The notes below the pieces were generated by a model. The model made no database searches. It saw only the letters and a list, made by a program, of their open reading frames with translations, and was not told where the DNA came from. A DNA stretch of 64,000 nt, taken from positions 1 through 64,000 of the IMG/VR virus record IMGVR_UViG_3300030098_002339; one strand, 5' to 3'. This document shows, in pieces, positions 1 through 64,000 of this stretch. The position numbers were made by a program, and so were the translations under genes. The stretch comes from a virus. How positions within the stretch are numbered: position 1 is the stretch's first letter; every line of letters starts with the position of its first letter.

Positions 1-77
1 AATTTAAATCGGTAAATGTTCCTGGAACGTTCTGGGAACATTACCAAAACATAAGGAGAACAAAATATGAACTATGG
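1..77. repeat. 77-bp exact direct repeat, copy 1
   Basis: Bases 1-77 are identical to 44176-44252; the first mismatch is at base 78 (a here, t there). The repeat covers the intergenic hairpin, the ribosome binding site (aaggaga) and the first codons of the following small gene. It begins inside what would be the stop codon of the gene before it, as judged from the second copy. Flanking coding sequence is clearly diverged between copies, so the exact identity stands out. Confidence 0.95.
11..45 (+). promoter_or_regulatory. hairpin before the tail block, copy 1
   Basis: Arms ggtaaatgttcc (11-22) and ggaacattacc (35-45) pair over 11 bases with one bulged A. The 12-base loop holds the 8-base palindrome gaacgttc. 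No T-run follows, so it is not a classical terminator. It lies between the head genes and the first tail gene. An mRNA processing or stability element, an attenuator or a protein site are all possible. Confidence 0.55.
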
Positions 78-342
78 ATTAAGGGAAGTTACTTTAGAAA
101 AAGTAGCAACATCAAACAGTTCTGCAGCTTCTGCGGCATTTGGAGAAAATGTAGAATATGTAAGAATTGTATCTGATACTGATTGTTGGATTACTTTTGC
201 TGCTTCACCTACTGCTACATCAAGCAAAACATTTTTACCTGCTAAAGAAATTGAAATTTGGAAAGTTTCTCCAGGCGAAAAAGTTGCTGCTATATTAGCA
301 TCTGGCACAGGAGCTATATATATATCACAATTATCTGAATAA
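67..342 (+). CDS. small neck/head-tail protein, copy 1
   Basis: 91 residues, preceded by a good ribosome binding site (aaggaga, about 9 bases upstream). Rich in Ser, Ala and Thr, with predicted beta-strand character and no membrane segment. It is the first gene of the tail block and overlaps the next gene by one base (taatg). The homologue at 44242-44520 is the same length within one residue and shares the MNYGLR start. Its position just before the adaptor suggests a head-surface or neck protein. No family recognised. Confidence 0.8.
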   Translation: MNYGLREVTLEKVATSNSSAASAAFGENVEYVRIVSDTDCWITFAASPTATSSKTFLPAKEIEIWKVSPGEKVAAILASGTGAIYISQLSE

Positions 343-680
343 TGGCAAAAGTCAGAGCAACAGAATGGAATGCTGATAATACCAAGACTAAATATATACA
401 AGAGTCTGATGGTAAATTAACAATTAATAATCAGCAAGATCTCAATCCTTTAATGAAAAGGAACAAAGAACTTTATAACTTAAACGATGGTTATACTGCT
501 TCTAGAGATATGAGAAGAGTTGCTAGTGTACCGCCTATTATATTACAAATATGGACAAAAGAATATAATGGTACACGTAATTGGTGGGCTTTACCAAAAG
601 AAACACAAAAAAAAATATTAACTAAGAAATTAAATTCTAGTGATTTTAGATATTTTAGAACCTCGGAAGGATCATTATAA
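342..680 (+). CDS. conserved neck protein, copy 1
   Basis: 112 residues, start overlapping the previous stop. Contains a well conserved central stretch (DGYTASRDMRR, then VPPIILQIW) and a tryptophan pair (NWWALP). The copy at 44520-44858 differs at 19 of 112 positions by my count. The position directly before the adaptor gene suggests a portal- or adaptor-associated virion component, but no named family is recognised. Confidence 0.8.
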   Translation: MAKVRATEWNADNTKTKYIQESDGKLTINNQQDLNPLMKRNKELYNLNDGYTASRDMRRVASVPPIILQIWTKEYNGTRNWWALPKETQKKILTKKLNSSDFRYFRTSEGSL

Positions 681-1351
681 TGGCATTAAATACTTACACA
701 TCATTAAAAACAGCTATAGCTAATTGGTTAAATCGAAGTGATTTGACGAATGAGATTGCTGATGATTTTATCAAATTAACTGAAGCTGATTTTAATTCAA
801 AATTAAGGATCAGACAAATGGAACAGATTGATACTGTTACTATTAATGCTGAAACTGTAACTGTACCAACTGGTTTTATTGGTGTTAGATCCTTTTATAT
901 TCTATCAGCTAGTACTAAATTTCCTTTAGAATATATTACACCACATAATATGTTTGAAATTAGAGGAGGTTCTAGAACTGGTAGACCTAGATCATATACA
1001 ATTGAGGCAGATAATGAAACCGAACACTTTAGATTTGGTCCTAGTCCTGATACTACTTATACTGGCTACTTATCATATTATAAAAACTTGGAATCTCTTA
1101 GCTCAAATAATGCCAATTCCAGCAATTATATTTTAAGTAATCATCCAGGTATTTATTTGTATGGTAGTCTTTACCATGCATCTAATTTTATTGGTGGAGT
1201 GGATCCAGACCAAAAAAGCAATTGGTTACAAATGTATATCGCAGCTCTTGAAAGATGCGAAAATAATGACAAACAAGATAATTATGGTGGAGCACCTGTT
1301 CAACAAAGAACAGATGTTCAAACTGATTTATCGTTTTATAGGAATAGATAA
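680..1351 (+). CDS. SU10-type phage adaptor protein, copy 1
   Basis: 223 residues. An N-terminal helical region (LKTAIANWLNRSDLT) is followed by a region with a phospholipid-like beta layout (GFIGVRSFYI, YITPHNMFEIRGG) and a C-terminal helix (WLQMYIAALERCENND). This resembles the adaptor proteins of SU10-like podoviruses that bind below the portal and join head to tail. One-base overlap with both neighbours. Near-identical copy at 44858-45529. The family call rests on motif layout and context. Confidence 0.75.
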   Translation: MALNTYTSLKTAIANWLNRSDLTNEIADDFIKLTEADFNSKLRIRQMEQIDTVTINAETVTVPTGFIGVRSFYILSASTKFPLEYITPHNMFEIRGGSRTGRPRSYTIEADNETEHFRFGPSPDTTYTGYLSYYKNLESLSSNNANSSNYILSNHPGIYLYGSLYHASNFIGGVDPDQKSNWLQMYIAALERCENNDKQDNYGGAPVQQRTDVQTDLSFYRNR

Positions 1352-2796
1352 TGCAAGTACCTTTTGGAGAATGGTTACCCGATATTCCAGATCATTTGAA
1401 TAAGGGAGCTACAACTGCAACTAATGTATTTCCTGCAGCTGTTAGTTACAAACCATTTAAAGCATCACAACAAAAATCAAACGCATTAGATAGTCAATGC
1501 TTTGGTGGATTTTCCACTAAAGATAATAGTGCAAACGTTTATACTTTTGCAGGTACTAAATCAAAATTATACAAATTATCTGGTGAAACATTTTCAGATG
1601 TTAGCCAAGCTAGTACAACATACAATGCAGGAGCTGATAACTTCTGGTCATTTTCTAATTTTGGAACAACAGTAGTTGCTTCTAATGGAGAAGATTCACC
1701 ACAAAAATTTGTAGTAGGAACTTCTAGTGCATTTGCAGATCTAGGTGGTTCTCCACCTATATTTACATTTTCTGCAGTTATTAGAGATTTCTTAGTAGTA
1801 GGAAGAATTAAAACAGTTAAAAACAGAGTACAATGGTCAGGTATTAATGATGTTGAAACTTGGACAGCTGGTACTAAACAATCTGATTATCAAGACTTAG
1901 CAGATGGTGGTGAAATAACTGGTATTGTAGGTGGTGAGTATGGTTATATATTTCAAGAAAACCAAATAACTCGTATGGACTATGTTGGAGGAACAACAGT
2001 ATTTAGATTTTCTGTTGTATCTAAAAACAGAGGTTCTATTTATGCTAAAGCAATAGCTCATGTAGGTAAACGAGTATTCTTTTATTCACAAGATGGTTTT
2101 TTTGAAATAGATGGTGAAAATGTTAAAGCAATAGGTCAGCATAAAGTTAATGATTATTTTAAAGATAACTTATCTGCTGGTTACCAACAAAATATTATAG
2201 CGGCAACAGATCCATTAAATCACTTAGCAGTTTGGTCATATCCTAGTACGGATGCTACAACAGGAGTCCAAGACAGATTATTAATTTATAATTATTCTGT
2301 TAATCGTTGGTCAGTTGTAGAAACAGCAGCTGAAATGATTTTTACACAATTTTCTGAAGCCTTTACAGTAGATACATTAGATACAGCATCTTCAAGTTTA
2401 GATAGTTTAACAGTATCTCTTGACTCCAGATATTGGCAAGGTGGTGTAGTTAATTTTGCAGGGTTTGATTCAGATCATAAACTTATTCAGTTTGATGGAT
2501 CTAATTTAGCAGCTACATTAGAAACAGGTGAAATAGAACCTGCACCAGGAGCACGAACTACTATTACTATGATAAGACCTTTAGTAGATGGAACGTCTAC
2601 TGCAAGAGTTACTAGCAGACTTAGATTAGCAGATAGCGGAACTAGCACAAGTTATTCTAGTTTACAAAGTAATGGAGATATTCCAGTTAGATCTTCTGGA
2701 AGGTATCATAAGATTGGAGTTGCTATATCAGCAGCTACAACATGGAATGATGCTCAAGGTATAGACTTAATAGCAATTAAATCAGGATTACGATGA
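1351..2796 (+). CDS. tail nozzle-like protein, copy 1
   Basis: 481 residues with beta-strand-rich sequence throughout. It starts MQVPFGEWLPDIPDHLN, typical of tubular tail/nozzle proteins of marine podoviruses, and contains repeated propeller-like strands (for example GGEYGYIFQENQITRMDYVGG). The adaptor gene comes immediately before it and the fibre gene after it, as expected for the nozzle of a short tail. Equal-length copy at 45529-46974. Its stop overlaps the next start (atga). A nozzle role is inference from context and composition. Confidence 0.75.
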   Translation: MQVPFGEWLPDIPDHLNKGATTATNVFPAAVSYKPFKASQQKSNALDSQCFGGFSTKDNSANVYTFAGTKSKLYKLSGETFSDVSQASTTYNAGADNFWSFSNFGTTVVASNGEDSPQKFVVGTSSAFADLGGSPPIFTFSAVIRDFLVVGRIKTVKNRVQWSGINDVETWTAGTKQSDYQDLADGGEITGIVGGEYGYIFQENQITRMDYVGGTTVFRFSVVSKNRGSIYAKAIAHVGKRVFFYSQDGFFEIDGENVKAIGQHKVNDYFKDNLSAGYQQNIIAATDPLNHLAVWSYPSTDATTGVQDRLLIYNYSVNRWSVVETAAEMIFTQFSEAFTVDTLDTASSSLDSLTVSLDSRYWQGGVVNFAGFDSDHKLIQFDGSNLAATLETGEIEPAPGARTTITMIRPLVDGTSTARVTSRLRLADSGTSTSYSSLQSNGDIPVRSSGRYHKIGVAISAATTWNDAQGIDLIAIKSGLR

Positions 2797-2942
2797 GTGA
2801 TACAATAGATATAGATAACATAAGATTTGCATTTTCAGAAACAGACTACTTCCAGCGTGAAGTAGAACGTTCTGTTAATGAATTAATATTAAAAAACAAC
2901 CAAGAAAATGACAAAACATTTATTTGGTTTATGGGAGGATAA
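2793..2942 (+). CDS. 49-residue acidic protein between nozzle and fibre, copy 1
   Basis: Starts at the ATG overlapping the nozzle stop (atga) and ends two bases before the fibre start. Sequence MSDTIDIDNIRFAFSETDYF... with an acidic amphipathic helix, ending TFIWFMGG. The last codons encode the ribosome binding site of the fibre gene (gggagg). The equivalent gene at 46971-47120 has the same length and almost the same protein, which supports it as real. Function unknown; a tail assembly or fibre-attachment peptide is possible. Confidence 0.75.
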   Translation: MSDTIDIDNIRFAFSETDYFQREVERSVNELILKNNQENDKTFIWFMGG

Positions 2943-2944
2943 TA

Positions 2945-5023
2945 ATGGCAGGATCATACGTAGGAAAATATGATACAACAGCTGCAAATAATACAGCTAC
3001 AGGAACAGGCTCGGTTAGTATAGCAGAAGGTATGTTACCTTCTAATGTTAACAATGCTATGAGAGATATCATGGCTGACATTAGGCAATGGTATAACTCG
3101 GCTGAATGGATTGAATATGGAGATGGAGCAGGAACATATACACCTGCTTATGCATCTGGTACAAGTTTTACAATTGCAAGTGCAGACGTTACATCTGCTT
3201 ATCACGTTGGCAGAAGAGTAAAAGCAGTTGGTTCTTCAACTGGAACAATTTACGGATCAATTACAGCAACAGCATTTTCAACTAATACAACAGTTACAGT
3301 TTCTTGGGATTCAGGTTCATTATCAAATGAATCTTTAACAATTTATATTGGTATTACAAGTGCAACAAACACTTCAATGCCAGAAACTCCATCTATTACT
3401 GGAGATTACACATTAGATGTATCTGGAGATATTGTATTAGATGCTGGTGGTGCTGATGTTGTTTTAAAAGATGATGGTACTCAATATGGTACTTTAACTA
3501 ACACTTCAGGAAATTTAATTATCAAATCTGGTAGTACAACAGCTTTAACATTTAGTGGAGCTAATGCTACCCTTGCTGGAGACTTAACAATTTCTGGTGA
3601 CGATTTAACTATGGGTACTAATACTTCAGGACATGTATTAGTAGCTGATGGTACAAACTTTAATCCAGTAGCAATTAGTGGTGATGTTACAATAGCTTCT
3701 AATGGAGCTGTAACAATTGGAAGTGGAACTGTTGAAACAGCTATGATTGCAGCTGATGCAATTACAGGAGCTAAAATTGCTGATGACGCAATTAATTCTG
3801 AACATTACACAGATGGAAGTATAGATACAGCTCATATAGCTGATTCACAAGTTACAGCAGATAAACTTGCAAGTAGTGCTGTTACTACAGCTAAAATAAA
3901 TGCTGACGCAGTAACAGGTGCTAAAATAGCAGATGATGCTATTAATAGTGAACACTACACAGATGCATCTATTGATACTGCACATATTGCAGATGATCAA
4001 GTAACTCAAGATAAAATAGCAGATGATGCTGTAGGTGCTGATCAATTAGCATCTAATGCTGTTGTTAACGCAAGTGTAGCATCTGGTGCTGCTATTGCAG
4101 ATTCAAAATTAGATACAATATCAACAGCTAACAAAGTTAGTTTAGCTGCATTAGATATAGATGGTGCTTCAGCTATTGGCGAAGCAGTTGTAGACGCTGA
4201 CTTATTTATAGTTGATAATGGTGCAGGCGGAACTAATAGAAAAGTTGCTGCTTCAGTATTAAAAACTTACGCACAAACTGGCGTATCTTCAGCAGCTGAT
4301 GATATTACAGTTGGTGATGCTGCTGTTACTATTGGTAATGGTAGTACATCTGCAGATATTACAATAGATTCAGGAGATGACATTGTTATTGATGCAGCTG
4401 GTGGAAATATAGAATTTAAAGATTCAGGTACACTTCAATTTACAATTGACATGGATGGCACAGCAGGTGTTCAAATTGTAAAACTTGGTGTTGATTCAGA
4501 TGATTTAGTTTTTCAACAATACGATGGTAATGAGGTTGTTCGTGTAGCTGATGATAGAAGATTATACTTTTATGACAAAGGTGGAGAATATATTTCATCT
4601 GATGGATCAGCTTTAACTTTAGCTTCTGGTGGAACAGCATTTGAATTACCAGCGGCAGACGGAAATGCAAACCAAGTTATTAAAACTGATGGATCTGGAA
4701 ATTTAGATTTCGTAGATATGTCAGGTGGAACATCTTGGCAAGCTATTCAAACTTCAGGGTTTACAGCAGCAGCTGGTAAAGGTTATCCTTGTAATACTAC
4801 AAGTGCAGCTTTTACAGTTACGCTTCCTGCTTCTCCAAGTTTAGGAGATGAAGTTACAGTTGTTGATTATGCAGGAACTGCTGATACAAATAATATTACA
4901 ATTGGAAGAAACTCAAAACCAATTCAAGGTGTTGCAGAAGATTTAACAGTAGCAACTGAAAGAGCTGCATTTACATTAGTCTTTGTTGATAACACTCATG
5001 GTTGGTTATTAAAAGATAAATAA
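2945..5023 (+). CDS. tail fibre with collagen-like/IADDAI repeats, copy 1
   Basis: 692 residues from the ATG that follows the ribosome binding site gggagg; an upstream in-frame ATG at 2924 is out of position for it. The N-terminal ~170 residues are nearly identical to the copy at 47124 and probably form the tail-attachment domain. The middle carries repeats such as GAKIADDAINSEHYTDGSID. The last ~90 residues (TLPASPSLGDEVTVVDYAG to the end) are conserved again. Typical trimeric fibre architecture. Attachment to the tail and host recognition are inferred. Confidence 0.8.
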   Translation: MAGSYVGKYDTTAANNTATGTGSVSIAEGMLPSNVNNAMRDIMADIRQWYNSAEWIEYGDGAGTYTPAYASGTSFTIASADVTSAYHVGRRVKAVGSSTGTIYGSITATAFSTNTTVTVSWDSGSLSNESLTIYIGITSATNTSMPETPSITGDYTLDVSGDIVLDAGGADVVLKDDGTQYGTLTNTSGNLIIKSGSTTALTFSGANATLAGDLTISGDDLTMGTNTSGHVLVADGTNFNPVAISGDVTIASNGAVTIGSGTVETAMIAADAITGAKIADDAINSEHYTDGSIDTAHIADSQVTADKLASSAVTTAKINADAVTGAKIADDAINSEHYTDASIDTAHIADDQVTQDKIADDAVGADQLASNAVVNASVASGAAIADSKLDTISTANKVSLAALDIDGASAIGEAVVDADLFIVDNGAGGTNRKVAASVLKTYAQTGVSSAADDITVGDAAVTIGNGSTSADITIDSGDDIVIDAAGGNIEFKDSGTLQFTIDMDGTAGVQIVKLGVDSDDLVFQQYDGNEVVRVADDRRLYFYDKGGEYISSDGSALTLASGGTAFELPAADGNANQVIKTDGSGNLDFVDMSGGTSWQAIQTSGFTAAAGKGYPCNTTSAAFTVTLPASPSLGDEVTVVDYAGTADTNNITIGRNSKPIQGVAEDLTVATERAAFTLVFVDNTHGWLLKDK
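3752..4051 (+). repeat. 150-bp (50-codon) tandem repeat inside fibre gene
   Basis: A unit encoding ADAITGAKIADDAINSEHYT starts at 3752 and recurs at 3902, 150 bases later, with synonymous changes. The next unit is only partly recognisable. The copy-2 fibre has no such repeat, so this is a difference in repeat content between the two alleles. Confidence 0.8.
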
Positions 5024-6012
5024 TGGCAACTTACAGAAAAGTCGGTGGCACTAGGGTTAAAACCTATAGTAGCGATCCCCCAACAGCATATCCATCAGCA
5101 TGGGAAGGTAATTTATATTACAATTCTTCTGATGGACAATTTAAGTTTCAAACTTTAGGTGCAGGATCTTGGTCAAGCGGTGGAACTATGAATTCTGGTA
5201 GAACAACTAAACAAAGTGCTGGAACTGGAAATGATAACGTAATAGTTGCTGGGGGTTACGATGCTTCTTCTTCACCACCAACTGCTCCTAGAACTTTATC
5301 TGAAAGTTACAATGGAACAGCTTGGACTGAAACTTCAGAAAATAATGATGGAAGACAATTTGGTGGTGGTTGTGGAACAAATACAGCTGCTATAATTATG
5401 GGAGGCGATCCAAGTTCTTTTTTAGGTGCAACTGAATCATGGAATGGTTCTAGTTGGTCAGAAGAAGCTGATTTAAATACAGGACGTAATCAAAATGAAG
5501 GATCTGGAACTTCTACAGCAGCATTATGTGTAGCTGGTGGAAATCCTGGAGCAGTTTCTAATGTAGAATCATGGAATGGAAGTGCTTGGACAGAAACATC
5601 AACTGATTTAAATACAGCAAAAAAATATGTGTGGGCAACTGGAAGTAATACAGCCTGTTTGGCTTCAGGAACTCCCGCAACTACAGAACAATTTAATGGC
5701 TCATCTTGGACAGAGGTTACAGAATCTACTACTGACCACCGCTCAGGTGCAGCTTCAGGAATATATACAGATTGTATAGTTTTTGGTGGAGATAATGGAC
5801 CAGGACAAGTAGCTAAAACAGAACAATGGAATGGTTCATCTTGGACTGAAGGTAATGATTTAGCAACAGCGAGATCATATCTTGGAGGATCAGGTAACAC
5901 TCCAAATTCAACAACAGCAATAGCTTTTGGTGGGTCAGGATTACCAGCTGAAACAGGTGCAACAGAAGAATGGGCATTAGGACACACACTTAAAAAGGTA
6001 ACAACAAGTTAA
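5023..6012 (+). CDS. kelch-like repeat protein, one propeller, copy 1
   Basis: 329 residues. After a short N-terminal segment (MATYRKVGGTRVKTY) and a collar (GNLYYNSSDGQFK) there are six repeats of about 45-50 residues with the pattern ESWNGSSWTE, then ADLNTGR, then TSTAALCVAGG. This looks like a six-bladed beta-propeller of kelch/galactose-oxidase type. It lies directly after the fibre gene (one-base overlap), suggesting a tail-tip adhesin that binds host surface sugars or proteins. Function inferred; the repeats are seen directly. Confidence 0.75.
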   Translation: MATYRKVGGTRVKTYSSDPPTAYPSAWEGNLYYNSSDGQFKFQTLGAGSWSSGGTMNSGRTTKQSAGTGNDNVIVAGGYDASSSPPTAPRTLSESYNGTAWTETSENNDGRQFGGGCGTNTAAIIMGGDPSSFLGATESWNGSSWSEEADLNTGRNQNEGSGTSTAALCVAGGNPGAVSNVESWNGSAWTETSTDLNTAKKYVWATGSNTACLASGTPATTEQFNGSSWTEVTESTTDHRSGAASGIYTDCIVFGGDNGPGQVAKTEQWNGSSWTEGNDLATARSYLGGSGNTPNSTTAIAFGGSGLPAETGATEEWALGHTLKKVTTS

Positions 6013-6032
6013 TAGAATTAAAGGAGGAAACT

Positions 6033-6338
6033 ATGGCATATAAATATACTGTTAAAGAAAACTGGGGTAAAAATTTTTTTACTCACGAAGAAAGAAAACA
6101 GATGTATCTTGCAGGTCATCCTGGTAATGTTTGGGTTGTTGATGACAATATCTTTGGCGATCAATGGATTGGCAAAATTGGCGGAACAACTAAAACTAAA
6201 GCAGAAGCTCAAGCTATTGTAGACGGTGAAATTGAAGACGCTCAAGATGCTTGGGATGCAAACAATGTTGATGGCGAATCATCAGATGAAAAAATTGCAA
6301 GACTTGGAGCTAAACCAGTTAAATACAATCTACCATAA
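6033..6338 (+). CDS. small protein among kelch genes, copy 1
   Basis: 101 residues with an unusually strong ribosome binding site (aaaggagg) ahead of the start. Central motif GHPGNVWVVDDNIFGDQWI, then a helical acidic C-terminal half (AEAQAIVDGEIEDAQDAW). The homologue at 52214-52507 also has a perfect aaggagg but lies after the second kelch gene, not the first. A fibre chaperone or small structural partner of the kelch proteins is possible. No family recognised. Confidence 0.75.
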   Translation: MAYKYTVKENWGKNFFTHEERKQMYLAGHPGNVWVVDDNIFGDQWIGKIGGTTKTKAEAQAIVDGEIEDAQDAWDANNVDGESSDEKIARLGAKPVKYNLP

Positions 6339-6349
6339 GGAATTAATTA

Positions 6350-8191
6350 ATGACTACCTATAAAGGTATAAAAGGATTAGGAATACAAAATGTAACTTCT
6401 GATGCTATTTCTTCTCAAATGGGAGGAGGTACATGGGCTTCTGGTGGAAGTTTAAATACAGATAGATGGGCTTTAGCTGGTGCAGGAACTCAAACTGCGG
6501 CTATTGCTATTAATGGACAAAATCCTAACGTAACTGATGTTGCAGAAACGTATGACGGAAGTAGTTGGACTGAAATAACAGAAAATAATACTGGAAGAAA
6601 TGTAGGAGCTGCTGCTGGAACTTCTACAGCTACTATATTTTTTGGTGGATATACAGGCACAGCATATACAGCAGACGCAGAAACTTGGAATGGAAGTTCT
6701 TGGACTGAAGGTACAAATTTAAATACTGCTAGAGGAGAAATGGGTGGTGCAGGACAAGCAAATACAGCAGCTTTAGCATTTGGTGGAGACACACCTGGTA
6801 GAACAGGAGCTACAGAAATTTGGAATGGTTCTTCGTGGACAGAATCAGGAGATTTATCAGTAGCAACAAAACATATAAAAGGAACAGGAACAAGTACTGC
6901 TGGTGTAGCAGTTGGAGGCACACATCCAGATAACTCAATAGTTGGAGATGTCGAAACTTTTAATGGTACTGCTTGGTCAGAAATAGCTGAAATAAATACT
7001 GCAAGATTTCAAACCGCTGCTTCAGGTACAACTACGTCAACTTTAGTTTTTGGAGGAATGAGTGCTGCTACTACAGCTACAGTTAATACGGAATCGTATG
7101 ATGGTTCTACATGGACTGAAGTTGCTAATTTAGCTACAGGAAGAGGATTTGTTGGCAGTATTTCTGGTAGTTCAGTTGCAGCTTCTGCTATATTTGGAGG
7201 AACAACTAATGCTGGTACTCCAGGAGATACAGCAGCTACAGAAGAATGGTCAGCACCCGCAACAATCAGACAATTTAATATAGGCGACATATACTATAAC
7301 GCAGACCCATCATCAGGTGTTATAAAATATGTTGGATATGGCACAGGAGCTTGGGCTTCTGGAGGAAATTTAAACACGCCAAGAAATGATTTAGATGGTT
7401 CAGGTTCATTAACAGCAGGACTTGCTTTTGGTGGAAATCCTGCAACAGGTGTAACTGAAGAATATAATGGAAGTGCATGGACAGAATCAGGAGATTTAAA
7501 CACATCCAGAAGGGCTATAGCAGGTTTTGGTACACAAACAGCTACAATAGCCTCATTTGGTGGAGAAAATCCTTATAACGATGAAACAGAACAATACAAT
7601 GGATCTACTTGGAGTGAGATAGCTGAAGTTAATACAGCAGGTGGTGGTTCACCTGGTGGTGCTGGAACAACTACAGCAGGTTTATTTTTTGGTAGAAGAA
7701 AAACTCCAGTTGCTACAAAAGGTGGAGAAACAGAATTATGGAATGGATCATCTTGGGCAGAACAATCAGATTTAAATACTGCTCGATGGGCAATAGGTGG
7801 ATTAGGAACTTCAACAGCTGCTTTAGCAATTGGTGGAGCACCCCCTCATTATGATACTGTAGAACAATGGAATGGATCTTCGTGGACTGAAATTGCTGAA
7901 ATTAACACAGCTAGAAGTCAGGGAGGTGCAGCAGGTACAACGACAGATGGTTTGTATTTTGTTGGAGAAGCAAGTCCAGGTCCTCAAAATATAACAGAAT
8001 CTTGGAATGGTACTGCTTGGACTGAAATAGCTGATGCATCAGCAGGTGCAGGTAAAGTTGCAGATTCTGACTCAAGTGCTAAAAGTGCTTTCTTTGCTGG
8101 TGGAGATGGTCCTCCAGGTAGTGCAGTAGCAACAACAGAAGAATGGAATGTACCAACAGCACTTCAAACACTAGCGAGTACAAACGCATGA
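6350..8191 (+). CDS. kelch-like repeat protein, two propellers, copy 1
   Basis: 613 residues. N-terminus MTTYKGIKGLGIQNV shares the short leader of the other kelch genes. Two runs of about six repeats (NGSSWTE, then LNTAR, then TAALAFGG) are separated near residue 310 by a linker with the collar motif GDIYYNADPSSGVIKYV. It therefore reads as two 6-bladed propellers in tandem, as if the 329-residue type had doubled. Start 12 bases after the previous stop. Host adhesin role inferred. Confidence 0.75.
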   Translation: MTTYKGIKGLGIQNVTSDAISSQMGGGTWASGGSLNTDRWALAGAGTQTAAIAINGQNPNVTDVAETYDGSSWTEITENNTGRNVGAAAGTSTATIFFGGYTGTAYTADAETWNGSSWTEGTNLNTARGEMGGAGQANTAALAFGGDTPGRTGATEIWNGSSWTESGDLSVATKHIKGTGTSTAGVAVGGTHPDNSIVGDVETFNGTAWSEIAEINTARFQTAASGTTTSTLVFGGMSAATTATVNTESYDGSTWTEVANLATGRGFVGSISGSSVAASAIFGGTTNAGTPGDTAATEEWSAPATIRQFNIGDIYYNADPSSGVIKYVGYGTGAWASGGNLNTPRNDLDGSGSLTAGLAFGGNPATGVTEEYNGSAWTESGDLNTSRRAIAGFGTQTATIASFGGENPYNDETEQYNGSTWSEIAEVNTAGGGSPGGAGTTTAGLFFGRRKTPVATKGGETELWNGSSWAEQSDLNTARWAIGGLGTSTAALAIGGAPPHYDTVEQWNGSSWTEIAEINTARSQGGAAGTTTDGLYFVGEASPGPQNITESWNGTAWTEIADASAGAGKVADSDSSAKSAFFAGGDGPPGSAVATTEEWNVPTALQTLASTNA

Positions 8192-9996
8192 CGAAATATA
8201 TAGAAATAAAAGGACATTCAATACAATCAGTAGATACTGATCCTGTGGTTTATGCTGGAGCATGGGCTAGTGGAACAGCTCTTAATACAGCAAGACAAAA
8301 TCTTCATGGAACTGGAACACAAACATCAGGTTTAGTTTGTGGAGGAGATGCACCACCTCCTGTTAGCGGTAGAACTGAAGAATATGATGGTAGTTCTTGG
8401 ACAGAAAGCGGAGATTTTAATACATCAAGACAATATAATGCTACTGTAGGATCACAAACAGCAGCTATAACTAATGCAGGTCAAACATCTACTGCTGTAG
8501 CAAATGTTGAAACTTACAATGGATCAACTTGGACTGAAACAGGAGATGTCAATACAGCTAGATATGGTTCTGGAGCAGCAGGATCAACCACAGCAACTCT
8601 TATTGCTGGAGGAGTAGGTGGTACAGCAAACGCTGAAACTTTTGATGGTTCAAGTTGGACTGAAGTAGGGGATTTAAATAATGGAAGAGCTTATATGGGA
8701 TATGCTGGTCAAGCTCCACAAACTGCTGCATTAGTTTTTGGTGGTGGACCAGGAGGTAATGCAAATGTTGAATCTTGGGATGGCTCAAGTTGGACTGAAT
8801 TAGCAAATTTAAATGTAGCTATGCAAGCAGGAGCAGGAGCAGGGATACAAACTTCAGCGCTTTATTTTGGTGGAGCAAATCCTGGACAACCTTCTGTTGC
8901 AGGAACAGAAAGTTGGGACGGAAGTGCTTGGACTGAAGTTGCTGATATGGGAACAGCAAGAGGTGATCTTTCAGGTTTTGGTTTAGGTTCTGCAGCAGTA
9001 GCAGCAGGAGGAAATCAATCTCCAAAAGGTCAAACAGAAGAATGGTCTTTCCCATCAACACCAGCAGTACAACTAGGACAAGTTTGGTTTAATACAGGTT
9101 CATCAACACTTAAAGGATATGCACAACAAGGAACTGGAACATGGTCATCAGGCGGAAATGCAAATACTGCTAGAGGTAATGGATTTTCTTTTGGTTCACA
9201 AACAGCAGGAATTTTTGCATCAGGTTATACTGGATCAAATGTAGATAATGTAGAAAATTATAATGGATCATCTTGGACTGAAATAGCAGAAGTTAATACT
9301 GCTAGAAGAGAGGGAGCAGGATTTGGTACTTCTACTGCTGGATTAGTTTTTGGTGGACGACCTCCAATAGCAACTATAACAGAATCTTGGAATGGAAGTA
9401 GTTGGACAGAAACAGCAGATTTAAATACAGCTAGAGCAGATAGTCATATAAGAGCTGGAACATCAACAGATGGAATATGGGCAGGTGGACAAGATGGAAG
9501 TCCAGCTTCAGAAACATATTTAGTAGTTAAAACCGAAAAATGGAATGGTAGTGCGTGGTCCGAAGTAGGAGATTTGAATACTGGAAGAGAAGCAGGGGGA
9601 AATGCTGGAACAAGCTCTTCTTATGCTTTAGCAGTAGGAGGTAATCCACCATCTCCAGGTGGTATTGTAGAATCTTGGGATGGAAGCTCTTGGACCGAAG
9701 TAGGAGATTTAAATACAGCACGATCTTGGTGTACAGGTAGTGGTGGTAGTAATACAGATTCAATAAATTTTGGTGGTAGAACACCAGGAAGTGTAAACGA
9801 AAATAAAACCGAATCTTGGAATGGAAGTTCATGGACAGAAGTTGCAGATATGGCAACAGCTAGATATACACAAGGAAGTTCATCCAATGGAACTACAAAA
9901 ACTGGTTTGTGTATAATGGGAAATAATGGAAGTTATATAACAACTACAGAAGAATGGACAGTTCCATCTTCAACCAAGACGCTAACAGTATCATAG
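8188..9996 (+). CDS. kelch-like repeat protein, two propellers, second of the pair, copy 1
   Basis: 602 residues from the ATG that overlaps the previous stop (atga); the in-frame ATG at 8143 lies inside the previous gene and lacks support. Leader MTKYIEIKGHSIQSVDTDP matches the other kelch genes. Two repeat blocks are split by the collar GQVWFNTGSSTLKGY. Consensus WNGSSWTE, DLNTAR, FGG. The shared leader suggests a common docking site on the tail with exchangeable propellers. Confidence 0.75.
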   Translation: MTKYIEIKGHSIQSVDTDPVVYAGAWASGTALNTARQNLHGTGTQTSGLVCGGDAPPPVSGRTEEYDGSSWTESGDFNTSRQYNATVGSQTAAITNAGQTSTAVANVETYNGSTWTETGDVNTARYGSGAAGSTTATLIAGGVGGTANAETFDGSSWTEVGDLNNGRAYMGYAGQAPQTAALVFGGGPGGNANVESWDGSSWTELANLNVAMQAGAGAGIQTSALYFGGANPGQPSVAGTESWDGSAWTEVADMGTARGDLSGFGLGSAAVAAGGNQSPKGQTEEWSFPSTPAVQLGQVWFNTGSSTLKGYAQQGTGTWSSGGNANTARGNGFSFGSQTAGIFASGYTGSNVDNVENYNGSSWTEIAEVNTARREGAGFGTSTAGLVFGGRPPIATITESWNGSSWTETADLNTARADSHIRAGTSTDGIWAGGQDGSPASETYLVVKTEKWNGSAWSEVGDLNTGREAGGNAGTSSSYALAVGGNPPSPGGIVESWDGSSWTEVGDLNTARSWCTGSGGSNTDSINFGGRTPGSVNENKTESWNGSSWTEVADMATARYTQGSSSNGTTKTGLCIMGNNGSYITTTEEWTVPSSTKTLTVS

Positions 9997-10001
9997 ACTT
10001 G

Positions 10002-10021
10002 CTATTTTCTATTAAAAATAG
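10002..10021 (+). terminator. weak AT hairpin after kelch genes
   Basis: Arms ctatttt (10002-10008) and aaaatag (10015-10021) form a 7-bp stem with a 6-base loop, followed by a short T-rich stretch (tattaatttt). It sits in the only gap after the kelch cluster in copy 1. It may be a weak terminator or mRNA stabiliser, but low GC makes it doubtful. Confidence 0.35.
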
Positions 10022-10033
10022 TATTAATTTTGC

Positions 10034-10705
10034 ATGAGCAAATCAGAAAAAAGAAATATACAAATAGTAGCCGAAACAGAATCTAAATATTTAACTAAAA
10101 TATTAGATCAACAAGATGTTAAAGAATTTAAGAAACTTATTCCTGAATTAAAAGATACTTGGAAAAAGAAACAAATGTTTCGTACAGAAACTGAAATGAG
10201 ATTTTCTGTATTATCAGACAATAAGTATCCAACTAAAGCTGCAAAGTATTGGCAATCAGTTAGAGAACAAAATACTCATTTTGAAAATCTTATGCATTTA
10301 TCTTTTGATGCTAGAAAAAACGCAGTAGAAATTAAAAAGTTAGAGAAAAAAATAGAACAAGAAAAAGACAAACTAGAAAGAGAATTGCTAGAAATAGAAT
10401 TAGAACAAAAGATCTATAATCAAGCAAGTATGGAATTAGTTGCTAAACATAGAATGAGAGAAGTAGCAACTTGGTCTAAACTTAAAAAAGAGTTTGATGA
10501 TGGAAACTTTGATAAAGAAAATGTAAATACTCATCAAGCTGATTCTTACATGTTAAGATTACAACATCAAAAAGATACACTAACACCAGGATCTTCCCAA
10601 CCTGAAGTCTTTAATGTTCTTGGTCAATTACATACTTTAGAAAGAGTTAGAAAATCAGGCGAGTTATTACCTAAAGGGAAAGAGAAAAAGAAACTTGCAA
10701 AATGA
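10034..10705 (+). CDS. coiled-coil protein, tail module, copy 1
   Basis: 223 residues, highly charged, with a long predicted coiled coil in the centre (residues ~95-130, KKLEKKIEQEKDKLERELLE). A conserved C-terminal region TPGSSQPEVFNVLGQL is shared with the copy at 54373-55059. It follows the kelch cluster and ends with a four-base overlap into the first oxygenase gene. It may be a structural rod, scaffold or fibre-assembly factor; no family recognised. Confidence 0.75.
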   Translation: MSKSEKRNIQIVAETESKYLTKILDQQDVKEFKKLIPELKDTWKKKQMFRTETEMRFSVLSDNKYPTKAAKYWQSVREQNTHFENLMHLSFDARKNAVEIKKLEKKIEQEKDKLERELLEIELEQKIYNQASMELVAKHRMREVATWSKLKKEFDDGNFDKENVNTHQADSYMLRLQHQKDTLTPGSSQPEVFNVLGQLHTLERVRKSGELLPKGKEKKKLAK

Positions 10706-11361
10706 ATTTCGACTTTGTCTATTTAGGACAAACTGTTCTCAAGTATCAAGTACCTCAAGAAGTCTTTAATTATTTACAAAAGTTATACGAAGTTCAAAAG
10801 AAACAATTACCTAAAGCTAATAAACAATTAGTTGGTAAAATTAAAGATGAAGTTTCATTGTATTATTCAGGTAAAGATTCTGAAAAAATGCATAGACATA
10901 ATTTTGTTTCTGAAGATGTATTAAAATGGTTTTATACTATTTTTAAACATTATTTAGATTGGAATAAAGTTCGTGAATATAATATAAAAATTAACTCTAT
11001 TTGGGTTAATGAAATGAAAGCTCACGAATATAATCCAGTACATATTCATCAAGGTATGTTATATACGGGTTTATCATCTGTAATGATTTTGAAATTACCA
11101 AAAGATTATGGTAAAGAATATTCAGCAGAAGAAAAACCAATGAATGGTAGATTACAAATTATTGGAGCATCAGCAGGGCAATTTGCTAAAACTGATTATT
11201 CTCCAAATATGCAAGTAGGAGATTTCTATATCTTTCCTTATGACATGAGGCATTGCGTTTATCCATTTAATAGAACAAAAGAAAAACGTAGAACATTAGT
11301 TTGTAATGTAGATGTAGATTATAATCCAGTTTCTTCAAGAACAGCAGAGGGATTTAAATGA
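10702..11361 (+). CDS. Fe(II)/2-oxoglutarate oxygenase-like protein 1, copy 1
   Basis: 219 residues. Likely double-stranded beta-helix oxygenase fold: His114-x-His116 (NPVHIHQG), His184 (DMRHCVYPF) and Arg196-Arg197 are in the places of the metal triad and the 2-oxoglutarate-binding Arg. The usual acidic ligand in HxD/E is His here, so catalysis is uncertain. First of four adjacent genes of this superfamily, with four-base overlaps. The same layout occurs in the early gene at 26127-26810. Substrate unknown; a virion protein or DNA/host-surface hydroxylase is possible. Confidence 0.65.
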   Translation: MNFDFVYLGQTVLKYQVPQEVFNYLQKLYEVQKKQLPKANKQLVGKIKDEVSLYYSGKDSEKMHRHNFVSEDVLKWFYTIFKHYLDWNKVREYNIKINSIWVNEMKAHEYNPVHIHQGMLYTGLSSVMILKLPKDYGKEYSAEEKPMNGRLQIIGASAGQFAKTDYSPNMQVGDFYIFPYDMRHCVYPFNRTKEKRRTLVCNVDVDYNPVSSRTAEGFK

Positions 11362-11942
11362 TTCCTTTGATGCCTAGATGGCAGTCTTATATTGCTACAA
11401 CAACTGGAGCTATGTTTACACCTGAACAATGTAAACTAATTATACAAGCTGGTCATCGACAAAAACCTGAACAGGCTAAAGTTGGTGGAGGCAAGGGCGG
11501 TAAACAAGATACTAAGAAACGAGTTACAACTATATCTTGGATACCTTTTGCTAAAATGCCAGAGATGTATAAAGTAATAGAAAATCAATTATCTATCGTT
11601 AATTTAAATCACTTTGGTTTTGATGGAATAAAATTAACAGAACCTGCTCAATTTACTGAGTATCCTAAAAGAGGTTTTTATGATTGGCACATGGATTTAA
11701 ATGCTTTTGGTCAAACAGGTGAACATCCTATTCGTAAAATATCCATGACTTGTTTGTTATCAGATCCTTCTGAATTTACTGGAGGAGATCTTGCATTTGA
11801 AGAACATGCTAATAACAAAATACAATTAAAACAAGGTCAAGCAATATTCTTTGCTTCCTTTATGAAACACCGAGTAGAACCTGTTAAAAAGGGAATTAGA
11901 AGATCTCTCGTTATGTGGTTTGGTGGTCCACCTTTTAAATGA
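11358..11942 (+). CDS. PKHD-type prolyl hydroxylase-like protein, copy 1
   Basis: 194 residues with the clearest catalytic set of the four: His111-x-Asp113 (DWHMD), His171 (KHRVEPV) and Arg181-Arg182 before SLVMWFGG. This matches PKHD/P4H-type Fe(II)- and 2-oxoglutarate-dependent hydroxylases. Overlaps both neighbours by four bases, so the set is probably translated together. Likely hydroxylates a protein or nucleotide substrate; which one cannot be read from sequence. Confidence 0.8.
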   Translation: MIPLMPRWQSYIATTTGAMFTPEQCKLIIQAGHRQKPEQAKVGGGKGGKQDTKKRVTTISWIPFAKMPEMYKVIENQLSIVNLNHFGFDGIKLTEPAQFTEYPKRGFYDWHMDLNAFGQTGEHPIRKISMTCLLSDPSEFTGGDLAFEEHANNKIQLKQGQAIFFASFMKHRVEPVKKGIRRSLVMWFGGPPFK

Positions 11943-12553
11943 AGCGAGAAATATTATTTCCAACTCCAATGTATTGGAAAGATATACCTCACGCTAAAGA
12001 ACTTAATAAATACTTATTTAAACACATTAAGGCTTGGTATAAACAAGATATAAAAAAAGGTAGATCTACAGGAGAGTTTAAAACTAATTCAGGTTTTGGT
12101 TGGCATAGTTCAACTGACATGAATGACAAAAAAGAATATCAACCTTTAATACAAGAACTGTTTAAAATGGCAGAAGAATGTAATAAAGATTATGGTGTTC
12201 AACCTAAGTTAGGTTTAGGTAATATGTGGGCTAATATCAATCCTACATATAGTTATAATAAAACCCATACACATCCTAATTCATTATGGTCTGGAGTTTA
12301 TTATATTAAAGTACCTAAAAATTCTGGTAAATTATTTTTAGAAGATCCAAGACCAGGACCTAATACGCATATGCCAAAACGTGTAGATAATTTACCTAAA
12401 GAACTTTGGAGAGTTGTAGCTTACGAAGCTAAAGAAGGTAGAATGATATTTTTTCCATCTTGGCAACCTCATGGTGTTGATATTAATATGAACACAGATA
12501 AAGGTGAAAAGAATTGGAGAATATCTGTTTCTTATAACTTTATACAAGTATGA
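11939..12553 (+). CDS. 2OG-Fe(II) oxygenase-like protein (TIGR02466/PF13759 type), copy 1
   Basis: 204 residues. The metal site is seen as His110-x-His112 (NKTHTHPNS) and His178 (WQPHGV), with Arg194 near the C-terminus and the family signature DPRPG at 136-140. Such proteins are frequent in marine phages and act as putative 2-oxoglutarate oxygenases. Four-base overlaps with both neighbours. Substrate unknown. Confidence 0.75.
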   Translation: MKREILFPTPMYWKDIPHAKELNKYLFKHIKAWYKQDIKKGRSTGEFKTNSGFGWHSSTDMNDKKEYQPLIQELFKMAEECNKDYGVQPKLGLGNMWANINPTYSYNKTHTHPNSLWSGVYYIKVPKNSGKLFLEDPRPGPNTHMPKRVDNLPKELWRVVAYEAKEGRMIFFPSWQPHGVDINMNTDKGEKNWRISVSYNFIQV

Positions 12554-13194
12554 GTTTTAAAACTAAAAAGTATCAAGTTATTAAACAAGCTATATCAAAA
12601 GATTTAGCTAATTTTGTTTTTAACTATATGCTTTTGCAAGAATCAGCAGTAGATCTTATGTTAAAACATAATAAGATTAATCCTGCTAATCCTTTAATAG
12701 GTAGCTGGACAGATAAACAAGTACCAGGTGCTTATTCTAAATATGGTGATTGGGTTATGGAAACCTTATTATTATATGTTATGCCTATTATGAAAGCTAA
12801 AACTGGATTAGATTTAATACCTACTTATTCATATACAAGGATTTATAGAAAAGGTAGTATATTAAAAAGGCATAAAGATAGACCTAGTTGTGAGATTTCT
12901 ACAACATTACATTTAGGTGGAGATCCCTGGTCTATATTTATAGACCCTACTGGAAGTGATAATGTTATTGATGAATATAAAAATATTCACAAACCTGGTG
13001 CACCTAAAGGTGTACAAGTTGATTTAAAACAAGGTGATATGTTAATATATTCAGGATGTGAGCTTGAACATTGGAGAAAGCCATTTAAAGGTAATGTATG
13101 TTCACAAGTGTTCTTACATTATAATCATGCAAATGGTAAGTTTGCTCAGTCTAATTTATACGATAAAAGACCTATATTAGGAGTTACAAAATGA
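12550..13194 (+). CDS. 2OG-Fe(II) oxygenase-like protein 4, copy 1
   Basis: 214 residues. His108-x-Asp110 (KRHKDRPSCEISTTLHLGG) and His174 (ELEHWRKPF) fit the HxD...H triad of prolyl-4-hydroxylase-like enzymes. The region CEISTTLHLGGDPW is strictly kept in the copy at 57618-58262. The start overlaps the previous stop. Last of four consecutive oxygenase-like genes. Function inferred from fold signature only. Confidence 0.7.
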   Translation: MSFKTKKYQVIKQAISKDLANFVFNYMLLQESAVDLMLKHNKINPANPLIGSWTDKQVPGAYSKYGDWVMETLLLYVMPIMKAKTGLDLIPTYSYTRIYRKGSILKRHKDRPSCEISTTLHLGGDPWSIFIDPTGSDNVIDEYKNIHKPGAPKGVQVDLKQGDMLIYSGCELEHWRKPFKGNVCSQVFLHYNHANGKFAQSNLYDKRPILGVTK

Positions 13195-13418
13195 AACAAA
13201 TATTAATAGCATTACAAAAGTTATATGAGTCAAAAGTATTAGAAGCAGATCATCAGATTAAATTATATAGTAATCAATCTTCTGCTGTAAACGAACATTC
13301 AGATTTAGCAAAAGAATTAGATAAATGGATTACTATTAAATCTGATAATGAAGGAAAGTTAAGACAAGTTTTAACTTATATTCCTAAAGAATCTAATACT
13401 AAAAAAGATGGCAAATAA
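13191..13418 (+). CDS. small helical protein, copy 1
   Basis: 75 residues, mostly helical and charged (LYESKVLEADHQIKLYS...). Overlaps the preceding oxygenase gene by four bases and the following gene by eleven. Conserved at 58259-58489 in the other copy. Not recognised. Confidence 0.65.
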   Translation: MKQILIALQKLYESKVLEADHQIKLYSNQSSAVNEHSDLAKELDKWITIKSDNEGKLRQVLTYIPKESNTKKDGK

Positions 13419-13734
13419 TTATAAATTTACAGGTGTAGCATTAGCTACATCATCTGAAACAACTCTATTAACTGCAGCTGCTGATACAACTGTAGTTATT
13501 AGATCTATTAGAGTTACTAATAATACTTCTAATACACCTACAATATCGTTAGATGTAGCAGACAATTCTGCAAGTGCTGAATATACTATTTTAAGAACAC
13601 AGACACTTTCAGCTAATACTGCAGTAGAATTATTATCAGTACCTTTAATCCTAGAAGAATCTGATGCATTAAAAGCAACAATGAGCTCAACAGATTCAAC
13701 ACATATAGGAATAAGTTACTTGGTTATTTCATGA
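13408..13734 (+). CDS. small beta-rich virion-type protein, copy 1
   Basis: 108 residues. Beta-strand alternation (TTVVIRSIRVTNNTSNTPTI) resembles small head or tail decoration proteins that begin by describing added surface components. Nearly identical to 58479-58805. It overlaps the preceding gene by eleven bases and the following gene by four. Probably structural; no named family. Confidence 0.65.
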   Translation: MANNYKFTGVALATSSETTLLTAAADTTVVIRSIRVTNNTSNTPTISLDVADNSASAEYTILRTQTLSANTAVELLSVPLILEESDALKATMSSTDSTHIGISYLVIS

Positions 13735-14162
13735 TCCAATTAGTTAATATACCTCCAGAAAGTGTAAGTAAGGCTTGGGGTATAGTAAAAGCTGACATCG
13801 CAAACGCATTAGCTAGATCTAATGGATATGCTTTAGCAGATCATATACTAAAATGGATTAACGAAAAGAAAATGCAACTATGGATTCTTTGGGATCCTGA
13901 GGCAGAAAATAACAAGTATTATGGAGTCGTAGTGACTGAAATAATACAAAGACCATTACAAAAATGTCTAAACATAAAAATTATGACAGGTAGACATCGT
14001 GAAAAATGGCAACATTTAATTAAACATATAGAAGACTTTGCTTGGCAACAAAATTGCGATTTACTCGAATTAGTTGCTAGACCTGGGTGGAAGAAAATTC
14101 TGAAACCTTTTGGTTATAGGGAAAGTCACGTACTATTAGAAAAGAAAAAGGAGAACAAATAA
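13731..14162 (+). CDS. GNAT-like acyltransferase-fold protein, copy 1
   Basis: 143 residues. The C-terminal half (ELVARPGWKKILKPFGY, then VLLEK) has the layout of the last strands of GNAT-fold proteins seen in phage structural operons. A canonical acetyl-CoA loop (Q/RxxGxG/A) is not clear, so enzymatic activity is doubtful. The DNA at 14022-14107 is identical to 59093-59178, 86 bases, while the flanks are diverged. Confidence 0.55.
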   Translation: MIQLVNIPPESVSKAWGIVKADIANALARSNGYALADHILKWINEKKMQLWILWDPEAENNKYYGVVVTEIIQRPLQKCLNIKIMTGRHREKWQHLIKHIEDFAWQQNCDLLELVARPGWKKILKPFGYRESHVLLEKKKENK

Positions 14163-14163
14163 T

Positions 14164-14922
14164 ATGTCAATCGGAGGCGGAGGAAGTGGTGGCGGAACAG
14201 CTACTACAACAACAGCGGCACAACCTTATGGAGCAGCAGAACCTGCATTAGGTCAAATTATATCTGAAGCAGGTACAATATATGGTCAAGGACCAACTGC
14301 AGCAGGATACGTGCCACCAACAACACAAACTTTAGAAGGGATAGCAGCACAAGAACAAATGGCAAACGCTGCTAACCAGCAAATATTAGGCACTATACAG
14401 GGTAACTACACTAATCCTTTTTTATCTCCTTTGATTAGTCAAGCTGCTCAAGATGTATATTCTAATGTTGCAGGTCAATTTTCTGGAATGGGTAGAACAC
14501 CTACAAGCCCTATGGCACAACAAGCTGTAATAGGTCAAGTAGCACAAAAGGCTTTGCCTTATGCATTCCAATCATTAGAAAGAGAAAGAGCTAGACAATT
14601 AGGTGCTGCACAAGCTGTGCCAAGTTTAACTGCTGTAGGCGGAGCTCTTGAAGATATTTCTAGACAACAACAAATGGCTCCACAACAAGCATTAGCTCAG
14701 TATTACAATACTATAGCTCCAATTGCTTATGGGTTGCCACAACAACAAGCAACACAAACTACACCTAGAGCTAATCCTTTAGGAACAGCTGCTGGAGGAG
14801 CACTCTCTGGAGCTGCTTTAGGCAATTTAGCAGGCAATGCTTTAAGTATTGGTGGATTAACTGGCGGACCAGCAGGAGCATTATTAGGTGCTGGGTTTGG
14901 ATTATTAGGAGGATTATTATAA
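14164..14922 (+). CDS. internal virion protein, Gly/Ala-rich, copy 1
   Basis: 252 residues. Starts MSIGGGGSGGGTATTTT, has a Gln- and Ala-rich helical middle (FSGMGRTPTSPMAQQAVIGQVAQKALPYA), and ends in a glycine-zipper-like hydrophobic segment (GAALGNLAGNALSIGGLTG...). Such amphipathic Gly/Ala proteins in this position are often ejected with DNA through the envelope. Overlaps the next tiny gene (taatg). Role inferred. Confidence 0.65.
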   Translation: MSIGGGGSGGGTATTTTAAQPYGAAEPALGQIISEAGTIYGQGPTAAGYVPPTTQTLEGIAAQEQMANAANQQILGTIQGNYTNPFLSPLISQAAQDVYSNVAGQFSGMGRTPTSPMAQQAVIGQVAQKALPYAFQSLERERARQLGAAQAVPSLTAVGGALEDISRQQQMAPQQALAQYYNTIAPIAYGLPQQQATQTTPRANPLGTAAGGALSGAALGNLAGNALSIGGLTGGPAGALLGAGFGLLGGLL

Positions 14923-15020
14923 TGGATAAATTAATACACGAAGTAAAACACTATTGGGAACATCATAAAAAAGTAGTTATTGGTATTGGTGTTATTATAG
15001 TTATAGCTATTATTATATAA
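14922..15020 (+). CDS. 32-residue single-pass membrane peptide, copy 1
   Basis: A gene of 32 codons starting in the overlap with the previous stop (taatg). It reads MDKLIHEVKHYWEHHKKVV and then an unbroken run of Ile/Val/Gly/Ala to the end, that is, one transmembrane helix with a charged N-terminal face. The copy at 59972-60070 has identical length and keeps the HYW..HKK motif, so it is real. It sits between internal virion genes; a membrane-active ejection peptide is a reasonable guess. Confidence 0.65.
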   Translation: MDKLIHEVKHYWEHHKKVVIGIGVIIVIAIII

Positions 15021-15029
15021 GGAGTATAA

Positions 15030-15965
15030 ATGTCAGGAAGTAGTGGCGGATCAGCTGGAGACTCAGCAGCAGAAGCAGCAAATTTTCAAGATTACGAATC
15101 AGATGCATATAATGTAACTGCAGGATCTACAGGTCATCCAACAATGACTGGTGATTCTAATCAAACAAATTGGAGTGAATCAGATGATTTGGAATCTGTT
15201 TTTTCAGATACACCTTCTGCACCTGAACCTGAAACTTATTCTGCACCACCAGCAAGTAGTTATGAAGGATTAGATCGTGAACAAGAAACTGAATTAGATC
15301 AAGAACATTATCAAGATTGGGTAAAAGAAACTCAATATCCTCAATATGATGGTACTGAAGATCTTGAACAAGAAAGAGAAAAAGATATAGATTTTGCTGT
15401 TGAAAAAGGTTTAATTACTGTTGATCCAAATACTGGAGAACAATCTCCAGGACCAAATGTTAGAAATGATGAAGGTATTATTGTTTCAAAAGATGATCCA
15501 AGTGTAAAACAAAATTTAACTTGGAAAGAACATTGGGATGCTAGACCTGATATTATTAAATGGTCTCCAACATTAAGTATTTTATGGGCTACTGGTAAAA
15601 ATGTATCAGAATTTTTAGGTAGTAATAATGTAAGACAAAGTGATTTTGGTATTGATAATACACAAGATGAAAGCGGAGATGGAGATTCAGTACAAAATAC
15701 ATCTAGTAATAGCCAAACACAATTTATTGCTTCTGGTAATACACAACCAAGTAATTCTGTTGCTTCTAATTGGTATCAATCTTTAGGACAAAATACTGTG
15801 AGTGGACAAGGTAATGCATTTAATTTAGCTACAGAATATGCAGCTGCAAAATCAAGAGTAGCACAAAGACTAGGAACACCTAGTGCAATAGGATGGACAG
15901 CAGTAAATGATAGTCCATTTTACAATTTTTTAAAAACAAATAATTTAGACAGGGGAATATTATAA
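15030..15965 (+). CDS. internal virion protein, acidic N-terminus, copy 1
   Basis: 311 residues. The N-terminal ~120 residues are low-complexity, acidic and Ser/Gly rich. A conserved block follows (WKEHWDARPDIIKWSPTLSI, LWATGKN) and a conserved C-terminus (SNSVASNWYQSLG, then YNFLKTNNLDRGIL). Start follows aaggag. The homologue at 60082-61020 keeps the second half but has a different N-terminal repeat region. Probably a virion or ejection protein. Confidence 0.65.
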   Translation: MSGSSGGSAGDSAAEAANFQDYESDAYNVTAGSTGHPTMTGDSNQTNWSESDDLESVFSDTPSAPEPETYSAPPASSYEGLDREQETELDQEHYQDWVKETQYPQYDGTEDLEQEREKDIDFAVEKGLITVDPNTGEQSPGPNVRNDEGIIVSKDDPSVKQNLTWKEHWDARPDIIKWSPTLSILWATGKNVSEFLGSNNVRQSDFGIDNTQDESGDGDSVQNTSSNSQTQFIASGNTQPSNSVASNWYQSLGQNTVSGQGNAFNLATEYAAAKSRVAQRLGTPSAIGWTAVNDSPFYNFLKTNNLDRGIL

Positions 15966-16972
15966 TGGCAGGAATGTTTGATATATTTAAATGGGGAATG
16001 AAACCTCCTACTACACTAGGAGGATACGCTGGAGACATAGAAGGAGAAGCTCAAATGCCTTCTATGATTGGTCAACAAATTACAAAATCTCAAGGTGGTC
16101 CAATTCCTATACCACAACAAAATCAAGGAGCATTACAGCCAAATGCACAAGGAGCAAATATTACAATGGCTGATGGTGCATCATTAGCTAAATGGGCTGG
16201 ATTAGATCTTAAACAACTTGAAAGAAATTGGAAAAACAAAGGTGGCTTTGAAGGATTAATGGCAAACCCAGCATTCAGTTTAGGCTTGGCAATGATTCAA
16301 TCATCAGCTCAAGGTAAAAGAATTGACGAAGCATTAATGAATAACTTTGTTAAAGCTGCAGGTATTTCTGCACAATTTAAAGATAGAATAGAAGCTAGAA
16401 AACAAGCTCCTATTCAAGCAACACAAGCTGATATAGCAGAAGTTAAAGATTTACTTAAAAACGTTAGAGTTGATGCACCTAATATATGGGAAAAAGTAGG
16501 TAATTGGGTTACAACTGGTAAAACTGGACAAGCTGCATTTGATGAAGCAGCTGAAGCTATTGCTATTGAATATCAAAAAGAAATAGCACTTATGCAGAAA
16601 AATAACAAAACAGGAAAACCTCTTGTTATTGATACTGCAATGAAGAAAAAAATTATTAGAAAAGTTCTTAAATCAGGTAAAATTAAACATAAAAAAGGAT
16701 GGTTTGGTCCATTAACTAAAGGAACAATTACCGCTACATCTGAAGATCCTTTTAGAGCTAAAGGTGGTCCAGTTAGAGCTGGTAAACCTTATATAGTTGG
16801 AGAAAAAGGACCAGAAGTAGTTATTCCAAGACAATCAGGTAAAGTTGTATCTAATGATGATGCTAGAATATTTGCTATGTTATTAGCAGCTAATCCACAA
16901 TTACAAAAGGTATCTAAAGCTAGAGCTGAAAAGATTATTAGAGCTAGATTTCCTGAATATTTTGAGGTGTAA
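15965..16972 (+). CDS. internal virion protein with VGE-GPE motif, copy 1
   Basis: 335 residues. Middle segment WKNKGGFEGLMANPAFSLGL, then a long helical region, then a C-terminal GGPVRAGKPYIVGEKGPEVV, a motif also seen at the ends of tape-measure and other tail-interior proteins. Followed by a helix-loop QKVSKARAEKIIRARFPEYF. One-base overlap with the previous gene. Function inferred as tail interior or ejected protein. Confidence 0.65.
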   Translation: MAGMFDIFKWGMKPPTTLGGYAGDIEGEAQMPSMIGQQITKSQGGPIPIPQQNQGALQPNAQGANITMADGASLAKWAGLDLKQLERNWKNKGGFEGLMANPAFSLGLAMIQSSAQGKRIDEALMNNFVKAAGISAQFKDRIEARKQAPIQATQADIAEVKDLLKNVRVDAPNIWEKVGNWVTTGKTGQAAFDEAAEAIAIEYQKEIALMQKNNKTGKPLVIDTAMKKKIIRKVLKSGKIKHKKGWFGPLTKGTITATSEDPFRAKGGPVRAGKPYIVGEKGPEVVIPRQSGKVVSNDDARIFAMLLAANPQLQKVSKARAEKIIRARFPEYFEV

Positions 16973-17482
16973 ATGATTAAAAGAATTATAATAAAAGGAT
17001 TTAGTAAGAAGTTTAAAGGAGTTCAAAAACTACCTGCACAAAAATCACCTAAGTTTAAACCTGATCCAGGTGAAGCTGCAACTAAAGAGTTTACTAAAAA
17101 GTTTGGTGAAAAACCTCAATTTATGGGTTTTAGTGAAAGAGCATCTACAAGTATGGCTGCTGAAAGTTTAGCTATGAAAACAGCTGAAAAAAAATTCTTT
17201 AAAATATTACCTAAAGAATTAGGTAGATCTAGAGCTAGAACTGCTACAGGTATTAAAGAAATAAGACAAACTAAAAAAGTACCTAAAATTAAAATATTTC
17301 GTGCAAAGCAAAAAGGTGCAATGAAAGCATACACAACTGCTACTAAAAAAAGTGATACTGTTTTTGAAAGAACTGTACAAAAGTTTAGTGGTCAACAAAA
17401 AGCATCTCCATTTAAAACAACAACAAAAAGAGCTGTTAAGAAATTTGTTTCTAAAGAACAGAAAAAAACTTGGGGGTTCTAA
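16973..17482 (+). CDS. basic internal protein, copy 1
   Basis: 169 residues, strongly basic (Lys/Arg throughout, for example KRAVKKFVSKEQKKTWGF). Starts immediately after the previous stop. The counterpart at 62089-62586 is of similar size and equally basic but much less alike than the neighbouring pairs, so this gene evolves faster. Possibly DNA-binding inside the capsid. Confidence 0.6.
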   Translation: MIKRIIIKGFSKKFKGVQKLPAQKSPKFKPDPGEAATKEFTKKFGEKPQFMGFSERASTSMAAESLAMKTAEKKFFKILPKELGRSRARTATGIKEIRQTKKVPKIKIFRAKQKGAMKAYTTATKKSDTVFERTVQKFSGQQKASPFKTTTKRAVKKFVSKEQKKTWGF

Positions 17483-17488
17483 TACCTC

Positions 17489-20400
17489 ATGGCTAACGAT
17501 TTTAACATTAACGAATTTAAATTAAGAGACCCAGTACGTAGTATTCCTGATGGTTTGAAAGAACCTATCAAAGATAAAACGCCTGGGTTTTTTCAATCCT
17601 TACGTAGTCCTTACGATCTTTGGTTAGAGGAATCTTTACCAGCATCACTTTATCAATGGATGACTGGCAATACCAAAAAGAAACAAGCACAAGAAGCATT
17701 AGAGTATATTCGTAATAATCCTCAAGATAAAGAATCTAGAATATATAAAGAAGCTGAACGTAAACTAAATAGATTTGGTTATCTTTTAGATGATGGACCA
17801 ATGCATGTAGACTTTAAAGAAGTTGGTAACATGATTAAGTCTAATCCTAAACTATTTGGTGCAGAGCTTGTTAATATGATTATGGCAGATCCTTGGCTTT
17901 TATTTATGCCTTTAGGATGGGGTAGACTAGGTAGAGGTGTAGTCAATGGTATTAGATTAAAAAGAGCTAAAGGTCTTACTTTATCTAAAGTATCTAGAGA
18001 TAGAGCTAAAGTTATGTCAGATCTTAAAGTAGGAACTGCAGCTACACTTGGAGTACCATTTGCATTTTCTACAACATGGCAATTAGGTGAAAAAGCAGAA
18101 GTAGATCCTAAAAGAACTACAGTAGAAACTACTATAGGAGCTACAGCAGGAGCTATATTTTCAGTAGGATTTGCAGGAGCTGGTGAGTTAGCTAGAAGAA
18201 TGACTCGAATACCTAGAATTAGAGCTAACCAAGCAGTACAAAAAGTTTTAGAAAAACACAAACTAACTCCTGAAAAGTTAGTAGATTTTAATGAACAAGG
18301 TATTTATCGTTCAGTTGATGATCTAATAAACGAGATTAGAAAACAACAAAGAATTATAAGTGATCCTAAAAAGTTTGAAGTAATCAAAGCAGATATAACT
18401 GCAGCTTTAAGAACTCTTAATGAAAATGGAAAAGATATGGCTTTCAATACTGCTCTTAAAAGAGGAGCATCTATTGGAGCTATTTTTGGTACAGCACAAT
18501 TCCTTACAGCAGATGACGATAAACTATTAGCAACAGCTAAAGGTTTTGGTGTAGGTGCAGCTATATATACTGGTGCAAGATTGTTTGGTAAACAATTAAA
18601 GAAAGCACCTAAAGAATTTGATGAAGCAGCATTATCAGGTGAAGCTGCATTAGATGCTATGAAAATGAGTACAGTTAAATTGAACTCAGCAGCACAAGAA
18701 TTATCTAATACTATTAAACGATCTATACCTGATGCAATTGATTCAAGAAGAAGAATATTCTATTATCTTACTAAAGCCAAAGTACATCCCAAAACATTTA
18801 AATACAATCCTAAATTCAAACCTATAGCAGCTAACAGTTTAACTAAAGCTGAATTAAATGGAGCTAAAAGTATTGAGAAAGTATTTAATGAATATTACAA
18901 AATATTTGGAGATGAAGGTAGATTAGTCTTTAACAAAAGAGCTAATTATTTACCATTACTTTGGAACGAATATAATCCTAAATACCAACCATTTAGATTT
19001 ATTAAGGATTTTGATAGCCCAGTAGTTACTGGTCCATCAGCTAAATTTCAATTTGCTAAGCGTGGTATGTTTGGAGATATTAACCATGGATTACAAAGAA
19101 ATTATACTATTCGTAAAGGTATGGATGATCCTGCGGAACTTGTTAGAATCTATGGATTTGCAGCAGGTAAAGCATTAGCAACTAGATCATTAATTACTAA
19201 TTTAGAAAGAACAAGTATTAATCAAAGACCACTCTTAATTAGAAACAACATCAAAAAAACTTTTGATGAACAAAATTATACAGAGTTTAAACATCCATAT
19301 TTTGCTGATCAGGGTGAGACTGCTTTAATTCATAAAGGAATGGTTAATTCTTTAAGAATGGTATTTGATGCAGCTGATGAAGGTGCTTTTATGGGAGCAC
19401 TCTTTACAACTAACTTGATGATGAAAAGATTAGCTGTAGGATTTTCATTCTTTCATGCTGGTGCATTAGTTGAATCTTTATGGTTTGCTGGTGCTAAATG
19501 GAATAACATTAAAAAGATATTAGATCCAAGAGCTAAACCAGAAATTTTAAGTTCTATAAGAGATCCTAAAGCATATATTAAAGATTATGACCATGCTATT
19601 ACACAGCTTAGAACTCATGGTTACGAGGATGTTGTAAGGTTTGGTCAAGGGTCTGGATTACAAATATCAATCCCTGAAGACGTTGGCTTTGATAGATTTT
19701 ATTATAACATAAGAGGTGTTGACACATTTCTTAAAAGACATTTCGGTATATCTACAGGCGGGAAAGTAGAAGATGTATTTAGATGGTTTGATAGAATTAC
19801 TTGGGATAGAGTATTTACTGCAGCTAAACTACATACATTCTTAACTGTATTAGATCAGCCTACTCTAATGAGAGCTCCTAATAATTTAAGATTAATGCCT
19901 GGTGATACCCAGTCAGTTATTTATCGTAAAGCTACACAAGCAGCACAGTTTACAAATGATGCTTTTGGTGGACAAAACTGGGAACAAATAGCGAACAGAA
20001 TACAAACACCTACTATTAAAAGAATGATGCAAACTACGTTTGCTCCAGGATCTAGAGGATATATGCAATTACTACTCTTTGCTCCTGACTGGACAATATC
20101 AAATGTAAGAATTATTGCTAAGTCATTACCTTCATTTGAATCTGATCCAGCTTTAAGAAGGATGTATCAATATTATTTTGCAAGAGCTGCATTAACATAC
20201 GCAGCTGCAGGATCTGCACTAAACTATATATTTAGTGGACATTCAATATTAGAGAATACAGATCCAACAAGAATTGACTTAGGAGATGGTCAAGTATTGA
20301 CTTTTTCTAAACAGTTAATGGAACCTTTCCATTGGATAACAGCTCCACAAAGTACTGGTCTTAAAAAGATAGGATCATTACCTAGAACTACAATAGAAGT

Positions 20401-20710
20401 ATTAACTAATAAACAATACTTAACTACTAAGTGGAGTCCTAACATCACTAAAAAAGATGATGAAGCTATTGAAAAAGGTTTAAAAATAGGTGGTCATGTT
20501 GGAAGAAGATTCTTACCAATTTGGTTACAAACGGCATCACAATCAGTTGCTGAAGGTTTAGAACGAGATGGTTTAAGTGTTGATCTTGCTTCTGATATAG
20601 CAGTTGATTTTGTACTAGGACAAAGTGGTCATCCTAGATATCAAGGACCACGATATACACAATATAAAACGAAAGGGTTAGTAAGGTCACCTTACGAAAC
20701 GTTATTCTAA
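17489..20710 (+). CDS. large internal/ejection protein, 1073 aa, copy 1
   Basis: 1073 residues, the largest gene here. The N-terminus (MANDFNINEFKLRDPVRSIP) is followed by several Gly/Ala/Phe-rich hydrophobic segments near residues ~165-240 and ~330-370, then a long helical body. No lytic transglycosylase signature was seen. Size, position after other internal proteins and membrane-like segments suggest a core protein ejected through the host envelope. The second copy at 62586 runs off the window. Confidence 0.65.
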   Translation: MANDFNINEFKLRDPVRSIPDGLKEPIKDKTPGFFQSLRSPYDLWLEESLPASLYQWMTGNTKKKQAQEALEYIRNNPQDKESRIYKEAERKLNRFGYLLDDGPMHVDFKEVGNMIKSNPKLFGAELVNMIMADPWLLFMPLGWGRLGRGVVNGIRLKRAKGLTLSKVSRDRAKVMSDLKVGTAATLGVPFAFSTTWQLGEKAEVDPKRTTVETTIGATAGAIFSVGFAGAGELARRMTRIPRIRANQAVQKVLEKHKLTPEKLVDFNEQGIYRSVDDLINEIRKQQRIISDPKKFEVIKADITAALRTLNENGKDMAFNTALKRGASIGAIFGTAQFLTADDDKLLATAKGFGVGAAIYTGARLFGKQLKKAPKEFDEAALSGEAALDAMKMSTVKLNSAAQELSNTIKRSIPDAIDSRRRIFYYLTKAKVHPKTFKYNPKFKPIAANSLTKAELNGAKSIEKVFNEYYKIFGDEGRLVFNKRANYLPLLWNEYNPKYQPFRFIKDFDSPVVTGPSAKFQFAKRGMFGDINHGLQRNYTIRKGMDDPAELVRIYGFAAGKALATRSLITNLERTSINQRPLLIRNNIKKTFDEQNYTEFKHPYFADQGETALIHKGMVNSLRMVFDAADEGAFMGALFTTNLMMKRLAVGFSFFHAGALVESLWFAGAKWNNIKKILDPRAKPEILSSIRDPKAYIKDYDHAITQLRTHGYEDVVRFGQGSGLQISIPEDVGFDRFYYNIRGVDTFLKRHFGISTGGKVEDVFRWFDRITWDRVFTAAKLHTFLTVLDQPTLMRAPNNLRLMPGDTQSVIYRKATQAAQFTNDAFGGQNWEQIANRIQTPTIKRMMQTTFAPGSRGYMQLLLFAPDWTISNVRIIAKSLPSFESDPALRRMYQYYFARAALTYAAAGSALNYIFSGHSILENTDPTRIDLGDGQVLTFSKQLMEPFHWITAPQSTGLKKIGSLPRTTIEVLTNKQYLTTKWSPNITKKDDEAIEKGLKIGGHVGRRFLPIWLQTASQSVAEGLERDGLSVDLASDIAVDFVLGQSGHPRYQGPRYTQYKTKGLVRSPYETLF

Positions 20711-20904
20711 TGAGTAGACATACAGAAAACAAAGAAGAAATCTTAAAAATACATGGTGAAATAGCTGTAATTAAAACATTATTAAGTAATCACGTTGAAC
20801 ATTTATCTTCAAAGATTAACACAATATATAAAATTATATGGGCAGTAAGTTTTATGGCTTTGGGTAACCTTATGTGGGTAGTCAAGTCTTTACTTGTCCA
20901 GTAA
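20710..20904 (+). CDS. small coiled-coil membrane protein
   Basis: 64 residues. An N-terminal helix (KEEILKIHGEIAVIKTLLSNHVEHLSSKI) is followed by one C-terminal transmembrane segment (IWAVSFMALGNLMWVVKSLL). The layout is that of XhlA/haemolysin-associated or antiholin-like phage proteins. Overlaps both neighbours by one base and lies at the start of the lysis region. Function inferred. Confidence 0.6.
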   Translation: MSRHTENKEEILKIHGEIAVIKTLLSNHVEHLSSKINTIYKIIWAVSFMALGNLMWVVKSLLVQ

Positions 20905-21116
20905 TGAAATTTTTACTTACTATGCAAATTTGTTCCCTAATGAGCGGGGAATGTAGTCAAGCCATGCAAAGAGCAATGCCTCTTAATTCATTTCATGAAT
21001 GTATTATGGCAGGACATTTGAATAGTATGGATGTATACCAAAAATTAGGTCCAGAATATACTAATAACGATAAAACGTTTATTAAATTTTGGTGTACAGA
21101 ATCTAAGACTATATAA
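20904..21116 (+). CDS. small four-cysteine exported protein
   Basis: 70 residues from the ATG overlapping the previous stop (taatg); an earlier in-frame ATG at 20874 lies inside the previous gene. Hydrophobic N-terminus (MKFLLTMQICSLMSG) and cysteines at about 10, 17, 33 and 64 suggest a periplasmic disulphide-bonded protein. Unrecognised; comparable short Cys proteins are common in marine phage lysis regions. Confidence 0.6.
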   Translation: MKFLLTMQICSLMSGECSQAMQRAMPLNSFHECIMAGHLNSMDVYQKLGPEYTNNDKTFIKFWCTESKTI

Positions 21117-21117
21117 A

Positions 21118-21147
21118 GTTGTACCTTAAAGACTAGACGAGTACAAC
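21118..21147 (+). terminator. hairpin after four-Cys gene
   Basis: Perfect 7-bp inverted repeat gttgtac (21118-21124) / gtacaac (21141-21147) with a 16-base loop, in the 53-base gap between genes. Followed by gaaaaattg, not a T-run. May be a weak terminator or a processing site. Confidence 0.35.
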
Positions 21148-21169
21148 GAAAAATTGTATAAGCAACTAT

Positions 21170-21874
21170 ATGCTTCGAAAATCAATACTTGTTATAGCAG
21201 ATCAACACGCACCATATCACCATCCAGATACTATTGACTTTCTGGATGCAATTAGAAGAAAATACAAACCTGATTGTATAGTGAATATAGGCGATGAGCT
21301 TGATTGGCATAGCATTTCATTTCATGACAAGCATCCTGGCTTATACGCAGCGAGTGATGAACTCAAAACTGCAAGACAATTTTTTAAGAAACTTCATAAG
21401 ATGTTTCCTAAAATGTATTTGCTAGACTCTAACCATGGTAGCTTAGTGTTTAGAAAAGCTACTAGACATGGATTACCACACGAAGTCTTTAAGACTTATA
21501 ACGAAATGTTAGGTGTTGGTCCTGGTTGGACTTGGCATGAAGATTTGATCTTGAAAGCATCAAATGGTCAAAAAATATACTTCTGTCATGGTAAATACAA
21601 AGACGTGCTAAAGGTAGCACAACAATATGGTATGTGTACTGTACAAGGACATTACCATACTGTGTTCAAAATAGATTACTGGAGTAATCCAAATGAATTA
21701 CTGTGGGGAATGCAGACTGGATGTTTAATAGACATGAAAAGTTTAGCTTTTGAATATAATAAATTACAAAAGTCTAGACCAGTTGTAGGATCCTCAGTCA
21801 TTATAGATGGAATACCCAAGTTAATCCCAATGGTATTAAAAGACAATGGCAGATGGAACAAAAAAATTACCTAG
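21170..21874 (+). CDS. calcineurin-like metallophosphoesterase
   Basis: 234 residues with the full motif series of the superfamily: Asp11-x-His13, GDELD at 41-45, SNHG at 87-90 in place of the usual GNH, then CHG and GHYH (GHxH). It therefore binds two metals and hydrolyses phosphomonoesters or diesters; the substrate is unknown. Placed at the front of the lysis region, its C-terminus overlaps the lysozyme start by 29 bases. Such genes are frequent in marine podoviruses. Confidence 0.85.
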   Translation: MLRKSILVIADQHAPYHHPDTIDFLDAIRRKYKPDCIVNIGDELDWHSISFHDKHPGLYAASDELKTARQFFKKLHKMFPKMYLLDSNHGSLVFRKATRHGLPHEVFKTYNEMLGVGPGWTWHEDLILKASNGQKIYFCHGKYKDVLKVAQQYGMCTVQGHYHTVFKIDYWSNPNELLWGMQTGCLIDMKSLAFEYNKLQKSRPVVGSSVIIDGIPKLIPMVLKDNGRWNKKIT

Positions 21875-22292
21875 AGGAATAAGAAATCACAATCCAGGCA
21901 ATATCAAATTAGGTACTGCATGGGATGGTCTCGCTGATGAACAATCAGACGAGGTTTTTTGTGTTTTTAAAGAACCTGTATGGGGTATTCGTGCTTTAAT
22001 GAGAATACTCTTAGTCTATCGTTTCTCACATAAGAAATATAATATAGAGGACATCATCGGAAGATGGGCTCCTCCAAGTGAGAATGATACTGACGCTTAT
22101 ATAAAATTTGTTTGTGAAAGAATGAATTTTAACCCAATGGATAAATTAGATAATAGCATTGAGCATTATCTACCATTAGTTAAATCTATAATAAAAATGG
22201 AGAATGGTGATCAACCATACTCTGATGAACTATTAGTAGAAGGAATGTATAAGGCATGGGATGGATTTCCGACAAATTCTTCGGCATCATAG
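21846..22292 (+). CDS. endolysin-like peptidoglycan hydrolase (PRD1 P5/P15-like)
   Basis: 148 residues. The N-terminal motif PRGIRNHNPGNIKLG and the downstream VWGIRALMRILLVYR match the phage 'structural lysozyme' family in which GIRNNNPGNI is the hallmark. Probably cleaves the cell wall at lysis. No signal peptide is seen; the holin-like gene follows within 200 bases. Starts inside the phosphoesterase gene. Confidence 0.75.
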   Translation: MADGTKKLPRGIRNHNPGNIKLGTAWDGLADEQSDEVFCVFKEPVWGIRALMRILLVYRFSHKKYNIEDIIGRWAPPSENDTDAYIKFVCERMNFNPMDKLDNSIEHYLPLVKSIIKMENGDQPYSDELLVEGMYKAWDGFPTNSSAS

Positions 22293-22432
22293 AAACCATA
22301 AGCAGCAAACTTAATGTTTGGGCATGGAATAAAAGATGGAATAAAAGGCATTACCTCCGATTTCAAGGTGGAGGAACAGGAAAGATATACACAGTCAAGA
22401 AATCCGATGGTTCAAATGTTACAAAAAAGTAA
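22256..22432 (+). CDS. 58-residue basic protein overlapping lysozyme end
   Basis: A 59-codon frame beginning at atgggatgg inside the lysozyme gene and running to 22432. It reads MGWISDKFFGIIETISS..., then a basic aromatic part (NKRWNKRHYLRFQ) and TGKIYTVKKSDG. It looks more protein-like than the competing frame at 22314-22499. Without homologues the choice is tentative. Possibly a lysis accessory protein. Confidence 0.45.
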   Translation: MGWISDKFFGIIETISSKLNVWAWNKRWNKRHYLRFQGGGTGKIYTVKKSDGSNVTKK

Positions 22433-22485
22433 ACACAAAATACATAAGCCTAAAAAAGGCAAAGGCAGTTATAGGAGAATAAAAC

Positions 22486-22884
22486 ATGGCATGGTTTAGT
22501 TTAGCAAAGATAGCATTACAAGCTGGCAGTAAGATATATTCAAATCGTCAAAAGACGAAGATGGCTATGTCTGATGCTCAATTAATGCACGCAGAAAAGA
22601 TGGCTCGAGGTGAAGAGGCTTACCAGGGCAAACTTTTAGAAGCAAGGCAAAATGATTATAAAGACGAATTTGTGCTGGTCATAATTTCGGCTCCGATTAT
22701 AGTGCTTATGTGGGCAGTATTATCAGACGATCCGACAGCAATGGAAAAGGTTAAACTCTTTTTTGAGTATTTCCATTCATTGCCAAAATGGTTCACAAAT
22801 TTATGGATTCTTGTCGTAGCAAGTATTTTTGGAATTAAGGGTACACAGATATTTAGAGGTAGTGGACCAACTTCTAAGAAGTAA
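22486..22884 (+). CDS. holin-like protein
   Basis: 132 residues, ribosome binding site aggag ahead of the start. Soluble helical N-terminus, then two hydrophobic segments (VLVIISAPIIVLMWAVL and WILVVASIFGIKGTQIF) and a short basic tail. The layout is close to GTA/phage holins with C-terminal membrane helices. Positioned between lysozyme and further small membrane genes. Would control timing of lysozyme access; inferred from topology and context. Confidence 0.6.
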   Translation: MAWFSLAKIALQAGSKIYSNRQKTKMAMSDAQLMHAEKMARGEEAYQGKLLEARQNDYKDEFVLVIISAPIIVLMWAVLSDDPTAMEKVKLFFEYFHSLPKWFTNLWILVVASIFGIKGTQIFRGSGPTSKK

Positions 22885-23105
22885 TGGAAAAACCAGATTA
22901 TCAAGAAATTATTAACGAATACAAGGAACAAGTGCGTATGCTTAAAGAGCAAATAAACGAACTTGAAGATGCTTGTAAATTAAAAGACTCCTCTCTTAAA
23001 CGAACTTTACAAAAATTAGAGTTTGCAGCAGAGGATTTAAACAAAGCTAATAATGAACTTGATGAACTTAAAAAGAAAAAAAAAGAAAAAGTGCAAGACT
23101 TGTAA
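22884..23105 (+). CDS. coiled-coil protein
   Basis: 73 residues, almost entirely heptad-like (EYKEQVRMLKEQINELED...LNKANNELDELKKKKKE). Starts at the base overlapping the holin stop. Possibly a spanin-like or scaffold peptide, but no lipobox or membrane helix is visible. Confidence 0.6.
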   Translation: MEKPDYQEIINEYKEQVRMLKEQINELEDACKLKDSSLKRTLQKLEFAAEDLNKANNELDELKKKKKEKVQDL

Positions 23106-23208
23106 ACGAACTATAGACTACCCTTATGTAGTTTATAAAGATTCTAAAGTACATTGTTTAAAATGTTACCATAATTCTGGAGCATCAATACCAATATTTC
23201 ATAAATGA
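23053..23208 (+). CDS. 51-residue zinc-ribbon mini-protein
   Basis: A short frame in the +1 register relative to the coiled-coil gene. MNLMNLKRKKKKK is followed by CKTC, a spacer and CLKC, ending GASIPIFHK. Two CxxC knuckles 18 residues apart form a zinc-ribbon signature. Its stop overlaps the next start (atga), as expected for coupled translation. The ATG position is uncertain because it lies in the A-rich end of the previous gene; programmed slippage from that gene is an alternative. Confidence 0.55.
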   Translation: MNLMNLKRKKKKKCKTCKRTIDYPYVVYKDSKVHCLKCYHNSGASIPIFHK

Positions 23209-23537
23209 AAATTAACGATAATACAAATATAAGTTTACCAATACGAAATTTAGTTGCTATAGTTGCTGCAGTAGCAGTTGGAGTATGGGCATATTTTGGT
23301 ATTGAAGAAAGATTAAATAAACTAGAAACAGCAGATACTCTCTTTCAAGCAGATCTTTTAAAAAAAGCAGAACAAGAGCCCAAAAATCTAGAAATTTTCA
23401 TGCTTATTGAACACCTTGCGGGTCAGATTGAATCTATTGAAAAAGAGATAGAAGCTAGTAGATATAACAAAGTTAATATAGATCACCTAAAAGAACAGGT
23501 TGATACTTTACAAAAAAAAATGAATGGAGCACACTAA
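23205..23537 (+). CDS. membrane-anchored coiled-coil protein
   Basis: 110 residues. One N-terminal transmembrane segment (LVAIVAAVAVGVWAYFGI) followed by helical charged sequence ending KEQVDTLQKKMNG. This layout is shared by inner-membrane spanins (Rz) and by phage proteins of unknown role. No partner o-spanin lipoprotein is evident. One-base overlap with the next gene. Confidence 0.55.
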   Translation: MKINDNTNISLPIRNLVAIVAAVAVGVWAYFGIEERLNKLETADTLFQADLLKKAEQEPKNLEIFMLIEHLAGQIESIEKEIEASRYNKVNIDHLKEQVDTLQKKMNGAH

Positions 23538-23740
23538 TGGAAATGGTTATAGCTTTATTAATGTATTTAGGCGATCCACCAGTTTTAAAAGAACATTTAT
23601 TAATGCCAAATTTATCTGAATGTTTGGCACGTAAACGAGTTTCATTAAGATCAACTAACAATGCACAATTTCAATGTATGAAAGTAAATGCAGTTATTAA
23701 AGATGGAAAGATAATTAGTATTTCAAAAAGCGATGAATAA
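23537..23740 (+). CDS. small exported protein with two cysteines
   Basis: 67 residues. Hydrophobic start (MEMVIALLMYL), then Cys29 and Cys47 in a basic region (SECLARKRVSLRS, FQCMKVNAVIKDG). Resembles, loosely, the four-Cys protein at 20904. Likely periplasmic; function unknown. Overlaps the next start. Confidence 0.55.
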   Translation: MEMVIALLMYLGDPPVLKEHLLMPNLSECLARKRVSLRSTNNAQFQCMKVNAVIKDGKIISISKSDE

Positions 23741-24326
23741 ATGTATAGAAAAATATATCATTCTTGTATTAACACTTATAATTATATTTACAGGTGTAGC
23801 TAATGCAGGATCTACACAAACTAACGTAAGCGGTTCTAATACTGCTATTGAAGGTGGTTATGAATCAAGCACAACTTATCAATCAGGAAGTAGCTCAAGT
23901 TCTACAACAACAAATTCAACAACTTCTAATATAAGATCATCTCCTCCAACAGCATCAGCTCCAGGAATGAACTCTACTGCTAACTGTGCTTTAGCACTCT
24001 CAGGCGGTGTTCAAACATTTGGTATAGGAGTAAGTGGTGGTAAAAGTTATAGAGATGAAACCTGTGAGATAATTAATTTATCGAAAACACTTTCTCAATT
24101 AAATATGAAAGTTGCTGCTATTGCAGTACTTTGTAGTGATAGAAGAGTTTTTGAAGCCATGATAGCTGCAGGAACACCATGTCCTGTAGAAGGTAAGATA
24201 GGTAAAGATGCTATGAAATTATTAGCTGACAAATATGATTACAAACAACCTACTTATGAAAAATATGTTCATTTTGAAAAGCGTAAAAAGAACAAAATTA
24301 AAATAGAAAAGATTAATAAGAAATGA
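23733..24326 (+). CDS. secreted protein with Ser/Thr-rich linker
   Basis: 197 residues. A clear signal peptide (IILVLTLIIIFTGVANA, cut near residue 25) and then a Ser/Thr/Gly low-complexity region to ~75. The conserved part (NCALALSGGVQTFGIGVSGG and TCEIINLSKTLS) has four cysteines, and the C-terminus is basic. Exported phage protein at the end of the late operon, four-base overlap with the next. Envelope-acting or superinfection role is conceivable; unknown. Confidence 0.65.
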   Translation: MNKCIEKYIILVLTLIIIFTGVANAGSTQTNVSGSNTAIEGGYESSTTYQSGSSSSSTTTNSTTSNIRSSPPTASAPGMNSTANCALALSGGVQTFGIGVSGGKSYRDETCEIINLSKTLSQLNMKVAAIAVLCSDRRVFEAMIAAGTPCPVEGKIGKDAMKLLADKYDYKQPTYEKYVHFEKRKKNKIKIEKINKK

Positions 24327-25750
24327 GATGGTTAATACTATTTACATTATTAACCTTCAATGTTGCAGCTGAAGAAATTACAACTGGCAACTTATTACCC
24401 AATGCAGGAGATTCTGCATCATCTGTACAAAGTGTAGATACTAACGTACCTAATGTAGCATCTAGCTGCAATGATTTTACTATTAATAATAGTCATTGTT
24501 TTAGTACTGAAATAGAAGTTACTGGTACAGGTACAGTTAAAAAGTCTGGATCTTTGGTGGGTATTACAACAAATTCTGATACAACTACTCAAGAAAAATT
24601 AGATAATGGTATTACTCTAAATAGTACTACTATTATTCAAAACTGTGAGTGGGCTAATTCCTCTTATGCTTGTGGCAATAGAGGATCTGGCAGAGATACA
24701 TTTAAAACTACAGTTAAAATTTTAGATGTTGATGGCAACACTCTTGCTTCTGTAGATCAAATAAGAAATACAGACGCAGGATACTATGCCAATGCACATA
24801 AATATACTGATCAAGTTATTTATAACAATGCAGGTTCCAATCAGTTTGACTGGACTTGGACTGGGATAGATGAACAATCTAATCCTGGAAATCTTGGTGG
24901 ACCTAATTTATTAGGAGCTTCTCTTACTATGACTTATGAGAATGTAGTACTAGAAGTAGCAACTTTAACTGCTCTTGAAGAAGTTAACGAAGCTGTATCC
25001 AATACTGAAATAGAACAATCTGTATCTGAAGTAGTTATAGAAGAAACTAAAACATTAGCTACACAAGTATCTAATATTCAAAAAGCTCCTATAACTAAAA
25101 CTGCGAAAGTAGTACAAGTACAACAAGCGGTTAAAAAATTTGAAGCTAAGACAGGAGCTAAAGTTGTTAAAGCTAGTACAACTAGCACAACAACTAATAC
25201 AGCACCAGCTGCTGCTCCTACTAAAGTAGCACAAGCTCCTAAAAAGGAGAAGAAAGCGACAACAATTGCTAAACAAATTATATCATCAACTGCTAAAAAG
25301 GAGACAATTAATGAAAAAAAAGAAAAACAAGAAGAAAAAAAATCAGAAGTTAAAGAAGAAAAACAAGAAGAAAAACAAGAAAAAAAGAAGATAGTATCTA
25401 AAACAACTTCATCTTCTAAGTCTAAAGTATCTACAATAGATGCTGCAATGGCTAAAGTAGATGAGGTTGTTAAAGACATAGCTAAAAATTTAGAGGTTAA
25501 AAACCTTGTTAAATTAGAAGCTATGAAAGGAGATATTTCTCTTGCTCTTTACACTAATACTGAATTTTATAAAAGCAGAGATATTTATTTAAACAATAAT
25601 ATGTTTGATAATAGAGAAATCTATAACAATATCAATTTAGTACAATATATAGAAAATGATCCCGTTGCTCAAAAAGAGAAGATCCTAAAAGATCTACGAT
25701 TAAGAGAACGGGAATTGTTATTTAAACTGGAGGCATTAAAAAATGGGTAA
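24323..25750 (+). CDS. secreted protein with long coiled-coil tail
   Basis: 475 residues. Signal peptide (MRWLILFTLLTFNVAAEE), a beta-rich globular domain with paired cysteines to ~residue 210, then Ala/Val helices. A strongly alternating Lys/Glu segment follows around 320-355 and a C-terminal helical region ends LRERELLFKLEALKNG. Predicted periplasmic and rod-like. No family recognised. Size and export make it unusual for a lysis-region gene. Eight-base overlap with the next. Confidence 0.65.
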   Translation: MRWLILFTLLTFNVAAEEITTGNLLPNAGDSASSVQSVDTNVPNVASSCNDFTINNSHCFSTEIEVTGTGTVKKSGSLVGITTNSDTTTQEKLDNGITLNSTTIIQNCEWANSSYACGNRGSGRDTFKTTVKILDVDGNTLASVDQIRNTDAGYYANAHKYTDQVIYNNAGSNQFDWTWTGIDEQSNPGNLGGPNLLGASLTMTYENVVLEVATLTALEEVNEAVSNTEIEQSVSEVVIEETKTLATQVSNIQKAPITKTAKVVQVQQAVKKFEAKTGAKVVKASTTSTTTNTAPAAAPTKVAQAPKKEKKATTIAKQIISSTAKKETINEKKEKQEEKKSEVKEEKQEEKQEKKKIVSKTTSSSKSKVSTIDAAMAKVDEVVKDIAKNLEVKNLVKLEAMKGDISLALYTNTEFYKSRDIYLNNNMFDNREIYNNINLVQYIENDPVAQKEKILKDLRLRERELLFKLEALKNG

Positions 25751-26015
25751 ACTTAAAGATCAACTGGCAGGAATAGCAGCTCTAGTAGCAGCTATCGTTG
25801 CTATAGGCGGTGGATTTATTAAATATGGTGAGATTACTACTAAGTTAGATAACTTATCTAATCAATCACCAGAACAAGCTGAAGAAGTAGCTGAAAACTC
25901 AGGCAACATTATTGATAATCAACAATCAATTAAAGTTTTACAAACTGAAATGGAACTGTTAAAAGTTCGAATGAAAGAATTACAACAAGAATCTAAAAAT
26001 CCACTTGGTGGATAA
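25743..26015 (+). CDS. membrane-anchored coiled-coil protein
   Basis: 90 residues. N-terminal membrane helix (GIAALVAAIVAIGGGFI) and charged helical body ending MKELQQESKNPLGG. Close in layout to the gene at 23205. Overlaps its neighbours on both sides (eight bases, then one). Unrecognised. Confidence 0.6.
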   Translation: MGKLKDQLAGIAALVAAIVAIGGGFIKYGEITTKLDNLSNQSPEQAEEVAENSGNIIDNQQSIKVLQTEMELLKVRMKELQQESKNPLGG

Positions 26016-26134
26016 TGAAAAAGATTAAAGAATCTATTATAGAAATATTTGTTCTTATTTTATACTTCTCATTTTGTTTTCTAATATTGATTTTTATTGG
26101 AATCTTATGGTTAGTAGATAAACTAATTAAATAA
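26015..26134 (+). CDS. 39-residue membrane peptide at operon end
   Basis: Starts in the one-base overlap with the previous stop. It reads MKKIKESIIEIFVLILYFSF and then more aliphatic residues, ending VDKLIK: one transmembrane helix bracketed by lysines. Its stop lies inside the convergent leftward gene (26127-26810), an eight-base tail-to-tail overlap. The last rightward gene before the early block. Confidence 0.55.
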   Translation: MKKIKESIIEIFVLILYFSFCFLILIFIGILWLVDKLIK

Positions 26135-26810
26135 TTATTTTAGACTTCTCTTTAGGTTCGTCTTTAGGAGCACCAAATACATTAAAACTAAATGATCTAC
26201 GTTCTCCTTTTGTTCTAAAAGGATAAACCATGTGGTACATCCACCATGGAAATATATAATAATCACCAACTTTAGGTCTAATTCTAACTGTATTTGTAGA
26301 AAATAAATGAACTTGTCCAAATTGCATTTCTATTCCACCAGCAGTAGGATAATGATCTTCATCTTCTTTCTTCCACTCTTCCTCTATACCTTCGGGTAAA
26401 GATAGATAACCCACACAAGACATGTGGCAATTAGTATGATAATGCAATGGATTAAAATCACCTGCAAAAGATCTAACATACCAACCTGATTTAAATATTA
26501 CCTTTTGAAGTTCTGCAGCATTATCAGGATGTGCTTCAATATAAGCAGTCATAAGTTTTTGAAAGTATGGAGCCCATTTTTCAAATACTTCAGGTGTAAT
26601 AATTAATTCTTGTTTGACATTACCAACTAAATCATCAGAGAAATCATGAATTTTACTTTTCTCTTTATCAGCAATAATGTTATCACAATCTTTATTAAAA
26701 TCATCTATAAGTTCTTGTGGTAATTTACAATGACCTATTGATGGACCAAATGGTCTATATATTTTAAGTTGTTTATTGTCCTTATTTAATTTACTAAAGT
26801 GCGTCCCCAT
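26127..26810 (-). CDS. early Fe(II)/2OG oxygenase-like protein
   Basis: 227 residues. His123-x-His125 (NPLHYHTNCH), His193 (WMYHMVYPF) and Arg204-Arg205 mirror the first oxygenase of the tail block (HIHQG, RHCVYPF, RR), so the two form one subfamily. The acidic metal ligand is replaced by His. Last gene of the leftward early transcript; overlaps the preceding DUF3310 gene by 17 bases. Hydroxylation of host or phage molecules is inferred. Confidence 0.65.
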   Translation of the reverse strand: MGTHFSKLNKDNKQLKIYRPFGPSIGHCKLPQELIDDFNKDCDNIIADKEKSKIHDFSDDLVGNVKQELIITPEVFEKWAPYFQKLMTAYIEAHPDNAAELQKVIFKSGWYVRSFAGDFNPLHYHTNCHMSCVGYLSLPEGIEEEWKKEDEDHYPTAGGIEMQFGQVHLFSTNTVRIRPKVGDYYIFPWWMYHMVYPFRTKGERRSFSFNVFGAPKDEPKEKSKIII

Positions 26811-27042
26811 AATCCCTTTCCATTATCATTTCTAAATAGTGTATAGCTTTTTGTATATCTTTTTGTTTTCCCTTAACCGAATGCCTACAAATATACTTAA
26901 TAGCATTCCCTTCTGCAAAGGGTAATTTATTTTCATTAATAAATTCAGCAGGTTCTATCTTAAAAGATTTATAATGATTTCCATCTACTTGCTTATTAAG
27001 TGAATGATAGGTAACCCCTTTAAACATATCTTTATCTGTCAT
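26794..27042 (-). CDS. DUF3310-type protein
   Basis: 82 residues. The sequence NKQVDGNHYKSFKIEPAEFI, followed by LPFAEGNAIKYICRH, KGKQKDIQKAIHYLE, is the DUF3310 signature. Often annotated as phage nucleotide-kinase-like, although its biochemistry is not established. Typical of early/replication regions. Overlaps the oxygenase gene. Confidence 0.8.
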   Translation of the reverse strand: MTDKDMFKGVTYHSLNKQVDGNHYKSFKIEPAEFINENKLPFAEGNAIKYICRHSVKGKQKDIQKAIHYLEMIMERDYGDAL

Positions 27043-27044
27043 AT

Positions 27045-27398
27045 TTAAAATACCAATTTATATCTTTGTGCTTCTCTATTAGGTCTAGGTACATATTTCT
27101 TTTTATTAAGAATAGCCTGTTGTTCATAAGTTAATGAATACTTATCTTCTTTTAACAAAATTTCAACTTTATTTCTAGCTCTATATTCTTCATATCCAGC
27201 ATAATGAAATACTAAACGAAAGTCTTTAGAATCACTTTTTAACCAATCTATAGCACTCATTTTAGCATATATTCTTTCTTTTCTATTACCTAAATATTCA
27301 GCATCTAAAAGGGCTTGAACAATTACAGCAAACCACAATTTATTTTCCGCTGATGTCTCTTCCTTTGGTAACAATGGTACTGTCTGTAGAGTTTTCAT
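27045..27398 (-). CDS. hypothetical early protein
   Basis: 117 residues, mixed alpha/beta, with an aromatic and charged middle (DWLKSDSKDFRLVFHYAGYEEY). The region resembles short phage proteins with a YF-rich helix found in replication clusters, but I cannot name a family. It overlaps the upstream gene by 59 bases, so its start is uncertain. Confidence 0.55.
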   Translation of the reverse strand: MKTLQTVPLLPKEETSAENKLWFAVIVQALLDAEYLGNRKERIYAKMSAIDWLKSDSKDFRLVFHYAGYEEYRARNKVEILLKEDKYSLTYEQQAILNKKKYVPRPNREAQRYKLVF

Positions 27399-27573
27399 CA
27401 GATTTAGTTACTTCATAAGTAGTTCTTCTATGTAACATTTGATCTCTATTCCAAACAAAATTATTTAAGTCTAAAGATCTAAACGTTTTAAGTGCTTCTT
27501 CATCATTAACTGCAGATAAATTAATTTCAGTATATTGAGGATCAAAAACCCAAATTTTAAATTTATAAATCAT
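27340..27573 (-). CDS. hypothetical early protein
   Basis: 77 residues. N-terminal beta-strand pattern (YKFKIWVFDPQYTEINLSAVNDEEALKTFRSL) with a Ser/Thr-rich C-terminus. Four-base overlap with the upstream gene. Unrecognised. Confidence 0.55.
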   Translation of the reverse strand: MIYKFKIWVFDPQYTEINLSAVNDEEALKTFRSLDLNNFVWNRDQMLHRRTTYEVTKSDENSTDSTIVTKGRDISGK

Positions 27574-27896
27574 ATATTATGTTTACGTCTACTTGCTTCT
27601 AAAGTTCTAAAAAGATCTATTACCATACCTTCTTTATCTCTTTTATTCTCAAGAGTATTTGCTTTAACTTCCGCATCATATATCTCTTGAACAGCTTTCT
27701 GATAATCATCTGATGCATAATATGCCTGTTCTTTGGCAGATATGCTCTTAAGATTACTTTCACCTGTGATAAAGAGAGCTTTCCTTCTCTTAAGAAGTCT
27801 ATCCAGGTATTTAACGTTTGCACTTGCTTCCGCACTCTGTTCGTCTGTTTGAGCAAGGTAGGCTAATGCCTTTTCCAATCTGTCTTCTGTTATCAT
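27570..27896 (-). CDS. helical early protein
   Basis: 108 residues, preceded by a good ribosome binding site (aggag on the minus strand). Long helices, Ala/Glu/Lys rich, with a stretch ISAKEQAYYASDDYQKAVQ that recalls small phage proteins dimerising near recombination genes. No family assigned. Confidence 0.65.
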   Translation of the reverse strand: MITEDRLEKALAYLAQTDEQSAEASANVKYLDRLLKRRKALFITGESNLKSISAKEQAYYASDDYQKAVQEIYDAEVKANTLENKRDKEGMVIDLFRTLEASRRKHNI

Positions 27897-28011
27897 ATTT
27901 TATTTCTCCTGTTCTTTTGAAATGAATATACGCTTTACGAACTTCTTTAGTTTTCTGCCAAGTCTCAAAATGGCATATTTCCAAGAAGAGTTTGAAAAGT
28001 TTGTAATCCAT
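27811..28011 (-). CDS. uncertain small early protein
   Basis: 66 residues (MDYKLFKLFLEICHFETWQ...), starting just after the upstream stop, with 86 bases overlapping the next gene. The first two thirds look protein-like; the last third is a poorly supported overlap. Could be a real short gene or the remnant of one. Confidence 0.4.
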   Translation of the reverse strand: MDYKLFKLFLEICHFETWQKTKEVRKAYIHFKRTGEIKYDNRRQIGKGISLPCSNRRTECGSKCKR

Positions 28012-28012
28012 G

Positions 28013-28213
28013 TCATGGAACTAACTTTCCATCTCCTGTCTTACAATAACTTGCCCATACCTGATGACCATTATAATACACTCCGTCATCAGAACTTTTA
28101 GGACTTAACATTTCTACAAATTTATCGTTGCAAGTTTGAGTAGATAATAAAGTTACTGGTACTTTTGCTACTTCTCCGTTTGTTAAATGAAGTATCATTA
28201 ATATTGTTTTCAT
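28013..28213 (-). CDS. small protein, possibly exported
   Basis: 66 residues with a moderately hydrophobic N-terminus (MKTILMILHLTNGEV) and two cysteines. Start preceded by tagga. Unrecognised. Confidence 0.55.
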   Translation of the reverse strand: MKTILMILHLTNGEVAKVPVTLLSTQTCNDKFVEMLSPKSSDDGVYYNGHQVWASYCKTGDGKLVP

Positions 28214-28222
28214 AATATATTC

Positions 28223-28282
28223 CTATATAATTGCTGATTTCCTACCACAGACTTGGCAGGGAATTTCACCCCGCCTAGTCAT
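28223..28282 (-). CDS. possible 19-residue CxxC peptide
   Basis: On the minus strand, ATG at 28282 follows a gagga element by about nine bases and opens MTRRGEIPCQVCGRKSAII. One CxxCG knuckle. It lies in the otherwise empty gap between the SSB-like gene and the next gene. Too short to judge from sequence alone; listed because codon content is protein-like and it has a plausible ribosome binding site. Confidence 0.25.
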   Translation of the reverse strand: MTRRGEIPCQVCGRKSAII

Positions 28283-28336
28283 CCAATTGTCCTCATTTTT
28301 TTTATAGAAAGGGAGGAAACCATGAATTGGATTCTA

Positions 28337-28795
28337 TTAAAACGGAGCCTCGTCTCCGTCATATTGAGCATCTAATATCATTCTTACATATTTATCAATC
28401 TGATCAAAGTTTACTTCTTTGCCTGATTGTAAAGATGCTGATAATAAATTACTCATAGTTAATCTATATTTCTCTTTCCATTGTGATTGCTTATCTACAG
28501 GTTTTGATGCTGCAGGTGCTACACTTGGAATAGGTACAGAAGTCGCAACCTGTCCATCTAGCATTTCTACTGATTGAGCAGTTTGATACCACTTACCATT
28601 TTTAGATTGTCTTGGAGGTGCAGCAGTAATCTTAAGTCTAGATCCTTTAGACCAGCCTTCAGCTCCTACAGCTTCTCCATAAATAGTCATATCAGTTCCA
28701 TCATCTTTGGTAACGTAAATACTATATTTACCATTACCTTCTTTAGATGCGAATGCTTTTTTATGACTACATTCAAATGTTTCTACATTTTGCAT
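28337..28795 (-). CDS. single-stranded DNA-binding-like protein
   Basis: 152 residues from the ATG that follows aggagaataa (minus strand); the longer frame from 28846 lacks that site. Beta-rich N-terminal half fits an OB fold (GKYSIYVTKDDGTDMTIYGE), and the C-terminus ends in an acidic tip DGDEAPF like bacterial SSB tails. This suggests binding of single-stranded DNA and recruitment of partners during host-dependent replication or recombination. Directly downstream of the nuclease gene. Confidence 0.6.
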   Translation of the reverse strand: MQNVETFECSHKKAFASKEGNGKYSIYVTKDDGTDMTIYGEAVGAEGWSKGSRLKITAAPPRQSKNGKWYQTAQSVEMLDGQVATSVPIPSVAPAASKPVDKQSQWKEKYRLTMSNLLSASLQSGKEVNFDQIDKYVRMILDAQYDGDEAPF

Positions 28796-28859
28796 TTTAT
28801 TTATTCTCCTATTTATATTTTTAACAATTGATCCAAATCGTTGCATGTTGATTTATACC

Positions 28860-29651
28860 TCATTTCCATGCTTCCATCCAGACCTTTCTTGCGAATTGCT
28901 CAGCACCTGGAGTATATCTCCATCTCCAGTTGTCGAATGTCAAAGGGAACATTCGCACAACGTCTTCTTTGGATCTAGCAATAGTCAATATATGTTCTAT
29001 TACTTTGAATGCTTCTATCATTTGTTCAAGATATCCCACTCGATCACCTAGATCTGTAGTGTAGTTATCCCAAGGACTAGCATATAACAATAATGCATCC
29101 TTTTTAAACAACTCACGATAGAGAAATTGTTGTCTTAAATGTTCAGGTTTAGGGTGATAATTATGATTAATTTTACCCTTCCTACCAGCTTTTCTATCAG
29201 CAGCTGTAGGAGCATATCTCCATACTTTAGCAGTAGCTTTAGTATCTACAATATAATCTTTAAATTCAAAGTCTAATTTAGCAATTATAGGTATTTCAAG
29301 ACCTGGATACTTACCTTTCCATTCTTTTTGATAGCTTACAATATTACCATATTGTTTCAGTTCTTTTACGAATGCATTAGCTATCTGACCAGACCACTCA
29401 TACTCATCTTCATGAGATTCACCTTGATGGTCTTTTATGTATTTTTCTTTTGAGACATTTATGATATCATCTTCGTTAGTGATTTGACTCACTAATGCAT
29501 GATGAGCTGCCTCTTCAGCAGCATGACCCATTTTCATTCTTGCATTCTCTTCAGTTTCGAATCCAAATAATTTATCTATGATCCACATTTGCGGACAATC
29601 AATAAATGTATTACCTGCGGAAGCTGAATGATGTTCTATTACTTTCAACAT
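28860..29651 (-). CDS. PD-(D/E)XK nuclease (RecB/Cas4-like)
   Basis: 263 residues. The N-terminus (SAGNTFIDCPQMWII) and helix with GHAAEEAAHHA near residue 43 are typical. The catalytic pattern is Asp127 and Asp136-Thr-Lys138, seen as IIAKLDFEFKDYIVDTKAT. Likely cuts or resects DNA, working with the SSB-like gene just downstream, as in phage recombination modules. Good ribosome binding site (ggagt). Confidence 0.8.
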   Translation of the reverse strand: MLKVIEHHSASAGNTFIDCPQMWIIDKLFGFETEENARMKMGHAAEEAAHHALVSQITNEDDIINVSKEKYIKDHQGESHEDEYEWSGQIANAFVKELKQYGNIVSYQKEWKGKYPGLEIPIIAKLDFEFKDYIVDTKATAKVWRYAPTAADRKAGRKGKINHNYHPKPEHLRQQFLYRELFKKDALLLYASPWDNYTTDLGDRVGYLEQMIEAFKVIEHILTIARSKEDVVRMFPLTFDNWRWRYTPGAEQFARKVWMEAWK

Positions 29652-29666
29652 AATTTACTCCTTTCT

Positions 29667-29966
29667 ATGATTATTAATATTCAAAAGTACTTAAGTTGTA
29701 CTTATAACATATCCCTTGATACCCTCAAGGGAAAAAAGATTATAAGATCTAGAGATGAATACAAAATATACAATCTCTCTATCTTATTATCTTGGCTATT
29801 AAACCCTACCAAAAGGTATGGGGTTAAGAGCCTTATTGCACGATTTCATGGTTGTAAACATAAAAATCGAGTCTATAGACTATCTAAACTATATAAGTCT
29901 AATTCACGTTTTAAAAATTTTGTAGACACTAACTTAACAAAATATGAAAAAACTAGAAAAACCTGA
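29667..29966 (+). CDS. DnaA domain IV-like DNA-binding protein
   Basis: About 99 residues from the ATG at 29667; no clear ribosome binding site, so the start is uncertain. IQKYLSCTYNISLDTLKGKK, then SRDEYKIYNLSILLSWLL, then KSLIARFHGCKHKNRVYRL follow the layout of the DnaA C-terminal helix-turn-helix (basic loop, HTH, then G-x-RDH-like signature), with no AAA+ ATPase. Could bind DnaA boxes or an origin. First gene of a rightward island inside the leftward block; the family call is by eye and tentative. Confidence 0.5.
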   Translation: MIINIQKYLSCTYNISLDTLKGKKIIRSRDEYKIYNLSILLSWLLNPTKRYGVKSLIARFHGCKHKNRVYRLSKLYKSNSRFKNFVDTNLTKYEKTRKT

Positions 29967-30429
29967 GCTTGTACAAACAATAATAGATAAGAAAAAAGTA
30001 TGGTTAAACATACGTGAATCTCGTCTATTATATATGTTTCATCGTAGGTTAGTATCCTGGGAAGAATACGAAGCAGGATCTAGGTATCGTTTCATGTGTG
30101 AATTACAAGCAGGAAATTCTGGAAATACTTTAAAAGAAAGATTAGATGGCTGTACAACTGATTTCATTCCACTTCAAATAGGTGCAGCATTAGCCGTTAA
30201 AGAAGTAGATGAAGAAATAGGCGAACACCTTGCCAAAATTATGAAGTTATTTTGTTGGTTTAATTATGGTATAATTGAAATAGCAGATCGTCTAGAAATA
30301 TCAGAACGTAAAGCATCTAATTATGTACATGAAGGACTAGCAAGATTATCAGTTTATTATGGGTATAAAAAAGTCAGAAATACAATCAAAGGACAAGGAA
30401 CTAAGGTTAAAAGACAAAAAGTATCTTAA
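29944..30429 (+). CDS. helix-turn-helix protein (Q/sigma-r4-like)
   Basis: 161 residues. C-terminal part FNYGIIEIADRLEISERKASNYVHEGLARLSVYYGY is a clear sigma-70 region-4-like HTH with recognition helix. Size, HTH at the end and the neighbouring HNH-type gene recall lambdoid ninG/Q-like late regulators, so a role in late transcription is plausible. Overlaps the previous gene by 23 bases and the next by 71. Confidence 0.55.
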   Translation: MKKLEKPELVQTIIDKKKVWLNIRESRLLYMFHRRLVSWEEYEAGSRYRFMCELQAGNSGNTLKERLDGCTTDFIPLQIGAALAVKEVDEEIGEHLAKIMKLFCWFNYGIIEIADRLEISERKASNYVHEGLARLSVYYGYKKVRNTIKGQGTKVKRQKVS

Positions 30430-30784
30430 GTGGGTAGCAAGCCAGGCTTGCATACTTTGTCAAGATGTTCCCTGCCAAGCTCACCATATAACCTATGCTC
30501 AGCATAGAGGCTTTAGCCAAAAAGTAGGTGATCAATGGACTATACCTTTATGTTTTTTACATCATGATCAGCTACATAGATGTGGCTTATCTGAACGCAA
30601 TTTCTGGTTAAAAATAGAGATAGACCCACTACATATAGCAGAAACTTTCTATAAACATAACAAAGATATGTGGAAAAACCCTGATTTCTTCTATGATGAC
30701 TCAATGCTTTGGATTATGGTTTATAACAAACTTGTACCTAAGATTAAGAAACACATTGACTTTATCATGCAACCCAAATTATAG
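30359..30784 (+). CDS. HNH-type/DUF968-like nuclease domain protein
   Basis: 141 residues. Zinc and nuclease motif set: Cys31, Cys34, His42, His43, then KVGDQWTIPLCFLHHDQLH with Cys65, His68, His69, His73. This matches small treble-clef HNH-like phage proteins of the DUF968/Ref kind. Likely a DNA endonuclease or recombination accessory. Start chosen at the first ATG; it overlaps the HTH gene by 71 bases. Confidence 0.65.
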   Translation: MGIKKSEIQSKDKELRLKDKKYLKWVASQACILCQDVPCQAHHITYAQHRGFSQKVGDQWTIPLCFLHHDQLHRCGLSERNFWLKIEIDPLHIAETFYKHNKDMWKNPDFFYDDSMLWIMVYNKLVPKIKKHIDFIMQPKL

Positions 30785-30818
30785 AATATAGTATCCTCGC
30801 CAGAGGTATGAAAAAATT

Positions 30819-31100
30819 ATGGCTAAAATATTTAAATTTCCGTTTAAAAAAGCTAGATATTCTGAGAGCTTTCTTAAGAAAGTAGATCCTAATAAAATAG
30901 GAGACTTTATTTCTAAAGAGCATCCAGATCTTTCTATTAGAGCTGCTGATGCTATGGCATTAGCTGTAATTTATTCTACTTATCTATCATTGGTATTTGA
31001 GGAAGAGGGAAAAAAAGTTCCTGTAGATGTTATGAATAAGTTTGAAGATAACGATTATGCAACATTCATCTGGAACAATGACCCAAAGACGCTACACTAA
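30819..31100 (+). CDS. hypothetical protein of rightward island
   Basis: 93 residues, helical, with a basic start (MAKIFKFPFKKARYSESFLKK) and an aliphatic middle (ADAMALAVIYSTYLSLVF). No recognised family. Overlaps the next gene by 23 bases. Confidence 0.55.
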   Translation: MAKIFKFPFKKARYSESFLKKVDPNKIGDFISKEHPDLSIRAADAMALAVIYSTYLSLVFEEEGKKVPVDVMNKFEDNDYATFIWNNDPKTLH

Positions 31101-31359
31101 AAAAAAAAAGAAACCAGTTACTGAGTTTCCTTATAAACCTATTAAAGATAAATTAACCTGGCATGATGCACAATCTGATACTGGGTGGAAGTCTAAAGAT
31201 AGCATGGACAGATTAAGACCTGCAATCTCTAAGACTAAAGGATGGATCTATGAGGAAACTGATGAGTATATCAAAACATTTGGAACATACTCTATAGATC
31301 CTGAAACCAAAGAAATTGAATTTGGGGAAGTACTTTGTATTCCTAAGAATTGGATTTAA
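31078..31359 (+). CDS. small hypothetical protein with basic start
   Basis: 93 residues from the ATG at 31078 (MTQRRYTKKKKKP); an upstream ATG at 31042 is less likely. The core (LTWHDAQSDTGWKS, then GWIYEETDEYIKTFGTYSID...GEVLCIPKNWI) resembles a widespread small phage protein of unknown role. Its stop codon lies inside the inverted repeat at 31353-31437. Confidence 0.6.
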   Translation: MTQRRYTKKKKKPVTEFPYKPIKDKLTWHDAQSDTGWKSKDSMDRLRPAISKTKGWIYEETDEYIKTFGTYSIDPETKEIEFGEVLCIPKNWI

Positions 31360-31437
31360 ACGCTTGACCCCAGATCCAATTGGGCGAGATCTCTTTAATG
31401 CTGAAGACCCAATTAGATCAGGGCTCAAGTTTAAATC
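31353..31437. terminator. long inverted repeat between convergent genes
   Basis: Arms at 31363-31384 and 31408-31429 (22 bases, three mismatches) extend outwards by an 8-base match (gatttaaa at 31353-31360, tttaaatc at 31430-31437). Stops of both convergent genes lie within the outer arms. A bidirectional transcription terminator or RNA stabiliser is the natural reading. No strong T-run, so a protein site is an alternative. Confidence 0.6.
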
Positions 31438-31739
31438 TGATTAGAATCTTCTGTTCTATTATTATATTGTTCTTCAGGTTTATGAACAGGGTCAGCTTCT
31501 AACGGATTAGTATAAGTTTCTTCAATTGCTTGACCACCCAATTCTATTATTCTTTTCTTTGTAGCATTAATTTCAGCTTTAACATGATCTTTCGCATGTT
31601 CTAATACTTGAGTTAACTTTGGAAAATTCGTAGGATATATTCCATAAATAGTTAAATCATTAATTGCTGTCGCTACTCTTTGAAGTCCTCTTTGACGCTT
31701 TTCTAGTCTGAGTACTTCGCTGTCTGGAGTTATTTCCAT
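31431..31739 (-). CDS. early helical protein
   Basis: 102 residues, mostly helical (LEKRQRGLQRVATAINDLTIY..., VLEHAKDHVKAEINATKKRIIEL) with a polar tail. Unrecognised. Its last codons lie in the inverted repeat. Confidence 0.6.
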   Translation of the reverse strand: MEITPDSEVLRLEKRQRGLQRVATAINDLTIYGIYPTNFPKLTQVLEHAKDHVKAEINATKKRIIELGGQAIEETYTNPLEADPVHKPEEQYNNRTEDSNQI

Positions 31740-31833
31740 CTTCCATCTCCTTTATTTTACGTTTTAGTTTATCTATTTCTAACTGCTTAGTAGCAACCAT
31801 TGCTCTAAGTGCGTTTTCGTTTCCATTGCTCAT
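31660..31833 (-). CDS. 57-residue basic overlapping protein
   Basis: Reads MSNGNENALRAMVATKQLEI, a coiled-coil-like helix, then a Ser/Thr/Lys/Arg-rich tail. Ribosome binding site aagga six bases ahead. Overlaps the preceding gene by 29 bases and the start of the following one by 80. Real if coupled; the C-terminal half may be an overlap by chance. Confidence 0.4.
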   Translation of the reverse strand: MSNGNENALRAMVATKQLEIDKLKRKIKEMEDGNNSRQRSTQTRKASKRTSKSSDSN

Positions 31834-32032
31834 TTATTTGTCCTTCCATTATGTGATCTAAATATTCATATCGATCTTTATATTCTTTTAACCATTCCTG
31901 AATTATCAATGAATGCTTATCATATAAAAATCCACATGCTATAGCATTACTTAACACAGAAATAGATTCTTTACAATCAGCTAATTCCTCTTTGGTTTTA
32001 GCCATTTCTTCAGCTGGATTAATTGTTATCAT
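31805..32032 (-). CDS. helical early protein
   Basis: 75 residues from the ATG behind cagga (minus strand), not from the upstream in-frame ATG at 32071. NPAEEMAKTKEELADCKESISVLS, then CGFLYDKHSLIIQEWLKEYKDR. Unrecognised. Confidence 0.55.
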   Translation of the reverse strand: MITINPAEEMAKTKEELADCKESISVLSNAIACGFLYDKHSLIIQEWLKEYKDRYEYLDHIMEGQINEQWKRKRT

Positions 32033-32139
32033 AATATTATTGCTCCTGTTGCAAATCCAATTGTGAACCATACAATCTCGGTTCTATAATGTAATGACCA
32101 AATATCAAAATCTCTTTTTAGTTTTTCCCATTTATTCAT
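32029..32139 (-). CDS. 36-residue membrane peptide
   Basis: A short frame between two genes with overlapping starts and stops (atga on both sides). MNKWEKLKRDFDIWSLHYRT then a hydrophobic segment (IVWFTIGFATGAIIL). Its fit in the overlap pattern supports it. Function unknown. Confidence 0.5.
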   Translation of the reverse strand: MNKWEKLKRDFDIWSLHYRTEIVWFTIGFATGAIIL

Positions 32140-32411
32140 ATTTCACCATTCTTTCTTAGTTTATCAACTGTTTTATTAATGATTTCTTTCATCTTATCAT
32201 TTTCTCTTAATAACTGATTATTAAGTACTCTAAGATCACCATTTGTTTGTGCATGAGAATCATTAATGTTCATTAGATCTGATATTCTACGATCTTTATC
32301 CATCAGTTCTATATTATGATTATCTTGTAAAAGACTTATTTGCTTTTTAAGATATTCTATTTCTTTATGAAGATCCTCAAATTCTTTTAAATCTTTCAAT
32401 CCTTCATTCAT
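32136..32411 (-). CDS. coiled-coil early protein
   Basis: 91 residues, heptad-rich (LKDLKEFEDLHKEIEYLKKQ, then RRISDLMNIND...). Overlaps both neighbours by four bases. Unrecognised. Confidence 0.55.
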   Translation of the reverse strand: MNEGLKDLKEFEDLHKEIEYLKKQISLLQDNHNIELMDKDRRISDLMNINDSHAQTNGDLRVLNNQLLRENDKMKEIINKTVDKLRKNGEI

Positions 32412-32788
32412 GCAGCCTCCTCTTCAACTTTTTGATAGACACATACTTTACCTGCAATAAAATCGCCTGGTAAACATTGTCTTCCAGTTTTTTCTAACCA
32501 TTTACTCCATGCTTCAGTTATTTTTATATTAACTGTAGGCATATCTTTAAGTTTAGATTCTTCATCCATAAAAAAATCTACATAACCATCTTTTCTATTA
32601 GATAGTTCTGGCATATATCCAGTAGACATTTGTATTATATCAGTTCCTATTTTCTTATACATCAATTTAAAATTAGGTTTCTCATGATGCCAAGTAGTGA
32701 ACTGCTTTCCGTCTTCATGAAATGTTACTAATTTCCATTGAGGACTCTTACGCTCTTTATTCATTTGACTCATTGATTTATTTTTCAT
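32408..32788 (-). CDS. hypothetical early protein
   Basis: 126 residues from the ATG behind aaggagaaaa (minus strand); the longer frame from 32818 starts inside the neighbouring gene. Mixed alpha/beta, aromatic rich (WKLVTFHEDGKQFTTWHHEK). Two cysteines near the C-terminus. No family named. Confidence 0.55.
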   Translation of the reverse strand: MKNKSMSQMNKERKSPQWKLVTFHEDGKQFTTWHHEKPNFKLMYKKIGTDIIQMSTGYMPELSNRKDGYVDFFMDEESKLKDMPTVNIKITEAWSKWLEKTGRQCLPGDFIAGKVCVYQKVEEEAA

Positions 32789-32978
32789 TTTTCTCCTTTT
32801 TATAAACATCAAATTCATTATTAATTTTATTAAGAATATAATTCATTGCAATAGTGCCACCTAATACAACTAAAGCTTTTTCTTTATTGTTATATCTATC
32901 TGTAAATTCTTTATATTCATCTTCAGACTTTGGAGTCCAAAAGAAATTATTTAAAGTAAATTTAATATTATTTTTCAT
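32778..32978 (-). CDS. hypothetical early protein
   Basis: 66 residues. Ends KKEKNEK, the same C-terminus as its upstream neighbour, because the last codons double as the Shine-Dalgarno (aaggagaaaa) for the next gene. Unrecognised. Confidence 0.55.
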   Translation of the reverse strand: MKNNIKFTLNNFFWTPKSEDEYKEFTDRYNNKEKALVVLGGTIAMNYILNKINNEFDVYKKEKNEK

Positions 32979-33159
32979 TTTTCTCCTTTTCTAGTGTTAA
33001 TCTCTCTCCAGTATATGCTTCAGCTTCCATTAACATTTTTAAAGCTGTCATATAATCTTGAAGAGTAGCTCCTTCTTTTAAAATTTGAACTCTAATTCTA
33101 CCGAGTCCACATTTTATAAATTCCTTACCTGCGTAAGGATCTTTTAGTTCTTCACTCAT
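32968..33159 (-). CDS. hypothetical early protein
   Basis: 63 residues. MSEELKDPYAGKEFIKCGLG then a helical region; ends EKEKNEK overlapping the next ribosome binding site. No family named. Confidence 0.55.
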   Translation of the reverse strand: MSEELKDPYAGKEFIKCGLGRIRVQILKEGATLQDYMTALKMLMEAEAYTGERLTLEKEKNEK

Positions 33160-33346
33160 TTTGCATATTCCTTATATTTGGTTGTTCTCCACATTTTACG
33201 AATATTTTCCATTGTTCTCTATCATCAAAACCTGAAAGATTAAATATATCCATTGCATTTTCATAGTTTTCACAGTTAGTAAATAGAAATATATTATGTT
33301 TGATATTATGAAATATATATACACTATTTTCATTATCTTTACTCAT
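33152..33346 (-). CDS. small early protein
   Basis: 64 residues from the ATG following aggagaataa (minus strand), inside a longer frame from 33391. MSKDNENSVYIFHNIKHNIF and a polar end. Its start overlaps the stop of the gene upstream (taatg). Confidence 0.5.
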   Translation of the reverse strand: MSKDNENSVYIFHNIKHNIFLFTNCENYENAMDIFNLSGFDDREQWKIFVKCGEQPNIRNMQNE

Positions 33347-33504
33347 TAGTTTATTCTCCTTTTTATATATTTTGCTACTAACTCGACCCATCTAAACCAT
33401 TCGTTTATATAGTGTCTTCTTTTACCTTGACGTTCTTTCTCTACAACTCTTAAGGCTTTGTCAGTAGCTTTATTTAACACTCTTAATTGTTCATCGTTTT
33501 TCAT
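33346..33504 (-). CDS. 52-residue basic helical protein
   Basis: MKNDEQLRVLNKATDKALRV, then KERQGKRRHYINEWFRWVEL, ending KYIKRRIN. Start overlaps the previous stop (atga), stop overlaps the next start (taatg), so it fits the operon exactly. Basic and amphipathic. Unrecognised. Confidence 0.55.
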   Translation of the reverse strand: MKNDEQLRVLNKATDKALRVVEKERQGKRRHYINEWFRWVELVAKYIKRRIN

Positions 33505-33713
33505 TTAAATTTAACTGCTTTCTCTAACTCTTTAACTTTTTCGTTAGTATGTTGCATAATTTTCTTTAAATCTTCTGCAATATTTTCAATTGAAGAAGTA
33601 TTTATACTTGCAAATCTTCTTTGCATCTCTTTATAAGCAGCTAATTCACCATGTTTTCTAGCTTCACTATGTAACTCAGTTACAATTTGTATTTGTTTTT
33701 GTATATCAAACAT
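33501..33713 (-). CDS. helical early protein
   Basis: 70 residues, almost wholly helical (MFDIQKQIQIVTELHSEARK, ENIAEDLKKIMQHTNEKVKE). Unrecognised; may dimerise by coiled coil. Confidence 0.55.
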   Translation of the reverse strand: MFDIQKQIQIVTELHSEARKHGELAAYKEMQRRFASINTSSIENIAEDLKKIMQHTNEKVKELEKAVKFK

Positions 33714-33773
33714 ATTATTCCTTTCAATTTTAGGGCTAAAGCCCTACACTAGATAGGGCTTATGCCAGTTTAT

Positions 33774-34061
33774 TTAAGCAACTTTAGTATTCTTTTCAGA
33801 TTCAGATATCTCTTCAAGTTTCTTCGCAACTTGTTTAGCATCTCTAATCTTATCTAAAGCAGCATTTGTTGCTATGAATACAGTAGCTAACATAGATGTT
33901 TGATTAAACTGTGGTAACTGTTTGTATCTTGGATCTTTACTTACCATTTCATAAGTTTGGAAGTATTGTTCCATAAACCATCTAGTCATTCCACCAGTTT
34001 TTTCAGCCACTCTGTTTTTCTGACTTGGTTTCATACCATTCTGTGTCTTCGACTTTTCCAT
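33774..34061 (-). CDS. hypothetical early protein
   Basis: 95 residues from the ATG behind aaggag (minus strand). TGGMTRWFMEQYFQTYEMVSK is followed by an Ala-rich helix (ATVFIATNAALDKIRDAKQ). Overlaps the upstream gene by 59 bases. Unrecognised. Confidence 0.55.
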   Translation of the reverse strand: MEKSKTQNGMKPSQKNRVAEKTGGMTRWFMEQYFQTYEMVSKDPRYKQLPQFNQTSMLATVFIATNAALDKIRDAKQVAKKLEEISESEKNTKVA

Positions 34062-34209
34062 TAGCATCTCCTTTCTTTTTTATTTCAAACGGAAACTCTA
34101 ATTTAGCAGGCATATTCTTTTGAATACATCTACTTAATCCAATTAGAGCCCTAATAGGAAATGTAAATGATGACACAAGTGTATCACCTACTTTTTCTAT
34201 TCTTTTCAT
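34003..34209 (-). CDS. small early protein
   Basis: 68 residues, Lys/Glu rich, with hydrophobic patch FTFPIRALIGLSRCIQ. Overlaps both neighbours. Unrecognised. Confidence 0.5.
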   Translation of the reverse strand: MKRIEKVGDTLVSSFTFPIRALIGLSRCIQKNMPAKLEFPFEIKKKGDANGKVEDTEWYETKSEKQSG

Positions 34210-34390
34210 ATTGCTCCTTTCGTTTACGTAAACGATGAACTTTCTTCATCGTATCTGACCACTCTTGATCAAATTCTTTCGATCCAGGAATTGGATCTAC
34301 GTCAGCCGTGAGCCAATTCCAGGATTTCCTTATCACTACAGCAGAAATGCTATAAGCAATAAATCGAATAAAATTAAAAACTCCATTCAT
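34184..34390 (-). CDS. small membrane-associated early protein
   Basis: 68 residues. N-terminal hydrophobic helix (MNGVFNFIRFIAYSISAVVI) then charged helix (DTMKKVHRLRKRKEQYEKN). Unrecognised. Confidence 0.5.
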   Translation of the reverse strand: MNGVFNFIRFIAYSISAVVIRKSWNWLTADVDPIPGSKEFDQEWSDTMKKVHRLRKRKEQYEKNRKSR

Positions 34391-34391
34391 T

Positions 34392-34802
34392 CTACTCCTC
34401 TCTATTCGTCATAACATTATATAACTTTTCAGTTCTTCGTTTATAATATTTATCAGCAGATATTTCAGATTTCTTCCACATCTCTTTAACCTGCTCATAT
34501 TCACGAGGTATAGCTCTATTATTTGGATAATCTCTTTGCATCCACTCATCTAACATCGCATCAGAATCTGCATACATCATAGTTATATCCCATTTCTTCT
34601 CTTCACATATTCTTTGTAAATCTTCAGCATATATCCTATTTACACATTTTTCCATCTTCTGATACTGTTGAAAAGAAACACCAATAATATCACCCATTTC
34701 AGTTTGTGTTAATCTAGACCATATTCGGTGTGCTATCAAATTCTTTGCTAGCCTTTTTGCTATGTCTAAATTTCTTTCGTCTCTCTTCGATCTTTTTGAC
34801 AT
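34392..34802 (-). CDS. XRE-family transcriptional regulator
   Basis: 136 residues. HTH at ~25-75: RIWSRLTQTEMGDIIGVSFQ QYQKMEKCVNRIYAEDLQRI, the Cro/CI-type fold, followed by an acidic helical tail. Probably acts on the divergent dyad-rich region near 36 kb. Its start overlaps the upstream gene by 89 bases. No integrase or attachment site is visible, so lysogeny is not implied. Confidence 0.8.
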   Translation of the reverse strand: MSKRSKRDERNLDIAKRLAKNLIAHRIWSRLTQTEMGDIIGVSFQQYQKMEKCVNRIYAEDLQRICEEKKWDITMMYADSDAMLDEWMQRDYPNNRAIPREYEQVKEMWKKSEISADKYYKRRTEKLYNVMTNREE

Positions 34803-35103
34803 TGTCTATCTCCTTTCCATATAATTGTTTTAAGACAAGTAACTCTCGCTTGTCGGAGGTACTTGGCTTAGTCACTACTCTTACCGATGGCTTCCCATCA
34901 CGCATTATCTTAACCAATTGTATCCATCCCTTCTTCGGATATAATATTTCAAGATAAATAAATCTAATGAGATATCTCTTCCACCATGTAATATGTTCTA
35001 TTTGAATAGAACCTGTAAATGGCTGATGATACATCACTCTTATCACTCTACTTAAATTGATAGGTCTCTCTTTAAATCTATTCTTTAATATCACTCTATA
35101 CAT
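34714..35103 (-). CDS. hypothetical basic early protein
   Basis: 129 residues, strongly basic, with a Trp/Tyr-rich N-terminal half (MYRVILKNRFKERPINLS, HITWWKRYLIRFIYLEILYP) and a KKIEERRKKFRHSKKASK stretch. Preceded by aaagga. Translated as first gene after a structured 250-base gap. Unrecognised; nucleic-acid binding possible. Confidence 0.5.
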   Translation of the reverse strand: MYRVILKNRFKERPINLSRVIRVMYHQPFTGSIQIEHITWWKRYLIRFIYLEILYPKKGWIQLVKIMRDGKPSVRVVTKPSTSDKRELLVLKQLYGKEIDNVKKIEERRKKFRHSKKASKEFDSTPNMV

Positions 35104-35135
35104 ACACTCTATCCTTTCTTCCGAATTTTTTTAGT

Positions 35136-35346
35136 GGACTGTCTAACATACAGCTTCCAGTATTTCAGCTTTAGACCTTTTTCAAGGTTTGGATTTTACG
35201 CTTCTGTGACCGACAGTCCTAAGATACTCTACATAGTTGCGCTAATTGGGAGTTATTTTTTTACCACACTTCTTCTATGCTTGAGTCATCTATTCTTTCA
35301 AAATTTTTAAGGACTACGCCTAGAGGGAGGTCGAGACGCAGTCCTT
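35136..35346 (-). ncRNA. structured leader or small RNA in the early operon
   Basis: The 251-base gene-free gap (35104-35354) contains an 8-bp perfect pairing ggactgtc (35136-35143) / gacagtcc (35212-35219) enclosing a small hairpin (35175-35188). It also holds a second stem (35309-35319 / 35335-35346) built on aaggact/agtcctt. No reading frame fills it. It could be a structured 5' leader of the genes downstream on the minus strand, or a terminator plus leader. Strand is inferred from neighbours. Confidence 0.4.
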
Positions 35347-35354
35347 GATTGACA

Positions 35355-35534
35355 TTATTTAGTCAATTTTGCTAGTATTTTCTCAAGCATTTCATCTTGC
35401 TTGTCCAATCTAGTCTTCAATACTTTAGGTATGAAGATACCATTCTGTATCTTTTGAACATAACTCATACCATTATTAATAGCTGATTTACTTACATCTT
35501 TAGCAGTATCAACTACTGATTGTTTATTTGACAT
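35355..35534 (-). CDS. small early protein
   Basis: 59 residues from the ATG behind aaggtgaat (a GTG at 35540 is also in frame). MSNKQSVVDTAKDVSKSAIN, then a C-terminal coiled-coil-like helix DKQDEMLEKILAKLTK. Unrecognised. Confidence 0.5.
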   Translation of the reverse strand: MSNKQSVVDTAKDVSKSAINNGMSYVQKIQNGIFIPKVLKTRLDKQDEMLEKILAKLTK

Positions 35535-35585
35535 ATTCACCTTTCTGTTAATATTATTTACGCTAGTAACAATAATATTAACTAT

Positions 35586-35753
35586 TTATTTAAATGAGTC
35601 TATATGTGCTTTGGCTAAACTTAAACCAAATAACAATAAACCACCTACTGCGAGTATTATACCTAATTTCGTGTGTTCAGGAGCATTAATCATAATTATA
35701 ATACCCATTACATTCATACATAGATATATTACCCATTGAACTACATAAGCCAT
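35586..35753 (-). CDS. 55-residue membrane protein
   Basis: MAYVVQWVIYLCMNVMGIII and a second hydrophobic stretch (LGIILAVGGLLLFGLSLA): two transmembrane helices. Start overlaps the previous stop (taatg). The longer in-frame reading from 35936 joins two small genes and is not preferred. Confidence 0.55.
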   Translation of the reverse strand: MAYVVQWVIYLCMNVMGIIIMINAPEHTKLGIILAVGGLLLFGLSLAKAHIDSFK

Positions 35754-35890
35754 TACTTCACCTCTGGAATGATTTGATTTAACATTCTTTTTGCGGTGAA
35801 ATAGCCTACTAAAGTACCACCTATTAGCATTGTCATATATATAGCTAATAAGAATAACACAATAGTATACAATACTTCTATACCAGTCAT
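35753..35890 (-). CDS. 45-residue membrane protein, first early gene
   Basis: A frame shifted relative to the larger reading: MTGIEVLYTIVLFLLAIYMT, then MLIGGTLVGYFTAKRMLNQI. One or two membrane helices with basic end. Good ribosome binding site (aaagga). It is the first gene leftward of the control region and so would be the first early product. Confidence 0.55.
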   Translation of the reverse strand: MTGIEVLYTIVLFLLAIYMTMLIGGTLVGYFTAKRMLNQIIPEVK

Positions 35891-36256
35891 TATATCCTTT
35901 CCGAGCCTTCGACAACAACCCGTTGAATAGGCTCATTTACTGTGTGTTTCATATCACTAGCAATCAAGTTAGCTAATGATATCAATGGTTATAGAGCGAT
36001 TCGGTAATCAGTTAATCAATGATGTTTCGGTCAGAGTTAACTCATCACCAAACCGCAATTAATAACAACAATTATTTTATCGCTGTCGCTAGCGACTTAG
36101 CGATGAAATAATCAACAATAACAAAGACAATCGCAACAGCGATTGACATTGACGGGTTTGTAATCGACCCTCGCAAGATATCGATTTGTAATCGATTCTT
36201 GTATAGGGGGGTTTGTTATAGCATAGACCCACAATAGCAATGATAAGGAGAAATAG
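35891..36256. promoter_or_regulatory. divergent control region with four dyads
   Basis: The main divergent gap, ~365 bases between the first leftward and first rightward genes, without a convincing reading frame. Dyads: 35951-35982 (arms atatcactagc / gctaatgatat, one mismatch), 36071-36112 (arms ~20 bases, one mismatch, two-base bulge, centre gtcgctagcgac), 36128-36145 (perfect caatcgc / gcgattg) and 36180-36196 (atcgatt / aatcgat). The motif tttgtaatcga occurs at 36157 and 36185. A -35-like ttgaca is at 36143. Operators, early/late promoters or an origin are expected here. Confidence 0.7.
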
Positions 36257-36511
36257 ATGGCAGCACCATTAATAAAACTAGGAGGAGCAGCAGCATTTAG
36301 AATGCTTAGAACACTTTACAAAAGTGGTAAGTCGGCTAAAAAAGCGGCTGTTTCTGCGACTGCAAAAGTCTCGAACCCGACAGTCCGAAAAGGACTAGAA
36401 GGTGCTGGGAAAAAAGCAGCTAAAGCTGGAGCTCACCTAAGAAAACACCACAAAGCATACGGATACGGTGTTACAGGTGCAGCAGCTTGGGATATTATCG
36501 ATAAAGACTAA
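36257..36511 (+). CDS. small basic Ala/Lys-rich protein
   Basis: 84 residues (MAAPLIKLGGAAAFRMLRTLY..., AVSATAKVSNPTVRKGLEGAGKKAAK). Strong ribosome binding site (aaggaga) at the start of the late operon. Highly basic and helical, suggesting DNA binding or packaging-associated protein. The DNA here is richer in CpG than neighbouring genes. Confidence 0.6.
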   Translation: MAAPLIKLGGAAAFRMLRTLYKSGKSAKKAAVSATAKVSNPTVRKGLEGAGKKAAKAGAHLRKHHKAYGYGVTGAAAWDIIDKD

Positions 36512-36645
36512 TGAGTAAAAAGCTCCCAAAATGGGGCGTTAATACTTACGTCAGATCGACAAAGAAAAAACGACCAGGACGACATGCGAAATCCTACTCG
36601 AAGAGGATTCCAAAACGTTCCAAATACAGAGGACAAGGAAAATAA
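36511..36645 (+). CDS. 44-residue arginine/lysine-rich protein
   Basis: MSKKLPKWGVNTYVRSTKKK, then PGRHAKSYSKRIPKRSKYRG. Start overlaps the previous stop by one base (taatg), and the next gene begins right after the stop. Charge pattern implies binding to nucleic acid; no fold recognised. Too short for most gene callers. Confidence 0.55.
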   Translation: MSKKLPKWGVNTYVRSTKKKRPGRHAKSYSKRIPKRSKYRGQGK

Positions 36646-37116
36646 ATGGCAACAACAATAACAGCATCAACATTAACAGTAACGTTAACAGAAGCTATTT
36701 CGTTAAACGGATACGACCAGGGATCATCGAATACCCTGTCGATTTCCAGTATTAACGAGGTTCATAAGCGAATACTTACAGTTCCTACTTCAGAAATAGA
36801 AGTAGTAGCGATGAGTACCGCTAATAGCTCAGGTACGTTTATCGAAGGAGACGTAAGATATATGAGATTTACGAATCTGGACGATACGAACCATGTGACG
36901 CTAACGTTCAAAAACGAAAACGATGACGAGTTCGCAATTAAACTAGACAAAGGACAATCCTTTATCTACAATGGCGACATGTCTGGAGGAGTCGTAGATA
37001 CAATGGATGGCATAGACGGAACAGGATTAACAGTATCCCTAGGGGATTTAGTTAATGTAACTGCTTTAGCAGATACTGCCGCTTGCGATTTAGAAGTATT
37101 TGTGGCTTGTGTATAA
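36646..37116 (+). CDS. beta-rich virion-like protein
   Basis: 156 residues (MATTITASTLTVTLTEAISLN..., TNLDDTNHVTLTFKNENDDEFAIKLDKG). Beta strands and acidic surface resemble small head or tail decoration proteins. The DNA here has visibly more CpG than the rest of the window, suggesting a different history. Confidence 0.55.
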   Translation: MATTITASTLTVTLTEAISLNGYDQGSSNTLSISSINEVHKRILTVPTSEIEVVAMSTANSSGTFIEGDVRYMRFTNLDDTNHVTLTFKNENDDEFAIKLDKGQSFIYNGDMSGGVVDTMDGIDGTGLTVSLGDLVNVTALADTAACDLEVFVACV

Positions 37117-37274
37117 TGAAAGCAATAAGAAGTTTACATAGCATACCAGGATGGTTTAAGAAAACGAGAACAAAAGTCGCTAAACAGCAGGCTGCGTTCC
37201 AAAAAGACCTTAAAGATCCAGGGTTTAGAAAAACAGCTAAAATAGGTAAATACAGAAAGATGTTCCATGGCTAG
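37116..37274 (+). CDS. 52-residue basic protein
   Basis: From the ATG overlapping the previous stop. Reads MKAIRSLHSIPGWFKKTRTK, then KDLKDPGFRKTAKIGKYRKM. Basic. Third of a run of short basic genes ahead of the terminase. Confidence 0.5.
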   Translation: MKAIRSLHSIPGWFKKTRTKVAKQQAAFQKDLKDPGFRKTAKIGKYRKMFHG

Positions 37275-37506
37275 AAAATCTATAGAAAAATTAGCAGATA
37301 AGATTATTCAGCTATCCCCAGAGGAAGCAGAACAACTTTCATTAGTTATTAAAGCTAAAATGCTTCCAGAAATCGCAAAACAACAAGCAGGATTATTAGA
37401 ACAGGCAGCGAATAATCCGCAATTGGCAGCGATGGGTCAAAGACAAGGCGGAAGAATGCCTATGCCAACTTCAGCAGATGCTGCTAGACAAGGACTGTTA
37501 AGATAA
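37267..37506 (+). CDS. small helical protein
   Basis: 79 residues (ADKIIQLSPEEAEQLSLVIK..., ending PTSADAARQGLLR). Overlaps both neighbours. Gln/Ala-rich helix; possibly a head-assembly accessory. Unrecognised. Confidence 0.5.
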   Translation: MARKSIEKLADKIIQLSPEEAEQLSLVIKAKMLPEIAKQQAGLLEQAANNPQLAAMGQRQGGRMPMPTSADAARQGLLR

Positions 37507-37604
37507 TGCCAAAAGTAGGAAAAAAGAAGTTCAGCTATACTAAAAAAGGTAAAGCTGCAGCTAAAAAATACGCAAAAAAGAAAGGCAAAAAGGTTAAATA
37601 CTAA
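37506..37604 (+). CDS. 32-residue lysine-rich peptide
   Basis: MPKVGKKKFSYTKKGKAAAKKYA... of which about half the residues are Lys or Arg. Start overlaps the previous stop (taatg). Very likely to bind DNA non-specifically; packaging or condensation role is inferred. Confidence 0.5.
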   Translation: MPKVGKKKFSYTKKGKAAAKKYAKKKGKKVKY

Positions 37605-37619
37605 AATAACGAGGAAACC

Positions 37620-37838
37620 ATGGCAAAAAAATTTAAAATGACTAAACAACATAAATTCTTAGGTAAGACGCTACCCAAAGCAATTGGTGGAGCAGCTAAA
37701 TTTGCCTTTAAACAACCTTTAACAGTAGCTGGTGCTTATATTGGTACTAAATTAATAGGAAAGGCTTTTAGAAAAGCTGATAAAGGAATTAGTTTTCCTG
37801 TTGCTAGACAATTCAATAAAAAAGGTAGAAAAATTTAA
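37620..37838 (+). CDS. small basic membrane-like protein
   Basis: 72 residues, basic ends with a Gly/Ala hydrophobic centre (KFAFKQPLTVAGAYIGTKLIGK). Ribosome binding site gaggaaac. One-base overlap with the terminase small subunit. Unrecognised. Confidence 0.5.
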   Translation: MAKKFKMTKQHKFLGKTLPKAIGGAAKFAFKQPLTVAGAYIGTKLIGKAFRKADKGISFPVARQFNKKGRKI

Positions 37839-38155
37839 TGTCAGAAGTTGAAAAAAATCCAAATTATGGAGGCAAAAGGGAAGGTGCAGGAAGACCTTTA
37901 GGGTCTAAAAGCACTAAACCTAAGTGGAAAAGTATGGAAGAAATGTCCGTAAAATACCAACATTCCCCTTTAGATTATATGCTAGCTGTGTTAAACAATC
38001 CTATGAGTTCACCTGAACGTAAAATGTATGCAGCTGAAAAAGCAGCACCATTTGTTCACCCAAGGTTAGCTTCAACACAATCACGAATAGGATCTGATGA
38101 ACCAATTGAAATCAAAGTCGAGTGGCAAAAAGACCAAGAAAATAAAAAAGATTGA
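37838..38155 (+). CDS. terminase small subunit-like protein
   Basis: 105 residues. N-terminal GGKREGAGRPLGSKS is the hallmark start of many small terminases, followed by a helical region (SPLDYMLAVLNNP, RKMYAAEKAAPFVHPRL). Directly precedes the large subunit with overlap. Expected to recognise pac/cos and load DNA. Confidence 0.7.
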   Translation: MSEVEKNPNYGGKREGAGRPLGSKSTKPKWKSMEEMSVKYQHSPLDYMLAVLNNPMSSPERKMYAAEKAAPFVHPRLASTQSRIGSDEPIEIKVEWQKDQENKKD

Positions 38156-39404
38156 AATTCCTTATAAGCCACGAGAATATCAATTAGAAGTACATAACAA
38201 TAAAAAAAGATTTAATGTACTGGTTTGTCATAGACGATTTGGTAAATCAGTATTATCAATTAACGAATTAATTAAAACCGCAGCTGCTAAGCCTAGATCT
38301 TTATGTGCATTTATTGCACCAACTTACAGACAAGGTAAAGCAATTGCTTGGGAATATTTAAAATTTTACACTAAACCTTTAATGTATTTTGGAGGTGGAC
38401 GAAATGAGACTGAATTAAGAATAGATTTATTTAACGGAAGTCGTATTCAAATATTTGGTGCAGATCATCCAGACTCAATCCGAGGAATGGGATTTGATGG
38501 AGTCGTAATGGATGAATATGCGATTATGTCACCAAGAGTCTGGACAGAAATTATACGTCCAGCAGTTTCTGATAAACTAGGATGGGTAATGTTTATTGGA
38601 ACACCAATGGGTCATAATCAATTTTGGGAAGTATATGACTATGCACAACGTGGTCATAAAGATTGGATGGGTAAAATCTATCGAGCTTCCGAAACCAAAG
38701 TGATTCCAGATGAAGAGCTGGAACAGGCACGTGCGATAATGACTGAAGAACAATTCGAACAGGAGTTTGAATGTTCATTTACTGCAGCAGTCTCAGGCAG
38801 TTATTATGGAAGATTAATAACTAAAGCCGACTCCGAGAGGAGAATTACCAGCGTGCCACTAGATTCAAATGTAGGTGTAGAAACGTGGTGGGATTTAGGT
38901 ATAGGTGACTCAACAGCGATTTGGTTCGCACAAAGAGTGGGCAAGGAAATACATCTCATTGATTATTACGAAACTTCAGGTGAGTCATTAGCACATTATG
39001 CTGATAAACTTGAAGAAAAAGGATATGCTTATTCTAATCATATAGCTCCACACGATATAATGGCTAGAGAATTAGGAACAGGTAAATCTAGAATAGAAGT
39101 AGCAAGTGATTTGGGTATACAATTTGAAGTTGCTCCTAAATTAGAAGTAGATCATGGAATAGAAACTGTGAGAAACTATTTATCACATTGTTATTTTGAT
39201 AGAGAAAAATGCAAAGTAGGACTAGATGCATTGAGACAATATCGAAAACAATGGGACGATAAAAACCAAGTGTTTAAGAATAAACCTTTACACGATTGGT
39301 GTTCACATGCAGCTGACGCTTTTAGGTACGGATGTGTTGCAGAACCAATTAATATGTCAGAATGGAATAAACCAATTAGAGTAGATACAAAATATATAGT
39401 ATGA
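38097..39404 (+). CDS. terminase large subunit
   Basis: 435 residues. Walker A HRRFGKS at 45-51, Walker B VVMDE at 136-140, then a C-terminal nuclease part (WWDLGIGDSTAIW, ending HDWCSHAADAFRYG) with the expected acidic residues. Packages DNA into the prohead and cuts concatemers. The start overlaps the small subunit gene by 59 bases. Confidence 0.9.
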   Translation: MNQLKSKSSGKKTKKIKKIEIPYKPREYQLEVHNNKKRFNVLVCHRRFGKSVLSINELIKTAAAKPRSLCAFIAPTYRQGKAIAWEYLKFYTKPLMYFGGGRNETELRIDLFNGSRIQIFGADHPDSIRGMGFDGVVMDEYAIMSPRVWTEIIRPAVSDKLGWVMFIGTPMGHNQFWEVYDYAQRGHKDWMGKIYRASETKVIPDEELEQARAIMTEEQFEQEFECSFTAAVSGSYYGRLITKADSERRITSVPLDSNVGVETWWDLGIGDSTAIWFAQRVGKEIHLIDYYETSGESLAHYADKLEEKGYAYSNHIAPHDIMARELGTGKSRIEVASDLGIQFEVAPKLEVDHGIETVRNYLSHCYFDREKCKVGLDALRQYRKQWDDKNQVFKNKPLHDWCSHAADAFRYGCVAEPINMSEWNKPIRVDTKYIV

Positions 39405-41554
39405 AAAAATCAGAACAAGAAATATTATCAATATTAAATACAGAAATACATAACGCATCAGGATTTATTGGTGGCGAGTTAGTAGCTAGAAGAAAAAAAT
39501 CTTTAAGCTATTATCTTGGTATGCCCTTAGGGAACGAACAAGAAGGTCGTTCTCAAGTGGTATCCAATGATGTATTAGACACAGTAGAAAGTCTAATGCC
39601 ATCTTTAATGAGAATTTTTACATCTGGAGATAATGTATTTCAATGTGAAGGTGTTGGACCAGAAGACGATGAAATGGCTCGTCAATGTTCCGATTACCTT
39701 AATTATATTTTTTATAAAGAGAATGATGGCTTTGTAGCCTTATATTCTGCATTTAAAGATGCATTAATCCAAAAGAATGGAATTTTAAAAGTATACTGGG
39801 ATGATTCAGAAAAAACTGAAAGAGAAGAATATACAAGATTAACAGATGATGAATTTAATGATCTTGTTGCAGATTCAGAAGTTAAAGTTAAAAATCATTC
39901 AGAATACGAAGAATCTATAACAGATGATCGTGGTAAAGAAATTGATAAAGTTACTTTACACGATGTTGTTATTCATAGAACAAGATTATATGGTAAGGTT
40001 AGAATTGAACCTGTACCACCTGAAGAATTTTTAATTGAAAGAAGATGTAAAGATATTAATTCAGCTAACTTTGTTTGTCATAGAACAAATAAAACTAGAT
40101 CTGAATTAGTTGAAATGGGTTTTCCTAAAGATGTTGTAGAAAATATACCTCAAGGTGATACTGATTTCTTTACAGAAGATAAATTTACTAGACACCAAAA
40201 CGTAGATTTCTCACATGGAGAAAATGATGGAGATAGATCCACTAATGATATTTTAGTATATGAATCATATATTAAGATGGATGTTAATAATGATGGTAAA
40301 TCAGAATTATTAAAAATAACTACTGCTGGATCTGGAACTGGTAAAATTTTAGATATGACTGAAATAGATAGTATTCCGTTTATATCTATGACACCAGTTA
40401 TTATGCCTCACAGATTTCATGGAAGATCTATATCTGAATTAGTAGAAGACATCCAATTAATTAAATCTACTGTTATGAGACAAATGTTAGATAACATGTA
40501 TCTAACAAATAATAACAGAGTTGCTGTCCAAGATGGACAAGTAGCAATGGATGATCTTTTAACAAATCGTCCAGGCGGAATTGTAAGAACTAAACAACCT
40601 CCACAAAATGTTATGATGCCTATTCAGGCACAACCTATTACAGAACAAGCAAGTGGAATGTTATCTTACTTAGATTCTGTTAAAGAAACTAGAACTGGAA
40701 TTACAAGACAATCACAAGGTCTTGATGCTAATACTTTAAACAAAACAGCAACAGGTCAAAACCAAATTCTAACTCAATCTCAAATGAGAATGGAATTGAT
40801 TGCAAGAATCTTTGCTGAAACAGGTGTTAAAGATTTAGCATTAAAAATGTTTGAACTTACTTGTAAGTATCAACAAAAAGAAAAGATCGTAAGAATTAGA
40901 GGTAAGTATATACCTATGAGACCTTACGAATGGAAAGACAGAGTTAATATTACTGTTCAAGTAGGACTAGGTACAGGTTCTAAAGAACAACAACTAATTT
41001 TATTAAACGCTATTCTTGAAAGACAAATGCAAGCAATTAATTTGCAACAGAATGTATTTGGTCCAATGGTTAATTTAAGAAACGTTTATAATACACTTAA
41101 GAAATTAATTGAGAATGCAGGACTTAATGGAATTGAACCATACTTTATGGATCCAGATGTCGGTGCAGCTCAAATGCCTCAACTACCACCTAAACCTCCA
41201 ACTGAGTTTGAAAGAGTTACATTAGCTCAAGTTCAAGGTGAAAATCAAAGAGCTCAGTTAGAAGCTAATACAAGATTAAAAGAAGTTGAAGCTAAAATGA
41301 GACAACAATTGCTTGATTTTGAAATACAAATTAAAGAATTAGAGCTTAAATATGGTTCACAAATAGATGAGCTTGAATTGAAGCGTAGAAGTATGTTAGA
41401 ACAAACAGATCTTCAGAAATCTGGAGATATGATGAAAGAAATAGTCAAAGGACAACAAAAATTCTTTAATGATAAACAAAATGGAAAAGCAAATCAGGGA
41501 GGGCAAACGAGCCCAAGTACTTCTAAACGATCCTCTTCTAAAACAAGCGTTTGA
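39401..41554 (+). CDS. portal protein
   Basis: 717 residues directly after the terminase with a four-base overlap. N-terminal region (RRKKSLSYYLGMPLGNEQEGR, VSNDVLDTVESLMPSLMRIF) and a helical C-terminal part (FEIQIKELELKYGSQIDELELK) fit portal proteins of SU10/P22-like podoviruses. Forms the dodecameric DNA gate at one vertex. Confidence 0.85.
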   Translation: MKKSEQEILSILNTEIHNASGFIGGELVARRKKSLSYYLGMPLGNEQEGRSQVVSNDVLDTVESLMPSLMRIFTSGDNVFQCEGVGPEDDEMARQCSDYLNYIFYKENDGFVALYSAFKDALIQKNGILKVYWDDSEKTEREEYTRLTDDEFNDLVADSEVKVKNHSEYEESITDDRGKEIDKVTLHDVVIHRTRLYGKVRIEPVPPEEFLIERRCKDINSANFVCHRTNKTRSELVEMGFPKDVVENIPQGDTDFFTEDKFTRHQNVDFSHGENDGDRSTNDILVYESYIKMDVNNDGKSELLKITTAGSGTGKILDMTEIDSIPFISMTPVIMPHRFHGRSISELVEDIQLIKSTVMRQMLDNMYLTNNNRVAVQDGQVAMDDLLTNRPGGIVRTKQPPQNVMMPIQAQPITEQASGMLSYLDSVKETRTGITRQSQGLDANTLNKTATGQNQILTQSQMRMELIARIFAETGVKDLALKMFELTCKYQQKEKIVRIRGKYIPMRPYEWKDRVNITVQVGLGTGSKEQQLILLNAILERQMQAINLQQNVFGPMVNLRNVYNTLKKLIENAGLNGIEPYFMDPDVGAAQMPQLPPKPPTEFERVTLAQVQGENQRAQLEANTRLKEVEAKMRQQLLDFEIQIKELELKYGSQIDELELKRRSMLEQTDLQKSGDMMKEIVKGQQKFFNDKQNGKANQGGQTSPSTSKRSSSKTSV

Positions 41555-41732
41555 GGATTTACTAGAAACTTACAAGCAAGAAATTTTTAATACAAGTTTT
41601 GCTGACGATAATAAACGCAGATCTCTTTGGATGGCATATAATATGCTAGACAAAATTAGAGGTCATTTACAGTCTATTATGGAAAGCGGAAAACTAGCTC
41701 AAAAAGATCTTGAGCAGTTAAATAAGAGCTAA
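41481..41732 (+). CDS. small head protein overlapping portal
   Basis: 83 residues from the ATG at 41481 (MEKQIREGKRAQVLLNDPLL), reading in another frame than the portal end for 74 bases. Helical, charged. Similar small genes sit between portal and scaffold in many phages. Unrecognised. Confidence 0.6.
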   Translation: MEKQIREGKRAQVLLNDPLLKQAFEDLLETYKQEIFNTSFADDNKRRSLWMAYNMLDKIRGHLQSIMESGKLAQKDLEQLNKS

Positions 41733-41780
41733 CCTATTCTAGGAGCTCAATATACGTCAACCAACAAGGAGGAACGTTAC

Positions 41781-42773
41781 ATGGCAGAAAGTACTAATGT
41801 ACAAGGTGCTGCTGATAAGATCAAAGGACTTCTGAATCCTGAACAAGGACAATCAGAACCTAAGAAAAAAGCAGAACCATCAGAGCAACCTGAAAAGATC
41901 AAACAGGAATCTTCAAAAGAGAGTCAATCAAAGTCTGAAGAAACTCCAAAAGAAGAAGCATCTGAAAATACTGAGATCAAAGAAGAAACGCAAACAGCAA
42001 CAGAGGAACCAGAACTCCACCGAGTCAAAGTACAAGGTCAAGAGTTAGAGGTTAGCCTCGATGAACTGAAAGCAGGTTATTCTAGAGACTCGGATTATAG
42101 ACAAAAAACTCATTCTTTAGGCTTAGAGAAAAAAGATCTTGAAGCTCAAAAGAGTAGTTTGCGTCAAAATTATGACAATCGTTTAAGTGAACTTAACGAC
42201 TTGATTGCAACTGCTGATGGTTTCATCAGACAACAACAAGGTAGTAAAGATCTTAAAAAACTTTGGGAAGAAGATCCCACGTCTGCAGCACGACTGGATT
42301 ACCAGTTAAGAGAACAAAACAGGCAGATAGATGATATGAAATCCAAAGCAAAAGACGCTTATCAAAAACAATATGATGAGTACCTTGATACACAGAGACA
42401 GTTAGCAGCAGCGAGAATACCAGAATACAGCGATCCTAATAAAGCTGATCAATTTAGAACTGATATGAGAACCTCTTTGAGGTCTTATGGTTTTAGTGAG
42501 CAGGAAATTGGGAATCTGGCTGATCATCGTTTTTTAATGGTGATTAGAGATGCTATGAGTTATAAATCTGTTAAAGATAGAAAACCTATAGTCCAGAAGA
42601 AGGTAGCTAACGCACCTAAAGTTGTTAAAGCTGGTGTCGCTAAACCAAGTACAGGCACAGGACGAGACGCCATAAGAAACAAAATTGGCAAGTTAGCAAA
42701 AACTGGTCATATTAAAGATGCCCAGTCTGCAATACTTGACATGATTAATCTTAAATCTCAACAAAAAAGGTAA
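41781..42773 (+). CDS. scaffolding protein
   Basis: 330 residues. Acidic, Glu/Lys/Ser-rich disordered N-terminus to ~85, coiled-coil centre, and a basic helix-rich C-terminus (AGVAKPSTGTGRDAIRNKI). Clear ribosome binding site aaggagg. Position just before the capsid gene and the composition make it the assembly scaffold. Confidence 0.8.
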   Translation: MAESTNVQGAADKIKGLLNPEQGQSEPKKKAEPSEQPEKIKQESSKESQSKSEETPKEEASENTEIKEETQTATEEPELHRVKVQGQELEVSLDELKAGYSRDSDYRQKTHSLGLEKKDLEAQKSSLRQNYDNRLSELNDLIATADGFIRQQQGSKDLKKLWEEDPTSAARLDYQLREQNRQIDDMKSKAKDAYQKQYDEYLDTQRQLAAARIPEYSDPNKADQFRTDMRTSLRSYGFSEQEIGNLADHRFLMVIRDAMSYKSVKDRKPIVQKKVANAPKVVKAGVAKPSTGTGRDAIRNKIGKLAKTGHIKDAQSAILDMINLKSQQKR

Positions 42774-42779
42774 AACACA

Positions 42780-43721
42780 ATGGCACAACCAACAAATACG
42801 TTTGATACGTATGACAGTATTGGTGAAAGAGAAGACCTGTCGGATGTTATTTATAACATCTCGCCAACTGACACTCCATTCTTAAGCTCAGCTGCTAAAG
42901 TAAAAGCAACTGCAGTTTTACACGAATGGCAAACTGACAGCTTGGCTGCAGCTTCTACATCAAACGCTGTAATCGAAGGTGACGAAGCCACTTTGGATTC
43001 TACTTCTGCAACAACTAGATTATCTAACTCTTGTCAAATTATGGACAAAACAGTTGTAATCACAGGTACGCAAGAAGCAGTTAACAAAGCTGGTAGAGCA
43101 TCTGAGATCGCTTATCAAGTAGCTAAAAGAGCTAAAGAGCTTAAAAGAGACTTGGAAGCAATGTTAACAACAAACAACGCTGAAGTAACAGGTAACGCTA
43201 CAACAGCAAGAGAAATGGGTTCATTAAGAGCATGGGTTGCTACTAATGACGTAATGGGAACTTCTGGAACATCTGGAGCAGCAGGTAATACTGCAGCAAC
43301 TGATGGAACTCAAAGAGTTTTCACAGAATCTCTCTTGAAATCTGTAATTAAATCAGTATGGGAGCAAGGTGGAAATCCAACTATGGTTATGGTTGGTCCT
43401 TTCAACAAGCAAAAATTATCAGGATTTACTGGTAATAGTACTAGATTCGATGCAGGTGCTGATGCAACTTTGTATACATCAGTTGATGTTTACGCTTCTG
43501 ACTTTGGTCAGCTTCAAGTAGTACCTAACAGATTCTCTAGAGATAGAGATGCTTGGGTATTAGACATGGATTACTGGGGAGTAGCTTTCTTAAGAGACTT
43601 TCAAATGCATGATCTTTCAAAAACTGGAGACACAGAGAAAAAACAACTTCTTTTAGAAGCAACTCTGGAATCTAGAAACGAAGCTGCAAGTGGCTGCGTA
43701 GCAGACTTGACAACATCGTAA
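42780..43721 (+). CDS. major capsid protein (SU10/DUF5309 type)
   Basis: 313 residues. N-terminus PTNTFDTYDSIGEREDLSDV, then IYNISPTDTPFLSSAAKVKA, VIEGDEAT and later PNRFSRDRDAWVLDMDYWG are hallmarks of the DUF5309/SU10 major head protein family. It carries the HK97-like fold. Follows scaffold within seven bases and is followed by hairpins. Confidence 0.9.
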   Translation: MAQPTNTFDTYDSIGEREDLSDVIYNISPTDTPFLSSAAKVKATAVLHEWQTDSLAAASTSNAVIEGDEATLDSTSATTRLSNSCQIMDKTVVITGTQEAVNKAGRASEIAYQVAKRAKELKRDLEAMLTTNNAEVTGNATTAREMGSLRAWVATNDVMGTSGTSGAAGNTAATDGTQRVFTESLLKSVIKSVWEQGGNPTMVMVGPFNKQKLSGFTGNSTRFDAGADATLYTSVDVYASDFGQLQVVPNRFSRDRDAWVLDMDYWGVAFLRDFQMHDLSKTGDTEKKQLLLEATLESRNEAASGCVADLTTS

Positions 43722-43737
43722 TAACTAAATAACTGTT

Positions 43738-43774
43738 TGGGCGAGTAACCTTAAATCTGCTCGCCCAGCAGATT
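43738..43774 (+). terminator. two alternative hairpins after capsid gene
   Basis: Stem A: tgggcgag (43738-43745) / ctcgccca (43760-43767), perfect 8 bp. Stem B: aatctgc (43754-43760) / gcagatt (43768-43774), perfect 7 bp, which includes the A right arm in its loop. The two cannot form fully together. A partial terminator, or an RNA structure setting the level of capsid versus later genes, is possible. Confidence 0.55.
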
Positions 43775-43829
43775 CTAACAATGAAGTCTTGAGAGAAGGT
43801 TAAAGGCGGAACATTAAAGGAATATAAAC

Positions 43830-44177
43830 ATGAGAACATTAAACGACTATTTTTTACATGCAGCAATCGCAGATATTAGTACAGCATCATCAACATTCGT
43901 GCCTGTACCTGATGGAGGCAAAGTAATAAAAATTATAACTGCTCTTCAAGGAGCAATTGGAACAGCTAATGGCGGAATTTCTTTCGAAATTGGTGGTACA
44001 GCAATAACTGGTGGCGGGATTACAGTAACACAATCTGGATCTGCTGCTGGGGATGTTGATACAGCAGAACCAACTGCAGCTAATGACGTTGCTGAAGATG
44101 GAACTATTGAAATGATAACTGACGGAGCTTCTAGCAACGCAGTTAAACTTAATGTAACATTCGTTATAAGAAGATAA
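43830..44177 (+). CDS. small head/decoration protein
   Basis: 115 residues with beta-strand alternation (GGKVIKIITALQGAIGTANGG, ISFEIGGTAITGGGITVTQ). Ribosome binding site aaggaat. Located between capsid and neck genes. Likely a capsid-decorating or stabilising protein. Its stop codon flows into the 77-bp repeat. Confidence 0.6.
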   Translation: MRTLNDYFLHAAIADISTASSTFVPVPDGGKVIKIITALQGAIGTANGGISFEIGGTAITGGGITVTQSGSAAGDVDTAEPTAANDVAEDGTIEMITDGASSNAVKLNVTFVIRR

Positions 44178-44252
44178 TTTAAATCGGTAAATGTTCCTGG
44201 AACGTTCTGGGAACATTACCAAAACATAAGGAGAACAAAATATGAACTATGG
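44176..44252. repeat. 77-bp exact direct repeat, copy 2
   Basis: Same 77 bases as 1-77, differing again from base 44253. In this copy the base before the repeat is the t of the taa stop of the preceding gene. Marks the junction at which the sequence of block A is taken up again by its diverged copy. Confidence 0.95.
44186..44220 (+). promoter_or_regulatory. hairpin before the tail block, copy 2
   Basis: Identical to the hairpin at 11-45 and here seen in full context, 8 bases after the stop of the head protein gene. See that entry for pairing. Confidence 0.55.
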
Positions 44253-44520
44253 TTTAAGACATGGAACTGTGCATAAGCTAACTTCTGGAAGTTCATCTTC
44301 TGCAAGTTCAGCTTTTTCAGCTAATATAGAATATATAAGAGTTGTAGGCACTATTGCTTGTCATATACATATAGCAGTATCACCAACAGCAACTACAAGT
44401 ACTACTTATTTACCTGCAGGAGAAGTTGAAGTTATTAAAGTGTCAGCTGGAGAAAAGATTGCAGTATTAAGAATTGGTGGTTCTGACGGAGAATTATACG
44501 CTACAGAATTAACTGAATAA
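44242..44520 (+). CDS. small neck/head-tail protein, copy 2
   Basis: 92 residues; MNYGLR start as in the first copy, after which they diverge strongly (REVTLEKVAT versus HGTVHKLTSG). Shares the ribosome binding site within the 77-bp repeat. Same proposed neck or head-surface role. Confidence 0.8.
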   Translation: MNYGLRHGTVHKLTSGSSSSASSAFSANIEYIRVVGTIACHIHIAVSPTATTSTTYLPAGEVEVIKVSAGEKIAVLRIGGSDGELYATELTE

Positions 44521-44858
44521 TGGGTAAAGTAAGAGCAACCGAATGGAATGCTGATGCTAGTAGAACTCGTTATATACAAGAGTCTGATGGCAAACTAACA
44601 GTTAATAATCAGCAAAACTTAAATCCTTTATTAGAAAGGAATAAGAAACTTTATACTCATAATGATGGCTATACAGCCTCAAGAGATATGAGACGGATTG
44701 CTAGTGTCCCTCCAATCATACTACAGATTTGGACTAAAGAATATAATGGGACTAATAATTGGTGGGCTTTACCTAAAGAAACACAAAAAAAAATAATGAG
44801 AACTAAACTCAACAGTAGTGATTTTAGATACTTTAAAACTTCTGAAGGAAGATTATAA
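44520..44858 (+). CDS. conserved neck protein, copy 2
   Basis: 112 residues, 19 differences from the gene at 342-680 counted by eye, with the core VPPIILQIWTKEYNGT unchanged. Single-base overlap with both neighbours. Adaptor-associated role inferred. Confidence 0.8.
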   Translation: MGKVRATEWNADASRTRYIQESDGKLTVNNQQNLNPLLERNKKLYTHNDGYTASRDMRRIASVPPIILQIWTKEYNGTNNWWALPKETQKKIMRTKLNSSDFRYFKTSEGRL

Positions 44859-45529
44859 TGGCATTAAATACTTATGCAGCTTTAAAAACAGCTATCGCTA
44901 ATTGGTTAAATCGAAGTGATTTAACAGATGAGATCGCTGATGATTTTATTAAACTTACAGAAGCTGATTTCAATTCAAAATTAAGAATAAGACAGATGGA
45001 ACAAATAGATACAATAACTATTGATTCAGAAACTGAAACTGTTCCTACTGGTTTTATTGGAGTTAGATCATTTTATATTTTATCAAGTGATACTAAATAT
45101 ACTTTAGAATACATTACACCCCATAATTTATTTGAAATAAGAGGAGGTTCTAGAACTGGTAGACCTCGTTCTTATACTATTGAGGCAGACAATGAAACAG
45201 AACAATTCAGATTTGGTCCTAGTCCTGATACTACTTACACTGGTTATTTATCATATTATAAAAACTTTGAATCTCTTAGTTCCTCTAGTGCCAACTCAAG
45301 TAATTATATTTTAAGCAATCATCCTGGAATCTATTTGTATGGTAGTCTTTACCATGCATCCAATTTTATTGGAGGAATAGATCCAGAACAAAAACAGAAT
45401 TGGTTACAAATGTACATCGCAGCTCTTGAAAGATGCGAGAATAACGATAAACAAGATAACTATGGTGGAGCACCTGTAGTTCAAAGAACAGATGTGCAAA
45501 CTGATTTATCTTTCTATAGGCGGAAATAA
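44858..45529 (+). CDS. SU10-type phage adaptor protein, copy 2
   Basis: 223 residues, identical length to the first copy and with only scattered changes (for example SSDTKYTLEY for SASTKFPLEY). Same adaptor inference. Confidence 0.75.
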   Translation: MALNTYAALKTAIANWLNRSDLTDEIADDFIKLTEADFNSKLRIRQMEQIDTITIDSETETVPTGFIGVRSFYILSSDTKYTLEYITPHNLFEIRGGSRTGRPRSYTIEADNETEQFRFGPSPDTTYTGYLSYYKNFESLSSSSANSSNYILSNHPGIYLYGSLYHASNFIGGIDPEQKQNWLQMYIAALERCENNDKQDNYGGAPVVQRTDVQTDLSFYRRK

Positions 45530-46974
45530 TGCAAGTACCTTTTGGAGAATGGTTACCTGATATACCTGATCATTTAAATAAAGGAGCTACAACTGCAACT
45601 AATGTATTCCCTGCAGCAGTTAGCTATAAACCATTTAAAGCATCACAGCAAAAATCTAATGCTTTAGATAGTCAATGCTTTGGTGCATTTTCTACAAAAG
45701 ACAATAGTGCAAACGTCTATACTTTTGCAGGAACAAAATCAAAATTATACAAATTATCTGGCGAAACATTTTCAGATGTAAGTCAAGCCAGTACTACATA
45801 CAATGCAGGAGCTGATAACTTCTGGTCATTTTCTAACTTTGGAACAACAGTTGTTGCTTCCAATGGAGAAGATACTCCACAAAAATTTGTAGTAGGAACT
45901 TCTAGTGTATTTGCAGATCTAGGTGGTTCCCCACCTATTTTTACATTTTCTGCAGTGATTAGAGATTTTCTTGTAGTAGGAAGAATTAAAACTGTTAAAA
46001 ATAGAGTTCAATGGTCTGGCATTAATGATGTTGAAACATGGACATCAGGTACTAAACAATCTGATTATCAAGACTTAGCAGATGGTGGTGAGATTACAGG
46101 TATAGTCGGAGGCGAGTATGGTTATATATTTCAAGAAAACCAAATAACTCGTATGGACTATGTGGGTGGTACAACAGTATTTAGATTTTCAGTTATATCT
46201 AAAAACAGAGGTGCTATCTTTGCTAAAGCAATAACACAAGTAGGTAAAAGAGTTTTCTTTTATGCTCAAGATGGTTTCTTTGAAATTGATGGTGAAACTA
46301 TTAGACCAATAGGACAACATAAAGTTAATGATTATTTTGAAAGTAATTTATCTGCAGGCTATCAACAAAATATTATAGCTTCTACAGATCCATTAAATCA
46401 TTTAGCAATATGGTCTTATCCTAGTACTGCTGCTACAACAGGAGTTCAAGATCGTTTACTTATTTATAATTATTCTGTTAATAGATGGTCTGTAGTAGAA
46501 ACAGCTGCTGAAATGATTTTTTTACAATTTTCAGAAGCTTATACAGTTGATACATTAGATAACGTATCAAATAGTTTGGATGATTTAAATGTATCATTTG
46601 ATTCTAGATATTGGTTAGGTGGAGTTGTTAATTTTGCAGGTTTTGATGGTGATCATAAACTTATTCAATTTGATGGAGATACTTTAGCAGCAACAATTGA
46701 AACAGGAGAAATAGAACCATCACCTGGAAGACGATCAACTGTAACAATGGTTAGACCAATAGTAGATGGAACATCTACAGCACGAGTAACAAGTCGTGCA
46801 AGAGCAGCAGATTCAGGAACAAGTACTAGCTATGCTAGTTTGCAAACAAATGGAGATATACCTGTTAGATCTTCTGGAAGGTATCATAAAGTTGGAGTTG
46901 CTATAGCAGCAGCTGCATCTTGGAATGATGCTCAAGGAGTAGATTTAATAGCAGTATCAGCAGGTAATCGATGA
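45529..46974 (+). CDS. tail nozzle-like protein, copy 2
   Basis: 481 residues, same length as the first copy; the first 200 residues differ at only a few positions and the divergence grows towards the C-terminus (LNVSFDSRYWLGG, RSTVTMVRPIVDG). Same nozzle inference; the C-terminal half would be the exposed, host-facing part. Confidence 0.75.
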   Translation: MQVPFGEWLPDIPDHLNKGATTATNVFPAAVSYKPFKASQQKSNALDSQCFGAFSTKDNSANVYTFAGTKSKLYKLSGETFSDVSQASTTYNAGADNFWSFSNFGTTVVASNGEDTPQKFVVGTSSVFADLGGSPPIFTFSAVIRDFLVVGRIKTVKNRVQWSGINDVETWTSGTKQSDYQDLADGGEITGIVGGEYGYIFQENQITRMDYVGGTTVFRFSVISKNRGAIFAKAITQVGKRVFFYAQDGFFEIDGETIRPIGQHKVNDYFESNLSAGYQQNIIASTDPLNHLAIWSYPSTAATTGVQDRLLIYNYSVNRWSVVETAAEMIFLQFSEAYTVDTLDNVSNSLDDLNVSFDSRYWLGGVVNFAGFDGDHKLIQFDGDTLAATIETGEIEPSPGRRSTVTMVRPIVDGTSTARVTSRARAADSGTSTSYASLQTNGDIPVRSSGRYHKVGVAIAAAASWNDAQGVDLIAVSAGNR

Positions 46975-47120
46975 GTGATACAATAGATATAGATAATATA
47001 AGATTTGCATTTTCAGAAACTGACTACTTTCAAAGAGAAGTAGAAAGATCTGTTAATGAATTAATACTAAAAAACAACCAGGAAAATGACAAAGCATTTA
47101 TCTGGTTTATGGGAGGATAA
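46971..47120 (+). CDS. 49-residue acidic protein, copy 2
   Basis: Same start overlap (atga) and length as in copy 1, with a single amino-acid change visible (DKAFIWF for DKTFIWF). Conservation confirms a functional short gene. Confidence 0.75.
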   Translation: MSDTIDIDNIRFAFSETDYFQREVERSVNELILKNNQENDKAFIWFMGG

Positions 47121-47123
47121 TAA

Positions 47124-49412
47124 ATGGCAGGATCATATATAGGCAAATACGATACAACAGCTGCTAATAATACTGCAACAGGCACAGGTTCGGTTAGTAT
47201 AGCTGAAGGTATGCTGCCTTCTAATGTTAATAATGCTATGCGTGATATTATGGCGGACATTAGGCAATGGTATAATTCAGCTGAATGGATTGAATACGGA
47301 GATGGAGCAGGATCATATACACCTGCTTATGCATCAGGAACAAGTTTTACAATTGCAGGTGCAGATGTAACTTCTGCTTACCATGTAGGTAGAAGAGTTA
47401 AAGCAGTAGGTTCGTCTACAGGAACAATTTACGGATCAATTACTGCTACAAGTTTTTCAACAAATACAACAGTTACAGTTTCTTGGGATTCAGGTTCACT
47501 ATCTAGTGAATCTTTAACAATTTATATTGGTATTACAAGTGCAACAAACACTTCAATGCCAGAAACTCCATCTATTACTGGAGATTATACATTAGATGTA
47601 TCAGGCGATATTATCCTAGATGCTGATGGCGGAGATGTATTCTTTAAAGATGGTGGTACTACCTTTGGAAGTGCTACTAATTCTTCAGGTAATTTAATTA
47701 TTAAATCAGGTACAACAACAGCTTTAACATTTAGTGGAGCTAATGCTACCCTTGCTGGAGATTTAACAATCTCTGGTGATGATTTAACAATGGGTACTAA
47801 TACTTCAGGAATGTTATTAGTAGCTGATGGTACAAATTTTAATCCAGTAGCAGTTAGTGGAGATGTTACTATGGCTTCTAATGGAGCAGTAACAATTGCT
47901 TCAACAGCTGTAGAAAATTCTATGTTAGCTGGATCTATTGCTGATAGCAAATTATCTACAATTTCAACAGCAGATAAAGTTGCTGGTGGAGCTATTCAAA
48001 TTGATAGTGGTACTGATGGTACATCTATTACATTAGCAGATACAGATAAATTTTTAGTTGATGATGGTGGTACAACAAAATATGTTAATGCCTCTCAAAT
48101 TAATAGTTATGTAAGTGCTTCCGTTGCAGCAGACGATCTTGGATCTGGTGATGCCGCAATTAATCTAACAACTTCATCTGGCAATATTACAATTGATGCA
48201 GCAGCTAATGATAGTGATATTATATTTAAAGGAACAGATGCAACTTCCGATATTACAATGCTTACATTGGATGGAAGTGAAGCAGGACACGCAACTTTTA
48301 ATAGTCACGTATCTGTTGGTGGATCTAATAACGAATTAAGATTTTATGAAGGTGCAAACTATATAGGTTTTGAAGCACCCGCTTTATCAGGAGATCAAAT
48401 ATGGGTATTACCTGCAGCAGATGGATCTTCGGATCAAGTATTAAAAACAGATGGCTCAGGTAATTTAGGTTGGGCTTCTGTTACAGGTACAATTACTGCT
48501 TTAAATAATCAATCAGCTAATCGATTAACTACAATCGGTTCAACAACAACACAGTTAGATGGTGAAGCAAATTTAACTTTCACAGGTTCAGCATTAACTT
48601 GTATAGGAACAATTACAGTTGGTGTAGATGACACAGGACATGACGTTAAGTTCTTTGGTGCAACAGCTAGTAGATACTGGTTATGGGATGAATCAGCAGA
48701 TGGTGTAGTACAACAAGGTACATTAACTGTTGGAGTTGACGATACTGGATATGATGTAAAATTCTTTGGAGCTACAGCAAGTGCTTATATGCAATGGGAT
48801 GAATCAGAAGATGATTTAATCCTAGGTGGTGCTGCAAGAATAGTTGTCCCAGAAGGACAATTAGTATTAGGTAGTACAGCTGTAAGTTCAACTGCAGCAG
48901 AATTAAATTTATTAGATGGTGTTTCAGGATTAGTACAAGCAGATCTAACTAAATTAGCAGCAGTTAATTCTACAGACGCAGAACTTAATATATTAGATGG
49001 TTCAGCTAAATCTACATCTTCAATTACATTAGCAGATACTGATGCTTTAATTGTTATAGATGGGAATACAACAAAACAAATTCCTGTTTCAGATATTAAA
49101 ACATACAATCCAGGTGGAACTGCATGGCAAGCTGTTGTTACAGGTAATACAACAATGGTTTCTGGTAGAGGTTATTTTGTTAATACAACTTCAGCTGCAA
49201 TTACAATGACATTACCTGCATCTCCTTCATTAGGAGATAGTGTAACGGTTATTGATTATGCAGGAACAGCAGATTCAAATAATATTACGATAGGAAGAAA
49301 CTCTCAAAAAATTCATGGAGCTTCTGAGGATTTAACAGTAGCAACAGAACGAGCTGCCTTTACATTAGTATTTACAGATTCTACTCAAGGTTGGCTCTTA
49401 ACGGAGAAATAA
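47124..49412 (+). CDS. tail fibre, copy 2, different middle
   Basis: 762 residues. N-terminal ~170 and C-terminal ~90 residues match the copy-1 fibre, while the middle is unrelated: LTVGVDDTGYDVKFFGATAS units and AELNLLDGV repeats replace the IADDAI repeats. Classic exchange of the host-facing part between conserved ends. Confidence 0.8.
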   Translation: MAGSYIGKYDTTAANNTATGTGSVSIAEGMLPSNVNNAMRDIMADIRQWYNSAEWIEYGDGAGSYTPAYASGTSFTIAGADVTSAYHVGRRVKAVGSSTGTIYGSITATSFSTNTTVTVSWDSGSLSSESLTIYIGITSATNTSMPETPSITGDYTLDVSGDIILDADGGDVFFKDGGTTFGSATNSSGNLIIKSGTTTALTFSGANATLAGDLTISGDDLTMGTNTSGMLLVADGTNFNPVAVSGDVTMASNGAVTIASTAVENSMLAGSIADSKLSTISTADKVAGGAIQIDSGTDGTSITLADTDKFLVDDGGTTKYVNASQINSYVSASVAADDLGSGDAAINLTTSSGNITIDAAANDSDIIFKGTDATSDITMLTLDGSEAGHATFNSHVSVGGSNNELRFYEGANYIGFEAPALSGDQIWVLPAADGSSDQVLKTDGSGNLGWASVTGTITALNNQSANRLTTIGSTTTQLDGEANLTFTGSALTCIGTITVGVDDTGHDVKFFGATASRYWLWDESADGVVQQGTLTVGVDDTGYDVKFFGATASAYMQWDESEDDLILGGAARIVVPEGQLVLGSTAVSSTAAELNLLDGVSGLVQADLTKLAAVNSTDAELNILDGSAKSTSSITLADTDALIVIDGNTTKQIPVSDIKTYNPGGTAWQAVVTGNTTMVSGRGYFVNTTSAAITMTLPASPSLGDSVTVIDYAGTADSNNITIGRNSQKIHGASEDLTVATERAAFTLVFTDSTQGWLLTEK
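48606..48828 (+). repeat. 111-bp tandem repeat inside fibre, copy 2
   Basis: A unit encoding GTITVGVDDTGHDVKFFGAT starts at 48606 and recurs at 48717 as GTLTVGVDDTGYDVKFFGAT, 37 codons later. Absent from the copy-1 fibre. Confidence 0.75.
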
Positions 49413-49415
49413 TAA

Positions 49416-50384
49416 ATGGCTGATTATAAAGCTATCAAGGGCTGGACTATTCAAACAGTTTCTAGTGATCCTAGTAATCCTATTAAAGGACAGGTGTGGT
49501 ATAATTCAACACTTGGAAAATTAAGAGGTGCTAAATTAGCTGCTGGTGCTTGGAGCACAGGAGCTAATGTAGGAACAGCAAGAGCTAATCCAGAAGGTGC
49601 TGATAGATCAACACCATCCGCAGGTTTAATTTTTGGTGGAAGAACAAGTGGATCAGCAGGTGGTGGAGATACAGAAGAATATAATGGAACAGCTTGGTCT
49701 GAACAAAATGATTTAAATGTTAATCGTTGGCGAGGTGGTGGTGCTGGAACTCAAACAGCAGGATTTAGTTTTGGAGGATCAACAGGACCTACAGCTCACG
49801 TTGGAACAGCAGAGACCTATGATGGTACAAGCTGGACTGAAGTTGGCGATCTTACTTCTACTACCAGACCTAATACAGTAGGATTTGGATTACAAACAGC
49901 AGCTTTATGCGTTGCTGGATATGGTGTAGCGGTTGTAGAACAATATAATGGTTCTTCTTGGTCAGAAGTCGGAGATTTAAATACTGCTAGAGGTTCTATG
50001 GCAGGATGCGGATCAACAACAGCAGGACTTGTAGCACAAGGAGAATCTCCAGGTGGTAATATAGATTCAGTAGAACAATGGGATGGTTCAAGCTGGACTG
50101 AAGTTGCAGATTGTAATACTGCTCGAAATCAACCAGGTGGAGGTGGAACATCTACTTCTTCTATATGTTTTGGTGGCGATCCTTCTGCTTTAACAGAAAA
50201 CTGGGATGGTTCTTCTTGGACTGAAGTGGGTGATATGTCTACAGCAAGAGGTCGTGCCGCAGCAGCAGGAACATCGAGTTCTGCATTTTGTGCAGCAGGT
50301 GCAACACCAGGAGCAACGACTGGAGTTAATAATACAGAAGAATGGGATCAATCAGTATCTGGAAATAATTGGGATACAACATAA
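49416..50384 (+). CDS. kelch-like repeat protein, one propeller, copy 2
   Basis: 322 residues with leader MADYKAIKGWTIQTVSSDP and collar GQVWYNSTLGKLRG, then about six repeats (YNGSSWSE, DLNTAR, TTAGLVAQG). Leader conserved but repeat loops differ from the copy at 5023. One six-bladed propeller expected. Confidence 0.75.
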   Translation: MADYKAIKGWTIQTVSSDPSNPIKGQVWYNSTLGKLRGAKLAAGAWSTGANVGTARANPEGADRSTPSAGLIFGGRTSGSAGGGDTEEYNGTAWSEQNDLNVNRWRGGGAGTQTAGFSFGGSTGPTAHVGTAETYDGTSWTEVGDLTSTTRPNTVGFGLQTAALCVAGYGVAVVEQYNGSSWSEVGDLNTARGSMAGCGSTTAGLVAQGESPGGNIDSVEQWDGSSWTEVADCNTARNQPGGGGTSTSSICFGGDPSALTENWDGSSWTEVGDMSTARGRAAAAGTSSSAFCAAGATPGATTGVNNTEEWDQSVSGNNWDTT

Positions 50385-52168
50385 TGGCAGATTACAAAGA
50401 ATTAAAAGGAAAACATATTTTAAGTATCGCATCAGACTTGGACAACGCTGCAGGTGAAGGACAAATTTGGTATAATACTACATCTGGAGACTACAAGACG
50501 ATTGTTAAAGCGGCTGGAACTTGGTCAACTAGTAATAGTTTGAACACAGGTAAAGAAAAATCTTTTGGCATAGGAATTCAAACAGCTGCTCTTACTATAA
50601 GTGGAGAAGGTACAGCCACAGTTGAACAATATGATGGTACTTCTTGGTCGGAAATTGCAGATGTTAATACAGCAAGAGAACATGGCGCAGGTTGTGGAAC
50701 TGTAGCCTCAGGTCTTTTTTTCGGTGGACAACCTCCTGTTACAGGAAAAACAGAATCCTGGAATGGAACCTCATGGACAGAAACTGGAGATTTGAATACC
50801 TCTCGAAGAGGAGGAGGTGGATCAGGACCAAGTAGCTCTGCTGCTCTTGCAGCTACAGGTTATGATGGTTCTAATAATGTTACAAATGTTGAAAGTTGGA
50901 ATGGATCAAGCTGGACTGAAGTGGCTGATGTTAATACTGCACGAAGAACAGGAGCAAGTGGAGGAACGAGCAGTACCGCTTCAATGATAGTAGGAGGCGG
51001 AGGACCTGGTAGTGGAACAGCAAATGTCGAAGTATGGGATGGAGCAAGCTGGACTGAAGTAACTGATATTAATACTGCTAGAGAAGAATTTAAAGGTGCT
51101 CCAGAGACTTCTGCAACAAATTTGGTTTTTGGAGGTGCTCATGATCCAGGTCCTACAGCTGCTACAGAATATTATGATGGATCTAGTTGGTCAGAGGTCG
51201 GAGATTTAAATGAAAATAGACAAAGATTATCAGGAACAGGAACAACGATTTTAGCATTGGCTTCTGGAGGAGGAACTCCTCCCTCTCCCCTTGTTACTGT
51301 TGAAGAATGGGATTGGACATCTACCCTTGCTGCAGGTGCATGGGCATCGGGTGGAGCAGCAAATAATCCAAGAGGTAAAGGTGGAGGAGCTGGAATTCAA
51401 ACTGCAGCTGCAGTTTTTGGTGGTGTCGTTAGTGATACCCCTAAATCAAATACAACAGAAGAATATGATGGTTCTTCGTGGACAAATACAGGAAATTTAA
51501 ATACAGGTCGACATGCTGGAGCTGGTTTTGGAGTACAAACAGCAGCTTTTTATTGTGCGGGAGAATCAACAGCTTATGTTGATAATGTTGAATCTTACAA
51601 TGGTTCAACCTGGTCCGAAACAACAGATTTAAGTACAGCTCGTGGAGGTGCAGAAGGTAATGGTACAACAACAGCAGGAATGGTAGTTTGTGGTGCAGTA
51701 AACCCGCCTAATTTTTCAACTCTTAACGAACAATGGAATGGTTCTGCTTGGTCAGAAGATGCAGATACTAATACAGGTAGAAATGAGGGTGGATGTGTAG
51801 GCACATCAACCGCTGCTTTATATTTCGGTGGTTTTACTCCAGATTTAACAGCAAACTCAGAAGAATGGAATGGAACAGCATGGGCAGAAGGAAACAATGT
51901 AAATAGAGTTATTGGACAATCAGGTGATTTTGGCATTCAAACTTCAGCGATTGCTGCTGGAGGAAGTCCAGGAGATGTAGCTAGCACAGAGGAATATGAT
52001 GGTACTTCTTGGGCTGAAGTTGCAAATTTATCTACAGCAAGAAATATACTTATTGGAAATAATAATAGCACTGATTCTACTCTAGGATTAGTTATGGGAG
52101 GAGATCCAGGCGTTACTACTACAGAAGAATGGACACAATCACAAAACATTAAGACAATAGCAGACTAG
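50384..52168 (+). CDS. kelch-like repeat protein, two propellers, copy 2
   Basis: 594 residues from the ATG overlapping the previous stop; an in-frame ATG 15 bases earlier is inside the previous gene. Leader MADYKELKGKHILSIASD, collar GQIWYNTTSGDYK, two repeat runs divided near residue 310 by TSTLAAGAWASGG. Compared with copy 1, the second half lacks a full collar. Confidence 0.75.
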   Translation: MADYKELKGKHILSIASDLDNAAGEGQIWYNTTSGDYKTIVKAAGTWSTSNSLNTGKEKSFGIGIQTAALTISGEGTATVEQYDGTSWSEIADVNTAREHGAGCGTVASGLFFGGQPPVTGKTESWNGTSWTETGDLNTSRRGGGGSGPSSSAALAATGYDGSNNVTNVESWNGSSWTEVADVNTARRTGASGGTSSTASMIVGGGGPGSGTANVEVWDGASWTEVTDINTAREEFKGAPETSATNLVFGGAHDPGPTAATEYYDGSSWSEVGDLNENRQRLSGTGTTILALASGGGTPPSPLVTVEEWDWTSTLAAGAWASGGAANNPRGKGGGAGIQTAAAVFGGVVSDTPKSNTTEEYDGSSWTNTGNLNTGRHAGAGFGVQTAAFYCAGESTAYVDNVESYNGSTWSETTDLSTARGGAEGNGTTTAGMVVCGAVNPPNFSTLNEQWNGSAWSEDADTNTGRNEGGCVGTSTAALYFGGFTPDLTANSEEWNGTAWAEGNNVNRVIGQSGDFGIQTSAIAAGGSPGDVASTEEYDGTSWAEVANLSTARNILIGNNNSTDSTLGLVMGGDPGVTTTEEWTQSQNIKTIAD

Positions 52169-52213
52169 ACAAATGGAATTTAAACAAATATAAAAGGAAA
52201 AAGGAGGAGCAAT

Positions 52214-52507
52214 ATGGCAAATGACATCTTTAATTACTGCGTAGCAACGAACACTGGAAAGGGTTTCATCACACATGATGATAGCCGAAGATTCTGGATT
52301 AGTGGCAATCCTGGTAATGTATGGGTTGCAACAGACTGTGTAGAATCAAGACATTGGATTGCAAGAAACAATGGTGTTTCTAAAACTAAAGAAGAAGCAC
52401 AAGCTATTGTAACAGCAGAAGTTGAAGCAGCACAAGCAGCTTGGGATGCTTTATCTGATGAAGAAAAAGCATTAACATCAAGACCAGGCGACATAACTCT
52501 TCCCTAA
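52214..52507 (+). CDS. small protein among kelch genes, copy 2
   Basis: 97 residues, homologue of the gene at 6033 (core GNPGNVWVATDCVESRHWIA), with perfect aaggagg before the start. Here it lies after the second kelch gene, not the first, so the gene order of the two copies differs. Confidence 0.75.
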   Translation: MANDIFNYCVATNTGKGFITHDDSRRFWISGNPGNVWVATDCVESRHWIARNNGVSKTKEEAQAIVTAEVEAAQAAWDALSDEEKALTSRPGDITLP

Positions 52508-52516
52508 AGGAATTAA

Positions 52517-54343
52517 ATGGCAACGTACCGAGAAATTAAAGGACTCACCGTTCCTTATTTAGATGCTGATTTACCTTCTGCTTCTGCAAGTACGCAAGAA
52601 GGACAGGTTTGGTATAACTCAGCTACAGGAAAGCTACGAGCTTTTATATCCTATAATACATGGGCTACATCTAGTGCTGCAAGTACAGGTCGTGGAGAAT
52701 TAGGTGGTACTGGACCTCAAACTGCTGCTTTTATATGTGGTGGTAGAAGTCCAACTGTAAGAGCACATACCGAACATTATAATGGTAGTGGCTGGTCAGA
52801 AGTTGCTGATCTTAATTCAGCTAGACATGCTTTAGCTGCTTTAGGTACGCAAACAGCAAGTTTAGCTTATGGTGGAGCATTTCCTGGAAGCACTGATTCG
52901 GATATATCGGAAGAGTTTGATGGTTCTTCTTGGTCAGAAGGAGACGATTTAAATACAGCAAGACAAGATTTAGGTGGTACTGGAGCTGGAACACAAACAG
53001 CTGGGTTAATGGCTGCGGGTAATGTTAAAGCAGGAGGTACTACTACCAAACAACTTTGTGAGTCTTACAATGGAACTAGCTGGTCAGAAGAATCTGATTT
53101 AGGAACAGCTAGATATTATACGGGAATTATTGGAGCACAAGATGCTGCTCTTTGTGTATCAGGAGGTCCTGCACCTGCACCAGATGTAACTGTTAATGTA
53201 GAATCTTGGAATGGTTCATCATGGACAGAAACTACAAATGTAAATACAGGAAAAGCTCAAGGAGCTTCTTTTGGAACACAAACTCATGCAATTAATGCAG
53301 GTGGTGATAATCCAGGTCCTTCTGAACTTAATGCAGAAGAATGGGATGGCACTTCTTGGACAGAAACGACTAACATATCCTCAGAAAAAAAATACCATAC
53401 AGCTGGAGGAAGTGGAACAGCAGGAGCTCATTTAGCTGGTTACGATATGAGTAATTATGTAGGTACAACAGAAGAATGGAACAAATCAATTTTAACCTAT
53501 ACCCCTGCAGCATGGGCAAGTGGTGGAAATTATGGACAATCTTTAAAAGGAGTTGGTGGAGCAGGAACTCAAACTGCTGGACTTGGATTTGGAGGTCAAC
53601 CTCCCACTAAAGCTGAAACTTATGAATACGATGGTACGGCTTGGACAGAAACAAATGATTTAAATACAGCAAGATATAATACACAAGGAACTGGAACTCA
53701 AACTGCAGGATTAGCAGCTGGAGGATATGATGCTCCAAATCGTAAAGACGAAGTAGAAGAATATAATGGTTCTACTTGGAGTGAACAAAATGATATACCT
53801 GCTGCTACATATAATGCGGGTATGGCTGGAACTCAAACTTCAGCTCTTTTCTTTGCAGGTAATAGTCCAGCTGGAGGAAGTACTGCTGAAACTTATGAAT
53901 ATGACGGCACAAATTGGACTGATGGTGGAGATTTAAGTACAGCTAAAAATGCTAACACAGGATGTGGAACACAAACAGCAGGATTATCAATGTTTGGAGA
54001 ACCTGGTGTATCTAGTGAAGAATATAATGGAACAGCTTGGACAGCTGGAGGAAATGGGAATATTGAACGATATGGTTTAGCTGGATGGGGAATCCAAACG
54101 GCAGCTGGAGTAGCTGGTGGTTATGGACCTGGATACTCAAGTCTTTCTGAACTTTATGATGGGACCTCTTGGTCAACAAATGCCTCTTTAAGTACAGCAA
54201 GAAGTGCGATAGGAACAGCAAGAAATTCAACACAAGAAGCTGGATTAGTATTTGGAGGATCAAGACCAGCTAATAGTGATGCAACAGAAGAATTTACAGG
54301 TGTAACAACAGCCGCAGAAGCTGCTGATATTGACTTTGACTAA
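52517..54343 (+). CDS. kelch-like repeat protein, third kelch gene, copy 2
   Basis: 608 residues. Leader MATYREIKGLTVPYLDADLP, collar GQVWYNSATGKLRAF and two runs of repeats (YNGTSWSEESDLGTAR, EYDGTAWTETNDLNTAR). Divider around residue 330 (AAWASGGNYGQ). Same adhesin inference. Confidence 0.75.
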   Translation: MATYREIKGLTVPYLDADLPSASASTQEGQVWYNSATGKLRAFISYNTWATSSAASTGRGELGGTGPQTAAFICGGRSPTVRAHTEHYNGSGWSEVADLNSARHALAALGTQTASLAYGGAFPGSTDSDISEEFDGSSWSEGDDLNTARQDLGGTGAGTQTAGLMAAGNVKAGGTTTKQLCESYNGTSWSEESDLGTARYYTGIIGAQDAALCVSGGPAPAPDVTVNVESWNGSSWTETTNVNTGKAQGASFGTQTHAINAGGDNPGPSELNAEEWDGTSWTETTNISSEKKYHTAGGSGTAGAHLAGYDMSNYVGTTEEWNKSILTYTPAAWASGGNYGQSLKGVGGAGTQTAGLGFGGQPPTKAETYEYDGTAWTETNDLNTARYNTQGTGTQTAGLAAGGYDAPNRKDEVEEYNGSTWSEQNDIPAATYNAGMAGTQTSALFFAGNSPAGGSTAETYEYDGTNWTDGGDLSTAKNANTGCGTQTAGLSMFGEPGVSSEEYNGTAWTAGGNGNIERYGLAGWGIQTAAGVAGGYGPGYSSLSELYDGTSWSTNASLSTARSAIGTARNSTQEAGLVFGGSRPANSDATEEFTGVTTAAEAADIDFD

Positions 54344-54372
54344 TATTTAAAAAAAGAGTATAAAACCTCTAT

Positions 54373-55059
54373 ATGAAAGAGAAAAGAAACATACACGAAC
54401 TTATTGTAAAAGAAGAACCTCATCTTCATGAAATATTAGATCCTGCACAAGTTGCTAAATTTAAAGAATTAACAAACGAACTTAGAGATACCTGGACAAA
54501 GAAACAAATGTTCAGAACAAAAACAGAGATGGAATTTTCTGTTTTAAATGATGCTAAATATCCAACCAATGCTGCTAAGTATTGGCAATGTGTGAGAGAA
54601 CAAAATACTCACATGGAAAACTTAATGCATTTATCCTTTGATGCTCGTAAAAATGATATTGAAATAAAACAAAAATTAAAAGAACTAGAAGAAGAAAAAG
54701 ACGAATTAAAAAAAGAACTCATACAAGTAGAAATAGATGAAAAAACTTATAGTAAAGCTAGTATGCAACTTGTTGCAGCTCATCGTATGAGAGAAGTTAC
54801 TGAATGGTCTAACTTTAAAAAGATTTATAATGATGGTACTTTTGATGATAAGAATGTAGATACACACCAACTATTATCATACAAAAAGATCATGAAGAAT
54901 AGAAAGAATACATTAACTCCTGGATCTTCACAACCTGAAGTCTTTAATGTATTAGGTCAATTGCAAACAATTGAACGGGTGGAAGAAGAACGAAAAGCCC
55001 TTGGACACGAAAAGAAAAAGGCTATAAGTGAAACACCTAAATACGGAAAACAAGGCTAA
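54373..55059 (+). CDS. coiled-coil protein, tail module, copy 2
   Basis: 228 residues, closely matching the gene at 10034 in the TKKQMFRTKTEM and TPGSSQPEVFNVLGQL regions, with a similar central coiled coil. It now overlaps the sulfotransferase gene by 32 bases instead of the oxygenase. Confidence 0.75.
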   Translation: MKEKRNIHELIVKEEPHLHEILDPAQVAKFKELTNELRDTWTKKQMFRTKTEMEFSVLNDAKYPTNAAKYWQCVREQNTHMENLMHLSFDARKNDIEIKQKLKELEEEKDELKKELIQVEIDEKTYSKASMQLVAAHRMREVTEWSNFKKIYNDGTFDDKNVDTHQLLSYKKIMKNRKNTLTPGSSQPEVFNVLGQLQTIERVEEERKALGHEKKKAISETPKYGKQG

Positions 55060-55822
55060 ACAAATCTACTTTCTTTGTGCGATGCCAAGATCAGGGAATA
55101 CCTTATTTGCATCACTCATGAATCAAAATCCAGAGATTGCTGTTACCGCCAATAGTATCACCTTGGAAATTATGAAAGATTTATTTCTTCTTAAAAAAAT
55201 AGATGCCTTTCAAAATTTTCCTGATGAACAATCTTTAGATAATGTTATGGATGAAGTTTATAATCTTTATTATAAACATTGGAATTATAAAGTTATTATT
55301 GATCGAGGACCTGTTTGTACATCTAGCAATCTAAAGATCATGCAAAAACATTTTAAACAACCTATACGATGTATTGTATTAGTTAGAGATTTATTAGATG
55401 TTTTAGCTTCTTATATTAAATGGTTTGAAACTGAGCCAACTGCTTTTTTAAATCAATTAAAAACAATAGATGAAAAATTAAGTCGACTTATGCACAAGTA
55501 TGGAGCAATAGCAAAAGGACTTTTATCTATTCAGTATTTACTTCAGCATCCTGAGATGGCTGTGTTTATTAAGTATGATGATTTAGTTGTTAATCCAGAA
55601 CAAGAATTAAGAAAAGTCTACACTTTTTTAAATCTCCCCTATTTTCCGCATAAGTTTATTGATCTAGATCAAATTACCGTGAATGGTTTACAATATAATG
55701 ATAGTATTACAGGTAAAAATATGCACACCATTAGAACACAAAATGTTCACAAGGTTGATAATCCATATAAGAATATGATACCAGAGAGATTTATTAAGGA
55801 ATATGGACACATCCGATTTTAA
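55028..55822 (+). CDS. P-loop sulfotransferase, only in copy 2
   Basis: 264 residues. 5'-phosphosulfate loop PRSGNT at 20-25 (YFLCAMPRSGNTLFASL) and 3'-phosphate motif RDLLDVLASY at 120-129, with a matching KYDDLVVNPEQELRKVY region, mark a PAPS-dependent sulfotransferase. Would transfer sulfate to a carbohydrate, peptide or small molecule. It replaces nothing in copy 1: the neighbours simply abut there. Gain in one lineage or loss in the other cannot be decided. Confidence 0.8.
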   Translation: MKHLNTENKAKQIYFLCAMPRSGNTLFASLMNQNPEIAVTANSITLEIMKDLFLLKKIDAFQNFPDEQSLDNVMDEVYNLYYKHWNYKVIIDRGPVCTSSNLKIMQKHFKQPIRCIVLVRDLLDVLASYIKWFETEPTAFLNQLKTIDEKLSRLMHKYGAIAKGLLSIQYLLQHPEMAVFIKYDDLVVNPEQELRKVYTFLNLPYFPHKFIDLDQITVNGLQYNDSITGKNMHTIRTQNVHKVDNPYKNMIPERFIKEYGHIRF

Positions 55823-56462
55823 ATTTATCTGGTTAGGGCAAACTATTTTAAGATATAAAGTTCCTTTAGATGTTTTTAATACTCTTAATGGAATTTACGA
55901 AACTAATTTTGTTAATCTTCCTGATGCTCATAAACAACTTGTGGGGAAAATAAGAAAAGAAAATTCTTTGTTTTTTGGTGGTGCTCCCAATAATAAAATG
56001 CACCGACATAATTTACTTCCTCCTTATGTTTTAAATTGGTTTGAAAGTAAATTTAGACATTATTTAGATTTTAATAAAATACATCCTTATACACTTCATA
56101 TGAACTCTATATGGATTAATGAGATGAAAGCAGGAGAATACAATCCTATTCATATTCATCAAGGCACGATTTATACAGGACTTTCATCAGTCATGATGCT
56201 TAAACTTCCTAAAGATATGGGTCCTGAATATGCAAGACCTGATACTCCTTTAAATGGTAAGTTACAAATCGTAGGTGCAGCTAATGGTCAATTTGTAAAA
56301 TCTGACTATTCACCTATTGCAGAAGAAAGAGATTTTTATATTTTTCCTTATGACATGAGGCATTGTGTTTATCCTCATACCAATCCTAATGCCATAAGAC
56401 GCACACTTGCAGCCAACATGGATGTAGAGTATAACCCTGTTAGTACAAGGACAGCAGGATGA
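55803..56462 (+). CDS. Fe(II)/2OG oxygenase-like protein 1, copy 2
   Basis: 219 residues, homologue of 10702-11361 with YNPIHIHQG and DMRHCVYPH preserved and the C-terminal Arg pair present. Begins inside the sulfotransferase gene (20-base overlap). Confidence 0.65.
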   Translation: MDTSDFKFIWLGQTILRYKVPLDVFNTLNGIYETNFVNLPDAHKQLVGKIRKENSLFFGGAPNNKMHRHNLLPPYVLNWFESKFRHYLDFNKIHPYTLHMNSIWINEMKAGEYNPIHIHQGTIYTGLSSVMMLKLPKDMGPEYARPDTPLNGKLQIVGAANGQFVKSDYSPIAEERDFYIFPYDMRHCVYPHTNPNAIRRTLAANMDVEYNPVSTRTAG

Positions 56463-57043
56463 TACCTACAGAACCTACTTGGAGAAGTTATATAGCTGAA
56501 ACAACTCAGCCTATCTTTTCACCTAAACAATGCCAGATGGTTATTGATAAGGGCATGAGTTTAAAAAAAGAAACAGCTGCAGTAGGTATGGGTAATCCCA
56601 AAGGAAGTGGTATTGATCCTGACAAAAGAATTACAACAATTAGTTGGATTCCTTTTAAAGAAATGCCAGAGATGTATCGTGATATTGAAAAGACTATGCT
56701 TCAAGCAAACAATAATCACTTTGGTTTTGAAGGAATGCGATTAACTGAACCTGGACAATTTACACATTATCTTACAGGTGGATTTTATGAATGGCATATG
56801 GATAATGATGTAGTAGGAAAACATCAGCCTCCTGTTCGTAAAATCTCAATGACACTTCTGTTATCTGATCCTTCTACCTTTGAAGGTGGTGAATTAGAGT
56901 TTATGAGTAAAGGTAAGACTGCAAAGTTAAAACAAGGTCAAGCTATTTTCTTTGCGAGTTGGTTACAGCACCGAGTTAAACCCGTTACTAGAGGTGAGAG
57001 AAAATCTTTAGTCATGTGGTTTGGAGGTCCTTCCTTTAAATGA
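56459..57043 (+). CDS. PKHD-type hydroxylase-like protein, copy 2
   Basis: 194 residues, same triad as copy 1 (EWHMDNDVVG, QHRVKPV, RKSLVMW). Only this oxygenase of the set has a complete textbook HxD...H...R arrangement in both copies, which suggests activity is under selection. Confidence 0.8.
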   Translation: MIPTEPTWRSYIAETTQPIFSPKQCQMVIDKGMSLKKETAAVGMGNPKGSGIDPDKRITTISWIPFKEMPEMYRDIEKTMLQANNNHFGFEGMRLTEPGQFTHYLTGGFYEWHMDNDVVGKHQPPVRKISMTLLLSDPSTFEGGELEFMSKGKTAKLKQGQAIFFASWLQHRVKPVTRGERKSLVMWFGGPSFK

Positions 57044-57621
57044 TTACTGAGCATCATTTTCCAACAATCATTTATATTAAAGATCTACCGAATGCTCTTC
57101 AGTTGAATCAATATTTAGAACAAAAGATTATTCAATGGAGCCAACAGGATAAAGGCGAACAAAAAACTAATGCAGGTGGATGGCATAGTAAAACGGATAT
57201 GAATAAAAAAGAAGAATACAATCCGTTAACAAAAGAACTCTTTAATATGCAAGATGAGATTTATCAAAAAGAGCATTTGTCTTTAAAACCTGTACTTGGA
57301 AATATGTGGGCAAATATTAATTATCCAAAATGTTTTAATAGACCTCATATTCATCCTAACTCATTATTCTCAGGTGTTTATTTTATTAAGACTCCTCAAA
57401 AATCTGGTAATTTGATGGTATACGATCCAAGACCAGGAGTTCAAATGGCAATGCCTAGTCGTAAAAAGGGAGATCTTCCTCCTGCATCGTGGAGAGAAGT
57501 ACATTACGAACCTGTTGCAGGAAGATGTATTATGTTTCCTTCTTGGTTATGGCATGAAGTAAAACCTAATGAAAGTAATGATATAAGAATATCTGTATCG
57601 TTTAATTTTTTACAACGATGA
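57040..57621 (+). CDS. 2OG-Fe(II) oxygenase-like protein (TIGR02466 type), copy 2
   Basis: 193 residues, DPRPG and HIHPNS motifs as in 11939-12553 and WLWHEV for the second His. Shorter linker near residue 40. Same inference. Confidence 0.75.
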   Translation: MITEHHFPTIIYIKDLPNALQLNQYLEQKIIQWSQQDKGEQKTNAGGWHSKTDMNKKEEYNPLTKELFNMQDEIYQKEHLSLKPVLGNMWANINYPKCFNRPHIHPNSLFSGVYFIKTPQKSGNLMVYDPRPGVQMAMPSRKKGDLPPASWREVHYEPVAGRCIMFPSWLWHEVKPNESNDIRISVSFNFLQR

Positions 57622-58262
57622 GTTTCAAAGAAAAGAAATATGAAGTTATTCCCAATGCTATTTCTTACGAACTCGCTAATTTTGCTTTTAATTACTTTTT
57701 ACTTAAAAGAGATGCTGTAAACTGGATGTATCAGAATAATTACATATCAGAATTTACACCAGGATTTGGTACTTGGAAAGATAAACAAATTCCTAATACC
57801 TATTCCTGTTATGGTGATTTTTTCATGGAAACTTTAATGATGAAAGTATTACCTATTATGCAAAAGTTTACAGGTTTAAATGTTATACCAACGTATACTT
57901 ATACTAGAGCATATAAAAAGGGAGATATTTTAAAAAGGCATAAGGATAGACCTAGCTGTGAAATATCCACAACCTTACATTTAGGTGGAGAACCTTGGTC
58001 TATTTATATAGATCCTACGGGATCTAATAACGTGATTGATGAATATAAAAATATTCATAAACCTAATGCTCCTAAAGGAGTACCCGTTGATCTTAACGTA
58101 GGAGATATGTTAATATATAGCGGATGTGATTTAGAACATTGGAGAGAACCTTTTGAAGGTAATGTCTGTGTTCAAACATTTCTTCATTATAATAATGCAG
58201 ATGGAAAATTTGCTTATAATAATAAATTTGATAAACGACCAATGTTAGGAATACCAAAATGA
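57618..58262 (+). CDS. 2OG-Fe(II) oxygenase-like protein 4, copy 2
   Basis: 214 residues, same length and motif set (KRHKDRPSCEIS, LEHWREPF) as 12550-13194. Overlaps the preceding gene by four bases. Confidence 0.7.
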   Translation: MSFKEKKYEVIPNAISYELANFAFNYFLLKRDAVNWMYQNNYISEFTPGFGTWKDKQIPNTYSCYGDFFMETLMMKVLPIMQKFTGLNVIPTYTYTRAYKKGDILKRHKDRPSCEISTTLHLGGEPWSIYIDPTGSNNVIDEYKNIHKPNAPKGVPVDLNVGDMLIYSGCDLEHWREPFEGNVCVQTFLHYNNADGKFAYNNKFDKRPMLGIPK

Positions 58263-58489
58263 AACAATTACTATTAGCACTACAAAGACAATACGAAGCT
58301 AAAATATTAGAAGCAGATTATCAGATTAAGCATTATAGTTCTCATAATTTAGCTGTTAATGCTCATTCAGATATTATAAATGAACTTGATAAATGGGTAG
58401 ATCGTAAAGCCTTTTATGAAGGTAAGTTAAAACAAGTTATAACTTATATGCCTAAAGAAGATAAGAAAGATAAAAAGGATGGCAAATAA
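58259..58489 (+). CDS. small helical protein, copy 2
   Basis: 76 residues, homologue of 13191-13418 with matching LYESK/QYEAK and ADYQIKHYS stretches. Not recognised. Confidence 0.65.
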   Translation: MKQLLLALQRQYEAKILEADYQIKHYSSHNLAVNAHSDIINELDKWVDRKAFYEGKLKQVITYMPKEDKKDKKDGK

Positions 58490-58805
58490 TTATAAATTCA
58501 CTGGTGTAGCATTAGCTACAACTTCTGAAACAACTTTATTAACAGCAGCAGCTGATACTACAGTTGTTATAAGATCTATTAGAGTTACTAATAATACTTC
58601 TAATACACCGACTATCTCATTAGATTTATCTGATGATTCAGCAAGTACTGAGTATACAATATTAAAAACTCAAACACTTGCAGCTAATACAGGTGTAGAA
58701 TTATTATCAGTACCTTTAGTCCTAGAAGAATCTGATGCACTAAAAGCAACAATGAGTTCAACAGATTCAACACATATAGGAATAAGTTACTTAGTAATTT
58801 CGTGA
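58479..58805 (+). CDS. small beta-rich virion-type protein, copy 2
   Basis: 108 residues, near-identical to 13408-13734. Among the most conserved genes of the block. Confidence 0.65.
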   Translation: MANNYKFTGVALATTSETTLLTAAADTTVVIRSIRVTNNTSNTPTISLDLSDDSASTEYTILKTQTLAANTGVELLSVPLVLEESDALKATMSSTDSTHIGISYLVIS

Positions 58806-59236
58806 TCCAATTAATTAACATACCAACCAAAAGTGTTGATGAGGCTTGGGGGGTAGTTAGAACCGATATAGCCAATGCTTTAACACGTTCTAACGGATAT
58901 GCTTTATCAGAGCATATTAAGAAATGGATTATAGAAGAAAAGATGCAGCTCTGGATTCTTTGGGATCAAGAAGCTGACAAAGAAAAGTATTACGGAGTTG
59001 TTGTAACTGAAGTAATACAACGACCATTACAACGATGCCTGAATATTAAAATAATGACAGGAAGACATCGTGAGAAATGGCAACATTTAATCAAACATAT
59101 AGAAGACTTTGCTTGGCAACAAAATTGCGATTTACTCGAATTAGTTGCTAGACCTGGGTGGAAGAAAATTCTGAAACCCTTTGGTTATAAAGAAAGTCAT
59201 GTATTGTTAGAAAAGAAAAAAAAGGAGAATAAATAA
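58802..59236 (+). CDS. GNAT-like protein, copy 2
   Basis: 144 residues, homologue of 13731-14162; contains the 86-base stretch (59093-59178) identical in both copies. Confidence 0.55.
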   Translation: MIQLINIPTKSVDEAWGVVRTDIANALTRSNGYALSEHIKKWIIEEKMQLWILWDQEADKEKYYGVVVTEVIQRPLQRCLNIKIMTGRHREKWQHLIKHIEDFAWQQNCDLLELVARPGWKKILKPFGYKESHVLLEKKKKENK

Positions 59237-59237
59237 T

Positions 59238-59972
59238 ATGTCAATCGGAGGCGGAGGAAGTGGCGGTGGAACACAAACTACTGTAGCTTCTACACAACCA
59301 TATGGTCCAGCGGAACCTGCTTTAGGGCAGATTCTGTCTGAAGCACAAACTATATATGGGCAAGGTCCAGCAGCAGCTGGATATGTTGCTCCTACAACTC
59401 AAACCCTAGAAGGTATAGCAGCTCAAGAACAAATAGCTAATGCTGCTAATCAGCAAATATTAGGTACTATTCAAGGTCAGTATACGAATCCTTTTTTATC
59501 TCCTTTGATCGCACAATCTGCTCAAGATGTGTATTCTAATGTAGCTGGACAATTTTCTGGTATGGGTAGAACACCAACAAGTCCAATGGCACAACAGGCT
59601 GTTATAGGTCAAGTTGCACAAAAAGCATTACCTTATGCATTTGGTCAATTAGAACGAGAACGAGCAAGACAACTTCAAACAGCTCAAAGAGTACCAAGTT
59701 TAACTGCTGTTGGCGGACAATTAGAAGATATACAAAGACAACAACAAATGGCTCCAAGTGATGCGTTAGCTCAATATTATAATGTTGCAGCTCCCATTGC
59801 TTTTGGGCTACCAACACAAAACGTACAAAATCAACTACCAGACGCTAACCCAATAACTATGGCTGCAGGCGGAGCAATGACAGGAGCAGCTTTAGGATCT
59901 ATGTTTCCTATGGGAGGAGGCATGGGTGCACTTATTGGTGGCGGTATGGGATTATTAGGAGGATTATTATAA
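59238..59972 (+). CDS. internal virion protein, Gly/Ala-rich, copy 2
   Basis: 244 residues, homologue of 14164-14922; the FSGMGRTPTSPMAQQAVIGQ segment is unchanged and the C-terminal glycine zipper shorter and altered (GGGMGALIGGGMGLLGGLL). Confidence 0.65.
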   Translation: MSIGGGGSGGGTQTTVASTQPYGPAEPALGQILSEAQTIYGQGPAAAGYVAPTTQTLEGIAAQEQIANAANQQILGTIQGQYTNPFLSPLIAQSAQDVYSNVAGQFSGMGRTPTSPMAQQAVIGQVAQKALPYAFGQLERERARQLQTAQRVPSLTAVGGQLEDIQRQQQMAPSDALAQYYNVAAPIAFGLPTQNVQNQLPDANPITMAAGGAMTGAALGSMFPMGGGMGALIGGGMGLLGGLL

Positions 59973-60070
59973 TGGATAAATTTTTAGACACAATAGAACA
60001 TTACTGGACTAATCACAAAAAAGCTGTGATTATAGTTGCAGTAATAATCGTATTAGCAATCATAGCGTAA
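59972..60070 (+). CDS. 32-residue membrane peptide, copy 2
   Basis: MDKFLDTIEHYWTNHKKAVI, then aliphatic residues to the end (VAVIIVLAIIA). Same length and overlap as the copy at 14922. Confidence 0.65.
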   Translation: MDKFLDTIEHYWTNHKKAVIIVAVIIVLAIIA

Positions 60071-60081
60071 GGAGAATATAA

Positions 60082-61020
60082 ATGTCAGGAGGCGGAGGCG
60101 GCAACGGCAATGGCGGAGGCGGAGGACCACCAGGTGGTGGTGATCCAGGAATGTCTTATTCAGCTCCAACAGGTCGTCAAGATAGAGAAGGAGCTGCATC
60201 ATCTCAAACATATTCAGCACCAGATAGAGGTGGACCTCCAGGAGGAGGAGATCCAGGTATGACTTATACTGCACCTGCTCCAACACCAGATAGAAATACA
60301 TATGATGAGTGGGCTACAGTTATTGATACACCTGAAGTTATACCTACTGTTACATCTGAAAATGTATCTAAAGAACCTGTGTATGCTGATAGAATCCAAA
60401 GAATATCTACTGGAGAAGAACCTGGTTATAGAGCACAAGATTCTCAACCTTTTGGTTTAAGTAAAGAAGAGGCATATAGACAAGGTAAAATTACAGTAGA
60501 TCAAAGAGATGCTGATCCTGTATTAACAGCACCAGAAGAAAGAGATTTAACAAGAGATTTAACCTTTGCAGAGCATTGGAATTTAGCACCAGACGCTTTA
60601 AAATATTCACCTACCCTTAGACTATTATGGGCTACAGGTGCAAATTTAGGAGAATGGTCTAAAAGACAAGGTGCTAATGTTTGGGATTGGGGAACAGGAG
60701 AATCTAATATTTCACCTGCTCCTGATAGAGGAGATGGACAAGGTGCAACAGGTGCAGTATCTGCAGCACAATCTAATTACATAACTTCTGGACAAACATC
60801 TCCAAGTAATTCTGTTGCTGCTAATTGGTATCAAAGTTTAGGAACAGGAAGTGCATCAGGTAATAGTGGTGCATTTAATCTAGCTTCTGAATATGCAGCT
60901 GCACAACAAAAAGTAAAACAAACACTAGGAACACCTAGTGCTGTAGGAATGTTAGCTGTAAATGATAGTCCATTTTTTGACTTCTTACAGAAACATAATT
61001 TGACAAAAGGAATATTATAA
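60082..61020 (+). CDS. internal virion protein with Gly/Pro repeats, copy 2
   Basis: 312 residues. The N-terminus is unlike the copy-1 gene: Gly-rich with a repeat GGPPGGGDPGM(S/T)Y twice. From residue ~170 (FAEHWNLAPDALKYSPTLRL) the two are homologous and the C-terminus (SNSVAANWYQSLG) is conserved. Confidence 0.65.
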   Translation: MSGGGGGNGNGGGGGPPGGGDPGMSYSAPTGRQDREGAASSQTYSAPDRGGPPGGGDPGMTYTAPAPTPDRNTYDEWATVIDTPEVIPTVTSENVSKEPVYADRIQRISTGEEPGYRAQDSQPFGLSKEEAYRQGKITVDQRDADPVLTAPEERDLTRDLTFAEHWNLAPDALKYSPTLRLLWATGANLGEWSKRQGANVWDWGTGESNISPAPDRGDGQGATGAVSAAQSNYITSGQTSPSNSVAANWYQSLGTGSASGNSGAFNLASEYAAAQQKVKQTLGTPSAVGMLAVNDSPFFDFLQKHNLTKGIL

Positions 61021-61021
61021 T

Positions 61022-62080
61022 ATGGGAATGTTCGATATATTCGCAAATTGGGGTATGCAAAACCCTGATGAAAGAAAGAAATCTTTAGAAGAAATTGCTA
61101 GAGGTTCACAATATGGTACAGGTTTACAAAACAAAAGTGATTTTAAAGATAGTTCTAGTTTAGTTTCTAGATATAATTTAAGAGATAGACAAAATCCAAA
61201 TGTTGTACCTATGCAAAAAAAACAATCAATTTACCCAGATGCCATAACAACAGGTGGTCAAGGAACTCAACAAGGTGATATAGGATTTTTACAAAGACTC
61301 TCTAATTTAGCTGGAGTAGATATGGATAAAGCTGCAGCAATGTGGAAAGACAAAGGTGGCTTTGAAGGACTAATGTCTAATCCTGCCTTTACTATGGGCT
61401 TAGCATTTATGCAAGCTGGAGCTAATGGTAAAACTTTAGGTCAAGATGCACTAAACAATGTTGTTAAAGCAGCAGGAATATCTGCTGAATTTAAAGATAG
61501 AATAGCAGCTAGAAAACAAGCACCTATACAAGCTACTGCTGGAGATATAGCAGAAGTTAAAGATTTACTTCAAACTATGAAAATAGACGAACCTAATATG
61601 TGGGAAAAAGCATTTGGTTGGATTAAAGGTGATAATGTTACTGCTAAATATGATGAAGCAGCTGAACAAATTGCTGTTGAATATCAAAAAGAAATTGCAA
61701 TACTTCAGAAAAATAATAAATCGGGTAAACCACTTGTTATTGATACACCTTTAAAGAAAAGAATTATTAAAAAAGTTCTTAAATCAGGTAAAATTAAACA
61801 TAAAAAAGGATGGTTTGGTCCAGTAACTAAAGGTACTATACAAGGTACATCTGAAGATCCTTTTAAAGCAAGAGGTGGTCCAGTTAAAGCTAATAAAGCC
61901 TACATTGTAGGAGAAGAAGGACCAGAAATTATGATAGCTAAATCATCAGGTAAAGTATTATCTAACGATGATTCACAAATATTTGCTATGCTATTAGCAG
62001 CAAACCCACAATTACAAAAAGTATCTAAAGCGAGAGCTGAGAAGATTATGAGATCTCGTTTCCCTGAATACTTTGAATAG
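61022..62080 (+). CDS. internal virion protein with VGE-GPE motif, copy 2
   Basis: 352 residues, homologue of 15965-16972 with diverged first ~90 residues and then conserved regions (KDKGGFEGLMSNPAFTMGL, KANKAYIVGEEGPEIMI). Same inference. Confidence 0.65.
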   Translation: MGMFDIFANWGMQNPDERKKSLEEIARGSQYGTGLQNKSDFKDSSSLVSRYNLRDRQNPNVVPMQKKQSIYPDAITTGGQGTQQGDIGFLQRLSNLAGVDMDKAAAMWKDKGGFEGLMSNPAFTMGLAFMQAGANGKTLGQDALNNVVKAAGISAEFKDRIAARKQAPIQATAGDIAEVKDLLQTMKIDEPNMWEKAFGWIKGDNVTAKYDEAAEQIAVEYQKEIAILQKNNKSGKPLVIDTPLKKRIIKKVLKSGKIKHKKGWFGPVTKGTIQGTSEDPFKARGGPVKANKAYIVGEEGPEIMIAKSSGKVLSNDDSQIFAMLLAANPQLQKVSKARAEKIMRSRFPEYFE

Positions 62081-62088
62081 GAGACATA

Positions 62089-62586
62089 ATGATTAAAATA
62101 TTCCATCCCAGAGGACTGAAAGAACTTATCTGGAAAGCAGGAAGAACTACTGAAACAGTAGCTTTTAAAAGATTAATTAAAAAACATCCTAAGCAAGGCA
62201 TTAGAGCATTTACAATTGCTCAACGCAAAGGATTAAAAAAAGTTCAAGCTCTTGGTAAAAGACATGGAGTTGAAGGACTTGGTGTATCTTTAAGAGGAAA
62301 AAGAGTTAAACCTTCTAGATATAAACCCACACATTTTGATGATCCTAATAAGGCTTATGCTGATCTACATCAAATTAAAGGTAGAGCTTCAGCAGAAGCT
62401 AAAGAAACATTACATGGATGGGGATTTAGACCAAGAAATCCTAAATTTTACAAAGTTTCAGAAAGAAGAATAGATCCTTTAACAGGAAGAGCTTCTCTTG
62501 TTAGAGTTCGTAAAGGACCACAATATATAAAACATAAAAATTTATCTGCTTGGATCAAAAGTGGTAGAAAAACTTATAAAGATTAA
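62089..62586 (+). CDS. basic internal protein, copy 2
   Basis: 165 residues, Lys/Arg-rich (RAFTIAQRKGLKKVQALGKR). The similarity to 16973-17482 is weak compared with adjacent genes, suggesting replacement or fast evolution. DNA-binding possible. Confidence 0.6.
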   Translation: MIKIFHPRGLKELIWKAGRTTETVAFKRLIKKHPKQGIRAFTIAQRKGLKKVQALGKRHGVEGLGVSLRGKRVKPSRYKPTHFDDPNKAYADLHQIKGRASAEAKETLHGWGFRPRNPKFYKVSERRIDPLTGRASLVRVRKGPQYIKHKNLSAWIKSGRKTYKD

Positions 62587-64000
62587 TGGCTAATGATTTT
62601 AATGTTAATGAATTTAAATTAAAAGACCCAGTACGTAGTATACCCGATGGTTTAAAAGAACCAGTAAAGGATTCAACGCCTGGGTTTTTTCAGTCTCTTC
62701 GTAATCCATATCACCTATGGTTAGAAGAATCTTTACCAGCATCACTCTACCAATGGATGACTGGCAATACAAAAAAGAAACAAGCACAAGAAGCACTCAA
62801 TTACATTCGTAATAATCCTCAGCAACAAGGATCTAAAATTTATCAGGAAGCTGAAAGAAAACTACAAAGATTTGGTTATCTTTTAGATGATGGTCCTATG
62901 TCCATAGACATGAAGGAAGTTGGTAATATGATTAAAGCCAACCCTAAACTCTTTGGAGCTGAATTAGTTAATATGATTATGGCAGATCCTTGGTTATTAT
63001 TTATGCCTCTTGGATGGCATAGATTAGGTAGAGGAGTTGTTAATGGTATTAGATTAAAACGAGCTAAGAATCTTAGCATGACTACAGTAGCAGCTAAGAA
63101 AGCTGATAACATGGCTGATATTAAAGTTGGAGCTATGGCTACACTCGGAATACCTTTTGCATTCTCAACTGCATGGCAATTAGGAGAAGATGCTACATTA
63201 GATCCTAAAAGAACTACAGTAGAAACTACATTAGGAGCTACAGCAGGAGCTTTAATCTCAGTAGGTTTTGCAGGCACAGGAGCTTTAGCACAAAGATTAA
63301 CTCAAGTTCCTAAAAATAGAGTTTTACAAATACAAAACCAAGTTTTAAATAAACATGGAATTAATCCTGAGAAATTATTAGACTATAATGAAAATGGTAT
63401 TTTCCGTTCTGTTGATGAACTTATAGACGAGATACAAAAACAAACTAGAATTATTACAGATCCTAAAAAATTTCAAGTTATTAAAGCAGATATGACTGCT
63501 GCCTTAAGACAGCTGAATGAACATGGAAGAGATATGTCTTTTAATGCTGCTCTTAAAAGAGGTGGTACTCTTGCAGCTATAGGTGCAACTGCACAATTCT
63601 TAACAGCTGATGATGAGAAATTATTAGCAACAGCTAAGGGTGCAGGAGCTGGTGCAGCTATATATTTAGCTGGAAGATTCCTTACAAGTAAACTTAGGCA
63701 AATGCCTAAAGACTTTGATGCTGCTACTATATCAGCAGAAGCTACATTAGATGCAGCTAAAATGAGTACAGTTAAATTAAACTCTGCTGCATATGAACTA
63801 GCTAATAAGATTAAACAAAATATACCTGATGCAATAGATTCTAGACGTAAGATATTTTATTACTTAACTAGAGCTAGAGTTGATAGAAAAAACTTTAGAT
63901 ATGATGGTAAATTAAAACCTATTGCTGATTCAGAATTATCTGCTAGAGAATTAGATGCAGCTAAAGCTATTAGAAAAACATTTGATAGTTTAGAGCAATC
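62586..64000 (+). CDS. large internal/ejection protein, copy 2, cut by window end
   Basis: The first 471 codons of the second copy of the 1073-residue protein; starts MANDFNVNEFKLKDPVRSIP in the overlap with the previous stop. Hydrophobic segments lie in the same places as in copy 1. Runs beyond the window. Confidence 0.7.
   Translation, partial: MANDFNVNEFKLKDPVRSIPDGLKEPVKDSTPGFFQSLRNPYHLWLEESLPASLYQWMTGNTKKKQAQEALNYIRNNPQQQGSKIYQEAERKLQRFGYLLDDGPMSIDMKEVGNMIKANPKLFGAELVNMIMADPWLLFMPLGWHRLGRGVVNGIRLKRAKNLSMTTVAAKKADNMADIKVGAMATLGIPFAFSTAWQLGEDATLDPKRTTVETTLGATAGALISVGFAGTGALAQRLTQVPKNRVLQIQNQVLNKHGINPEKLLDYNENGIFRSVDELIDEIQKQTRIITDPKKFQVIKADMTAALRQLNEHGRDMSFNAALKRGGTLAAIGATAQFLTADDEKLLATAKGAGAGAAIYLAGRFLTSKLRQMPKDFDAATISAEATLDAAKMSTVKLNSAAYELANKIKQNIPDAIDSRRKIFYYLTRARVDRKNFRYDGKLKPIADSELSARELDAAKAIRKTFDSLEQ

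Follow-up and report, generated by a model that had tools for sequence, protein, structure and literature searches.

A probable chimeric assembly of two HTVC106P-related phages in an 88-kb virus record

We consider it highly probable that in the virus record analyzed here, which has 88,284 bases, two separate phages have been assembled into a chimera: A (44,175 bases) and B (approximately 43,934 bases), both of which are relatives of HTVC106P. The record is most likely not a phage with two sets of tail genes; rather, it appears that the assembler ran between related marine phages by way of short common DNA. Our window, that is, the whole stretch of DNA that was analyzed, has a length of 64,000 bases (G000:C1:1-64000 of the record). 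Window base 1 is the first base of the record, which bears out the assumption of the first-pass annotation that the window begins where the contig begins.

Two phage genomes arranged head to tail

The whole record consists of two colinear phage genomes placed head to tail, A at 1-44175 and then B at 44176-88284. The corresponding features of the window, together with the head module of A, are as follows.

1..44175, + strand: phage genome A, one full unit of 44,175 bases, circular or circularly permuted, with its closure in contig 3300030117_000282
44176..64000, + strand: start of phage genome B, truncated by the window end (44176-88284 in the record; contig 3300030329_001194)
38097..43721, + strand: head module of A, comprising terminase large subunit, portal, a small ORF, scaffold and major head protein, assigned by PHROG matches

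The first-pass annotation had described the genes that follow the two copies of its repeat as homologous, yet diverged over ~20 kb. Both the homology and the divergence are evident (1-3719 and 44176-47898 are 84.9% identical), but the extent was underestimated. Matching segments reach 18880 versus 63976 within the window, and homology to A runs past ~20 kb through the entire second genome, up to 88,284, with 85.6% identity between 81.8-88.2 kb and 37.85-44.35 kb. The alignable parts of A and B are about 68-86% identical, and a B counterpart is found for 45 of the 56 A ORFs (non-shadow, at least 80 aa), with nearly all of the order kept. The B unit itself runs from 44266 to 88199. In the head module of A, PHROG matches were obtained for four of the five ORFs, the small ORF having been outside the scan. 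B has terminase, portal, scaffold and capsid genes of its own, and this second head module lies at 82061-87673, beyond the window, where the B counterparts are 79-93% identical to those of A.

These head genes decide the fate of the alternative put forward in the first-pass annotation, namely, a single phage that has one head module and could switch its host range by alternating between two tail modules. That arrangement agrees only with the part of the record that is visible in the window. In the remainder, at 64-88.3 kb, the second tail block has non-virion and head genes of its own behind it, which extend to 88.2 kb and include the second head module at 82.1-87.7 kb; the alternative is thereby refuted, with a residual probability that we regard as negligible. 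Beyond 64 kb, where a search for a second copy of 26-44 kb had been suggested as a check, the record contains the diverged B homologue (81.8-88.2 kb, at 85.6% to 37.85-44.35 kb). A concatemer of one and the same genome is also ruled out, since the copies are ~68-86% identical and their longest exact common run is 86 bases.

In four protein searches the top-ranked phage record was Pelagibacter phage HTVC106P (MN698244). Homologous terminase, portal and head protein genes occur in the same order in HTVC106P and in A and B, and the shared order extends across the joint (terminase, portal, head protein, gp61, gp60, gp58), with amino acid identities of 51.7% for the portal, 50.7% for the terminase and 55.2% for the head protein. 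HTVC106P is nevertheless distant, and its genome has 36,945 bases, whereas A and B have ~44 kb each. There is one place each in HTVC106P for the portal, the terminase, the head protein and a 481-aa tail protein, the four proteins searched. The host of A and B may likewise be Pelagibacter.

Closure of each genome in other records

Each genome is observed to close on itself in other IMG/VR contigs. In contig 3300030117_000282, the end of A and the spacer (98.9%) are followed by the start of A (99.6%), that is, A closes on A. The end of B re-enters the start of B already in the record, in which 88200-88284 is identical to 44266-44350, and contig 3300030329_001194 contains 87352-88284 (933/933), then 44266-54917 (99.98%), and continues to 66539, with 100% identity over 52591-66539. 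In dataset 3300030329, A and B are present on separate contigs, _000463 and _001194, each of which covers part of its genome. Contig 3300030329_000463 matches A 8133-31379 in two blocks at 99.7% and 99.9% identity, with shorter blocks at 92.8-97.7% that reach 7197 and 33597; it is not A throughout and differs near 7.4-8.1 kb and past 31.4 kb.

These observations argue against a real 88-kb molecule, that is, a covalent hetero-dimer (a mixed concatemer or cointegrate) of two phages that arose via concatemer recombination inside gene 1. Related phages plausibly replicate via concatemers, which is general knowledge in favor of such a molecule, as is the sequence of the record as deposited. Against it stand the self-closure of each genome in other contigs, the separation of A and B in one dataset, the size of the top-ranked isolate (36.9 kb), and a longest contig of 39,272 bases among 160 related loci (the best 80 of 512 plus the best 80 of 124). 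Furthermore, the overlap at the record start is as long as a k-mer, and its end is marked by a branch vertex for k=77, as described below. We regard a hetero-dimer as very improbable. Two related prophages in tandem in a host chromosome would also present two colinear genomes head to tail, but the joint falls between two virion-module genes, where each genome closes on itself in other contigs. Additionally, a PHROG scan of 30 window ORFs, 24 of them in A and 6 in B, gave no integrase match, and the record starts and ends within phage genes. The tandem arrangement can be given hardly any credence.

The record start and the passage from A to B

We designate as A* a phage A that carries a B-type gene 1, which is observed in contig 3300020473_000514 (L010). 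The features around the record start and the joint are the following.

1..77, + strand: record start, an exact copy of 44176-44252 and the de Bruijn branch vertex between two gene 1 alleles
67..342, + strand: gene 1 in its A allele (91 aa), an exchangeable cassette, matched to HTVC106P gp60 from its position and a visual comparison
43830..44177, + strand: gene 0, 115 aa, directly upstream of the repeat, matched to HTVC106P gp61 from its position and a visual comparison
44242..44520, + strand: gene 1, B allele, 92 aa, with a near-same allele carried by the A backbone of contig 3300020473_000514 (L010)
44163..44265, + strand: stretch that matches A* (L010) exactly and ends at 44265, an A/G site separating A* from B
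44266..44420, + strand: passage zone from A to B, over which A* and B are identical for 155 bases (the longest exact match between L010 and L018)

An exact comparison confirms that bases 1-77 are identical to 44176-44252, with the first mismatch at 78/44253, and 77 bases is the longest window prefix that is found again in the window. The length of this match is unremarkable for the pair, given that A and B have other exact runs of 86 (14022/59093), 86 (43875/87826), 85 (44266/88200) and 81 (3328/47507) bases; it is the left boundary that needs explaining. The 77-mer opens with the last two bases of the gene 0 stop codon, spans the intergenic spacer and ends 11 bases into gene 1. Its left boundary is the record start and cuts through that stop codon (gene 0 being at 43830-44177 at the other copy), and thus it is not a gene boundary.

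We built k-mer graphs at 14 values of k from three haplotypes, namely, contigs L106 and L107 and the first 4,000 bases of L105. The first k-mer of the record is a branch vertex only at k=77; the 13 other values give no branch there. This result supports the earlier proposal of a k-mer-length overlap at this end. At k=77, 44266-44342 has two incoming edges and 44344-44420 has two outgoing edges, and the 155-base stretch that is identical in A* and B exceeds this k. At the other end, the overlap between the record and its re-entry point is 85 bases long instead of 77, and among these three haplotypes and 14 values the last k-mer is a branch vertex only at k=85. A single k for both ends of the record therefore fails: with 77 at the start and 85 at the end, no one k fits both without a further unseen variant or an extension of the end. 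The last k of the assembler was probably 77, a value supported at the record start and not confirmed at the record end.

The A allele of gene 1 had no Pfam and no PHROG match at E 0.01; the B allele had no Pfam match and one weak PHROG match (E 0.0065). Contig L010 matches the A end, spacer and B-type gene 1 of the record (40908-44555) at 99.7%, with 9 mismatches, some of which sit just upstream of the spacer, and from gene 2 onward it matches A (342-3955) at 99.83%. In nine contigs the A spacer is followed by gene 1 of type A (three contigs), type B (five) or a third type (one). In the sea, gene 1, which covers ~276 bases after the intergenic spacer and before gene 2, is swapped between lineages as a natural cassette, an instance of ordinary phage mosaicism.

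The position of the change from A to B can be narrowed with the same contig. L010 is exact over 44163-44420, and B contig L018 is exact only from 44266. At 44265 the record still has the base of A*, and agreement with the B contig begins one base later; the switch therefore lies inside gene 1, and a switch at the 77-mer is ruled out. The first-pass annotation had taken the 77-mer for the junction to the diverged tail block; the change instead falls within 44266-44420, and the 77-mer is the branch of two phage A alleles. The leading explanation of that annotation, a strain-branching path through one ~44.2-kb genome, was right as to the assembly path and the ~44.2-kb unit, but there are two genomes, ~68-86% identical. 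An A* base at 44265 and a change to B inside the 155 shared bases are also what a true crossover at that place would give.

Phage A occurs both with its own gene 1 and with that of B (A*), and in a k-mer graph A and A* diverge after the last 77-mer before the gene 1 difference, which is record base 1. We propose that the path would circle A once, exit the spacer along the A* branch and enter the B-type gene 1. There, 155 identical bases would leave A* and B indistinguishable, so that the path would continue into B, circle B once and halt just after re-entering B gene 1. A* was presumably present in the sample behind the record, A* itself being seen in another record, and reads or pairs presumably failed to resolve the 155 bases. 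Against this scheme stand the 85-base overlap at the record end, the mismatches of L010 and the parts of contig 3300030329_000463 that differ from A. The 155 shared bases created by the swap of gene 1 are what probably led the assembler astray.

It could also be that the record is a chimera and the link from A to B is nonetheless a true crossover, present in 44-kb recombinants with the A head end and spacer and a B tail, the assembler having walked A, a recombinant and then B. Consistent with this, natural phages show several pairings of spacer with downstream type, as in the nine contigs above, and in contig L007 the A spacer leads into several kb of B-type genes (2,236 bases are 95.8% identical to B and 87.5% to A). 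However, the near-identical A contig with a B gene 1 returns to A at gene 2, and none of 18 spacer contigs, which are few, joins near-identical A upstream to near-identical B past gene 1; contig scans may omit records very close to the window's own. We consider the crossover unlikely and favor passage through the A* branch.

Precedents and implications

Assembly chimeras are of a documented kind. The direct terminal repeats of viral contigs cluster at lengths such as 55, 77 and 99 bases, which are read as assembler k-mers (PMC8116208), and in metaSPAdes and MEGAHIT the broken ends of contigs have maxK bases in common (PMC10914622). In the CheckV account (PMC8116208), concatenated-genome contigs from IMG/VR resemble the present record, which has ~2x genome length and a 77-base overlap of typical k-mer length at its start. 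Those cases differ in that the same genome is repeated and detected by k-mer frequency, whereas the copies here are ~68-86% identical and have few long k-mers in common. As in the chimeric contigs described from viromes (PMC5610896), one contig derives from two distinct genomes; unlike in those, the likely bridge can be named here, a swapped gene that gives 155 shared bases. Going by their listings, the papers found on chimeras and repeated genomes appear to be general accounts, and none of those listed concerns this record.

The record resembles a single large phage and can distort conclusions about how large phage genomes are and how often their genes are duplicated. Screens for duplicates that rely on k-mer frequency would probably miss it, because its two copies have diverged. 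The duplication is most likely not a real biological feature. One may tentatively entertain that exchange takes place preferentially at gene 1, with this small gene of the virion module being swapped whole between flanks that are conserved, and this is far more likely than the existence of real 88-kb hetero-dimer molecules. The bridge itself is genuine biology, an exchange of a small gene between phage lineages.

Two related genomes in one record

From base 44176 to its end, the record repeats bases 1-44175 in conserved order and at lower identity, as found by a piecewise comparison that also took in the remaining 24.3 kb past the window. The second copy of 26-44 kb that the first-pass annotation had proposed to look for past 64 kb is present, and the repeat order continues to the end of the record. 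Among non-shadow ORFs with a length of 80 aa or more, 45 of the 56 in the first half were matched in the second at a cut-off of E 1e-8, with the order kept in nearly all; this count omits gene 1 (shadowed by an antisense ORF) and gene 0 (sliced through), and a 1073-aa ORF has a partial match only, since the second half was cut at 63,900. The record thus comprises two complete-looking phage genomes, A (44,175 bases) and B (about 43,934 bases).

Identity between A and B
First 3.7 kb: 84.9%
Rest of the virion block: 72-78% in pieces
Non-virion part: 68-86% in pieces
Last 6.5 kb (terminase, portal, scaffold, head protein): 85.6%

The annotation's alternative, a single phage in which two tail modules go with one head module, is excluded because B possesses its own head module. 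Alignment is poor or absent in some stretches, among them the tail fibre genes and the interval 23.2-26.1 kb. Three regions differ in their conservation:

5023-9996 (A) and 50369-54343 (B): tail-fibre-like genes rich in short internal repeats
23733-26015: three successive A ORFs (197, 475 and 90 aa)
26127-26810, minus strand: 2OG-Fe(II) oxygenase-like gene (PHROG 81 match, E 1.1e-26)

No part of the virion block has diverged more than the tail-fibre-like genes, several of which match PHROG 27227; their DNA alignment is patchy and their protein identity only about 35-44%. The three A ORFs lack a B counterpart at E 1e-8, and no Pfam match above the cut-off was found for the two of them that were scanned. 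The oxygenase-like gene shows 86% DNA identity between A and B, and nearby non-virion pieces mostly show about 68-76%.

Pelagibacter phage HTVC106P ranked first of 50,697 phage records in four protein searches, with amino acid identities of 51.7% (portal), 50.7% (terminase), 55.2% (head protein) and 48.5% (481-aa tail protein). Each of these proteins maps to a single site in the 36,945-base HTVC106P sequence. In the part of its annotation that was viewed (33 of 70 features), the gene order over the A-to-B joint matches that of the record, that is, head protein, gp61, gp60, gp58.

Closure of each genome

Contig 3300030329_001194 (23,122 bases) joins the end of B (87352-88284, 933/933) directly to its start (44266-54917, 99.98%) and extends along B to 66539, with 52591-66539 at 100%. 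In contig 3300030117_000282 (6,277 bases), the end of A and the spacer upstream of gene 1 (98.9%) are followed by the start of A (99.6%). A and B thus each close on themselves in another record. The leading number of a contig name is presumably its dataset, and at most one of the datasets named here would be that of the record itself. In dataset 3300030329, A forms a separate contig alongside the B contig, namely 3300030329_000463 (26,195 bases), which covers 8133-31379 in two adjoining blocks (99.7% and 99.9%); with gaps in between, shorter blocks (92.8-97.7%) extend to 7197 and 33597. Overall, 17 of 187 loci, several of them from one contig, show a match to the record of at least 97% that is 400 bases or longer.

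Exchange of gene 1

43830-44177: gene 0
67-342 (A allele) and 44242-44520 (B allele): gene 1, a small gene, counterpart of HTVC106P gp60; gene 2 follows

Two scans for exact spacer sequences collected 18 metagenome contigs, some of which are probably one phage in sister datasets. Behind the A spacer, gene 1 is of A type in 3/9, B type in 5/9 and a third type in 1/9; behind the B spacer, it is of B type in 3/9 and the third type in 6/9. Gene 1 has at least three allele types in these contigs, variously combined with the upstream spacer and downstream genes, and such combinations point to a recurrent gene swap.

Across 39 distinct triples of genes 0, 1 and 2 (37 from 47 loci after removal of identical triples, plus A and B), pairwise distances correlate at 0.65 for genes 0 and 2, 0.39 for genes 0 and 1, and 0.45 for genes 1 and 2, values that are noisy because the genes are short. 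Of the 741 pairs, 3 combine a gene 1 difference above 25% with differences no greater than 4% in both neighbours, and 3 show the reverse, with a difference of 2% or less in gene 1 and above 8% in both neighbours.

Differences in genes 0, 1 and 2 in the first three pairs
Contig L010 vs A: 2.3%, 38.8%, 1.2%
Contigs L190 and L191 vs contig L059: about 1%, 27.6%, 2.4%

Exchange of gene 1 at a gene boundary is mosaicism of the kind ordinary in phages. L010 (3300020473_000514) matches the record at 99.7% over 40908-44555, which spans the end of A, the spacer and the B-type gene 1, and from gene 2 onward it is A again (342-3955, 99.83%). L010 is phage A carrying a swapped gene 1, hereafter A*.

The passage from A to B

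Over 44163-44420 the record is identical to A*, and its exact match to the B contig begins at 44266 and runs 8,323 bases; the two contigs have 155 identical bases in common (44266-44420). The record thus passes from A to B within gene 1. A true A/B crossover inside the 155 bases would yield the identical record sequence, and contig L007, with an A-type spacer and B-type genes downstream, demonstrates that this combination exists in nature. By whichever bridge, an artefact overall is close to certain, and we regard the feature as an assembly chimera. The annotation's assembly-path reading holds as to the artefact; its path through a single genome gives way to two genomes, with the switch inside gene 1.

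The exact repeat that it had reported (1-77 and 44176-44252, first mismatch at base 78) was recovered, and base 1, which it had assumed to be a contig start, is the first base of the 88,284-base record, whose first 64,000 bases make up the window. The record does not start at a gene boundary: base 1 belongs to a stop codon, that of the gene just upstream, which in the other copy occupies 43830-44177. When three other contigs serve as haplotypes, k=77 makes the first k-mer of the record a branch vertex, which none of 13 other k values does; the 77-mer is the point where A and A* part. The last 85 bases of the record equal 44266-44350, immediately preceded by an A/G site at 44265. The value k=85 fits the record end but not its start, and a path at k=77 is expected to stop 8 bases earlier, unless the sample contained a further variant or the end was extended. 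The chimera reading is independent of the exact k.

The authors of CheckV describe IMG/VR contigs with one genome repeated as probable assembly artefacts, note that terminal repeats cluster at k-mer lengths (55, 77, 99 bases and so on), and state that, with adaptation, CheckV could also find chimeras formed by closely related viruses (PMC8116208). According to the authors of COBRA, contigs that metaSPAdes and MEGAHIT break at repeats have maxK bases common to their ends (PMC10914622). In simulated viromes, chimeras usually made up <2.5% of assembled datasets (PMC5610896). The record is consistent with these accounts of chimeras and k-mers, to which it adds solely that the bridging stretch is traceable to a natural gene swap.

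Follow-up and report, generated by a model that had tools for sequence, protein, structure and literature searches.

Closest described systems and make-up of the record

Pelagiphages of the HTVC010P/HTVC106P type, with genomes of 34–37 kb, are the nearest named phages to the sequences evaluated here, and HTVC023P-type pelagiphages are reported to possess an oxygenase/ferrochelatase pairing similar to the one described below (PMC9599517). Kelch-repeat virion proteins have been described as well, e.g., in PhiPA3-like phages. On the methodological side, assemblers are known to tangle or join related mosaic phage genomes that have short exact stretches in common (PMC10563150). The record examined here differs from such chimeric metagenome contigs in that two whole genomes stand head to tail, being 73–87% identical in most of their matching blocks.

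The virus record in question, IMGVR_UViG_3300030098_002339, is 88,284 bp long, and the window, by which we mean the whole 64,000-nucleotide stretch that was analyzed, comprises its bases 1–64000. Comparing the record with itself revealed two units (A, 1–44175; B, 44176–88284) that are collinear end to end; when closed, A measures 44,175 bp and B about 43,934 bp (~43.9 kb). The terminase was closest to that of Pelagibacter phage HTVC106P (50.7% amino acid identity; 45–51% to named isolates), with the next best named matches mostly being HTVC010P-like pelagiphages, so both phages would be placed near, rather than inside, the HTVC010P/HTVC106P group, from whose members they also differ in having about 44 kb per unit and a terminase that is at most 51% identical. 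The units and their head gene sets are as follows.

1..44175, + strand: unit A, a complete ~44.2 kb phage genome by self-comparison, which closes on itself in contigs from other samples
44176..64000, + strand: window part of unit B, which runs on to 88284 in the record and self-closes from 44266 to 88199
38097..43721, + strand: unit A terminase, portal, scaffold and major capsid genes
82061–87673 of the record: unit B terminase, portal, scaffold and capsid set

Most of the 76 open reading frames called in unit A have a counterpart in unit B, with gene order kept, and the terminase, portal, scaffold, capsid, tail, internal-protein and most early genes are present in both (e.g., two capsid genes in the record, one per unit). 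Because head, packaging and early genes are doubled along with the tail, it is the whole ~44 kb genome that is doubled and not the tail alone. A search of the two record ends for exact terminal repeats of 20–599 bp found none, so the record is not a simple closed genome. Three unit A genes at 23733–26015 (197, 475 and 90 aa) had no detected counterpart in unit B.

The A-to-B joint and closure of each unit

We interpret the 88 kb record as an assembly chimera that joins the genomes (~44 kb each) of two related marine podovirus-like phages sampled together, each phage having one tail and ejection module and the tail differences being ordinary sister-phage divergence; we put the probability of this reading at roughly 96%. 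It draws on the collinear duplication of the whole record, on contigs that link A to A and B to B, on exact overlaps, on single-copy relatives, and on an operon that is cut at the joint, where the following features lie.

1..77, + strand: opening 77 bp of the record, identical to the 77-mer at the joint; divergence between A and B starts at base 78
67..342, + strand: unit A 91-aa protein, first A gene past the joint, with 50% identity to its B version
43830..44177, + strand: 115-aa small protein, last gene upstream of the joint, 98% identical in B at the amino acid level
44176..44252, + strand: probable false joint, 77 bp identical to window 1–77, containing an intergenic hairpin and the ribosome-binding region of the next gene
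44242..44520, + strand: unit B 92-aa counterpart of the unit A 91-aa protein

Adding to the 77 bp at the joint, the last 85 bp of the record (88200–88284) exactly match 44266–44350. In both units, the joint falls between the same pair of genes and splits a structural operon, at a position where a genome end is unexpected. Contigs from three other metagenomes (L247, L245 and L246) run from the end of A into the start of A unbroken at 99.6, 96.4 and 95.6% identity, respectively, whereas the record's own A-to-B joint matches them at only 89.9, 87.3 and 85.4%. Similarly, contig L166 joins the end of B to the start of B with 100% identity over 2,058 bp, versus 95.3% for the record's joint, so that self-closure was seen in three contigs for A and one for B. 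Furthermore, one metagenome holds A on a 26 kb contig and B on a separate 23 kb contig.

Relatives told a consistent story of single copies. Searching 15 records of 22–39 kb with the neck protein revealed a single copy in 10 (71–78% identity; records of 24–39 kb), one weak match in 2 and no match at all in 3, while none of the 15 possessed two. Each of the five relatives examined for capsid had one capsid gene, and the longest contig among the locus-search matches listed was 39,272 bp.

How the two genomes came to be joined may be read from the sequence contexts of the 77-mer. Since it is followed by an A-type gene in L245–L247 and by a B-type gene in two other contigs (L006 and L007), the population's assembly graph branches at it. 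The joining site would be this 77 bp hairpin/ribosome-binding stretch, which the population carries in identical form ahead of either alternative downstream gene: an assembler path could have left the 77-mer into A, gone round A, returned to the 77-mer and taken the B exit, then gone round B and stopped on re-entering or overlapping B's start, i.e., a figure-of-eight. Such a path would need a real molecule in the sample in which the 77-mer adjoins a B-type gene. A word length of 77 is usual for one common assembler, but the overlap at the record's end is 85 bp, so the overlaps do not single out one program or word length. Folding scores were strong for hairpins at 44186–44220 (z −4.4) and at 88136–88155 of the record (z −4.1). 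Between the 115-aa gene and the next gene, the A-type and B-type hairpins differ in sequence and are similar in position.

Other possible origins of the 88 kb record

We weighed this reading against two in which the joined molecule is real. The record is contiguous as deposited, as would be expected of one ~88 kb phage carrying two complete tail and ejection modules, either as an alternate-tail system or as a diverged whole-genome duplication. This is extremely unlikely given that terminase, portal, scaffold, capsid and early genes are present separately in each unit, that independent contigs link A to A and B to B, that short exact overlaps mark the joint and both ends of the record, and that no relative among the matches listed exceeds 39.3 kb and no tested relative has two sets. 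The specific possibility raised by the original prediction, namely that two tail sets in one genome would constitute an alternate-tail system, was accordingly rejected, as A closes on A, B closes on B, relatives are single-copy and the core genes are doubled too. None of the proteins scanned matched a switch-enzyme family (invertase, reverse transcriptase).

A different origin would be a co-infected cell in which homologous recombination at the 77 bp stretch joined A and B, such that a natural recombinant or mixed concatemer, real and transient, was then assembled. The 77-mer adjoins both A-type and B-type genes in natural contigs, which makes exchange near this site probable in the population; still, the shared word alone suffices for a graph path, and the record ends by overlapping the B start that it already contains, as expected of a graph path, so we regard an assembled recombinant molecule as exceedingly improbable. 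That the 77 bp stretch serves as a natural swap point for downstream virion-gene alleles during co-infection, with the record being an A–B recombinant molecule rather than a pure assembly error, we consider very unlikely.

Under the assembly chimera reading, the record if left uncorrected would be tallied as a two-tailed phage of 88 kb, and splitting it into two genomes removes a false alternate-tail case. Head-to-tail chimeras of moderately related phages can be difficult to detect with repeated-word checks, and such a check would probably miss this one because the two copies have few long identical stretches in common. Of lasting use are two sister marine phages with arrays of kelch propellers, which offer material on change in probable receptor-binding proteins.

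Divergence between the two tail and ejection modules

Two homologous tail and ejection modules are present, spanning about 1–20.9 kb in A and 44.2 to about 66 kb in B, so the original prediction of two complete modules holds for their presence and not for completeness within the window, where B's 1061-aa internal-protein gene is cut, ending at 65771. Their features are listed below.

680..1351, + strand: unit A neck/adaptor-like virion protein (phrog_2941)
44858..45529, + strand: unit B neck/adaptor-like virion protein, sharing 90% identity with that of A
1351..2796, + strand: unit A nozzle-like virion protein (phrog_3287)
45529..46974, + strand: unit B nozzle-like protein, 89% identical overall (100% at the N-terminus, 71% at the C-terminus)
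2924..5023, + strand: unit A tail fiber
47124..49412, + strand: unit B tail fiber, ends conserved and middle replaced
5023..9996, + strand: unit A kelch array (phrog_27227), a single-domain propeller-like protein and two double-domain ones, with an intervening 101-aa gene
49416..54343, + strand: unit B kelch array, make-up as in A, 34–39% identical
10702..13194, + strand: unit A oxygenase cluster, 2OG-Fe(II) oxygenase-like and ferrochelatase-labeled genes between tail and ejection genes
55803..58262, + strand: unit B oxygenase cluster, orthologues of the A genes
13408..20710, + strand: unit A putative internal/ejection protein genes, the last encoding a 1073-aa protein
58479..64000, + strand: unit B putative internal/ejection protein genes, the last (62586–65771) passing the window end

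A further 2OG-Fe(II) oxygenase-like gene region lies at 26127–26810. A Pfam search gave no useful assignment for the fiber and internal proteins.

Amino acid identities, counted over all alignment columns, bore out the gene-by-gene contrast that had been noticed beforehand, with conserved neck, nozzle N-terminus and small virion proteins (e.g., a 108-aa virion protein at 92%) and variable kelch proteins, fiber middle, nozzle C-terminus and internal-protein N-termini. Within the fiber, identity is 94–96% at the N-terminus, 10–28% in the middle and about 80% at the C-terminus, and the N-termini of the 311-aa and 335-aa internal proteins are at 8–28%. Per module, the share of identical residues is 0.85 for head, 0.78 for neck/nozzle, 0.38 for fiber plus kelch, 0.62 for the oxygenase cluster and 0.61 for ejection. 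The further claim that the copies differ mostly in host-facing parts is thus right among structural genes and fails beyond them: the share in non-tail regions is 0.33 (21–26 kb), 0.60 (26–31 kb) and 0.26 (31–36.5 kb), and identity drops to 41% at the portal C-terminus, where host contact is not expected. In other words, the profile is far from flat, as had been anticipated, but excess change also falls outside the predicted exposed parts.

Per-gene dN/dS ratios (NG86), with several dS values near saturation, lay at 0.06–0.13 in terminase, portal, capsid, neck and nozzle, at 0.24 in scaffold and at 0.5–0.65 in kelch and fiber. The 311-aa and 169-aa proteins gave ratios of about 1.1, which were rejected as evidence of selection given identities over all columns of only 31% and 13%, respectively.

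If A and B are two phages, one may ask whether the tail divergence stems mainly from positive selection on host range or instead from exchange of modules or ordinary rapid change. Kelch and fiber are among the most divergent structural genes, and their dN/dS stands above the 0.11–0.13 of neck and capsid; on the other hand, dN/dS remains under 1 wherever the sequences align well, non-tail accessory regions are equally or more divergent, and the fiber middle looks replaced rather than substituted, all of which makes positive selection as the main driver a doubtful proposition. The earlier view of the copies as alleles shaped by host-range selection therefore survives in part: the two sets act like alleles at a single tail locus, each in a different phage, and among the structural parts divergence is greatest in those for which host contact is expected, with positive selection itself unsupported by the kelch and fiber ratios. 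The pattern fits relaxed or diversifying evolution together with module exchange, and it would represent a sister-phage divergence with a conserved head, neck and nozzle core and a fast-changing fiber shaft and kelch proteins.

Each unit encodes one single-domain and two double-domain kelch-like proteins with regular WNGSSWTE-like motifs, and blades of about 45 aa are repeated as in kelch propellers. The unit B single-domain protein is modeled as a beta-propeller (pLDDT 92) whose best PDB matches are kelch domains (E 1.5e-16), with both phage kelch proteins and virion structural proteins among its viral fold matches. Its likeness to the kelch-repeat virion proteins of PhiPA3-like phages lies in the predicted beta-propeller and the kelch-domain fold matches, and it differs from them in belonging to phrog_27227, a family without assigned function, and in the arrays of one single and two double propellers beside the fiber gene. 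This position beside the fiber, together with their variability, suggests that the kelch proteins probably bind a host receptor. The 617-aa kelch protein had no match in a phage reference collection, and our literature search found no reports on kelch proteins in Pelagibacter phages. The fetched loci contained 201 homologous open reading frames, with some loci overlapping and some genes counted twice, which indicates that kelch proteins of this kind are widespread. A small gene of 97–101 aa precedes the second kelch gene in A and the third in B.
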